A stretch of DNA of 64,000 nt from Branchiostoma floridae (taxonomy: Eukaryota; Chordata; Leptocardii; Amphioxiformes; Branchiostomatidae): positions 20,283,529 through 20,347,528 of the forward strand of contig NC_049987.1 of the NCBI RefSeq assembly GCF_000003815.2, written 5' to 3'. Of this stretch, positions 1 to 64,000 are shown in pieces. Each line of letters opens with the position of its first letter. Position 1 is the stretch's first letter. The notes below the pieces were generated by a model, which saw nothing but the letters and a program-made list of their open reading frames with translations, ran no database searches and was not told the origin of the DNA. Made by a program: the position numbers and the translations under genes.

Positions 1-2186
1 TCTGTGGGTACATGGTAGGTAGGTTACTTTTAGATCTCTTTTATGTCCGTAAAGGTCATAATCTAGGGGCTCTAACAGGTCCTTTTAATGGTTTAAGGAA
101 TATCCTCTCAACCACCAAACCTAGCCCTGCACAAAATGAACTGTATCCAGTTACACTCAACACTTTCAATGGGTTCAGAGGTACCTGTACTCATGATACC
201 CACTCAATGGAATCTACAGAAGCTTTTCAGAGATATCTCAAACTAAAAAGACATTCAGGCTTAATTAAAACATTGAAGTTCCTGTCAAAACAAGGTGCTT
301 TTTAGATGGCCAAATATAGTATAGAAGAAATTCCCTGGCTTAAGTATGGTTGATCCCATTTAGTACTCTCTTTTTCTCTCTCTCTTTTCTTTTGACACTT
401 CAGCTTGTAACAGGCAAAGCACTGTTGAAAAGTATGAACAACACTTGTTTTCAAACAGGCAACTCTGGAGAGTCTTTTGTTCAAAATGTTTCAAAAGTTG
501 AAAACTGTGTAGCCTGGGTTGTTGACTTCTGTAGAGGTGGCATCAATTTCCTAATGCAATCAGTGGGGCGTTAAATGGGGATGGAGTTACGATTTAGGAT
601 CGGCTTTCGCGGAAAAGAGATGATGCAAAAGAAGCATCAACAAACATTGTAGTAGAGGGTACCAACAGATTTGTAGTGGGTAGAGTTGACTCTGCAGAAA
701 TTTTTGGGAAGTATGGGAGCAAGACAGGCTTCGGAAAAGTGCAGAGATGACTTCTCAGTGAGGTGAGTGTTGTGACGGTACATTGAAGTATGTGGTTGAG
801 TACCTTACACGTTTCTGGTCTTGTTTCCCTTTAACTGATTCTGAAATATTTACATTTGAAACATCGACAAATCGTTCTATCTGCATGCAGTGATGCTCCA
901 AGTTCCAATGACAAAACTACAGGTACAGCCACTTTTTTAGATAAGTTTACTGTTGTTATATAACGTTAAATATACAATGTGCAAGACATTAACATAGGAG
1001 TTAGTAGCCTGTAATACAGTCTTGTTAGCTTTGGTCCACTCACGAAAGTCGCTGTAACCTCGTGGTTAAGGATTGGACAAGGCTTGATTCCAGGCTAAGG
1101 AGTTAGAGTTTCAACATAGTGCATGTAGTAAATATCAAGGCAGTTCTAAGAGTCTGTTACATGTTACATTTTTCGTTAGGAAATTGATTACTTTGGATAC
1201 ATGTAAAGAAAATATTTGAGACTGAGAGATCGACATCTAAAAGAAATACAATGCTCATTATGCTGTCTATTAATCAATTACTGGATATTACCACAGTGTC
1301 CAAACTGCAGCAGTTGAGAGAGCAATTGAGAGAGTGCAAAGGAAAATGCTTGCAATTGGTATTTGAACTAGCTGGTATGGTTTAACATAGGTGCAAACAG
1401 TGTTTGACCATACCACTACTAGATAGCAAACATTACACAGCGGATCCAATGCTTGAAAGATGTGAAAGAGTTTAACAAGCTGTTAGATTCAAAATACAAA
1501 AGCCGTGACAATGATAGCTCTTTGGACAAAAGCTTTTATTTTTCCTTTTTAGCCTGTATCTACAAAAAAAATAATAGACGCTTTGAATAGTTTTCAGGGT
1601 TTAGGAGGATTTCGTTTAGGAACTAGGTTTCCCCAAGACCCCCATCATACCCTCTGTACCTTATGGCAAACAAGTCAACATAGTTGACACTTTGGTGCTA
1701 ACCTGACTGGTGCCTTGATCAAATATTGACTGCACGGATTCTAGTAGTAGAACAGAATCGACAAAGTGCTTGTCTTCTTGCCAACAACATACATAACTCA
1801 AATGCTTGCATACATGTACACCAGTTTTAGGTGCAGTTCTGATTACACATGATAGGCGTCCTGGTTCAAATTTTGGTGTAGCCTAACAAAATCCAATTAA
1901 TCAATGAGTACGTAAGAGTGCAAGTCCAAAGAGCGTGATGTGAAAAATCATGTTGTCTAACGTTACTTGCAATCTCATTCCTTACTGGCTGATTTAAAGT
2001 TCCAATATGATTGTTATGTAGTTTTATTCAGAGGATTTCAGTTTGAAGGCATCTAGAAGTCTATTTAACTTCATTTCACACCTAGCTGCACTCTTCACAC
2101 CAAGAAAACCAGGTAAAAGGAGCGTCTATTGTCACTAAACAAGTAGGCCCGACCTACTTCCGTTACACCTAATTGAGTTTGCCCTT
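1..2186. other. Intergenic or upstream sequence, no supported gene
   Basis: AT-rich sequence. Open frames at 12-305 and 350-574 (+) have no recognisable domains, no clear splice partners and ordinary composition. A downstream end of a gene starting outside the window cannot be excluded. Confidence 0.4.
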
Positions 2187-2393
2187 CTTATGCAAATGAG
2201 GTGGGCGGAGCCGATTGTCACTTGGCGGGTAGACACAGGCCTCTCTCTGATTGGCTGTTGAGAAAAGCCTGTATACATTTAAATCTCAGTCAGTTTCTAT
2301 GGCTTGGGCAACCTCTGGTAGCGTGTAACTTTCACTTCCAGCCTGTGTTCTGCCATTGTTTCTTGAAATTTGGCTGAAACAAAAGCAGCAGCC
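2187..2393 (+). promoter_or_regulatory. Probable promoter and 5' UTR of the TIAM/sif-like gene
   Basis: Upstream of the first coding exon lie, in order, an octamer ATGCAAAT (2190-2197), a GC box GGGCGG (2203-2208), an inverted CCAAT box ATTGG (2250-2254) and an AT-rich TATA-like ATTTAAAT (2277-2284). The spacing to the ATG at 2394 suits a short 5' UTR. The motifs are seen; promoter activity is inferred. An unseen upstream 5' exon remains possible. Confidence 0.45.
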
Positions 2394-2545
2394 ATGTTTA
2401 AGAAGGTTAGGAAGGCCCTGTCCATGTCTAGGAAGCAAAGTAGAGAGAAGATCTACACTGTAATCACTCCAAGCAGACGGATACAGGGGTCAGAAATTAC
2501 CGGGCAGAGGCTAGCAGGATTCACTAGGAAGCAAAGCTTTCTCAA
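2394..2545 (+). CDS. First coding exon of the TIAM/sif-like gene (basic leader)
   Basis: Fifty codons starting [14 protein letters not shown] and ending in phase 2 at a GTAAGTAG donor. The leader is rich in Lys and Arg and ends QSFL. Joining it to the acceptor at 6409 gives [11 protein letters not shown] in frame, and fly SIF likewise has an SF..L.AEVF sequence where its WH1 begins. Unlike TIAM1 and SIF, which start MGN and can be myristoylated, this exon has no Gly at position 2. Either membrane targeting relies on the basic residues or another first exon exists. The phase match and position next to promoter motifs support it; transcript data are lacking. Confidence 0.7.
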
Positions 2546-5500
2546 GTAAGTAGTGTTGTCATTCTGTTTTCTACTAGAGCAAAAGTTTCTACCAGAAGCT
2601 TGTTGAAGTGTTGAAGGGTTACTAAATGATCACTGCATTCAAGGAGATTCTATTATAAGCCAGAGATATATGTAAGTCAATAGGATTATTTTATTATTAT
2701 GTACTAGATAATTTGTGCTAATCTGTACTGTCAAACAGTCCTATGTGTTTCTTGACATGTTGAAGGTTACTAAATGGTTGCTGCATCATTAGTCAGAGAT
2801 AGATGTAAATGGATAGGATTGTGTTATAATTAGCCACTAGACTATGTCAGAAATGTGTACGGTCAAAACAGATGTCAGGTCTGGATTTGTGTGTTTTTGC
2901 TTGGACCAGTAATGTCACTTAGATTGTCTGGATAAACTGCCACAAGTTTACTTTAGAAGTCCAAATATTGACATTGATCAGATTATTGTTTTATTTGTAA
3001 GACTCATAAATTATAGACAATACAATTTAACTTGTCTGGTCATGACTATCCAATACACATTTGTTTGTGTCTGTGACAGATGATTTTTGCACCTGTAGAA
3101 ATCAATTTACCAATTTCTCCCATGGCTTGTATCTCTGAAACAGGGAGTGTTTTTGGTTAAAAATATTTTTTACTTATTTTTTTTATATCTTATATCTTCC
3201 ACTTTTTCTATTCTATGCCATACTATTCTATGGTATCATATATTGCATACTCACTTCAATATGTTTATCTGGTCATGATACTCAGTTTTGTCCACTTGTC
3301 TGTCAATTGTTATTCAAATCAGTTGTCATTGATCCAACTTTACCAATTTAGAAATATTTGAACAGAGCCTGTCTGCACAAATCTCCAAGCAGATGTTATG
3401 ATGCTTATGCATGGTAACTATTTTGCCTCCCCTGTCAAATGCTGGATACTACTACATCTACCAGGAGTAGGATATTTGCCAACCCATGACTGCAGCTTTA
3501 AGTGGTAATCTCCTAAAAGGAAAAGGAAAATTGTAACATTTACCAAGCTCCCTGGTCTGTGACATAGCACCAGACATTTCACCTTCCACAACATTAGATT
3601 TAGAAGTATAGAAATTAGGTCCGGTGCTCTGCTTGAGAAACTTGACAATTTTGCCTTCCTGTATCTGCTTGGAGGTTACCTTAGTGGGAGGCCAGTGACT
3701 AATGTAGGGCAGCTTGTCCAGCAGGTAACACTATCACACCTGCGGTGTCAGGGTCACGCACCTTTTGTTGATGTTTTTACCTGCTATGTAAAGCTAATGT
3801 CCAAGCTGACACATGACTTTTACCATTTTTTTCAGCTTCTTAGGATGTTTTAGAGGTGGTTTATACCATTTTGATGTGCTATAGTTTGAAAAGTCCTAAA
3901 CAAGCAAGGAAATGTCCAAAACTTGACAAGAGAAAGCCAAATCCATACTACATCTGCTTGGAGGTTATGTAAAAGTACCAGGGACAACAGTAATCATCTT
4001 CGGGCTTGCCCATTCACTGCGGATTAGCCTAAACAAGAGCGCCAGTCTTCGTGTGCGGCTGTTTGTTGTCTGTGGGATAGAAAATTAAAGAAGTCACGCA
4101 AAAGATCTTAGCGGGGTCCCACCTAGCGTTGGGTAAATTGAGGGCACGCTGCTTTGTGTATGCGAAAACTCTGATGTTTATGTAAGTTAACAAGGAGGTT
4201 CTGTTCAAGAACGTCATTGGTTAAAGTTTGAGAGCTGCTAACATATTCGGTATAATGAAATTACTGAACATGAAATCAGACTTTCCTAGTCTATCAGTGT
4301 TTTGTGACAGCAGTTTTATGTAATCCTCATTGTGCTTGTGCCTGAAGAACTCGGGTTGAATTATACATAGGCGAGTTTCCTCTTCTTCTTCTACTTCTTC
4401 TTTTCTCTTTATTGATGATGCCCCCAGTTGCAGACAAAATCTAATTGAATTGGTATTTACAATCAATACCTTTTTACAAACTGTGACATTGCCAAACTTT
4501 CACATGGAAACCAAGAAAAAAAATTGTAACATTAATTCAAAATAGATCAATAGCACATTTAAAACTCTAGTGCATATTAAAACTCTGTCAAGAAAGTGAC
4601 CCATGGCAAGGACACACAACTTTGCAAACATTCCAGACAGAATTATCACATTTGAAACAGCAGACAGTTCATTAAAACATTCGCTGTAGTTGGTGGAAAG
4701 TCGTGTTGTCCTTGAACTCCGAGCCACACGTATCTGTTTGTGCCAACGCTATCGTGTGGCGTAAGTGAGCTTCGCTTACAGCCTGCTGGCTGCCATCACA
4801 GATTGGGTGACACAACAGTGACTGCCACAACACTGACCTACAAGCAGGTGGTTCCTGGCTACAAAAACACAGACATAGTGCTCGAAATGCCCACTTGCAC
4901 GCTTGCAAATGCAACCTCATTTTGCTTGGCGCAGGTCAATTTTTAAGCCAGGTAGTGCAGTGGAGTACAACCTGAAATTTTGCAGTTAGATCACTGCTTT
5001 TCCCCTACTTACGTACATCAGCTTTTGTATTTATTTCTTGATAAGATAAAACAAAGTACATGTAACTGGAAGAAAAGATAATGGATATTAAGTAGCTGAT
5101 TTGAAAAAAAGTAATAACTTAGAAGTGGGGCAAACCTGAAATGTTGATGGCGCAACCTGGCTTTGACTCAGGTTGCCACCTGGCTAGCATTACAACATAA
5201 GGGTTAGCGACAGATATATACATGTAGCTTGTCGTTAGCTATTAGAAGAAAATGTCACGAAGAAGCCATGTTTGATTCAGTGAAACTAAGAAAATGTGGC
5301 ATTTTTACTTGACCCATTTTACGTTACAGTGATGATGATGGTGACCCTATATTTCAAAGATTACCTCAGCTGCCATTTGTTTACCTTAAGCCTTCAAAGG
5401 TCTGAACTGTGTTCCCAGTTATTGGGACAGGTGAGTTTCACACCTGTTCAAGGTGCGTCCTAACAGTAAAGCCCAGGTAAATCCCTCTCCCTGGCAATTA

Positions 5501-8500
5501 TCACTTCATCTGCTCACACACAAACTGACAAAGGTGTCGGGTCTTCGTGGGATCCAATCCCATCACCATCATATACGGTTTAGACTTTAATTTTTTCTGA
5601 CGTATGATTTTCAAAAAGGCTGTAATGACAGTACCAACCACCTACAGGGATCTACAACAACATTTTCTGTTGCAGAAGAGCTGAATTTTTGCAAAGTGTC
5701 AACGACTATCCCCAAAATGTTCCTAAGTTTATAATACTGCAGTAAAGCTGCAGTATGACGTATGTGACAAGCTTTATTCCCTGTCTGGTATACATATGAC
5801 GAGGTCGGCAGCGTTGCTCAGGATGAATCAGTCAGCAGGAATGTTATGGTAGGCTGGGAGTCCTGGCATTCTTCCTGAATGGTCTATTGAAGGGTTAATG
5901 GGTTGCCACGAGCCTTTGTACCTTGTGATGTGTCCGGCACATCATGCTTTCACAGGTGCAAGGTTAGACATGTGGAGTCGGTATCCTGTTTCAGGGCTTT
6001 TCCTGGCAACAGGCAGTTATTGTGGAACCTGTCTATGCTCTTGTTTGACAGCCTTAACACAGACAAGCAGAAAAGATGTTCTGTGCATTGTGCTGACTTG
6101 TGGATCACCATTTTTTCCATATTTTCGTAGATCAGTGGATGGATCAATACTAGTTTTCTTGAGTCTATTCACCAAAGTCCTTGAATGTTGAGACTCCAGA
6201 GACTAAACAGCCTTAATCACATTTTTCAGTTTGAGAGAAGAGGTAAAATGTGCTAATAAATTTTTTCTGGTAAATTTTTTTCTTTGTTTCCATAAAAATG
6301 AAGCTGACCCAAGTTACTGTAGCTGCAAGGTATTCGTCAAAAGGTGTATTTGCAGCTTTGTATGAGTCTATGACTCAATTTACCCTGATTTTTTTCCTGT
6401 TATTTCAGGCTCTTGGCGGAGGTTTATCGCGTGTCCTCCAACAACAGCCCCCCGCGATGGAAGCGAGTGACGGACACCCTCGTCCCAGTGACGGTCAAGT
6501 GTCTGCAGGACGCGCCGTTCCACGTCTTCCACATCACAGCAAACAACTTCGCTGACCAACGGGTGCTCGACGTCCAGATTACTGTTCCAGGTAGGAAGAA
6601 TGTTTTCCCTGTGGAGACTGAATTTTTTGTTTATTGTTGTTTCTTTTAAATTGTTAGATTGTCTGGGTGTGACATCAATCTAGACCAGTCGACAAAACCA
6701 AGAGTATTGCATAAAATGTAAGGGCTAGGCTATGAGTTTGCCATAATACACACCTTGCACACCAGGTAATGCCATTGCTTGCCTTGAATAGAATGTAGAT
6801 TACTACAATGTATAAAAGAGATAGATCCCAAAACCAACAAATCACCTCAAAAGGCACCATATTTTTAGTACCTGAAGCCAGCCATACAATGCTTTACTGT
6901 ACCCCTTGCAGATACTAGGCCTACTGTGACTTAAACTTCTCTGTGCAAATTGTGTACACAGTTGGAAAGCCAAATGAACAATGACTGTGTAACTATATGT
7001 ACAAGCTGTGACAGAAATAAAGCCACCATTATATAACTGTACGATTGTGTATATAGGAGCCTTTAGGAGGAGGGAAATAATTCATGAGCTATTTGCAATG
7101 TTATGTGAAACTTCACAGCTGTCTACTTTTAATTTATCACACAGTTTCCAAACATAGTGCCTTGAAAAATGATTTTCCAAACTTAAGCTGGCCCGAGTGT
7201 TTTAAATAAACTTTTGACTGACAATTTTGTTCTCTTTTACTTTCCATCCAGGAACCCTGTTCAACAAGACAGCAGAGAGCTTTGTACAATGGCGGGACAA
7301 AATGAACGGTAGATATTCAACAGTTTCTTACTTTTAAACTGCACCAATTGATTTCCTTTGTTCTTCTTGGTTTAAAGTAAAAATTCAGGATGAAAACAGA
7401 AGGCATGGAGGAAACTATATTCACTGAAACTTTATATAGTATTCACTCCCTGATAGTGGGTGTAGCAAGGAACAGACTTTCTCTCAGGAGTCTGTTTTAA
7501 TGTAATGTTCTTCCAATTTAAGTCAAAATGATTTTTTTTTCAATTCTAGAAAACAGCAAACAAAATTGATGTGGCCTTAGAATTGGTAGATCTATCAGAT
7601 ACCTTGCCTTGGCAATTATCATTTCCTTTCATGTGTTGCGTGCAATTACTACATTTGTTTGCATTTTCCTACTATTTCCTGGTAACTAAGTAGCACAGTC
7701 AAACAGATCTATAGGATAGAGTCACAAAGTACAGGTGGTCAATGGTCACTAGAGATAGGCAGGATTGTTAATGTTTGGTTGAATTAGAAAGATGATGTCT
7801 GACCAGGTGTTCCTTATGCAGATGTGGTGACTACAGGTTTGACTGTATATCAAAGGCCAGGTACTCCTCACTTATAAAGGGTGGTCTCTTGTACAGGTTT
7901 GACTGTATATCAGTTGCCACTTAGTCCTTATGTAAAAGTGGTCACTAGTAAAGGATTGACTGTATATCAAAGGCCAGGTAGTCCTTATACAGGGTATTCA
8001 CCTGTACAGGTTTGACTGTACATGTATATCAATAGCCACCTGTGTGAAAATCAACTCGCCCCGAACGGTTCGAACCGGTCCGAGGGCAGTCCGAGCGGTC
8101 CGCCTACGTCAAAGCCGTCCGGCCCGCGAGGCTGCCAGTCCGAGCGCCGGGCGGTGAACCGTCATTAAGTGGTTCAGCACGTTCGACAGTTCAGGACCGC
8201 CGGACGCTTCGGGCGCCGTAAAACACTTAGAAAAAATTGCCGCCGCCCTGCCAAATTTTGTCTAAGTCCCTAAATTGTATGAAGCCGTGCGACAGCGCCC
8301 CCTTCCGTACACTAGGCGCAGCGGCCAGAAGAGCAGTAGAGTCCGTAGGTGAGACTATTAGACATTGTTAGAGGCATGCATTACGTCCATTATTGCGGGG
8401 CAACAGCCAGAGCGGGCGAACACTAATAGTAATAGCGTTGCACTATCGCCAGAACAATACAAAATGTACTATGAAAATTTAAAAAATTGAGATTTTTCTG

Positions 8501-11500
8501 CCTTCAAATCTACAACTTTTCTTCTATATTATATTTTGGCCGCGACTAATGAATGGGTGACGTGTTTTCTTGTACATATATGTCACCACGCACGGCTGTC
8601 TGAAGTGAAGAGTAGAGTATAATACAATACTCAATAGAGTAGCAAAAACCAACTGATGGGTCTTCTAGTAAAGTTTACATACACTTATAAAATGCTGTTC
8701 ATTTTCCAATTTCCAGCTTACAGTGTGTTGAGTCACCCTTTGAAGAATCTGCTCCGCTACTCAGTGCATTTTTTCTGCATGTGCGAACGTTGCTCAGAAA
8801 GCCCGGCTGTCCAGTGTGCGAGATGATTTTGGAAAACACAGCGATCCCAGTTCCAGGCTGCACCCGCTGAAATAAACAGCGGGTTGATTGACATCCCGCC
8901 TGTGAGGCGCACGTGAGCGGCGCTCTGGTGGTCTTCCCACCACACATTGGCCGTTGCCATGGCGCCATGCTGGCGGCAGCCGTTTGATGTGTACAGTGTG
9001 GGACAATCTATTTACTGGCTAGCCAATCGCTACGATTTGTACGAAATGAGCCGGAGACGTCGATTTTCACTGCAAATAATGAGCCACATGATTGGTTGTA
9101 AGAAACTGAAACTGAAATCCTATGCCCCACTATCAAGTTTCTTGGAAATTCATCTGAATATGGCGAGCCAAAACACGTTGTTCAACCACGTGATTAAGAC
9201 AATGCCAAAATTTTCGCAGTTACATATTGCCACATTTTGTGACATAATTTAGGTTGTGGGCCCTGTCCGAGTTTTATGGACGGGAAAATACGTCTGGGAG
9301 AACTGCGACAAATGCCTGTTTGTCTAATGAAGTCGGCAGGCTTGATTGCCGACTTGCATGTCGGCTTGCTCTCTCCTTGCAGGAAAATGTTAGTCTCTAC
9401 CAGTACCAGACTCCGGGTCGCTGGAAAACCGTAGAAATAGAATGAATAGAAGAGTAAGCCGGCCAGGGAACAGTACGCGACCTGCACAGTTTGGATTGTC
9501 CATCACGCCCATGCAGCGTTGAGTACGCGGATCACACCTACATGTTTATCCTCTCGACCATTATTAAAGGGTAATCTGCCACGAAGTACCAGTCTTTGTA
9601 TCGTATCTCGTACACTACCAAATGCCGTGCATGCAGCATGTAAAATCTTTATTGACACGACAAAAGTAAAGCGACTTTCGTAAGGTCTATAACTAAACAG
9701 ACATATGAATATCTATAGGTATGAACAAGTCATTGTTACGAAGTCTGTTCTCATGAAGAATGAATATGTTTTAGTCCTGTTTGTCTCTTTATTTTTCTCT
9801 AGCGATAAATGAGAAAAAAGTCTTAAACACGTAACAGCAGATACCGCTTGGATAGTCGCAGTGGCATGGCGAATAAGAATTCGGCACGCCGTATTTCGTT
9901 TCTAAATCACACGAACGCTATATTGTCCGTTCTGCTGTCGTGTTTGATTTACTAACTACATTGCCCACGCCAATAAAATCGTTGTCTTCCAAGCCCAGTG
10001 TAATAAAGTACTATAAGAAGAATAAACGACAATGCTATTGTAGGTCACCCTGGCACCTGAGGTCTTCACCATACGACTCGGGATTGATCATGCTCGCACG
10101 GCGTTAAAACGGGTGGGGAAAAGTTACAGACCACCATTGTTTTCTGTAGAACTAAATATAATCTTTCTACCCTATGATTAAATAATTGTCTCTGGCGCTT
10201 TACAAATAAGACGACATTGAGTTGCGCTACGTTTCGATTGACTGTCATTGTACCAAGCGACGATTCTGTCCAAATGTGCAATAATACGGGAGATAATGTT
10301 GAAAATGTATTTAGCATCTTTATTGCCTTTCATGGCGTCCGGCATTATCTCGCCTTGTGGACAATACCTAACATGATTTGTGAAGTGCAATATTTTGAAT
10401 GTTTCTCACTTACCAAAATTTCCACCATCGTTTGGAGTCAAAGCGCATGCTTTGGCCGGAAAGGAACTTGTGAGCAGTACCTGGTTGGATCACCTGTTGG
10501 ACGACTTGTAGCAGCGAGACTTCAATCGACTCTCTGAAAACGTGTTGAGTTTGACCAGTGATATTCCCCTTGACATTATATCAAGAAAGTGGGACTAAAA
10601 ACAAGTACAGTGCTGTGTCACGCTGGAGTACGGTATCCAAAACAGGACACGGGGAACGGTTAGCCGAACATCTAACGCCACCATTTTATATGCATATTGT
10701 TGTTAGAAGCGTTAGAACTACTTTATCATTTTGACCTGTACTTAGCTTTAAGAGCATAAACGTACAATAAAAATTCGAAAATATATTACTCGTTAGTCGA
10801 AGCGACGACTGGATCAAGAAACGCCGTGGATGGCTGCATCCAGCACGTTACACTTACAGAAGGAGAGACTATGCACTACCCGTGCGTCGCAAATTGATAG
10901 GGGTTGGGGATGGTGACGCACAATCTAGGGGTCAGTGTCATGTTCCCCTGAGAAATTTGGACGCTTCATCCTTCGTAATATGAAAGGTTAGACTTAGAGA
11001 ACTGCCCTGGATCTGGCCAGGGACAGGCGGATCTCAGGACACGCAACAGTGCCTCCCGAACCGTTCTGAACGTTCGGACCGGCTATCACGATTATTGTCA
11101 GCAGGGTGTCAAGCTTGAAAGACTCCCCTGTCTGCCCCTGGGGATAACATGAGCATTGCGCGTGCGTCGCGGTCATTTCAAATTGAAAACTCATCAGTAA
11201 ACCGTTTCCTGATGTCCTGTGTTATTTTTCCACTTTTTAGTCTTATACTAAGGCTAAATGTACAGACTATCATGGATAAGTTGGAAGAGGTGTCGCGTGA
11301 GGGGTTTGTACGTTGTCGTTTCGGGTCAGGATGCATCAAACTGCCATGGAGAGATGGAAAAGGACTAGCAACACAAACAATTTGTGTGGAATTATGTTCT
11401 GGTGCTGTTCCAACCGACTGCCGAAACTTCCGTGGAATACGAACGGACTGGAATGCAAACATCCCTTCTTCATGTTCAAGACTGAACTGGTAAGAAACTG

Positions 11501-14500
11501 TTTTACATCGTTTAGCTGTGTTACCAAGTGTGTTAGATGTGAAATTATCAACAGCACAGTCAAAATCCTGGCTAACTGAAGGCATGTATTTTTCCGCACT
11601 TACTGGGACTCCTGTGGGCTGTATTATGCACAATGTTGTTTCAGCGCCCATTTTCGTGGAAACACAGTGGTATGATGACGTAATTTTCACTTGTTGCAGC
11701 AAAGAGGAAGTCATGTTTCCACGTACCGTTGCAAATTATATCATAAATATAACCTTCTCGGCGAAGATAATGATGTGATTATGATCGTCTTACAATTTCC
11801 GCATACACCACTGATCGGAGGTAATTTTAAATCCATGACGAAGGTAACGAAGTTGTTTCCTCAATGTCCCGGGTTTGATAAAACCTCCCTGGTTGGGGGC
11901 AACGTTCTCACGGGTCGGACATGTCGGAGCCAGGCGGATCTCTGGACACGCCACAGTAAATCCCGAACCGTTTGAACCGTTCGGACGGGCTATCGGGATT
12001 ATTGTCAGCAGGGAGTCAAGCTTTAGAAACTCGCCTGCCTGCCCCTGGGGATAAAACCTGTGAAATTCCAGCGAATTTGTTTTCTTGGTTGTGTACATGC
12101 CCAATGCTGTGTAACGACTAAACGCACAGAACAAAGACTAAACTGTAGACTAAGCGTAATATGAATTAGCACGTCAGGTGTCCATGTCCATGCTTCATAT
12201 AGAGTAGAGAGAGTAGAGTACAACTACAACTGAAAAATATTAACATCAACGTTCCATAGAATTACTTCTCCTCACCATGGCATACTAGTAACTTCCTCCC
12301 AAGGACGTTATATCCATGTCCTCACGAGCGGAATTTCCTCGACAATAATCCTCCCCGTTTAATATTGTTCCTCCTTACCAACTTTTCAAAAAGCGTTTAT
12401 TTACTTGTGCCGCAAGTAAAGATTTCGCCTGCTATTCACACATGTGCCTTTATTTTGACGGGCATAAAAATCTATCAAGCGATGTGAAAGTTGAAACGTC
12501 TACGGCGTAGGTTAACAATAATCCTCTAGGGTGACGTCTTTTAATCTCTACTCATTCAATCAACATTGTATGATATCACTCGTGGTACTTCTGAAGCCTT
12601 CTGAATATCGTTGATTTTACAAAAGTTAATGAAATCACATGCACAATAACTATACACTAGAGACAAGCAGATTTTACATCCTATTTGCTTTGCTGAATAA
12701 TTTAAGTAGATTCTAGACTTACGGCCGAAGCTCAAAGGTGCGGCCGGACGTTGCAATTGGTGATTTTGCCACCCTTCCAGAAATTGGAGACCCGTTGTAG
12801 TGTGACATTTTGATTCCTGCCCTACGAATCGGTCTGGTAGGCGGCTGTCCCCGGAGACCAGTTTTGCTGGGATTAGGACAGAAGGAAAGCTTTACGGGAA
12901 CACCGGCCAGTCTTGTCAAAAGTCGCTTACAAGTGCGCAAAGTAAATTTACTGCCGAAAGATTCCAATAATAATTGTGCAGACGTTTTATAATACGGATA
13001 GCATGACACCCAGCTAGCGGATATATGGTTGCTAATTATTTTGTCGGTCGCCATGCGATGATGGACAGCGGCACGCCTCTATACCTAAAGTTTCGCGCTG
13101 TGTGGGTGTGGCCTAGCCACTGGCTCGCAAATTGATATCTGGATCGTATTTTCCCGTCTTTGAATAACTTGCTCGTGAAAAAAGGCAAGAAACACAAAGG
13201 AAATGGGTATAATGACGATATCATTCTTAGTGGTATTCCTGTCAATGGATGTGCAAACTGTGCCAAAAATTAACACATGGAACGTAAAATAAACAACAAA
13301 CAACGAGTTATAGACATGTGCGCACTTGTCGGGCGGCTGTCCCAAAGGACCGGGAGGCTTCAATCAAGTGTGGGAGAGTTCAATTCACGTATGGGGGCCA
13401 GCACCTATATCAAAACTAGTCTTATTTTAGACACGTAGAATAATATTTTGTGGCACTAGATTAACATATATTACCATTCAATATTTAGATACAACTTTCT
13501 TTCAACAAAATACAATAAAGTTCAACACACACCAACAAAATGTTTGGCTTCTTCATAGGATCGTCTTCTTGTTTACGTTTGAGATGGGGTCACTGAACCC
13601 TCGCCGCCGCTGGGTGCGTAACGTGCCTAGCGTTGGCATGAATATATTAGGGCATTCAATAAATGTTATAAATGAATCTTCTAGATTATGGACTTGAATG
13701 TATATCATATATTAGTGATAGTGTCTCCGCCACATGTTTGGTAACCACGCTTCAGTCGGAAAGACATCATGATCAGAAATCCATTACTTACGCTTTGTAC
13801 ATGGTTTGTGCGGGCAATCAAATGTTTCCTGGGACTCCGCACGCACATAACGTCAAAGTGAGGGCACATGTGATTTACATTGATTGTCTTGCGGCTGGTG
13901 TCATTCTGTAACTTCAAGCCGTCATTAATATTTTGTCTATAGGAGCGCTGGCGGCAGAGGGATGAATTGCATTCAAATTCTTTCTATTTTGTGACGGCAT
14001 TCCGGCGGTTCAGACCGTCCGAACTGTTTGGGCAGCGATTTCCACCTCACAACAGCACGATTTTACGCATTTCACGGGTGTTTTGGAGGTACAGTTGCCA
14101 TGTAAATTGGTGGTTCGCAGACGTCCGCAGACGTCCGAGCCGGCGCCCCGCGGTGCTCTGCACGCCCCCAGACGGTTCGGATCGCTTTGTTGCTATGGGA
14201 ACCGCCCGTTCGGCCGTCCGGCCCGGGCGGAGCTGTACCGGCTCGAACCGTTCGAACGGCCCGCTCCAGGCCGCCGCCCGAAAGCGTTCGAACCATGCCG
14301 TCCGGGACCAGTCCGGGACGTAGTCCGGGCTAGTCCAAGCGGCCAATCTGGACCCTTTATGGCCGTCCGAACCGTTCTGCGAACTGTCGAGCGTCCGTCC
14401 CGTCCGACCGACCCGTCCGACCCCCGGACTATTGCATGGTTCGAACTGACGGTTCATGCCGGTTCGGACTAGTCCGGGACGGGCAAATTTTCACACAGGC

Positions 14501-17500
14501 AGGTGGTCCTTATATAGAGGTGGTCACTAGTACAGGTTTTTATCCATGGCCAGGTAGCCCTTATAGTACCAGGTAGTTACTAGAACAAGTTTGACAGTAT
14601 CAAGGACTACATGTACAAGATGTCCTTATATGAAAGAACTACCGGAAGATTCATTGACATGTTGCTTTGTCTGTACAGGTGGAGCTTGGGGACTCAACTT
14701 CGTGTCAGAAAACGATGCATTCCGTTTCCTAGATGCCTGTATGGTGAGTGCTGTCTACTTTGGGTTTTCCTTTTTTGAATTGTCTGAGCTTCTAATCAAT
14801 GGAGCATTTATCCTGTGTGGTCTGCTCGTTTTAACATTGTCTCAGGCCATGCAAATTCATTTTCTTGGGTCTCAGACTTCTTAATTTAAAAGTAAAAAAA
14901 AAAGCAAGAGTGCCTGAAAAAAAGGGATACTACTATAACTAGAGCAGGAGTTGCACTTGAGTTAATTCAGCCCCTGAAACTGTGTACCAAGGCATAAATG
15001 TGCCCTATTATGTATTGATGCAAATGGCCTTCCAGTACGGCGTCTTTTTCATAAACAAAGACCCAGCAAATTGGATTGGTGTGGCCTTACAGACAGGACT
15101 GTGTTCCCCAGTTTGTTGCTGCAAAAACAGAGCGGCGTGTTTTGTTGTTGTGTACGCCTGGACCACTCGTGTGTGAGGTCGAGCACTCTTGTGTTTTGTG
15201 CGCCCTGCCTGCCTGTGCACACACGCACAGGAGAGTGGACGCCGCCATGACTAACTTTGCTGTGTGCTGTGTTGTGTGTTTTGTAGCCCACTGGCCGTAA
15301 CACGCTCTCCCCGGTCAGTAACTGCTCCTCCAGCTCCCTAAGGATCACCCCACCCAAGGTAACGCTCAATCCAGAGCACTGATGTTGTTTCTATTTAGTG
15401 ATGTAATACTAGTAAGTAGTACTTTTGTACTAGTAATGTAGTTGCTCACTAACTCTTTTGAGAAGTAGTTACATTTGGTAAATCATATTTTGGGGGTCAA
15501 GAACGTGTTGTAAATGTAACGTGTCATTTGAAAGAGAATACATGTACAGTACTTGGCTTTTTGTTTTGGTGCCCATATTTCTGTCGTCTTATATATAGGG
15601 CTCTGATGTTCTTTCTGTGTAGTTATGTGATTATAGTTGTAGTAGTAATGTAGTTACATGCATAGTGCCCAACATCTCAACTTCGAGCTAATGGCCCTGA
15701 AGATTTGACAGCAAGAGCATTTAAAGTGTACACTTTTCTGCATATTATAGACTGTGTTTTCCATCACAGATGTAATGTTCGAGATGTTTGACTGACACTT
15801 TCAACTTTGAGTTTGATAGAGAACCTGAATTATCCGAAAAATGACCACCGGCTGAAGTGTTTAGTGATGTGTGTAATGTAGTAGTGAGGCAGTAGAGCAG
15901 AAACGGTACCCACCCATGGTGACAGCAGGGAAAGGTAACACAACTCAACCCTGCAAGACATTTGTTGTGATAGAGAGATAGATTATTATTTTGTATAACC
16001 CAGTTTATCAATGATACTGATATAGAAACTATTTTCAACATTTGCAATATTGGATTTTTCTTCAACTGCAAGAAATGTTTTTGGAGCGGCCAGTGCTTTT
16101 AAAGTGGGACACAAACTAGCCAGCTTTCCAATCAAGACTTTTTGAATTTTGTAAGATAATCAATGAAAACATTTTAAGTGGCCTGGGAAAGTTTCTTGAA
16201 GAAGCAGAAAGTAGGTCAAGTCACATCAAGAGAACAGACATTGGAAAATTCTGTCCTTTCACAGTTTGTTAATTTCACCCATTAATTTATATTCTTTTGA
16301 GTAGAAATATGGAGCAATTGAAAACCTAAGATCAAGGCTATGACTTACAATGTAAATGTAGTAGCCTGAGTACCATCCTCCATTGTGACCGCTGGCTCAT
16401 GTCAAACTATTGAGCCAGCGGTCACTACGGAAGATGGTACTCATGGCCATAAATGTAGAGTCCTTTTGTAAATTCTATTTGAGCAGAGGTATGAACCAAA
16501 TGTTGAGCAGAAATATTGACTTACGAAGATTAAGCACATGGAGAATTCCAGGTTTCACCTGTTTGTTGATTCTATCCATTCTCTTTTGAACAGAAATGTG
16601 GACGTACCCAGATAAAAAGCATGAAAAATTTTGATTTGCTAACTTTCTCTGTTTACCTTTTACCAGAAATATGGACCAACTGAGAGTGGAACCGACCTGA
16701 GACCACCGGTGAACTCTCGTAACACGAGCAGCAGTTCCTCCTCGCGCACCAGCTGCTCTGAGTACGAGGGCGTCGACTCCGAAGGTTCCAGCAACTACGA
16801 GAATGTTTCCAGGGAAATCGACGAGGAGGCAGCAGGGAAAGAAAACATGCGGACAAGCCGAAAGGACAGCGATGTCAAAGGTATGACAAAGTGTCAGGAA
16901 GAGAGAGCGGCCTCCGAAAGAAGGCATCGATCGCATTCCTGCGACGGACAGTCGATCGCACTGGAGACCAGAATCAAGAGATATCTGTACATGGAGGACG
17001 CTGGCGATGCAACGGAAAGCTGTTCCGCACAGAGCATGACCATCACGTCATTTCCCGTCAACAAAATCTGTAACCAGTCAGGTTCGACGATACAGTCCTC
17101 GGCCACACCTACCTCAAGCCCGTCCAAGGCTAGTGCAAATACTTCAGTCAATGCCAGCCCAATGTCGGTGTGTTCTGTGTCTTCCGCTCGGTCGGCAAAG
17201 ATTTCCGACGGCTCAAAGAAGTTGGTTTCCAGACAAACGAGTGCGCCGTCGGCCGTTGGACATCACAAGCCACCACCCCAATCTTTTCCGCATTCACTGT
17301 CCAAAGCTAGCACTGCTCAGAACAGCTCTTTCACAATATCCACACCAGACTCTAGCAGTTTCAGTGACTCCAGGGGACTCAGCTCCCCGCCTAGCAGCCC
17401 TATGGTTGTCGATTCCAACCCATCCACGCCTTGCAAGTCCGAATCCCTCAGTCCGAGGCGGCTCTTCGTAAAGCAGAGGAGCGCGCCGTGTAACCTCGGA

Positions 17501-20500
17501 GCGAAGCTGTACTCCCAAGGGCGGCGTACCTCCATCGGAAGCATCACCGAAGAGTACCTATCCCAGAATGCCCACTCCATCGATGAAGAGGGAGAAGACC
17601 CGGCGTACGATAACGTCGACCCTCGTGAAAACGGTTCTCGCCGCGGGAGCCTCTACGAGAACCAGAACTTCGCCGCACCGCTCCTTCCCCCTGCCGACTT
17701 CCAGGAGAACGACAGCATCTTTCGGGAGTATGAGTTCCAGATGAAGCGGCACGGCAGCGAGCGGTCGGACAGCGGCTTCGAGGGGGGCTACCCGGAACTG
17801 GACAACATCTCCTCCTCAAGGTTAGTTTGTTTTTGTTCAGGAAACCCATTAGTAACAAACATCTTAATTACTATTATACAAACATTACCAGCATAATACA
17901 TACATGTATACTGATATAGAATTATAGTGTAACAAATGCCTTAACCGATCATAAATAACGTTGCAATTAATCAAACTAAAGTGCAAGGGATTAAATGAAA
18001 TGTCACCTAATCAAATAAAACCACAAGTAATCGACCCCGATTGAAATTACAACAAATTATAACTAATAACCTCATCATCCTTGTCTACAAAATTCAATTT
18101 TTTTCTCAATCTTTAGGGTAATCCCTTCAGTTCACTTATTTTCTAAAGAGACCTTTACATTTTATCAGAATACAAAAGGCAATGACATACTTCTGTACCC
18201 TAAAACTAACATTAAGGAATAAAACAAAATATTCCAGGTCAGGTAACAGCGGGAACAGCACCACCTCCACACACATGAAGCAGTTCCTGGCCTCGCTGCC
18301 GTCCTCCTCGGAGAGCGGCAGTCACGGGACGAGCAGCGACAGCAGCAGCGTGGGTATCCATGGCGACGTGGGGAAGCTGCGAATGAAGGACCCGCGCTGC
18401 TCTGTGAGTGATGAGAGCATGATGGAGGATGTGCGGCATTCAAAGCTTATGAGGGGATACGAGGTAAACATTTTAACTTGAAAGTTCATCTGTGTTGGTA
18501 GAAGTTATTATTGAACTAGTTTAGCTGTAATATCCAACACAAAAATTGGACTTACCCAAATTTTCGACTGAACAGCACCAATCTTTGTCAAGGAATGAAC
18601 AATACACTGCTCTCTAGGTAAACATTTACTAGTATTTCATTGATCACCTGAACATTAGAAAAGCTGCATTAAAAACTGATGACAAGGCATCAAAGTATGT
18701 AAAAGTGTTTGGCTGCCTACTCAAGTTATCCTCCAGCAGTGTCAGTTTTCATCCCTGCTGTTCATGTGGCTCAAAATGTTTGTACCATGTTGTTTTGATA
18801 GAATTTGCAATGTGCATCAAAATGGTGAATGTTCTAGATTTTAAATTGAAATACATGACGCACATTAAAGCAAAACATGAAGTGATGTCAACTGACATAC
18901 CGTACAAGAAAGATTTTTAAATCAACAAATTTGATTGGATCCATTGTGACAATGTTAGCAGCTAAAAAACAATGCTAATCAGTGCACAGTAAGTTCTTTT
19001 CAGACTTCCCATAGTGCCCAACACACCAATTGTAAAGCCTTGTTGAGGAAACAGAGTTTAATGGCCTGTGTTGTTTGTTTACAGAGTAACGAAGAGGACC
19101 GCTCCATCAATGAAAGTGAGGAGGAGGAGGAATCTGACCTGCACTCTCCATCCAGGTAAACCACTTTCTGTTCAGGCCACACCAGTGGATTTTCTTGCTT
19201 CTTAACCAAAATTCAGGCAAGAAGGTAAACAACTTTCTGTTATTGCCACAGATAAATGTTGGTTATATTCATTCCTAGACAAAATTCAAGCAAGAAGTCA
19301 TGAGAAGGCTAGGAGGAAAACTTTCATCTGACTCTGTTCAGTCCCTGAAACTGGGTACCAGTTTGGGTACAGACTTTTATCCCTTGTCCCTACTTCATTT
19401 TCTTGCCGATTTCCCAATTCAACATGATGTGGCCCAAAACACAACTTTGTATTGAAATTACACCATGTATAATCGAATATTCCAAAAGTGTGATACAGTG
19501 TACAACATGACAACAAGTTTGTGAGGTGATGTCAACTGACGTACCAAACTTGTTGATGTACCAGGTCCTCTTTAATGATTAACCAGTACATTGTACATTT
19601 CATTACGCATTGTTGTAACTGGTATACCGTTGGATGCATGTATATTGATGGGCCTGTATGCTGTTTCCAAAACACTGGTGTTTACTATAAATAAGCCTGG
19701 ATGTAGGTCAACTGTGATAAAGCCAATTAGGATGAAGAAATGACGTGTGCGGGCTACTTGTGATTAGTTTTATCCGAGGTAGAATGACCAAGGGGATTAT
19801 TCAAATCCTAAGAACTTACTGATTTAATTTTCCGGTTCTCAGAATTAAAAACAAAACATGCCAAACTGGAAGTACGTACAATGTGAAAATAGTCACTGGG
19901 CCAGGTTTAGGCTTTGGCATACACAGTTTCAGATATGAAGCTTGATTCCATTTTTCTGCCAGTCCTCTGTATTCCTCTTGTCTTTTCCCTTAATCTCTCT
20001 GATATGAAATGCCCAGAGAATTTCTGTGGCCCAAAATAAAATCAGTATCACCGGATGTTTATGAGGAACCTGTGGTCCAGCGAGTGATACACAGCGTGTT
20101 GTGTATTCATCAGATTCCCTGATTAAGTACGGAGGGTTTCCCTTCCCAGGCTGATAATGTTGCAGACTGCTTTGTTCCAGTCTAATCCGGCAGAACCGAT
20201 TCTCAACGCTTTTGCGGACATGCGCAGTTGGTGCCACGCGCAGAGTCTTTGTTTTGTTGTTTAGTGTTGTACTGTTGAATGCTGGAGAGTACATTGGATT
20301 ATAGGCATAGTTGTCTTATGGTACAAGTTCTGGAAAATTGTGTAGTATTGTGACGGTGAATTTTCTCGCGGAACAACGGCTTGCAGAGTTTGTGGATTTG
20401 CTGTTAACCTTTCGTCAACGTGCCTGGAAGCATGTGGTCCAAGCTTGAGCAATTCGGGACGTGCACCCAACTTTTGCTTCACTGACGGTAGACACTGTAT

Positions 20501-23500
20501 GGATCTGGATTCACTTGTCTTGTGCAACAAGCTACATGGGAACATTGTGCAGTATTGTGATGGGGACTTATCTCGCAAAACAATGTCTGGTGAAGTTTGT
20601 GGATTTGAGGTAAACCTTTCGTCAACCTGCAATGGAGCATGACTTCGTTGTGGTCCACCCCAAAGTTAGAGGTGTGCATGCAGCATTTGCTTCATTGTGA
20701 ATCCAGAGACTTATGATGCAAGGGACTTCATCATCATCACAGTTTTGTTTCAGCACTAGATTTGTGTAAAGGCCATGCAAAATTGCTGCTGTGACTGTAT
20801 CTGCTACAAATACCTACAATCAACAGTTCGTTGACCTATGTGCACCTGAAATATTTGATTCGTTGTGGTCCAACATGCTCGGTCAGAAATGCATGCAGCC
20901 TTGCTTCACTGTGTGAAAAGTAGCTCCCATGGACTCGTTCATCATCACACTTCTGTTGTGGTACAAGCATGCGGCAAAAGAGAACTTGGGTTTTATGATG
21001 ACTAGAACTATTCGGCATGTAGAATGTTTTCCAAAGGCTTTAGACTCACAATCAACAGTCCTTCGATGTACCTGAAAACATGGATTCGTTGTGGTTGAAC
21101 ATGAGCGACTGGATCTACTACAGCAACCAGGACTGGCTTGTTGTCGGGGTGCATGTTTTGCTTTTCGAGCTTGCGGACAAGTCATTGCAGCTGTACAGGT
21201 GTCCTGCTACAGAGAGACTTGGTTGGAAAAGGTGTAGGATCCATCTTACTGTATGGCTAGGACTATCATTCAGGTTTGATAGAAACTCTGGCAATAACAC
21301 TGTTAGTACTTTGGCTGTGTTTTAAGTACTTTGAGTTTAAGTACTTTGAGTTTAGGACATGAAAAATCCCTCTGCTGTTTTTAGGGGAATACATGTAAAT
21401 TAGATAAAATTGCAAATTATTTTCAACATTGTATATTCTTCATGTTTTAAAATGCTGGAGATGTTTAGAATTTCATCATCACCTCCCCTCAACTAGTCCC
21501 ATCCTCATTTGGAGGGTCGGCAACCATGGTTGTCTCTAATTTTCATCAAGCTGTCTGAAATGTTTGACCCTTTAAAATTTATCTATATCAGTTGCTTGAT
21601 TTATTTTTGTATTTCACTTAACAATATTCTGTATCCTCACTTTCCGCAGGTCTCACAAAGCCTACAACCGACAGGGAGGCAGCATCAGGAAGACTGGCTG
21701 GCTGCATGTCAAGAACTTCCTGGAACACAAGAAGAAGAAGGTGGAACTGTCCAACAAGAGGAGATGGAGAAAGTTCTGGGGTAAAAATTTGAGAATTTTT
21801 TTATTGTGAGCATTATCTGGACATACAGGGATTAAGGGTTAGGACTAAGAAGTGCTTCAAATTTTCTGATTGTGTGGATGCATTTTGTCTGTGTCATTTT
21901 AAGGGCCAAGTGCAGTGTTGAAAATTAACAAAACTAAATCATGGCAATTTTATATCTACTTACTAGCAATCCAACACTGACTGTTTTTTCTACATTATTT
22001 TTCCGTAAAATGTTTTAGATTGAATATCAAATCCTCTCTCAGACACCTGTTGCTAAAGCTGCTGGTTTCCTTTATTCCATGGTTTGTCTGAATCAAGGAG
22101 GTTAAATGAAATTTATTCAGTGTTGAAAATTAACGAAGCAAGTCATAACAATCTTATATCTACTTGCTACAAATCTAACACTGGTTTGTCTACAATATTT
22201 TCCTGTAAAGATGCTTTAGATTGAATATCAAATCCTCTCTCAGGCACCTGTTGCTAAAGCTGTTGGTTTCCTTTATTCCATGGTTTGTCTGAATCAAGGA
22301 AGTTAAATGAAACTTTACCCTCCTTGAATGAACGCATGGAAATTTTGTGTCTTTATGCTATGAATCCAACTGTAGACCTAACAAGATTGTTATTTCTGAA
22401 ACTATATTTCAATGTTTTGGAATGAACTCCTTTCAGAGCGTTGTCGCTAACAGATGGTTCATGTCATTGTCACAGTTTGCCTGAAGGGCACCTTGCTGCT
22501 GTTCTTCGAGTGTGACGAGAGACAGCCGGTGGACGAAAACTCTGAGCCGACACAAACGCTCTGTAAGTTCTTTTTTTTCATGAAATTTCTTTTTTTACCC
22601 CCTCATAAGACTTGATACGTAATATTTACACCTGTAGTGGTTGATTTCTTTGGAATTGAATAAGATTGTCATAAATATATGAACATATTTTCATAATTTA
22701 TTGCTGTTGGAAGGTATACTTTGCCTGAGGGCAAAAAGGTATTGAAAGCAATTTGGATAGATATGTGCTGCTGAACTGATGTGATGTTGGTGTGATTTAT
22801 TTAATGTGATATTTACACTTATGCTCAGACCGAGGTATGGATCATGTCTCAGTAGTTTTAAGTGTGATTTTATGTGTTTTTTTCCTGCAGTTGTAGAGGG
22901 CAGTATTGCCCAGGCAGTGCCTGAGCACCCCAAGAGAGAAAACATTTTCTGTCTCAGCAACGGATTTGGTGATGCCTACTTGTTTCAGGTACTTTTGAGA
23001 ATCTTTGATATCTTTTGCTCAATTTTACCACTATTTGTTTGAAATTTTGTGATGATAAAAGCTGTTCCACTTACAATGTACTTGACACTGCAAATTAAAC
23101 ACATATATGCATGTCAACCATCAAAATCATTTCAGAGTGACAGATTACAAGTAGTCCTTTACAAAGCAATAGGACAAAAAAAAGTTAATAGAACAAAATA
23201 AAGCATACCCTTTAGGCTAGTAGATGGCCACCTGCTTGCAAAACTAGACAGTAAAATATTTTTTTCTAAGATAGATAAAATTGAGATCTTCTTTTTCTAC
23301 AGGCTTATACCCAAATAGAGATGGAGAACTGGATCACTGCCATCCACTCAGGTTAGTTTTACCTGTCCTCTCACACACCTGTCGTTAGGTAAACACCTTA
23401 CTGACAGGTGAGAACACCTGTTATCATGCAAGGCCTCTTCTAGACTGACCCCCTCTCTTCATAAGTGGTGGTTGTGAACAGTGGTTTTACAAACAAAGCT

Positions 23501-26500
23501 TCAGTAGCCTTTGGCTTTAGCAAAGGAAATGTGGGATGTCGTGACCATAATTTTAAACTAAAGAACCTGCTTCACTAAGTCTTGTTAATACAGGTGCACC
23601 CATTACATTAGACATAACTTTAATTTGTGCTTGAATCACTTGCCAAACTCACCGACTAACCTTGGAATATTTCCTTTAGCCAGTTGGAAAGCCGTGGCCA
23701 CATATTTTACTAATACGGATCATGAAAATTAAGTTTTAAAGAATCAAATTTCTATTTTTTATTTCAGCTTGTTCGTCTGCCATTGCAAGGCAGCATGGGA
23801 AGGATGACACCCTGAAGCTGCTGAGAGCAGAGGCTCAGAAACTGGAGGAAAAAGTTGATGCTGTAAGTTTCAGTTTTCTGATTTCTTTCTCAGTCACCTT
23901 ACATTATATAGACCTTAGATCCTCCCATAAGGATAAGGACCTCATTGAACTGATGAAAAAGATAACACAATGGAAGCAAAACTATGTGAATGCTTCAACA
24001 TGTTAAAATCAAGTATGAATATGTATGTCTGTATGTATGTAGATCCTCCCACAACTTTGTTGCATATCAGGTAGACAAATGGTATTCCTCCATAGGTTGC
24101 TGCCTTAATTTGCGTCTACTGCCAGTATGTTTAGTCCCAGCCTTTTGCCATCATTTTGGATGGTTCACCATAGGATGATTTGGGGTCATGTTTTTTAATC
24201 ATAAAAATGGAATTTCTATCATAGAACAGGCTGCTTTATTTTGTATTATAGACTGTCTTAACTATCATGTCACTCAGACAGTTCTGAAATACTGATAACT
24301 TCTTTGCCTCCTTGTTCAGGACACTAAGATGAAGAAGATGGGAGAACTGCAGATGGCCGTCGTGCCTGACCCAAAGAGCAGAGAAGCAATCACTAAACAG
24401 GTAGTTCAGAGTTATATTCTTGTTTGTACAATATGCATCAATCTTAATGGATAGACTTATGTTCAAAATGACCTACGGATAAAGTTTTTTCAGAAACTTT
24501 TATATCACACACAGACACACTACTTCGTAACAATCTTCATAGAATTGAATATAGAAAACATGTAGACAACAAAATTGTGCTTTATTAGTATGAATTTCAT
24601 CATGCTACAGAAGTGAAAATGCTTACTCTATTTGTCCCCATGATCATAGATCATCCAATGGGAGCAGAACCTAGAGAAGGTCCAACTGGAGCTGTACAGA
24701 TACAGATGTTACATGGCCTCCCTACAGGGGACTGAGCTGCCCAACCCTAAGGTAGGTCACTTAATAAGTGCCTTGTACATGTTTACACATTTGCATGGAA
24801 CTGGTCTCGCAAAATACTTCCACATTCTTTTTAGTTGTACATTTACATGTAGCACCATAATTACAACCTCACAATGTATGGTATGATAAATTGTTTTGCC
24901 ATTAGCATCATCCTTTTTTTTAACAGGTGGCATAACCCTTTTGATGTAAAGAGCACCCATCTCCATTTCCATTGTACTTTGGCCACACAGATGTGCAAGC
25001 ACTACCATATAACAGCTCGCATATTCTTCCCAATAAGTGCTAAGTGCTAATCATGGAAAATGTACACTGTGTACCTAGCTTTGTTCATATTAATATGATT
25101 TTTCATAACATCAAATTCCAGACCCTGTTAGCGTGTGCCTCCAAGCCCACCAAGGCTGCCCTGGCCAGACTGGGACATTTCTCTGTTTCGTCTTTCCATG
25201 CTCTGGTAAGTTCTACTCATCACAAAGGAGTTAACATGTTTGTTTGAAGAACTTTTTTTTAGTATGTAAACTCATCTGAAGTTATAGGAAACATTGGGAG
25301 TTTAATTTGTTTTTGCAGTGGTATGCAACTTCCTACTGTTAACATGTTCCACCAAGTCACAACTATCCACCACCTTGAAAAAAATGCATCAGTAAAGAAA
25401 TCACCAAGGCAACTGCCAGTCCCCTAGTAACATGCAGGGGTGTTGCAATGAACATCTCTCCAATACATTGTTTTTCAAAATGGTGGGCTTATATAGCCTG
25501 ATAAATAAATGTTTTAGGACACTGGACACAATGTATAACTATAACGTTGATAATTAAAATTGATGACAGTTTAACTTGATGGTTGTTTATTTCCCACACA
25601 GATCTGTGCCAGAGCCCCAGTAAATGCATCAGTCACACCCTGCACTCATGTCAAAAAGGTAGGCTGGTTATGTGCCCTTAAATATGTCGTGCTTTTCACT
25701 CAACATTCCTTAGATGTATAGTGAAAGTAGGACTGTTGCATTAGACAACAGTATTGTTTGTTTGTTATGTTAGTTTCTTTGCTATCATCTTATGCACATT
25801 GAGTTTGAACTCACTTTCTTGTATTTTTTCTTCCTTTTCACAGAAGAAAGGCCTGGTAAGTACAGCAAATTTTTTATCAAATTCTTGCTGTGATGAAGTT
25901 GTCATGCACAATTCTTTTCTCATATACATGTACAGTGTAAAGTGTAACAACAAACAAATGATTTTTATTCTTGTGACGTACAGCTATCCACACTGCGAGG
26001 AAGTGACTCTAAAAAGAAGATCCGAACTCCAACCAGAGAGCCAAAGGGTCCAAACAGGTAAACTTTGTTTTGAATTTCATGATTTTAATATCATTATCCT
26101 TTTAGAGAAAGAAGTGTATATTGTTTTTTATGATGTTGATATTGTTCACCTTGTTAAGCATGCCCTATCTTAGACCTTAGATCCTTTCACAATGTATTTA
26201 ATTATGAAACATTAGTCATTGAATAGATGTGATTCTTACTATGCAATCTCTGCCCCTCCCCCAGTGTATTTGGCACGCCCTCCTCCAGTGTGTGTGATGT
26301 GAGGGAGACGGACCTGTCCAAGGGTGCAGACAGCCCCAGGAGCACCTCTGAAAGTGTAAGTCTACAAAGTCATGTACATATGCACTGTTTTGTCCATTCC
26401 ACAGACAGTAACTGTGGGAAATATGTACATGTTTGTCTCCTGTCAACTTTCTCCTTCTGTGGTTTACTGTATATTGCTGCACCAGTTTGTGTGATGTCGA

Positions 26501-29500
26501 TTCACTTTATACCATAATCATATAATTGAACACACAAGTGTGGAATACAGGGTGTGGCAAGGCAAAGTGTCTGTGACTGTCAAGTTCGATCCACTTGTTC
26601 TCATTTCCTCTGCATTAGCTATCAATTATCATACATGTTTGTGTATACAGTAATTACTGTTATATTTATTATACCTGTACTCGTGACCTGGTCCTCTGGA
26701 TAAAGGCCACCTGCCATTGCTTCCACTTTTTGGTTGTCCCTGAGTTTTTGTTTTTCCCTTCCTTTATGCATGTTGGCTTTTGTCCATATGCAGAGGTGGT
26801 CACTGGGATAGGTTGTAATGTACAATACCTGACTATGTGTCTCATATTCATCTCACCCATCATTGTTACACGTGTTAACCAAACGTCACCAATGTTAACC
26901 AACAGGGAATCGCGGACGTAAGTGGCCCCACCACCCCCAGCGGAGCCCTGTTGTTAGACAGGCTGGGGGTGAGGTGCATACGGGTCCTCCTCCCTAACGA
27001 CCACGTTACCATGGTTACGGTGCAGTCCTGGATGACGGTCCAGGACGTTCTAACCATTGCATGTCTGGTGAGTGGTGGTGGAATGGTCTCCAAGCAGATG
27101 TTATGGCTTTGGCTTCTGAACAGAAAATACATAATATCTATCATCTGTGATGTGTATAATGTCTGTGTTACAAGTTTAAGCTTGTTTTATACATCTTTTC
27201 AGAGGTGTAAATTAGAAAAGATTCCCAAACTAGACACACAGAAGCAGGCTGAAGCAAAACATCTGCTTGAAGTTAGCGGTGGACACACTAATATCATCCC
27301 TCTGTTAGCTTTGTTCATTACTTAACTCTGTACTTCTTCAGAAAGTGTCTAAACTATACGTTACTCACAGGTGTTAACAAATTAAAAGTTGTCTGATGTT
27401 TCCATGATACGTCTTTCTCCTTGTATCCTTTAGCCTGCGTGTGATCATTCAAGTTTGAATCTACAATGTTGAACATGTCATCTGTGATTTTCCTTAATGT
27501 ATTCCTACCAGCAGTCTCTTTCATGGCAATATTACAATTTGTTAATGACAGCTACTCTATAAAATTACAGAGTAATAGGTATAGATAATGGTAATAGGAT
27601 GCATGCATACTTTTTTTTAAGGAATACCATCATGACAATGTTTTTCTTTGATAGCAATCCTGAATAGACGAGTTATTTTTCCAGACCTGTAACTGATGAA
27701 TCTCTATAAAGGTCAGTGTGATTTGGCCCTCTGCTGCAAGACTGATTTTACATCATGATTTATTTGTGAACCTTTGACAGAAGCGAGGAGTCGACCCTCG
27801 TGACCACTTCCTGCAGCTGAAACAGTACGGTCCTGACGGGATGGAGCTCGTCACTCCGGACAGGAAAATACTCATGGACAACCTGGTCAGTTTTCTGCAA
27901 GGGATTTTTCTCAAAACTTCCTAAATCAATCTTTTAAAAGGAGTAAGAAAATGGTAGTGCCTGGTAATTATAGAATTTGTACATGCCAAATATGAACAGT
28001 CTAGCTTTGTACAAAGATAGGTCTTCTGAAGCTTCAGCAAATAAATGTCATATTAAAGGTGCCAACATACATGTATTAACAACAAATCAACATGCAGTTT
28101 TTAAGAAGGCAAAGAACCAAATTCACAGAAAAGAGGTCGTAGATTTTTAGGTGTCAGGTAAAATCTGTATGACAACACTTAATTTTCCATGTACAGGTGT
28201 TTGAAGAAGTGGTTGTTTCTCCAAAGTGTATCTACCAAGTGGAGCTGACAAGGGAACCAACAGGAAGTTTTGGTAAGCTTTCAAGTTTTCATACACAACT
28301 TGACAAGTGGTAAACTACATGAGGTTTGGGAGTACTAGACCACATTTAACTTGTGATCAACTGCTCCGTAGCCAACTGATGATGATGATGATGAGACTGC
28401 ATGTTCTACTAATAGCGCAATATTTATGAATACACAAAAGCAACTTTCTCTACGAAGAATGTTTTGAGGCAATCAGTGGAAAAGTTCAATTTTACCTCTT
28501 TCTTTATTTTACTTGAAGAGATACAATGTATAATAAAAAGGGCAACTTCCAAGGTACTGGCATGCACAAACATTTGCACTACGTTACATGTACATGTTGA
28601 ATGCTTGAATGTTTCAGGTTTCCGTGTGGATGCAGAGCTTGGTGCAGATGGTGAGATGGAGGATGAACTCAGGGTGTTTGTGTCTGCTGTAGAGAGGGGA
28701 GGACTCGCTCACCAGAAAGGTACTCAAGACTTAAATCTAATAGCCCATGTTTGTACATGTTACCCATATATCCGTGCATGGTGATAATTTAAGCAAGCTT
28801 GATCTTTGTACATATTAACAACCAATGTGTTCACCTGAAACCCAGGCCCGCCAGCTTAGGAACACATCACCATAACCGCTAGGCCAAAAGGTCCAGAACA
28901 GTAAGACTGGTAGCTTGAATCCCACTGTTACAACTTAATACACTTGCCAAAGACATGTGCAATTTGCCTTTAGGGGTAGAGTGTTCTCATATATGCAGGT
29001 CAGTGGTTCAAACCCTGGCTGTATCATACTGCTCTGAGAAAGAATATGGGGGTTCAACACACACTGCTACCATCACCTAGCCCCCTACTGTAGTGGCCTG
29101 TGTGGAGACATAGAAATAAAAATGGGTACTACCCTATATGTCAAAAGGTGTAGAAATTATTCTAGCTAATAAGATTAGTTCTAATCTTTATAACATTGTT
29201 TATTTCAGATGTGCTTGCAGGAGATGAGGTGCTGGTAATAAACGGCAGAGTTGTGTATGATCTGGACATGATCTACATCGAGAGCCTGCTGCAGGGACCT
29301 GCACTCACCCTCACACTGCGCACCAACCGCCCTGAGTCTCAGGTGTTTGGTTGTTTGGTTGTTTGTTTTGCTTAGCTGGTAAATCACTTCTAGGCATAAC
29401 ATGCTAGCTTTATTCAGAATTCACAACCTACTTAAGACCAAACTGTAAAGATTGATCCACTCACACCACGATAGACCTCTACAGTTTTTGACAAGTGTGG

Positions 29501-32500
29501 TGAATTCTTTAATTCTTTTCTCAAACATGGGACCTCCAGCTTTACATGGTAGTACTACTAGTACTAGTAGAGTCGATTGATCAAGAGGAACAAGGTGTAA
29601 AGTGCCATTCCCAAAGGTATAAGTTATAACAGTAAGGCCTGCTAGAGAGTAGGCAGTAGGCAGTAGACAGTAAACCCAGGACCTTTAAATTCAACAACCC
29701 TAACCACCAGACCACCTTGCCCCCCCAGGTCGCCTCGCTACACCTCCGCACCACAGACATGCTGATCGATCAGCTGATCTGCCCACCGCCTCCCAGCCAA
29801 TCAGAGTACGAGGATCCGACTTTAGATGACCTCATCATCCCAGCTCCTACTGGTGAGTGGTTTGGCTCCTGAGAAATCTTTTTTTTTTTTCTAGTCTTTT
29901 TTTTTTCTCCTGGGGTTGACATATCTCCACAAAGGCGATTTTTAAAGGGTCATTTAGGGAACTCAATAATTGTTTAATCAGAAAGGGCAAGTAACACTTA
30001 AAAGTCATCATTTAGGTTAGAAATGTTCTGTTCCTTTTTTTCTTCTTCTTTTTTACTGATTGAGTTTCCATTAGATTCAAGTTTCAACATTTCTCCTGTT
30101 TGATAAGAGCAATAAAATGAGAAGTTGTTGAATGAGGTTGAGTTCTTATTATTACTCACGGAAGTAACAAAGTGTTGCATATTTAGTGTGTCTTTACACT
30201 GAGTCTTATCATATGACATGTTCTGACTATTTGCCTTTGTCTCCCCAGACTTTGACTTCAGCCCCAGAAGTGACTCCCCTCGGTCCAGCGTTGTTAGTGT
30301 TACCTCGCCTCTCCAGGACCAGTCTCCATGGCAACAGTCTCCACGGAGACAGAGCAGACAGGATGTTGATTCATTGCTACAGGTCAGTCTCAGCTTTGCC
30401 ACTGGGATATCTGTGCTCCAATAGTTCAACTGAGTGTGGTTGTTTTGCATGTACCTTCCCTTGCTGGGGCCGTCTTAATACAGTGGAAAGGCAGCTACAT
30501 TTAGAAGTCAGATTAATAGCATCCCCATGTTGTTGCTGTTAGCAAAGTTTAAAGGGCAAACAGATAAAGTAATGTCTCAGAAAGATTGTAATTTCTGTTA
30601 GCAATGTATGACCTATCACGGCTGGGCTGGGAATCGAACCCCTTACCGTAGGTTAAATTGCTATTCTTTATACCATGGGATGCTTAATACTAGAGGGTAC
30701 TCATACAGTACTAGTATTGAACAATATAAAGGTTTGATAATTTTCTATTGTCTCAGGGGGGTACACATGTTAATGTATTGTGCCGATGATATTAAGATGT
30801 TTGTTTTTGTTTGATCCAGAGAGCAGAGGAGGTGACTGACCTGTGCCGCAGCCACCACAACTCAGGGAACACGTCTCCACGGAGGTTCAGCGTCTCCAAG
30901 GAGCTGTCCAACTGTCAGAAACTCAGGAAGGTCATTCTGGAGCTGGTCACCACGGAGAAGACATACGTCAAGGTCAGGATAGAACCTTCAAGTTTTGTAG
31001 TATTGTGCACTTCTCACTATATTTTTCATCAAATTCTAAAGTTTCAAACAATTCTGTTAAAACAATGATTCACAGTGCCTTTCCCATTATCACTGTTGTC
31101 TTATTGACAACCATTGTGCAGTGCCAAAAAAAAATTTTTAAGTTTGTGTAAGGTTCTTCCATCACAAATATTAAGGACTATGTCTGTACATTGTACACAT
31201 GGAACTTGACTTTAAGTTTTACTGGGAAGCATTCAATCGTTTGATGAACACACAACTAGATTTTTCCTAAAACCATGTATTTCATTGTGTTCCCCACAGG
31301 ACATGGAGTGCCTACTGGACAGATATCTACATCCTCTCCAGAATGAGTCATTCTTGTCACCTGATGAGGTAATTTGAGACTTTTTGAGACTTAATTAACG
31401 AAATAAATTAGTGGTGTGCATTGGAGATCCAACACTAATCTTCCTTGACTTCTCAAGAGACAATTATTTCAGACAACAATAACTTGCATGTTTGCGTTCA
31501 TAAATTTGTACAAGAACTCTGGGAATTTCCCCGATACAATAAACCTGTACATAATGTTTGTCTTCTCTGTCACTCTTCAGTGACCTTATAAACAGGTTTG
31601 AGATCACTTTCACATTTAACCCTTCTCACCCTTCTTCTCCCCACAGCTTGAGGCTCTGTTTGGGAACATTGAGGAGCTGGTTCAGTTCCAGAGGAAGTTC
31701 CTACAGGCTCTGGAGGACAGCGTTTCTATAGAACCCGACTTTCACACGGTGGACTCTCCCACTAAGTTTAGGGTAAGGCAAACTTGTCTGAATTCAACTT
31801 TGCGCAAATTGTTACTTGTTTGTCCAGTCACACTAGGGTGAGCCCACTAGACAGAGCCACATGGAAACACAGTTTGAAGACTAGCCAACTGCTGCCTACC
31901 TGTGTCTCTGGGTAGTACTTATTATATGTTTGAATTATGTGCTAGTGTTTTGTTCAAACTGTTGACAAGTTTATACCCTAGGTACAACTATTTTATGCTT
32001 ACTGCACTCAGATTCTGTACTTAATAGGCAGTGTCAGAAAACTGGCCATTGTTGCATGGCAAATTCATAAACTTTAAGATTGTTTTGGTACGTGACACAA
32101 GTTGAAATTGCACCTTGAATGTCAATCCGCCTTAAGAGGACTGTTATCAAATATGACCTAAAATTTGTTAAGACTTGGTTCAGAAGTTAAGAATCTAATC
32201 ATTTCTAATTTTGTTGATTGTTTAGAAAACGCTGTTCTCCATCAGTGGAGCTTTCCTGTATTACGTGGACCACTTCAAGCTGTACAGTGCCTTCTGTGCC
32301 AGCCATTCCAAAGCCATCAAAGTCCTTGATCCTGGTAAGTCACCACAACTTCACACCAAAATGACATCTGTTCAAAAGGGGCAGTCATCAGACATTGCAA
32401 CACTGTATGCATACGCTATGTATGATTATGTGCTTTCCAGTATGACTTCTGTGTTTTTTTAATTCAGCATCACATTGTGTAATTTTGATACCATATATCT

Positions 32501-35500
32501 TTCATTAGTACATTTATGACTGTTAAAAATCCAGGTGAATAACGTTCTATGACAGATCAATCTCTACAACTTTTAAAGATACAAAGATTTCTTCCAAATG
32601 TTAGTGACATACATCACTCTAAGTCTTCTTCAGCACCACTAGAATGTGTTTCATCAGAACGTAGATTAAGAACAAATTCTTGTCCTCCACCACAGCTAAG
32701 GGTAATGTCCTCACAATGTTTGATTTTATATAAAAAAAAATGATATTCTATTTTCTCTCCCACAGGTAAAGGTAATGCAGCCTTCCGAGCCTTCCTGGAG
32801 GCGCGAAACCCGAAGCACCAGCACTCAGCCACGCTGGAGTCGTACCTCATCAAACCCATCCAGCGCATCATGAAGTACCCACTTCTGCTGAAACAGCTGG
32901 CAGCACTGACCAACCAGGAGTCAGACGAGCACTTCCATCTCTCGGGTAAGTTCAGAGGTTAAGGGTCAGGGGTTAAGGGGTAGGATTTAAGGGTTGAGGT
33001 TAGACAGACCCATCCAAGGAATCATGAAGTATATGCTTCTACTTAAACAGCTTTCAGCACGGACCAACCAACATCAATGCTGGGTTGGGACTAATGAGTA
33101 GCCTAGAACCCATCCTATTCTAAGCCCTGTTCACCCCTCTGGTCACATCCAAGCAGACAATGACTTTCTTAAGCACAAAGTTTTCAAGACTTGTACATTT
33201 GTAGTAGTCAACATCATCGTCCATTGGCAACCTCACTAACCATCACCCAATCACAGATGACCTTGCTCAGTCCCAACCATAGTCTGGGGAAGGCAGTGAG
33301 GCCATGGTCAGCTATGTATGACAGGGACTTGACAAGAACAACAAGGGCTTGACTAGAATACTTCCCTTGTAATATGAGATGTAACCAAGATGTGTTTGTT
33401 TTATTACAGAGGCCCTGAAGGGGATGACTTCTGTAGCTGAACACATCAACGAGATGCAGCGCCTCTTCGAGGAGTATGGGGGCATTTTTGATGTTCTCAT
33501 CAGGGACCAGCCATATGCTAAGAAAGAGGTGAGACTCATAATGTTTTTGTACGTTTGTCCGCATTTTTGTAGGGTCTGCCGCTACCAGCCCAATGCTGCC
33601 TAGACAGACCCATGCAATGACTTGTCTCATCGTCAATAAAGTCAAAGTCATCACTAAATATCCCTTTAAAAAAGATGAAGTGAACTTAACTGAAAAGGTT
33701 TGATGGTACATTCATGGCATTTAACGTATAACGGACAAACAAAATCTAGTCAAGATAAGAATGCAATCTTTTGAATAGAAAAGAAAATTGGACATACCCA
33801 AATTTTCGACAGACTGAAGTTGGTCAGTCAAATATTTGAGTAAGTCCAATTTTTTGTGTTGGAAGTTGTGTTAAAAGTTTGAATATGATCCAGAATGATT
33901 TTACCAACACAGATGAACTTTCAAGTTTACATAGTATTACTCTCTATAACAATGTAATCATAAGACCTTCTACAAAGGATATGATGCTGTAACAGTGTTC
34001 TGCCTCTCTTTCCCAGGTGTCCCACCTAAGGATGGGAGACCTGCAGCTGTTTGCCAACGCCTTGTGGCTCAACTCTTCTGATGACATCAAGCACAAGAAG
34101 GGCACTGAGCCGGAAATGGCCATATTTGGTAAGATATTAGACACAAGAAAATTACAGCAACATTGTAGATACAAAGTGACACATATCCATCAGAGGTCTT
34201 ATTTGGTGTGTTAAACCAAATGGTGGTTTGACCGGCTATACTGATGCTATACTAATATTTAAAGTGTGTTATATAGTCCTCAACTCAAAGGGAATAATTG
34301 ATCATGGTAATCTGAAAATTTCAGTCGATCAGTTTTAGTACAATGGCGCTGCAGGATATTGCTGCAACTCTGCACTATGAAGCATTTCAATCTGTTGGTA
34401 GATACATGTAGTCACAGAGAGAGATAGTCATTACAATATTGACATTGTGATGGAAAAATCCTATATTTACCAGCAAATCTGGTTTCCCTTTTTTTTTGTT
34501 TTTCAACACCAACAGTTGTAGAAAGTATAGTTTTTTGTGCTCAGTGTCTGACTGAGCTGTTTCTTTTGTGTGTAAAGAGCTATTTTTGTGTTCAGTGTTA
34601 AAAGGAGGCTGTAAGTATTGTTGAGATACACTTTTGGAAACTGAAGTTTTTGCTTTGTGTGCATGTTCAGTGTTTAAAGGAGCTGTAGTGCTGGTGTGTA
34701 AGGAGGACCAGAGACACAAGTGGAAGCTGACCCTGACCAGGAAACAGGGGAGAGAGGTGTTGGAGGACAGGGAGAGGGAAGTCGTGTTGTTCAAGAGGAT
34801 GGTTCCTGTGTCACAGCTGCAGATCCGCAACAGCAACACCAATGGTATGTAATAGTGCAAAATTGTAGTTATGTTACAATGTAGCAGATTTTTATGATAA
34901 ATTCTGATAGCAGTGTGTGTATTGCATCAAAGTATGTATTACACCAAAGTCATGTGTAAGATACTGTGTAAGATTTGCTTTAATTTGTGACTTAAATCAA
35001 ATATCATTATACTTAGTAATACTGATACTCTGAAGGACACTGCATTACATTGTTGTAGAAGCTGTTTTGTTTTTTTCATTAGGAGCAAGACAACCTGAGT
35101 GAATAATTCTTGTAAGATGAAAATACTTATTGATGATAAATCCTTTACTTTTTATTAACATTTGAGTTCCTTTTTTTATTGTCACAGATACGTATGGCCG
35201 CTGTGTGTGGGAGTTGGTGCACAGTAAGTCACACAAGGAGGGCAGGCCGGAGAAGGTCTTCCAGTTCTGCAATAGGTACGGCAAAACTTTAACTACTGTG
35301 TTTCAACTTTTAAAAAATAAACTTATTATGAAAATATGGAGACTTCAGAATATGCTCCAAAGACTTGTAATCTGAATGCCAAAGTTTGTGTTAGTTGATT
35401 TACATTTTACTATCTTTTTGTTATAATTTTTACATAGCTTGAATATGCTCCAAAAACTTGCAATCTGAATGCCAAAGTTTGTGTGAGATAATTTACATTC

Positions 35501-36207
35501 TTCCTGTCCTTTTGTTGTACTTTATACATAGTTTGGACCCTCTTGTCTGGAGCAACCACCTTCAGTCACCAACCATTTTCCTCGAGTGGATGTTGAGATG
35601 AAATTGACTGTTATTTACATCCTGTTCATTTGTTTGCAGTACCCCAGAAGCAAAGAACGGTTTCATGAAGGTCATCCGACAGGTGATCAAGGAAGCCGCC
35701 AGCAGGTGTTCCAGCGTCACGCCAAAATCCCTGCTGCGGATGAAACGCATGGAGGGAACGCGTCGGCTGATGGACCGGAAACGGCGACACACTGTCGCGG
35801 TGAACGAGGTCGCTGGTGTGACCCTTCCCGGCGCACTGGGGGGCGTGGACTTTGGCAGCAACCCCAGCAATAGTTCCGAACCTCGAAACGCTAACAGACT
35901 CCATCAGAGGCGGTCGTCGGAGCACTGCGTAGAAACGTACGACAACTTACAGGACAGGGACAGACCTGTGACTTTCCACGAGTCGCTAGGCAACGACAGT
36001 CACCGTGGAAACATGCAGAGGGACCATGGCGTCGCGTGTAGGACGTTAAATTTTGACCAAAGCTCGGGAATGCTTACGGGAAGAGCGCTTGACTATGTGG
36101 TGGATAGCGATACGGAAGATCCGACCGTCGTACGAGCGTACCTACCCATAGCTTCCAGTCGAGCTGGCTTAGAAGAGTGGAATGACTTTGCAACGACAGA
36201 TTGTTAA
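2394..36207 (+). CDS. TIAM/sif-like: TIAM/still-life type Rac guanine nucleotide exchange factor, 37 coding exons
   Basis: Predicted Dbl-family exchange factor that loads GTP on Rac at the membrane cortex. Coding exons as read: 2394-2545, 6409-6590, 7252-7308, 14679-14743, 15287-15358, 16667-17820, 18238-18463, 19085-19155, 21650-21780, 22476-22562, 22891-22988, 23303-23351, 23768-23862, 24320-24400, 24650-24751, 25122-25205, 25602-25658, 25844-25855, 25984-26057, 26265-26355, 26906-27067, 27781-27885, 28197-28272, 28618-28719, 29209-29342, 29729-29852, 30249-30382, 30820-30972, 31300-31368, 31647-31772, 32226-32334, 32766-32945, 33410-33528, 34017-34128, 34671-34844, 35188-35275, 35640-36207. 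These total 5,475 bases, in frame throughout: 1,824 residues and TAA. Domain order is WH1 (about 52-151), Ser-rich linker, PHn (672-783), CC-Ex (784-902), RBD (1005-1078), PDZ (1081-1168), DH (1293-1500), PH (1512-1653). Vertebrate TIAM1 is about 1,590 residues and lacks the WH1. The start and exon 1 are the least certain parts; the core from exon 9 onward is very secure. Confidence 0.93.
2608..2880. repeat. Diverged tandem duplication in intron 1
   Basis: Two imperfect copies with period about 150 bases, beginning at 2608 and 2758 (TGTTGAAGG...TTACTAAATG, then AGTC/GCCAGAGATA.ATGTAA, then GGTCAAA/TGTCAAACAG). Several indels separate them. Confidence 0.6.
3383..3674. mobile_element. MITE-like element with CTCCAAGCAGAT ends
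   Basis: The 12-base inverted termini CTCCAAGCAGAT (3383-3394) and ATCTGCTTGGAG (3663-3674) bound 292 bases without coding potential. The same terminus recurs at about 3953-3964, near 27097 and in the element at 50149-50363, so it is a dispersed family in this genome. Confidence 0.6.
11021..12054. repeat. Direct repeat pair inside the 6.46 kb element
   Basis: About 130 bases at 11021-11151 recur at 11929-12054, from CAGGCGGATCTC to CTGCCCCTGGGGATAA. Each copy has a CCGAACCGTT..GAACG..TTCGGAC palindrome in the middle. The copies differ at scattered positions. They resemble internal binding-site clusters. Confidence 0.7.
12723..13054 (-). other. Possible first coding exon of an unknown gene inside the element
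   Basis: On the minus strand an ATGGCGACC start (13054) opens 110 codons (MATDKIISN...SGRTFELRP) and meets a consensus GTAAGT donor at 12722-12717. Composition is Pro/Arg-rich near the end. I recognise no domain and found no convincing next exon. It may be the 5' exon of an element-encoded protein or chance. Confidence 0.22.
16241..16705. repeat. Tandemly duplicated splice-acceptor region before exon 6
   Basis: Decayed copies of the acceptor and first codons of exon 6 precede the real one: near 16302 (GTAGAAATATGGAGCAATTG) and 16591 (ACAGAAATGTGGACG), against the true CCAG|AAATATGGACCAACTG at 16663. The flanks also match (GGAAAATTCTGTCCTTTCAC at 16243 and GGAGAATTCCAGGTTTCAC near 16540). Confidence 0.6.
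16367..16443. repeat. Compact hairpin element
   Basis: Arms of 33 bases (16367-16399 and 16411-16443) are nearly perfect inverted repeats around an 11-base loop. The inner arm is GACCGCTGGCTCA and the outer end is TGAGTACCATC. RNA or single-stranded DNA would form a long hairpin. It is probably a small foldback transposon. Confidence 0.75.
16667..17820 (+). other. Large Ser-rich linker exon of the TIAM/sif-like gene
   Basis: A 1,154-base exon, about residues 177-561, much longer than the other exons and GC-richer than the surrounding introns. It encodes a low-complexity, Ser/Pro-rich, presumably unfolded region with many S/T-P sites and recurring Tyr motifs (NYENV, AYDNV, LYENQ). Near its end RSDSGFEGG resembles the FADSGIEGA stretch in the TIAM1 N-terminal region, supporting orthology outside the folded domains. 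The acceptor is TTTTACCAG and the exon ends in phase 2 at 17820. Its start lies just after two decayed copies of the same acceptor region. Confidence 0.9.
18238..19155 (+). other. Exons 7-8: Ser-rich and acidic linker before PHn
   Basis: Exon 7 (18238-18463) encodes a Ser/Gly-rich stretch with [16 protein letters not shown]. Exon 8 (19085-19155) is acidic, with a run of five Glu in SEEEEESDL, followed by HSPS. Both are presumably disordered. TIAM1 has a comparable Ser/Gly/Glu-rich stretch ahead of its first PH domain. Phases 2, 0 and 2 join to the flanking exons without a break. Confidence 0.88.
18541..18573. repeat. Half copy of the ATTGGAC foldback family
   Basis: AAATTGGACTTACCCAAATT followed by TTCGAC matches one arm of the full foldback at 33785-33855. 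The partner arm is missing here. Confidence 0.5.
20230..21110. repeat. Diverged tandem repeat with about 215-base period in intron 8
   Basis: Landmarks recur at about 20433, 20650, 20860 and 21091 (GTGGTCCAA/CAC or GTGGTTGAAC), with TTGCTTCACTG, TATTGTGAYGG and CTTTCGTCAAC between them. At least three to four units are present at moderate divergence. The last unit leads into the candidate alternative start at 21080. Confidence 0.65.
21080..21198 (+). other. Candidate alternative first exon for a short TIAM-like isoform
   Basis: An ATG at 21080 opens 39 codons ([19 protein letters not shown]...) ending in phase 2 at AG|GTGTCC. That is exactly the phase needed by the next exon at 21650, so it would give an in-frame start just before the PHn domain and drop WH1 and the linker. 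The donor is weak, and the ATG lies in the last unit of a tandem repeat, so this may be coincidence. Confidence 0.3.
21650..25205 (+). other. PHn-CC-Ex membrane and partner-binding module (exons 9-16)
   Basis: Eight exons encode the first PH domain ([63 protein letters not shown]), then a coiled coil ([20 protein letters not shown]) and the extension ([53 protein letters not shown]). In TIAM1 this module binds phosphoinositides and adaptors such as Par3, JIP2, spinophilin and ephrin-B. That is family knowledge, not shown here. Similarity to human TIAM1 over SVSSFHAL and AVPEHPK is direct and unmistakable. Confidence 0.95.
21913..22313. repeat. Two-copy tandem duplication, 205-base period, intron 9
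   Basis: Copies begin CAGTGTTGAAAATTAAC at 21913 and 22118 and end CTGAATCAAGGAGGTTAAATG (first copy) or its near match. They are roughly 90 percent identical by eye, so this is a fairly recent duplication. Confidence 0.85.
25844..25855 (+). other. 12-base microexon (KKGL)
   Basis: An acceptor TTTTCACAG and donor GTAAGT frame twelve bases encoding KKGL in phase 0. Skipping it keeps the frame, so it could be regulated. The neighbours (25602-25658 and 25984-26057) give an in-frame join with or without it. The resulting [16 protein letters not shown] aligns with a basic stretch of TIAM1 around SRFSSLWGLDTTSKKK, which favours inclusion. Confidence 0.65.
26906..28272 (+). other. Ras-binding domain (exons 21-23)
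   Basis: Exons 26906-27067, 27781-27885 and 28197-28272 encode [40 protein letters not shown] and LQLKQYG..., the Raf-type ubiquitin fold that in TIAM1 binds active Ras and couples Ras to Rac. A potential extra exon (27203-27271) sits between the first two. Confidence 0.9.
27203..27271 (+). other. Candidate cassette exon inside the RBD
   Basis: A strong acceptor (ATCTTTTCAG) and a weaker donor (GTTAGC) bound 69 bases, 23 codons with no stop, encoding a charged [19 protein letters not shown] stretch. Flanking exons are both phase 0 here, so inclusion keeps the frame and would insert a helix-like segment into the RBD. No counterpart is known to me in TIAM1 or TIAM2, so it may be chance. Confidence 0.35.
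28197..29342 (+). other. PDZ domain (exons 23-25)
   Basis: The domain runs from [19 protein letters not shown] through [19 protein letters not shown] to [19 protein letters not shown] and [14 protein letters not shown]. The carboxylate-binding loop reads GSFGF, and the GD.VL.ING signature is intact. In TIAM1 this PDZ binds syndecan-1 and CADM1 tails. Confidence 0.93.
28860..29170. mobile_element. tRNA-headed SINE in intron 24
   Basis: A tRNA-like head with A-box GGGGTAGAGTG (about 28975) and B-box GGTTCAAACCC (about 29008) is followed by a tail containing CTGTAGTGGCCTGTG, GAAATA.AAATGGG, TACTACCCTATA and AAAGGTGTAG. The same tail occurs at 61801-61920 in a GDAP2 intron, which shows that it is dispersed. 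Confidence 0.65.
29580..29728 (-). mobile_element. SINE remnant next to exon 26
   Basis: Minus-strand A-box-like TGGTCTGGTGGTTAGGG (29723-29707) precedes GGTCCTGGGTTTACTG and a body with AAGTGCCATTCCCAAA. The same AAGTGCCTTTCCCAAG phrase occurs at about 49279 and 51459. The polypyrimidine acceptor of exon 26 (CCCCCCAG at 29728) abuts this remnant. Confidence 0.5.
30612..30685 (-). repeat. tRNA-like fragment
   Basis: Minus strand contains a B-box GGGGTTCGATTCCCAGCC (about 30645-30628) and an upstream ATGGTATAAAG that could be an A-box relic. No intact cloverleaf can be drawn, so this is a SINE head or tRNA pseudogene. Confidence 0.4.
30820..33528 (+). other. DH (RhoGEF) catalytic domain (exons 28-33)
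   Basis: Exons 30820-30972, 31300-31368, 31647-31772, 32226-32334, 32766-32945 and 33410-33528 encode the exchange domain. CR1 is [18 protein letters not shown] and CR3 is [20 protein letters not shown], followed by [13 protein letters not shown]. All hallmark residues that I can check are present, so the domain should be active. Family knowledge points to Rac1 as substrate. Confidence 0.96.
32546..32700. repeat. Arm of a dispersed foldback family (partner at 58849)
   Basis: CAATCTCTACAACTTTTAAA and GTGACATACATCACTCTAAG followed by TCTTCTTCAGC match the foldback element at 58849-59045 (CAATGTCTACAACTGGATAA, GTGACACCCATCACTCTTCT). A weaker opposite arm follows. Confidence 0.5.
33785..33855. 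repeat. Short foldback element (ATTGGACATACCC ends)
   Basis: The left arm AATTGGACATACCCAAATTT at 33785 and the right arm TTTGAGTAAGTCCAATTTTT ending near 33855 are inverted repeats around a short spacer. It lies in intron 33 of the TIAM/sif-like gene. Confidence 0.6.
34017..36207 (+). other. C-terminal PH domain and tail (exons 34-37)
   Basis: The DH-associated PH domain spans [54 protein letters not shown] and [14 protein letters not shown]. The last exon (35640-36207) adds about 170 tail residues with basic and Ser-rich patches and a TYDNL motif, ending ATTDC. TIAM1 ends TEI, a class I PDZ ligand. TDC would be an unusual version with terminal Cys. A possible polyadenylation hexamer ATTAAA lies at 36324-36329. 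Confidence 0.92.
35347..35535. repeat. Two-copy tandem duplication before the last coding exon
   Basis: GAATATGCTCCAAAGACTTG and GAATATGCTCCAAAAACTTG begin copies about 95 bases apart, each continuing AATCTGAATGCCAAAGTTTG and ending TACATAG.TTG. The unit is intronic. Confidence 0.8.
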
Positions 36208-38093
36208 CTTAAAGATGTTTTGTTGTATTGCTTGCTCGCTAGCGACGTCTTTGTCATGTCATGCGTTTGTGAAGTGCTATACTGTAACAGTGAAAATAAC
36301 TTAAAGGAAAGGGCTGGGGTAATATTAAAAAGATGATAAGTCGGTTTGTTTATACATGAATATCTTTGCATTCATTCCATCATAGCCATATTATTTGTAC
36401 CTGGATGGTGCCTTACGATCGTGTTTATAATAAGTAATCTCACTTCATGGCCATCACACTTAAATATTTCGTAATAACATATGGAATATTTCGCCAATTT
36501 ACACTTTATTTTATTGCCAAAAAAGGTATCATTGTACCACACCAATATAGTACCTTAATTCTGGGACCTTTTAGATAATTAAAGGGAGAATATACATGTA
36601 ACTTAAGCAACAAATAGAATTGGTGTGGCTTTGCAGATGATTATTACAGAAGGACAAAACTTTACATGTAAAAAAACTCCATGGCAATAACTGATATATA
36701 CACAATCCTGTAACACAAAGAAGAGTAGAGAAAAGGTGCAGAATGCATATATATGTATGTGTAAAACCTAGAGATGGGGATATTTGTATATTCTTATACA
36801 TAACTTGCAAGGGTCCGCAATGTATAATGTTTATTTCATGGTGCTGTTTTTACTCCGTACAATGTATAAAAGTAATGATATTTTATCTATAATGTGGATG
36901 TTGATGTTTTATCCAGGAAAGGGCTACATGGTATATTCCATGGGAAGTATTGGGCATAAGTTTGTATATAGAGAAGATATGTGCAGAAAAATACAAGTGC
37001 TTTATTAATGTACTTTTGCCTTCATTTGTTTTCCTTGGAATCTTTGTCACTTTAGATTTAGAGGTAGTTTAAGGCATTTGTGGCCTTTTAGATTGGGTAG
37101 CTCAGTTCTAGCTAGCCTGATTTTTTTTCTGTCCCCTGGATTTTGAATGGAAATCCTGTCGAAGGCATGACGGTCTTAGGGGGGTCTTGGGGTATGCTCC
37201 CTGGGAAAATTTTGAAATCTACACCCTCAGATGTTATTACCCTTATTTTGAGGGTCAAATTTTCCTGGTAAACTCAGCTTGGTTCAATTAGAATCAATTA
37301 TGAATTTTTGTCCATCAAGGGATGGAATGCGCAAAATTTTTGTCCCTCCCCAGCAGCAAAATTCCATCAAAGGAGGGGAGGACGGACACTGGCTAGAACC
37401 CTGGGGTAGCATCTCAGAAATCTAGAGGTCCTGTGTTTGAATTCATACATGTAGAAGGCTACGCTGTAAAAGATATCAAAACCGTTAGTTCTGCTGCAGA
37501 CTTAAAGAGGATCAAAAGTGGTCCAGGGAGTAAAAAAAAAAATCGTAATGGCCAGTGTCAGAGGGAAAATTTTGACCGACATAAATGTAGGAACCTGATT
37601 TCTTTGTCTAGTAGTAGTACAGTAGTCTAAGATAGGGAATTGACTGGGTTTTTTTCAAACCTCAAAATTTAATGACATAAATAGCACCCTAAATGATGGT
37701 GGAAGGCAAAAGAGAAACAATCCATGTACAACCACTTCTTTCGTATGCTCAGCCTGTGGAAAGCTGTATAAGAACAGAGCCAGACTAGTTGCACACTGCA
37801 GAGGTCACTGAACGTCCGTCAGGATGAAAAGAACAAGAAGAAAAGATGACAGTGAAAGATTGTAAGAAGCTACATTTAATTGAAGGGGGCAGTAGGGAAA
37901 GGTGGGTCACTACACAGAGGGGGTTAGGGTAGGAAAAAAAAGACACAAAAACTCCAAGCAGCATATTTATTCCCATGTGTCAGTAACATGCATTCAATGT
38001 TAGCATTGGTCACATTGTCAGGAACAATTTTTCTTCTAGCCTGGCTTAAGTTGTTCATGTCAGATTTCTTGCCAAGACACTTCCCACATGTAG
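36208..38093. other. 3' UTR and intergenic sequence, no gene seen
   Basis: After the TAA at 36207 there are candidate ATTAAA signals at 36324 and 36578. The rest is AT-rich with short open frames that lack any family signature. GGGGTCTTGGGGTATGCTCC near 37180 looks like transposon debris. Confidence 0.5.
37862..38093. other. Intergenic sequence before the TTAA element
   Basis: I see only AT-rich sequence with purine runs and no conserved coding. Confidence 0.4.
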
Positions 38094-38327
38094 TTAAAGG
38101 TGCACTCTCACTGCAGTTGTGTCACTGCGAGGTTTGTTCACTGCATCATGGTTTTGCTATTTTCTCCGATTTTTTATAATTCAGATATTGTGTAATACAT
38201 AAAAGTATGACTTAGAAGACGACAAAAAGCAAGAAAATTTGTTTTTCGTCTCTGAAAATTCGGTGAGCATCTTTCGAACCCCACAGTGACGCAAGCTTGA
38301 CGCAAGTGCAGTAAGAGTGCACCTTAA
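38094..38327. mobile_element. MITE with TTAA target duplication
   Basis: Inverted ends AGGTGCACTCTCACTGCAG (from 38098) and its near complement CTGCAGTAAGAGTGCACC, reading CAGTAAGAGTGCACC to 38323 on this strand, are flanked by TTAA at 38094-38097 and 38324-38327. TTAA duplication is typical of piggyBac or Kolobok-mobilised elements. There is no coding capacity in about 226 bases. Confidence 0.8.
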
Positions 38328-39096
38328 GTGTTAAGTCTCATCATCAATGCCTTGTAGTGGCTATGCAGGTAAACACCATCTGAAGACAAATCTCAGACAA
38401 TGAACATTTGTCAAATCTGGAGTACTGTGGCATGTGTATTATGGTTATTGATGTATTGGGTAATTTTCAAACAAATTTATCTTTAACCCCTTTATTGTGC
38501 TAGTCAACAAGATACAAGTATCAAGTGATTGCGAGCCATGTACATACAAGCAAGTAATCTGATATGTTAATATTCATAAATGAGGAACTAAAGTAACACA
38601 AACAGAAGTCAACCAAAATATCAAAGACTCCTTAATAATGGAAACTAAAAGTTAAAAAAAAAACATGTTGAGGAAGCTCTTTTGCTCTTCTTTTCCCCAA
38701 CTGCCAAACTACAGTATACTGCCTGTCTTCATAGGAGACAAAATATTCAATGTGAAATGCAAGTATATATTCTTCCATCCTTTCCATTCACTTTAAAGTT
38801 GTCTTTCTTTCTCTTGAAGACTGTGTGATGATACTACATCTGACTTTCAAGTTTCTACCTTTCTTTCAGACTGTGTCCATGGTGTCCATCCTTTTAAAGA
38901 TCAACTTCTTAAATATACAAATTTTGGAATATATGAATAATTGGAATTAAAAAAAAGAAATGACTGATGCTGTATTACACGTGTGATAACATCAGGAAGT
39001 TCTGTGAGGTAAAACAAAAGCGAACGAATGTATCAACAGCTTCAATCCTATCAAACATATAAGGCCATTCAGGGTAGTCTCATAGTACTATTTCGG
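38328..39096. other. Intergenic sequence, nothing recognised
   Basis: AT-rich, with short frames that carry no family signature and no repeated unit that I can see. Confidence 0.4.
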
Positions 39097-39130
39097 CCCC
39101 CCCCCCCCCCCCAAAAAAAACTTTTTTTTT
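39097..39130. repeat. Poly-C / poly-A / poly-T homopolymer block
   Basis: About 18 C, then 8 A, then CTTTTTTTTTC. It is low complexity and error-prone in sequencing. Confidence 0.9.
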
Positions 39131-39414
39131 CACAAATTTTAACTAAAAAATCATTTACCTGGTACCTATCTGAAAAAAACTTTTCAACATTCCCTTATTC
39201 CCCACAAAAAAAACTTGAAATGGATTCCTAACTACTGTCAATAAAGGTCCAATAAAGCTGTAATAATACCTTGTCTAGTCTACACCCAGAAACAACATCA
39301 GAGTTGCTCAGATAAATATGTTTTTACTTTTCAATTCCCTCACTTTTGCATCTTCGCAATCCTACTCCTATCACCCATTGGATTTTTCTTTAAAAAATAT
39401 GTTCCCATCTTTCT

Positions 39415-39800
39415 AGAGTTGCTCTTTATAGTCATGTGTTGTGCTCTATTTTTCTCTATCAAAAGTACTGTGTTTTTGAGAAGATTACTAGCTTTGCAAT
39501 TTAGATTCCTGTGTTTTGCTCCTTCAGGATCCCTCCTTTTTTGCTATTGCTATTCCTCTGTTTGCTATTTCAAAAGCTCTGTGTTTTGCTCTAGATCCCC
39601 TCTCTATTTCTTTAAGTGTCTGGGTTTTTTTTCCAGTTTTCTTCTCCTGAAAGTGCTCTCCTTCTGTTTGCTCTTTCATGAGTTGTGTTTCTCTCTCCTA
39701 AGATTACTATGTTTTTGTCAAATAAGGCTGCTATATTTGTTTCTTTAAGAGTCCCATACTTTGCTCCATTAAGATCCCTGTACCTCTCCTTTATTCTTTA
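39415..39800. repeat. Pyrimidine-rich diverged minisatellite
   Basis: Irregular units built on CTGTGTTTTGCTC, CTTTAAGA/TCAGGATCCC and TTTGCTATT, spaced about 30-35 bases. It lies just downstream of the MYND gene stop on that gene's strand and would be purine-rich if transcribed. Confidence 0.5.
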
Positions 39801-39807
39801 ACTTAGT

Positions 39808-42800
39808 TCAAGTTTCTGCTTTGTCAGTTTTCCTCTCCTCACACTCCTCCTTGTGTCCCCCCCTCCAGTGCTGTTGCTGACACTCCTTGCTGCAGTAGCG
39901 AGTCTTCCTGCAGCGCCCGCACTTCTGGAACTTTGCCTCGGGAAGCTCCTGCCGGTTACAGAACCCGCACCGCTGGAGCTGTTTCACCTTAAATGTCTGC
40001 TCGGTAACCTGATCAGCTGAGGTCTTCTCCTGCTAGTTTTGAAAAACATAACAGCAACTCAGAAATGATCACAAGTTATTTTCATTACTAGTCTATAGCA
40101 CTTTGTATAGTTGTAGAGAGAAAACAAGAACTTCAAAGGCATTGAGGGTTTAACCTTAAAGTGTCTGTGGAATAAAAGTTCCTTCTTTCATTCACGTAAA
40201 AATATTATCTTTTCTGTAGACATCCAAGACAGTTATCTCACTACTGTATCTGTTTTGGTGGGACAAATTAAGAATGTGTCGTGACATCACAGACAGGACT
40301 CCCCCTTAGCTAGTATATGGCTGCCTGTCCTTTCTGTGATGTCACAAGTTTACAACCCCTTGCTAATTTCTCCCACGAAAGAGTACACAGTATTGGTAGA
40401 CATAGACATCTTTAGAAAATCCCAGTTCTATGCGAGTCATCAAAAGTGACAGTCAACATGAATGTTGCAAAGTGAGAAGTAACCACAGTTGCATTATATG
40501 TCCCCTTTGGAATGTAGATTTGTACCTGTGTCTGTGTAGGTGTAGATCTATCTGCATCACTTGCTGGTTTGGAAGATGTTTTTTCAGAAGACTTCTCAGC
40601 CTTTGTTTTTCCCGCTGATCCTTTCTTGGCACTTTTCTGCTTACTTTTCACTGTCTCCTGTTCAGTACTGTTCGGGTTGCCATTCTCTGTCTCTGGTTGG
40701 GCACTTTTGGATTTGTCTTTCATTTTTTCAGGTCTTTTATATTTTTTTTTCTTTGGGTTGATACTTTTGTCCTTTGGCTCGGGATTTTTCTTTGGCTCTG
40801 GTCTGACGAGTCTCATTGGGACCCTGTTTTCAGTTCTTTTCAACAGATCTTGCACCTCCTTTGGGTCGATGGGTTTTGGGTTGTTTTTTTCCACGAGCTC
40901 CGCTAACTCCGGCATTTCTTTTAACGCAAACCGGTGAGGTTTCTCGGGGAGGGTCATGAACGAACTTGTAATGGACTTCCCATGTTCCCAGATCCATACC
41001 TCTGAAACACATACAATACGAGTATATCTATAAGCACAGTCAAGCAATGCATGTACAATGCATGTACTCTGTATACTATTTTGTGTAGTTCTTAGGATAC
41101 AATTGAATGACCTTACCATCTACAATCCTTTTCACAGTTTCAGAGTGTCAGCGGGTTTTACTAGGGTTGGTCGGGTAATATCACCACCTTAAAGTTTGTA
41201 TACTAATTTTTGTGGTCCTAAGTAAGAACAGATCATTTACCCATTGTCCTTAGAATTAACCGTCATTTTGTCATGTTGGCAGGTTTTTTGTCAGAGGGTT
41301 GGTTGCGTAATATTACCAGAAATTTCCTTACCCTGTGTTTACACAATCTCTCGCTGGCTGGGGTGAATGACCCCCTCCCTGTGGTGTCAACTGTAGGGCT
41401 GGCCGCTAGGAGCGCGATTTTAGTCAGGCTAGCCTTAGTACTACATGTATATCTTAAAAGATACATCTATTTTATTGTATGATCCACAGGACTTACCCAC
41501 TGATCTTGTCAGGACGTCTGCCAACAGATCCATGTCCTTTTTTCGCTCCACCAAACTCTCATCTTCCTGAGCAGCCTTTTTCCACCTCTTCTGTTCTTTA
41601 TTCAGCCTTTTCATAAAGTGTTTCCAGTTCTCCTCACACACTTCCTGTTCCATGCCAAGTTTTTTACACTCTTTCATCAACAGAACCTGCATTTCTACGC
41701 ATTTTTTCACCCGCTTGTCCTCCGGAAACACCGGATAACCCACCTCTGTCATGAACATGACAATCTGTGGATCCGTGGTAGGTATCTACTTCCACCCGGT
41801 TGCTTTCGTATGCCTTTTCCACGATGGGGATGCTGTCAAACGCTCGAGCAACTCTGNNNNNNNNNNNNNNNNNNNNNNNNNNNNNNNNNNNNNNNNNNNN
41901 NNNNNNNNNNNNNNNNNNNNNNNNNNNNNNNNNNNNNNNNNNNNNNNNNNNNNNNNGTTGATTTCCTTGTGGCTAGAAAGGAGAAGAACAATGCAGTGGA
42001 ATTTGATCAGCATACTGAAGACGTCGGGAGGCACAGACATGTGGACACCGGGGATGGGACAAATGTAATAGAATATTTCCCTCATCAGAATGACGTACTG
42101 ATGGTAATGTTCCTCCGTACAATTTAGGAGTATTTTTCCGAGCGTTTCTGCTACGACAATCCCGTACTTCGGATGGTTAATCCAGCACAGAACGATCATG
42201 ATAACCTCGCGCTGTAAGCCCTTGTGTCCGTCATCCTTCTCTACAAGTCGCAGTACTCTATCCAGGCCCGCTTCCGTGAGCCGCTCCACAAACGGAGACA
42301 TCGCGCGGAGAGCGTGAACGGCTGGCGAGCACGGCTGGCGGGTCTTTGGGTTCTTTTCCGCCTCCTCCAGGAGATAGTCCAGAAGAACGGTGACCGTGCC
42401 GGAGTACAGCGTTTTCCTGTGCTCTTCTGACTGGTGATTCGCGCAGAGAATCGTGACGAGATATCTTTCCTCGCACTGCTTTAGCCACTTGTTCCTCTCC
42501 TCCCACACCTGGACGTCCAGTTTGGCCATCTCTTCTCTGGGCATGGTGTAGAACTCCTTCAGACCGCCCTTGCCGTTCTCCCAGAAGACGTCCATGTGGC
42601 GCTTGGGCATCGGTGTCTCCCCCTCCTCAATGGGAGGGTACTGGAGGATCTTGCTTCTCAGGATCATAAGGAAATATGCCTCAGTCTCCATCTTTGCTAT
42701 CTGTTCGTTTTCCCTATCTGTAACAGTGGAAACAAGATATCAAAACTGGACGTTCCACTGCAGTGCTGTAACCAAGGAGGTTAAAGAAAGAGCTGTAACA

Positions 42801-43981
42801 AGCCACTACTGTAGGGCGCACCACATCTAGCAAGGCCTTTAAAAAAATATTGTTTCCTGTTTTGGTCCAGAAAAAATTAGGGTCGGTATATATACTAGTA
42901 GGGGCTATCTTTTCTTTGTTATGATTTTTTTTAAGCTGGCCAAAACTCTAGTGATACATATTACAATGCTGAAATACATGAGGACACTTGTCTTTTTATG
43001 TCAAAATTTGATTTTGTGCAAGATGCCAATGGTACATTTCTCCATTTGATAGGACAAGCCTGTTTTTATTTAAATAGGAAGCAGGCTGGATAAAAATTCA
43101 AACTGGAAGCTATGTGACTCCACTGCCCACCCCCCAGTTTTTTCTAGGGTTGGTAGGGAAACAGGAAACACAACATTTTTTTCCTAGGCCTAAGCATTTC
43201 AATGTCATTTACATACATGCACACATACACAGACACACAACTCCAACTTCCATGTCCATGTTACAGGCTTTTGCCTTGATAATGTAACTGGGACTTCTCC
43301 AGTTACCAGTCCAGGCCTCTAAGGGCTTTGATGCTAGAATTTGGCCTGTGTCCATCATCCATGGTGCCTTTCTCTTACAAAGGAATTCCTGTGATCTGTT
43401 GTGATGCAAATGTAATAATTTGAATGATTTGCATGTTGCAGGGCCTAACATAATTTCATCAAAAAGGTCTACAGAAGAAGTGCAGTAACACCTACCAGAA
43501 GAAGATCTATGTACTATTACTGTACGTGTGCTGCGTGCCACACCTTTTATATAATAGAACAAACAAATTATGCAAATAACTTCGCCCCCACCTCCATACT
43601 TTTTGTAACACACATTTTGTACGTACAGTACCTCACTTTTCGCCCATATATCATGCATAAATAACATATATAAACAATGATACTTGTGTACACACTTTCC
43701 AAGCAGCTATTGTTGTTAGATATGTTACCACCCACATTTATATATTCGCCAAGATGTAAATTTGTAAGTTTTAGATCTAGAAGTCGCCACGTCAACACAC
43801 CTGGGCCGAAGTCGCCATTTTCGGTAACGGCCTGGTCCACAAGACTCCCGTACTTGTCCCTGAACATCTTACTTCTCAATATCCTGACGACTTCGTCCTT
43901 ATATTCACACATACAGCTGTGTGGACAGGTACAGTTCGGTTTTCTGGGCTCCTCTTTTTCCTTGCACGGACACGCCGCCAT
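39808..43981 (-). CDS. MYND zinc-finger protein, about four coding exons, gap and frameshift
   Basis: Exons read on the minus strand: 43981-43801, 42717-41497 (contains N at 41956-41857), 41001-40526 and 40032-39808. Junction phases 1, 1 and 0 match. Exon 1 starts at an ATGGCGGCG and is Cys-rich (CPCKEKEEPRKPNCTCPHSC). Exon 2 is alpha-helical and armadillo-like in feel (AVHALRAMSPFVERLTEAGL, VAETLGKILLNCTEEHYHQY) and continues IVMFMTEVGYPVFPEDKRVK. Exon 3 has a long Lys/Glu/Ser-rich linker. Exon 4 carries a textbook MYND finger: CGFCN, CGRCRKTRYCSKECQQQHW, HKEEC. MYND fingers bind proline-rich PxLxP-type peptides. I cannot name the family. An AATAAA (39795-39790) follows the stop closely. The gap means that the full length is unknown. 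Confidence 0.82.
40279..40347. repeat. Hairpin element in the MYND gene intron
   Basis: GTCGTGACATCACAGACAGG (from 40278) is the inverted match of CCTTTCTGTGATGTCACAAG (ending about 40347). The loop includes CCCCCTTAGCTAG. It is a small foldback with a CRE-like TGACATCA in each arm. Confidence 0.65.
41857..41956. other. Assembly gap of 100 N inside a coding exon
   Basis: A run of exactly 100 N, the conventional placeholder for an unknown gap length, interrupts exon 2 of the MYND gene. The reading frame across it cannot be deduced. Confidence 0.99.
42718..43800 (-). other. Intron 1 of the MYND gene
   Basis: Bounded by the donor CCAG|GTGTGT (43800) and the acceptor GTTACAG (42718). Open frames here lack family signatures. 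I see no further exon. Confidence 0.55.
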
Positions 43982-44243
43982 CTTGGATCTCAACTTGGCT
44001 CCAGGGGGCCCTCTGGGATAGCACCAGTTGCCGCCAAAACACTAGTTTGAAACTTTTGAAAAGTTTTTAAGAAGTTTATCAATAATCGTATTGTCTTTCC
44101 ACAATCACTGTGAAAGAAACAGGTAAATACAATTTGTTCTGTTAGCTTTTGAGCACTTGCTTTTGGGTTGTCTCAAACTTTTGCAAGACAAAAGAATTCA
44201 CGCCTGAACACCTGCGTGGGAGTTGTCACGCCCCCTTTTCAAA

Positions 44244-44251
44244 TGACGTCA
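44244..44251. promoter_or_regulatory. Full palindromic CRE upstream of the MYND gene
   Basis: TGACGTCA about 260 bases upstream of the MYND start codon, next to a CACGCCCCC stretch (44227-44235). CREB/ATF sites at this distance often mark CpG-type promoters. Function is inferred. Confidence 0.4.
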
Positions 44252-44789
44252 AATGTTTGTGTTACAGAAAAGTTTGGAGCATGAAATCATACCTGCGACA
44301 TTTGTAAATTTTTGAAAATTCTCTTTTTGTTCAAATTTTGCATGTATTGCATGGAGCTGATCATAGAATATGATAGATGATGACATGGCAAACCTATCAT
44401 TGACTGTCCTCAGTAGAATAACGGCATGAACTGAACTGAACTGAACGGCATGTACGGTGAAAAAAGAAACGGATCTGTTACTTGTGAAATAGTCAAAGCA
44501 ATCAAAGAAAAAAGCAACAAGACCAATTATAAGAAATTCGCGAAAAAACGTCCCCCTTCCCGTAATGAAATAGCCCAAAGGTCACTGAGGTCATCTGGAT
44601 AGTTGTTTCCTCACAGTGGACCCTTACCCTTGGACTCGAGCTGGCAGATCGTTTTGTTTACTTTTGATAACGTTAACTCTCTAAAAGTAAGATATGCAGG
44701 ACTCAGTGTGTAACAAACAAGTTAGGTCATTGGCCAAGAAGAAGAAGTGATCGTAATTCGTAAGGTTTCTCTAGATACTTGTTAGGCAT

Positions 44790-45145
44790 TTAGACCTGGG
44801 TGGCCGGTGGGACCCGATATAATCATCTAAGGCTTCTTGTACCAAGGAGGAGTCTTTTCACCTCCTTGCTTGGACATACCTTTGTGAGATATGTTAATAG
44901 GTTTCTTCCAAATGCTCTAAATGTATTTGATGGACATTTTGTTTTTCATTCATATCGATTTATGCAAATAACAGCATTTAGACAACCACATGAAGAAACA
45001 CAGCGTGTACTACAACTTTAGAGCCCTGGATGATCCGCAATTACCTGGGATGTCAGTGTCTTAGATACGAGAGAGCGGCCTAAACTGGAACTGCAGTTCC
45101 TACCTGTACCTGAAGAACTCTACTCTACTCTACTCTACTCTATTC
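44790..45145 (+). mobile_element. Possible LINE 3' end with (TCTAC)n tail
   Basis: The frame around 44800-45021 reads TRYNHLRLLVPRRSL and YVNRFLPNALNVFD, which resembles the extreme C-terminus of LINE reverse transcriptases in invertebrates. It is followed at about 45117-45143 by a CTCTA microsatellite that could be the 3' tail. It lies between the divergent MYND and P450 genes. Similarity is weak, so I rate it tentative. Confidence 0.35.
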
Positions 45146-45306
45146 TTGATGTATGATCATTGTTATCCAAAATCATCAACCTTAAAATTACATTGTATCA
45201 TGCATCTGGAGACTTTCTACCCAATTATCTAGTGTTTTACTACACAGGTGTCGTCTGATAACATTACCTGTTGAGCCACCTGTCCCTTGTCTACAGGACC
45301 ACAGAC

Positions 45307-54952
<9,646 letters not shown>

Positions 54953-56000
54953 CACAAAGGAAAGCCAGTACAACCTGCTGTTGATTTCTACTATTACCTG
55001 GGGGTATTAATTGTTTGATATCATTTTACAATTCTCCAGAGCTAAATGCAACAAATTGCGTCTTGAAACTCAAATTTTATCATTCATATCTCTATGGTCT
55101 CCATCAATGTGTCATTGGAAAGGTTTAAAATTATGATACTACATGTAGTACCATATTTCTGTAGTACTGTGGAAATCATGAAAATAAAGCCACTGCCAAC
55201 ATCTTGAGACTTGCAATACATACCAGTAGGAGAACTGCTTGTTGTTATTCCATATGCCCTAAAAGATTGATAAATAAATATACAGATATGTATAGCCATT
55301 ACATACTAGAAAATGTGATGCAAAAATCATGTGACGCTTTGTAAAGCAGCCTGGTTACAACGTTGTTAATGTAACTTGGGATGGTGATTTCATTTCTGCT
55401 GGGTTACAAAATCTTTTCTATACTAAGTTATTTGATTAAAATTGTGGTCAAATGCATTTTGTTGTTGTGTTGTTGTTCTTAGTTCTAATTATGAGAATAA
55501 CAGTTAAGTTTCAAACTTTGTAGAATTAAAATAACATCAGTTGAATTTCATGGCCGCACGCTGAAGGCATCAAAAGGGGAAAATATAGTCACAGGTTGAT
55601 TACATAGTCACAGAATGATTTAATTCTGTATGTAATTAAATCAACAGTTACAATGTAAACCATAACCTTGGAGTGACCTTTGCGTCACATTGAAATGTCC
55701 TTCAGGTCTTGTTACGTGGTTAACCATTAAGTAAAAAAAATTGAAAGACTTGGCTGATGAACAATTTATGGAAACATAAGATTTGGTATGCAAAATCCCA
55801 TTGATCATGCAAGTAACGTCCTTGCAAGTAAGCACCTACAAGATTCCAAATACTGCTAACACATCATAAAATTTGATATAACGTTAACGTTAACGTTAGA
55901 TTTCGACATTTTCAGGGCGAAACCACTATAAGAAACATGTGTCATTATTTTTCATGAATATTTTTTTGCTATTTTCAGTCCCATAATTAATATTTGGTAC
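54953..56000. other. P450 3' UTR and intergenic sequence
   Basis: AATAAA at 55183-55188 and 55273-55278 are plausible polyadenylation signals. The rest shows no gene. A short AACGTT repeat lies at 55880-55898. Confidence 0.5.
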
Positions 56001-56154
56001 AGCGATGCCTTGCTAATATGGGCATTGTTCTTGTACTATCCGTTACCACGTGGCGGTGTTTACAAACTGAGGTTGACCTTCGACCTTTGGTCACACGTAC
56101 AGGTGTCATGTGATCAGAAAACATGGCTGCCTCCGGTTAGCATGGTACAGACAG
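56001..56154 (+). promoter_or_regulatory. Probable GDAP2 promoter and untranslated first exon
   Basis: An E-box CACGTG (56047-56052) and an M-box-like TCATGTGA (56106-56113) precede AACATGGCTGCCTCC (ATG at 56123), a five-codon upstream frame ending TAG, then a donor CAG|GTACGG at 56155. The position just upstream of the GDAP2 coding exons suggests a non-coding first exon. Transcript evidence is absent. Confidence 0.4.
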
Positions 56155-56973
56155 GTACGGTTTTCTCTCCATTTTACACTTCCTACGCTTCAGCTTGAGT
56201 TTCTATTAGCCGTAGAATGTCCTAGAGAATATAAGGGAGAGTTTTACGTTAAAAGGTTTCGAGCAAAAGAGAATTCCAACTATTTATTTTCTTGAATAAT
56301 CTTCGAAGACTACACTCGCACCTTGACTCGCATGATGCAAACATATTTTTTCTCGCAAACTTCTTCAAAGACTTAACCACGAAACCTTTCCACTATAACC
56401 CCCTTGCATGAATCAACGAACCTCCTCATACGCTCCTTGTACGAACCATCACAATTCAAGGTAGAATCTAAGGGAGGAAATGTTATCTAAGACGTTTTAT
56501 TCACAAGTAGCCGGGCAAATCCTAAAGTCATGCACTGCACCGTGACTTGTTTACATGGGTACTAGTGACGCCCCTAAAATTAAAACTGATGTTAGCAAGG
56601 CCAAAAGAAAAGATGGGCAAACAAAAATGATTTCTGGATCTAGAATTTTAGAGTTTAGGTTCACCATTGTCTTGTTTCAGAAGATAGTGTAACAAATAAC
56701 TGGATACTAGTAAGTAATATAGAAATGTAATATAACTATGCAGTGTTGTAATTCAAAGGTTTCTTCCAATGAGATATTTGCAATTAACATTTTTTACACC
56801 TTACAATGCTGCAAGTATCAGAAAATCTGTATCCCTGAAGTTGCCAACTCTAGCCATTAGGTGTAAAATAAATTATGCATCATAAAAAGTGCATGTATTG
56901 TATGGTCTCATCAACAGGTTCATATAGCTCTCACACAACACACAAAACAGGTGAAAGATTCAGGATTCTCCAG

Positions 56974-57130
56974 CCTTTGTTACCATGGCAACTAACCAGT
57001 TACCGGTTGACCCGACTCCTGAACATGAGGATGGTCACGATGACCAGTCTTTCTCCACCAGTCCCGGAGCTTCTTTTTCCACCAGTCCTGGAGCACTCCA
57101 GTCTTTTTCCACTAGTCCAGTAGTGGCAAG
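56974..57130 (+). other. Candidate upstream GDAP2 exon with SFSTSPGA repeats
   Basis: Acceptor GATTCTCCAG, ATG at 56985, then MATNQLPVDPTPEHEDGHDD and three imperfect copies of SFSTSPGA, ending GTGGCAAG|GTTTAG. Its phase (2) matches the acceptor at 57759, giving VVASPGMDPLG. The repeats are also tandem in DNA (CCACCAGTCCCGGAGC and variants). Confidence 0.45.
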
Positions 57131-60100
57131 GTTTAGGAACAAGACTTTTTACTTCCCAAATCAACTTCTGATCAAGTCAAAAGTATTTGATCAGATGATC
57201 CACACCTACATCATACTCAATCAATTAATCAATCAATCAAGCTTTGTTAAATCCTTATCATATAAAAGTTAATACTCTACAAACCGGAAGAGATGATCTG
57301 GAAAATCTTCGAAAAAAAATCTGATCTAGTTCTCAGCACCAATATCAGCATCATAATCAATTAATCAATCAATCAATCAGTCGTCAATGTTATTGATAAC
57401 CTCTTACCCAATCAATCAATTGATTTGAGTAAGAAATTTAGCAATTTTTTTTCACTCAAGCAGTCCTAATACTCAATCCCTACATATTTCTAATACATAA
57501 TTGGATAATATTTGCATCAATGGTAATTGACATAAATGGGAAGCAAAATTGCTCCTGTAACCATCAAAGTATCCTGTAACCATAGATCGCAAAATTATGA
57601 TATTAATGTATCCATTGGGAGCTATGATGAACATCATTGATGATATTTGCATGAAGCTTATTTGCATGAATGGGAACATTATATGCTCCTGTAGCCATAA
57701 AGATGTATATTATCATGTAACCTTAAATGACAAAGATTTAAGTCATAAATCTGTTACAGTCCAGGGATGGATCCGTTGGGGGCTCGGTTGAACATTGTGG
57801 AAGAGAAGGAGCTATGTCGCTGGGCCAACGCGTACATCCCGTCCTACCCAGACCCGGGGGAAGAGAGGGAGTCCAGGTTTCCTGTCAACGAGGACTTCAA
57901 CAGGAAGGTGGTGCTCTGGTGAGCTGATGTAGATAGACTAGAGGATGGAATAATCAGACCCTATTGTTATGTATCACACTACTTTCTACTCTTAGTCTTA
58001 CATGCAATTAGCCTTTAGGCATAATTTTGCAAATAAAACAATATTCAGCCTAATCTGGGTTATTCTAGGAGACGTAGGCAAACTTTGGAAATTAGGACAA
58101 CGACCTCCGTACTGTTATGGGACTTGTGCTTGCCCTACAACTAGCACTAGATAGGTAAAAGTATACATTTTTGGAAAGCTGAGATTAAAATTCAAAGAAA
58201 TCAAGATTATTCCAGGTCTATATATCAATTTTCAGCAATGATATCTGGAAATGTCCACTCCGGAAAGTCATTGATCATCTAACAAGACCAAATCACATCA
58301 AATATTTGCGTTACATTGTTACATACATCAAGTTTATAGGGACTTAATTTCACGGTTAATTGGGAAAGGCAATGTTAGCTGTCAGTGTCGAAAGAGCCTT
58401 GGTACCTGTAATGCAGAGCATGTGGAGACTTCATGGTAGAACGGAAATGAAGTGTTCTAAGTTCACATTTGAAACAGTTTCATAGTTACATTAGTCATGC
58501 ATTGGAAATGTATATTTGGCTGTGACAGACTTTGACAATAAAAAGACCCTGTCATTTCAAGATTGACAATGTAATGTTCAATGTCTGGTGAGTTTATGGT
58601 GAGAGCTCATAGCAAAAACTTTGAACATAAAGCTACCACAAACATTTCACAAGGTACAGTTGTAATACTGCTTGACCTGTGTATTTTAGCAACCACTCAA
58701 GGGACTTAGAAAAACTGCTACATATATATAGCTATTTTTTCCCAGGGAGTGATTCTGGAACACCTTTTTTTGTTATTTTTGTTTAGGGGGTCATTTTGAA
58801 ACATCTGATAATGATATAGAAATTGATACATTTATGCAGGTTAACAATTGTCAAATACAATTCAATGTCTACAACTGGATAAAAATGAAGAATTACTTCC
58901 GGATATTTCCAGTGACACCCATCACTCTTCTTCAGCTTCACAAGTGAAACAACCTTCAGTTTCTTGTGATGTATGTCACTCGAAACATCTGGAAGTAAAT
59001 CTCCATTCTTATCCAGTTGCAGAGATTGAATTGTAGTCAAAGATATAGACATTGCTTTATATCACTGTATATTTACAGTGTTAAGCTATAGGATGGAGGC
59101 ACCTGGCCGCCTGCCATTGATAGAACCAAAACATTTTATCCCAGTTACCAGCATTTTCTTCTCTCTCCTTATGTCCAGGGAGGGTGACATCACGACGTTG
59201 AACTGCACGGCGATCGTTAACACGACTAACGAGACGCTGACGGACAGGAACCTCATCAGCGAGAGGATCTTCCAGGCTGCCGGACCTGACCTCCGCGCAG
59301 AGTGCTCCAACCATCTCAAAAGTAGGCCTTAGCATCATATGTTATTAGATCAATTAGGACATAAACCCTAGCAAAAGACAGTCGTATATTTTGTTCAAAC
59401 AAACATGTGAATTACCACCTGCATACTGATTATGCAAATTAGTGCAACCACATCGGAATCGAGACAGCTATATGAAACAAAGAAACAGACAAATTTCCTA
59501 ACTGTAAGCAGCACCGAGAATATGTGTCAATGGAGTATTTACAAATGCAGAAACGTAAACATACACTCTAACACACAGAGTGACACATGTGCACACACAT
59601 GCATACAAAGAAAGATAAGCCATGAACAATGCTACTTGTGCCTGAAGAGGCGTAAGAAAAAATCAAAATGTTGTACAGCTCAGGCAAAAAAGTTTTTGTA
59701 ATGAATTTAACACACAAATCAGAAGGGAAGAAGGGCTAGATCTGTATCCTGTCTAAATTATCAGAAATAAAGTGGTGAGAAAACTGACAGCTTTTCTGTG
59801 TGCACCAGCTTGCAGGACAGGTGAGGCGAAGATGACCAAAGGGTACAACCTGCCAGCGAGGTACATCATCCACACCGTGGGGCCCAGGTACAACGTGAAG
59901 TACCGGACAGCTGCGGAGAGCGCCTTGTTCAACTGCTACAGGAACAGTCTTCAGATTGCAAGGTACAGTCAAACCTGTCTTCTTCTTCTTTTGTACTGCC
60001 AAGCCTCTAATTTTAGAGATTAACGGCAGATTGCGCATGAGTTATTTACAACACAAGTGCCCGGTACAAATAGACAAGGGAAAATAAAGGAAAAACAAAC

Positions 60101-63100
60101 TGATTTTGTGTGTGCAAAGGACAGGTCAAGTGTCTATAGTGACCATTCAAGGGACTGGAGAAATGTGGCCACTATAGACAGGTAGCCACTGTAGAGAAAA
60201 TGCTGATCACTTGACCATGAGCAATAAGTTAAACATGATTTCAGTAACCACTTATCTTTCTCACCAAGTAACATTATCTAGATCAACTGACCATGCTAAA
60301 GTCAAATCTACCGAAAATGATTGATATTGCCATGAGTAATGTTGGTAAATTCGCTGACAAAGACATTCAAGGCACGCATACCTTCCGGTACCTCCCAAAT
60401 GACCCTGTCTGGAACTCCAAATTCAATCTCAGCGCAGGGTGACATACAACTGTACGGCCGCTGTATGGTCACAATAGGCAGTGTTTCTGTATCTACAGGA
60501 CTGGAAATAGTGTGGCCGTGGACAGGTGGCCGCTATAGACTTTTTCTTAATGCTTAGGTGCTGATAACAAGGTGCTGATATTTAACTATTTTATACAGAG
60601 AAAACAATCTCCAGTCCATCGGCCTGTGTGTGGTGAACCAGCCAAAGAGAGGATATCCACCGGACGAAGGGGCCCACATTGCACTCAGTAAGACATTTCA
60701 TACTAGATTAAACTCTCTAACTCACTATGCAAAGCTTTTGATCTAGATGTAGTTAAGCTCACCGAAGAGCTAATCTACTAGTGTATATTTTGATAATTGC
60801 AGGAAAACAGTTACACAGACAGACAGACAGACAGGCATGCACACAGACAGAAGAGAATATATTACTCTTGTTGAAATGACAAACAAGTTAACAAGCAAAC
60901 AGTAAATCCATACACCTTATTTTTCCAGGAACTGTGCGTAGATTCCTGGAGAAGTATGACTCCTCCTTGGAGACAATAGTTTTCGCAGTAACCGACAATG
61001 ATGAGGTGAGAATTTCTTTTTCTTACGTCAAGGTCACATTTGTCTTATTAGGCCACCATTCCATTTGGATATCCTAGAATTTTCAGGTGAGCTTTGACAG
61101 AACAAATTGCCAAACAAGGATCTAAGACAGCCCTTTCAACTGAATTGTGTACATCATTTGCACCACTGTCCGTATGTATCCTCAGTTTACAATCACATAT
61201 GTATGTGACCATGCAATATGTATGTGACCAGGCCCTTACTCAATGGTCACCACATAACAAGGCCTGAGGGCGACTTCAAGATTATGATTTATATAGATAG
61301 GACTAGAATCACATCTCTTCCCCCTAAGTCACATCACATCCAAGACGCTGACGCTTGGTACTCTTTTCACCTGAGGGCACAACACCGAGGCCCACTAATT
61401 GAAACCAGATCCTAAATTATCATAAGTACCAGTAGATAACCCTAACCACAAGACTATGTTATCAACTAATGTAGGACATCTACAGGAGAGTCATGCCCCT
61501 GTACTTCCCGAGGACGAAGGCAGAAGAGCAGGCCGTGTTAGACGAGATTCCTGCAGACGTAGGGAATGAGGAGGGAGAACCGTTCATACAGGAGAGGCAG
61601 ATCAGAATCATGGACAAACCCATCGGAGCAGAGGACAGCAGTAAGACATTTAGATATTCTTTGTGCAATAAGGTGTTGAGAATTTTTTTAGTACTAGCCT
61701 AGTAGGTAGACTGATTGCTTTGCCTTCAGGAGAAGACTTTAAGAATGAAAATGTACATAGTGCTTTCTTTGCTTAGCACTCAATACTTATGATGCAGTAT
61801 AATCATTGGAGTTGAACACACTCGCCCTTCTGTAGTGGCCCGTGCAGCCCAAGGGCTATAGAAATAGAGATGGGCACTACCCTATACACAGAAAGGTGTG
61901 GGAAGGATTCTAATAACTTACATGTAACAAAGAAGAGACATATGCATGAAATAACATTCAAATTTTTGTTCTCTCTTTCTGTGTAATCCAAAATCACTTT
62001 CAATACTTGAAAGTGAATGGACACTCCTACTATTTTTCATACATGTAAGTGCGGTCGGATCTTTAACATGCTCAAGATGTGGCTTTCCTGATATGAATCT
62101 CAAAACACTGATGAACCTCCAGCTTTATGTACAATCAATTTTTACTTGATCCAAGGGCACAACAGGGATTTTAATCCAGAACCTTTTAATCGAAAGTGAA
62201 TGCTTTCTCCCTGTGTGATTGACAGCTGAAGCAGACGAGAGTTTTGAGGAGGGCCTCCTCGGCCTGGGTGGAAAAGTCGGCGCGCATGGTTTCGCCACCA
62301 TGGAGGGCGACCACGACAAAGCGCGTATGCAGCAGCTGCAGGGGAAAAACTCTGAGGAGCAGATTCTTCTTGAGCAGCAGAGAAGGTCGGAACTTTGTTG
62401 TCTGTTTATTGAATACCTTGATTGTTCATTGAAGTTCATGCCCAAAGGCTAATTGCAAACAAAGTAAAGCAGTGGTATATATAACTGTTTACATGTACTT
62501 TAAAAAGCAGGAAAATGAGATTTATTGATGAATCAAACAGGAAATAACATGATGTAAGCAAGAAGATGTTTTTTTGTTGGTCGTTAAGGTGTGAGAAGCT
62601 TAGGAAAGTCTTGTTGATTTCAAGGAAAGATTTTCTTCTTTCAGAATTGTAATGTGAACATATAAAATTTAGTTCATCTTTATCTGTTTTGCATAACCAG
62701 TAAACCGCCTTAAGGCATAACACAACAGTTTTGTACACTTATCAATATATAAGCTGCATAAGACCAGACTGTAAAGTTTGATGCACTCTCACCACGTTGG
62801 ATCCCTTGTCTTTTCTCTAAGTTTTGTCATTTTCTGTACCACTTGAACAGGTACCAGAGGTGGTTGAAGCGATCCAAGACTGACGACTTGTCGGACATCG
62901 CAGCTCTCAGGGTTCTCTATCAGTCAGGTGAGATAGACTGGCTCAAGATGAACAAATGAATGAATAAACAAAAGAACAAACTTAAAGGTGGAATGACATC
63001 AGTTGATGAAGTCCTTCCAGATGACTCTTTTGTGCATGAGAGACAACAGAAAAGAGGTCCCTTACCTCACAAAAATGACATTGCAGCTCTCTTAGTTCTC

Positions 63101-63800
63101 TACCAGGTAGGATAAACTGATTGAAACTGAATGAAGAAGCAAAGGAATAAATGAATTTGCAAGAAAAGTACAAAATATTTCCTTCCATGATGCTATTTTT
63201 GATTGCTTTGAAAGACTTGATCATGCATTTTTTTTGTATCATGAAAAGACTGCAGTACAGTGACTAATCAATAGGTGTTGCTGTTGCATCATAATGCAAG
63301 GGAAGCTGAAGCCCTGTTCTTAACTTTTCATGGGCATGGATATGCAGCAACAAGTTACAATGTAATACAGAGATGTAATCCTAAGTTACCAATGTTATTT
63401 TCACCCTTCCCTCTATGCAGGTACAGATATCTTTGGTCGCCCGGTGGTCGTCATCGTGGGAAGGAACTTCCCTGTCAATGTCATCGATCTAGATAAGGTT
63501 GGTGTGCCTCAACTATTACTTTGATTTATTAATCGTCTGATCAATTGATTGGCTGTTGTATACAATCTTAGTTTGGAACTTTAAGATAGACCTGATTGAT
63601 CCATTGATTTATTGATGGTTGATTGGTTTATTGATTGATTGCTTGGCCGTTGCATTTCAGGCACTGTTGTACTTCATCCAAGTGATGGACCCGATCGTCA
63701 GTAAGGACTATGTGGTGGTGTACTTCCACACACAGAGCACCGACGACAACCAACCAGAGCTCTCCTTCCTCAGGAGCGCATACAATCTACTAGACAACAA
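56985..63800 (+). CDS. GDAP2: GDAP2: macro domain plus CRAL-TRIO protein, 3' end beyond the window
   Basis: Conserved coding starts at 57767 (MDPLGARLNIVEE, aligning with the vertebrate start MDPLGA). Exons: 57767-57918, 59179-59321, 59809-59962, 60599-60687, 60929-61005, 61475-61640, 62226-62385, 62851-62927, 63421-63497, 63661-63800, then off the edge; phases agree at each junction. About 411 codons are seen of roughly 500 in vertebrates. The macro domain covers about 50-230 (AIVNTTNETLTD, GEAKMTKGYNLPARYIIHTV, GP, FAVTDND, LYFPRT). The CRAL-TRIO/Sec14 fold starts near 300 (DIAALRVLYQSGTDIFGRPV, VIVGRNFPV, LLYFIQVMDP, YVVVYFHTQST). An exon at 56974-57130 joins in frame and would add 51 residues upstream. 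GDAP2 macro domains bind ADP-ribose-type ligands weakly or not at all and are not known hydrolases. Confidence 0.93.
57215..57385. repeat. AATC microsatellite pair
   Basis: Runs of (AATC)n at about 57215-57240 and 57355-57380, each preceded by CATCATA.TCAATTAATC, suggesting duplication of a short block. Confidence 0.7.
57485..57720. repeat. Diverged tandem duplication before the conserved GDAP2 first exon
   Basis: GATAATATTTGCATCAATGG and GATGATATTTGCATGAAGCT start two units of about 130 bases, both with AATGGGAA, GCTCCTGTARCCAT and TGTAACC. Confidence 0.55.
58849..59045. mobile_element. Foldback element with about 70-base arms in a GDAP2 intron
   Basis: ATACAATTCAATGTCTACAA and TTGCAGAGATTGAATTGTAG are inverted ends; pairing continues through CTGGATAAAAATG and CATTCTTATCCAG, and GTGACACCCATCAC and GTGATGTATGTCAC. 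The loop is TTCTTCAGCTTCACAAGTG. It is related to 32546-32700. Confidence 0.75.
59963..60570. mobile_element. Mariner-like element remnants in a GDAP2 intron
   Basis: The intron starts GTACAGTCAAACCTGTC, matching a transposon-end style found elsewhere in the window. CTATAGTGACCATTCAAGGG (60134), GTGGCCACTATAGACAGGTA (60165) and CAGGTGGCCGCTATAGACTT (60523) are fragments of the family also present at 48305-48434. No transposase frame is intact. Confidence 0.5.
60817..60838. repeat. ACAG microsatellite
   Basis: A run of about five ACAG/CAGA units in the intron after the exon ending at 60687. Confidence 0.8.
61801..61925. mobile_element. SINE tail, same family as 28860-29170
   Basis: TTCTGTAGTGGCCCGTG, GAAATAGAGATGGGCACTAC, CCTATACACAGAAAGGTGTG and TTCTAATAACTTA align with the second half of the SINE in the TIAM-like gene. 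The tRNA head is missing. Confidence 0.65.
63065..63180 (+). pseudogene. Decayed duplicate of a GDAP2 exon end
   Basis: GACATTGCAGCTCTCTTAGT, TCTCTACCAGGTAGGATAAA and the following intron sequence copy GACATCGCAGCTCTCAGGGT, TCTCTATCAGTCAGGTGAGA of the real exon at 62895-62927, about 180 bases upstream. The copy lacks a clear acceptor and is probably not spliced in. Confidence 0.65.
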
Positions 63801-64000
63801 GTGAGATGTTTCTTTTGATTGGTCGGAGACGTTTTTCTGACCCAAGGCCTCACCAATTTGATTTGTCAGTTTTGGGGAGAAAGGGACATCAAGTAGTGGA
63901 TAAAGTCAGATTGAAGTTTTCCTCACAGTCTGTTGTTTTAATCTTCTTGTTTATAACTTAAAAATGTACCAAAACCCAAGGAATAAAGTGGTGTGGCCTA

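Follow-up and report, generated by a model that had tools for sequence, protein, structure and literature searches.

A lancelet TIAM/still life gene with a WH1 domain predicted in frame with a complete TIAM-type GEF

The window that we analysed, a 64,000-nucleotide stretch of Branchiostoma floridae DNA, carries a single gene on the plus strand between positions 2394 and 36207, and all features described below lie on that strand. Spliced in silico, the gene yielded 36 coding exons and a protein of 1800 amino acids. All 36 exons had GT-AG borders, phases fitted at every junction, and the joined exons gave one reading frame with one stop. The predicted domain order was WH1, a serine-rich linker, PHn-CC-Ex, RBD, PDZ, DH and PHc. 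Coding exon 1 (2394–2545, aa 1-51) contains the start codon in a gccATG context, with an in-frame TGA upstream at 2364; it encodes a basic N-terminus (MFKKVRK...) and ends in a GT donor whose phase fits exon 2. Downstream of the stop there are two AATAAA/ATTAAA signals, at 36324 and 36578. In model coordinates, introns of 3.9, 0.7, 7.4 and 1.9 kb surround the WH1 exons; the 7.4-kb intron (7309–14678) and the small exons are predictions. One of these small exons, of 12 nt (25844–25855, encoding KKGL), has strong splice sites; it belongs to exons 16-19 (25602–26355), which form the linker from CC-Ex to RBD. A further candidate at 27203, lying in the intron of the RBD, was dropped by eye, as the two RBD exons that flank it already join in phase.

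The GEF part of the protein was complete. PHn (exons 8-11, 21650–23351) matched Pfam PH at aa 650-759 (E = 9.8e-19) and CC-Ex (exons 12-15, 23768–25205) matched Tiam_CC_Ex at aa 785-882 (E = 1e-46). These were followed by RBD (exons 20-21, 26906–27885; aa 980-1030, Pfam RBD, E = 2.4e-9) and PDZ (exons 22-24, 28197–29342; aa 1059-1135, Pfam PDZ, E = 3.1e-5, 24.7 bits against a cut-off of 23.2). After the PDZ-to-DH linker (exons 25-26, 29729–30382), DH is encoded by exons 27-32 (30820–33528; aa 1273-1461, Pfam RhoGEF, E = 1.4e-45). Exons 33-36 (34017–36207) encode most of PHc, the tail and the stop; the PHc match (aa 1470-1636, PH_Tiam1, E = 9.4e-39) starts in exon 32. Among solved structures, TIAM1 (3a8n) matched across PHn and CC-Ex with E = 2.9e-97, TIAM2 (3a8p) matched with E = 3.8e-93 and the TIAM1 DH-PH structure (1foe) with E = 9.5e-121. 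The protein thus has the hallmarks of the TIAM/Sif family, namely PHn followed by CC-Ex, RBD and PDZ before DH, and a TIAM-type second PH after DH. It also has, in silico, the hallmark of the still life type, an N-terminal WH1 in frame with the GEF through 36 exons. The Pfam and structure matches support the original prediction of a WH1-bearing TIAM/still life gene, and the 36-exon model bears out its claim that a WH1-like domain in exons 2-4 is joined by phase to a complete TIAM. In the B. floridae genome (513,431,437 bases in 431 contigs), the TIAM signature Tiam_CC_Ex was found at one place, a lower bound, and this place is the gene described here; the lancelet TIAM is thus apparently single-copy. 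A GFP protein query gave 59 matching stretches in this genome, and at one GFP locus the five listed stretches were 91-97% identical, exon by exon, to a lancelet GFP, which supports the cephalochordate origin that the original prediction had considered. The window itself contained no tRNA or Rfam match. A search for relatives in viral contigs gave 11 pattern matches, none of which was confirmed.

The WH1 domain spans three exons. Exon 2 (6409–6590, aa 51-112) encodes the first strands with the groove residues Y57, V59 and W68; exon 3, of only 57 nt and phase 1-1 (7252–7308, aa 112-131), encodes the strand with FVQWRD and the groove residues F122, Q124 and R126; and exon 4 (14679–14743, aa 131-152) encodes, in a 21-residue peptide, the last strand and the helix, including N137. 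A 19-residue peptide and the motif WGLNF, quoted in the original prediction, were located in frame in the exons at 6409–6590 and 14679–14743, as claimed. A first model, built from these peptides, comprised 35 exons encoding 1781 aa and was open as well, but it lacked the 57-nt exon, which we found by a phase-constrained scan of intron 6591–14678. The peptide of this exon was not quoted, although the predicted "exons 2-4" before 16667 may include it as exon 3. With the 57-nt exon, the N-terminal 175 aa matched Pfam WH1 with E = 4e-10 and 40.1 bits over profile positions 16-108 of 111, and the whole 1800-aa protein matched it with E = 1.2e-8 and 35.3 bits (curated cut-off 22.4 bits); both values lie well under 1e-5, the level that had been named as support for the domain. 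Without it, the N-terminal 156 aa gave E = 0.0062 and 16.9 bits over profile positions 89-108 only (20 positions), and for the full 1781-aa model Pfam listed no WH1 at E up to 10. The 1781-aa model was rejected as incomplete (WH1 E 0.006, no EVH1 structure among the 8 matches listed). Thus, a WH1 call above the cut-off depends on the 57-nt exon at 7252–7308.

The scan of intron 6591–14678 covered 459 AG..GT stretches with a fitting phase. Four of them passed the motif and splice filter, and the three besides the 57-nt exon were not WH1-like. Scored with an HMM built from VASP, Mena and Homer1, the 57-nt exon reached 38.8 bits, compared with 24.2 bits for the runner-up among the 459 candidates, 26.3 bits for the highest-scoring among 4267 decoys (in the decoy stretch, 100 Ns were treated as A) and 12.1 bits for the gene model without the exon. 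The WH1 score of this exon is therefore beyond chance.

The solved structures nearest to the domain were the EVH1 domains of Homer1 (E = 4.1e-7) and Mena (E = 1.5e-4). The lancelet WH1 shares the fold family and the groove W and F with Homer and Ena/VASP EVH1 domains but differs from them in being fused to a GEF and in its modest identity (26-27% to VASP, Mena and Homer1). We compared the groove with the positions described for Homer and Ena EVH1 in excerpts of PMC11237882. In the alignment the aromatic groove is kept: Y57 corresponds to Homer F14, W68 to W24 and F122 to F74. The domain lacks the Homer-class open Phe pocket, which has Gly at 89, since N137 aligns with Homer G89 and VASP N92. 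It also falls outside the Ena/VASP class, defined by Tyr at ENAH 16 and Arg at ENAH 81, with V59 at the former position and R126 supplying the Arg at the latter. The pocket is thus a mix of a Homer-like aromatic at position 14 and Ena-like equivalents of R81 and N90. Judged by Y57, W68 and F122, the WH1 would grip a proline-rich stretch of a partner protein in this groove.

Between the WH1 and the GEF lies a long serine-rich linker, encoded by exon 5 (16667–17820, aa 153-537, open and in phase) and completed by exons 6-7 (18238–18463 and 19085–19155, aa 537-636). It contains two Homer-type PPxxF motifs, PPQSF (17273–17287, aa 355-359) and PPADF (17687–17701, aa 493-497). The WH1 might bind these motifs in its own protein, as a clasp in cis or a link in trans that tunes the GEF, or the motifs might be handles for the lancelet Homer. 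Two PPxxF motifs in a 491-aa linker exceed the 0.043 expected; shuffling the whole linker reached two motifs in 4 of 5000 trials, and local shuffling did so in 26 of 5000. Moreover, the top solved match to the WH1 by E-value, Homer1, is a PPxxF binder according to excerpts of PMC11237882, and Homer-like WH1 exons are present in the B. floridae genome. On the other hand, the motifs were spotted by eye before they were counted, four motif classes were counted, and two motifs of the broader Homer class were reached in 202 of 5000 shuffles. In addition, the Phe pocket of Ena is blocked by the very residue seen at N137 (excerpts of the same paper). We therefore regard binding of the linker motifs as unlikely. 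Somewhat more doubtful still is a wider proposal, that lancelets have kept the ancestral bilaterian TIAM, with a WH1 groove of a distinct kind (Homer-type aromatics and Ena-type flanking pockets) that is switched on or off by the PPxxF linker and the skippable 57-nt exon, and that this layer of control disappeared from the vertebrate line before the TIAM1/TIAM2 duplication or at about that time.

The WH1 itself could be an optional part. With phase 1-1, the 57-nt exon forms a symmetric cassette, models with and without it both have one open frame, and its donor is the fifth weakest of 35 by a gene-internal matrix, so that partial skipping may occur. Skipping would keep the frame but remove F122, Q124, W125 and R126, so that the WH1 of the resulting long form is predicted to be dead, and inner promoters could produce short WH1-less forms as well. 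Worm TIAM-1 offers a precedent in TIAM-1B and -1C, as isoforms with and without EVH1 differ in action (PMC9612824, in excerpts). However, 15 of the 36 exon lengths are divisible by three, so the symmetry is weak evidence, and four further donors have scores no higher than this one. An optional WH1 is thus possible, though we do not favour it. Far less probable is that the exons at 2394–14743 make up a small WH1 gene of their own, or are pseudogene exons, and are followed downstream by an ordinary WH1-less TIAM, with the frame agreeing by luck. The introns that flank the WH1 exons (3.9, 0.7, 7.4 and 1.9 kb) would leave room for this, their junctions being in silico predictions, and unspliced exon 4 meets a stop at 14882, so that it might in principle end a transcript. 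Yet phases agree at every junction, no AATAAA or ATTAAA occurs from 14744 to 16666, the interval that separates the WH1 exons from the linker exon, and the same WH1-GEF fusion has been published for fly and nematodes (PMC3343084, in excerpts). It is also very unlikely that the lancelet gained its WH1 independently of fly and worm, as the domain occupies the same N-terminal place in the same host gene in all three lineages. The introns in the TIAM WH1 lie after ITVP and after MN, whereas those of lancelet Ena and Homer (and Spred, judged by its acceptor) lie before VVIN/AIIN/VVLE; the TIAM WH1 is therefore no recent copy of those exons.

The layout itself is already published. According to excerpts of PMC3343084, Drosophila still life (Sif) isoform E carries EVH1, PDZ and DH-PH, as does the lancelet gene, and nematode TIAM-1 and its Ascaris and Brugia relatives carry EVH1. 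The form of Sif named in the original prediction is type 1. New here is the occurrence in a chordate, in which one TIAM was found, with the gene spread over 36 coding exons; Sif was compared by description. C. elegans TIAM-1A likewise has EVH1(-like), PDZ(-like) and DH-PH regions, but the excerpts describe the worm EVH1 as diverged beyond detection by BLASTP and CCD, whereas Pfam picks up the lancelet WH1 at 35-40 bits. They also report a predicted myristoylation signal in worm TIAM-1, while the lancelet protein starts with MFKK. The MG myristoylation signal of the vertebrate TIAM1 type is absent from the first 10 residues of our model, and an alternative first exon is possible. A literature search for amphioxus with Tiam returned the worm paper PMC3343084 and otherwise only titles on unrelated subjects. 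As for the function of the domain, the worm EVH1 has a role in distal dendrites and puncta, isoforms lacking it either are diffuse or do not leave the cell body, and distal dendrites are not rescued by isoform B (excerpts of PMC9612824). Worm TIAM-1 without EVH1 is also compromised in binding to the receptor DMA-1 (excerpts of PMC6370339).

Vertebrate TIAM1 and TIAM2 (STEF) resemble the lancelet protein in PHn-CC-Ex and DH-PHc, and they are two paralogues compared with the one place found in the lancelet. Their RBD and PDZ stand in the same order. The original prediction also held that they lack WH1. This stood in part: no WH1 was found in human TIAM N-termini, which apparently lack the domain, but PMC3343084 names mammalian Tiam1 among the EVH1 carriers, contrary to the WH1-less reading. 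By parsimony over three lineages (fly and nematode from the papers, the lancelet from this work) and the apparently WH1-less human N-termini, the last common ancestor of bilaterians would have had the fused WH1-TIAM, and the vertebrate line would have lost the WH1 exons. Given a WH1 in a chordate with one TIAM found, loss in the vertebrate line is the simplest account.

Taken together, this lancelet gene is probably orthologous to TIAM1/TIAM2 and still life and encodes a Rac GEF with an intact WH1 (about aa 51-152) that would serve in docking; the fusion would be ancestral and the WH1 lost in the vertebrate line. In this protein the WH1 groove would hold a proline-rich stretch of a partner, WH1 together with PDZ and PHn-CC-Ex would direct the GEF to certain sites at the membrane or on actin, and DH-PHc, by its predicted exchange activity, would load Rac with GTP there. 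TIAM1 and TIAM2 attract interest because they activate Rac at synapses and during cancer cell invasion, and most of this research concerns the PH, PDZ and DH domains. The near-full-length WH1 match in the lancelet TIAM places a front-end EVH1 module, which in worms contributes to setting the protein's site of action, in the chordate line, and the far lower divergence of this WH1 compared with that of the worm makes it useful for peptide-binding work. Vertebrate TIAMs may then be viewed as having dropped a docking module, which raises the question of what replaced its task.

Joining the exons between positions 2394 and 36207 of the forward strand gave a single gene model. In the first rebuild from the raw sequence, which started from the peptides quoted in the original prediction, 35 exons were read in a single frame with GT-AG at every border and one stop, yielding a protein of 1781 aa. 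Its domain succession in Pfam is the TIAM order (Tiam_CC_Ex, 1e-46; RhoGEF, 1.4e-45; PH_Tiam1, 9.3e-39; PH, 9.6e-19; RBD, 2.3e-9; PDZ, 3.2e-5), and the protein strongly resembles solved structures of TIAM1 and TIAM2 in the PHn-CC-Ex and DH-PH regions (1foe, TIAM1 DH-PH, 9.5e-121; 3a8n, TIAM1 PHn-CC-Ex, 2.9e-97; 3a8p, TIAM2, 3.8e-93). The start codon at 2394 stands in the context gccATG with an in-frame TGA upstream at 2364. Between the WH1 exons and the linker exon (14744-16666) AATAAA and ATTAAA are absent, and two such signals lie <400 bases 3' of the stop. The model also contains a 12-nt in-frame exon (25844-25855) encoding KKGL, whose donor and acceptor rank 34th and 33rd of 35 in rising strength. 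Human TIAM2 has KKGI at this place.

WH1 was not listed by Pfam for the full 1781-aa protein even at E up to 10. The N-terminal 156 aa of this model gave E 0.0062 over profile positions 89-108 only, and the model is without the WH1 strand that bears the groove phenylalanine (the FxQW stretch). We scanned the intron at 6591-14678 for all frame-keeping AG..GT stretches of 24-220 nt (n = 459), four of which survived a loose motif and splice filter. One survivor, at 7252-7308, is 57 nt long and encodes the peptide [19 protein letters not shown](G); once it is spliced in silico into the model, the exon count rises to 36 and the protein to 1800 aa. The original prediction counted exons 2-4 ahead of 16667 and so may include this exon, whose peptide it did not quote. 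It had also proposed a search with the Pfam WH1 profile, looking for an E-value well under 1e-5; with the 57-nt exon the match has E 4e-10 (40.1 bits, cut-off 22.4, profile positions 16-108 of 111), and on the whole 1800-aa protein E 1.2e-8. In the PDB, the N-terminal piece with the exon matched the EVH1 domains of Homer1 (4.1e-7) and Mena (1.5e-4). Among the 22 matches listed, 17 were EVH1 domains of Homer, Ena, VASP or EVL and the remaining five had E >0.4.

As a control, an HMM made from VASP, Mena and Homer1 was used to score all 459 candidates together with 4267 decoys. The decoys were drawn under identical rules from the remaining introns of the gene, from intron 6591-14678 read in reverse, and from both strands of 36301-64000. 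The 57-nt exon reached 38.8 bits, compared with 24.2 for the runner-up candidate, 26.3 for the top decoy and 12.1 for the model without the exon. With 36 GT-AG exons in one frame and WH1 recognized in the whole protein, the predicted fusion of WH1 to a complete TIAM-type GEF is, as a gene model, well supported. The 57-nt exon, a symmetric one in a gene where 15 of 36 exons are multiples of three in length, has the fifth weakest of 35 donors. Leaving it out in silico restores the 1781-aa model, with the frame kept and the groove destroyed; judged from the sequence, its skipping would be a plausible on/off switch of the WH1 groove. In the 7.4-kb WH1 intron, the stretch 14050-14490 has long open frames that overlap on the two strands and is perhaps a repeat.

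Groove residues were placed by alignment with VASP, Mena and Homer1, to each of which the lancelet TIAM WH1 is 26-27% identical, and their roles were taken from PMC11237882. Y57 (numbering of the 1800-aa protein) stands in place of Homer F14, V59 sits at the position of Homer I16, which is Tyr in ENAH, and W68 and F122 are the aromatics common to Homer, Ena and VASP. R126 equals ENAH R81, an Arg that Homer lacks, and N137 equals ENAH N90, whose equivalent closes the Phe pocket of Homer according to PMC11237882. Because Homer-type and ENAH-type residues are mixed, the groove is a Homer/Ena blend; the same paper describes a different blend in Dictyostelium VASP, with a preference for [LF]PPPP. 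The ligand predicted from these residues is likely proline-rich. In the 491-aa linker the PPxxF motif occurs twice, as PPQSF (355) and as PPADF (493), where 0.043 occurrences are expected; 4 of 5000 linker shuffles attained this count, and local shuffling did so 26 times in 5000. With the broader Homer class, 202 of 5000 shuffles gave two. The PPxxF motifs had been spotted before they were counted and are therefore a lead rather than a result, and N137 counts against binding of WH1 to its own linker in cis. [FWYL]PxPhiP and [FWYL]PPP were found nowhere in the whole protein.

Genome-wide, Tiam_CC_Ex matched at least three stretches, all of them within this gene (24317-25214), so that one TIAM was found, the counts being lower bounds. 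The Pfam WH1 profile matched at least nine stretches (L001-L008 and one on contig C12) in a search that works exon by exon and whose list lacks the split TIAM WH1 exons. From their letters we assigned L001 and L006 to Ena and L007 to Spred; L002 and L005, together with L004, which is nearly a copy, were taken as Homer. In lancelet Ena and Homer an intron falls directly before VVIN or AIIN, and at the corresponding VVLE lies the acceptor of the Spred exon. The TIAM WH1 is without the VVIN-type intron and has two of its own, after ITVP and after MN; since the intron positions differ, it is not a recent copy of the Ena, Homer or Spred exons. The nearly identical Homer-like exon L004 (contig C2, 10.95 Mb) lies ∼8.6 Mb from L002/L005 (C2, 19.55 Mb) and either arose by recent duplication or is a haplotype left unmerged. 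For the B. floridae assembly, PMC7269912 gives a contig total of 489 Mb and a chromosome number of 19. A lancelet GFP protein matched at least 59 stretches, clustered, on C17, C4, C14 and C3, indicating a large family; one locus on C17 has 91-97% identity over its five listed stretches, which we interpret as the sign of a lancelet genome. A search of the genome with the Pfam GFP profile missed this family, giving no match, and its control was likewise silent.

Three further loci were seen in the window. One or more MYND zinc finger genes occupy 39811-44041 on the reverse strand (Pfam 2.5e-11), a region of long coding-like stretches, three without a Pfam match, with 100 Ns at about 41.9 kb. A cytochrome P450 gene, presumably of family CYP4, lies on the forward strand at about 45274-54949 (Pfam p450 6.2e-58 for joined pieces at 52-55 kb); the start placed at 45 kb is guesswork based on coding potential. 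Towards the window end, a forward-strand gene with macro and CRAL-TRIO domains (56961-63801; Pfam 3.8e-14 and 5e-9 for joined pieces) is one that we take to be GDAP2-like.

The original prediction further held that vertebrate TIAM1 and TIAM2 have no WH1, and we know of none in them. A Pfam search with the N-terminal sequences of human TIAM1 and TIAM2 gave no match. The five human EVH1 families listed in PMC11237882 also favor the claim; against it stands a statement in PMC3343084 that places EVH1 in Tiam1, which is probably loose wording. According to PMC3343084, isoform E of Drosophila Sif carries EVH1, as does, by similarity, TIAM-1 of Ascaris and Brugia, and C. elegans TIAM-1 has an EVH1-like region in isoform A and none in B and C, so the fused layout was already known; our literature search found no paper on it in lancelet. 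In the worm, EVH1 is described as required for distal dendrites and puncta (PMC9612824), and its removal as compromising DMA-1 binding (PMC6370339). Among TIAM genes of the still-life type the lancelet gene is a chordate representative, and loss of WH1 in the vertebrate line would be the simplest account.
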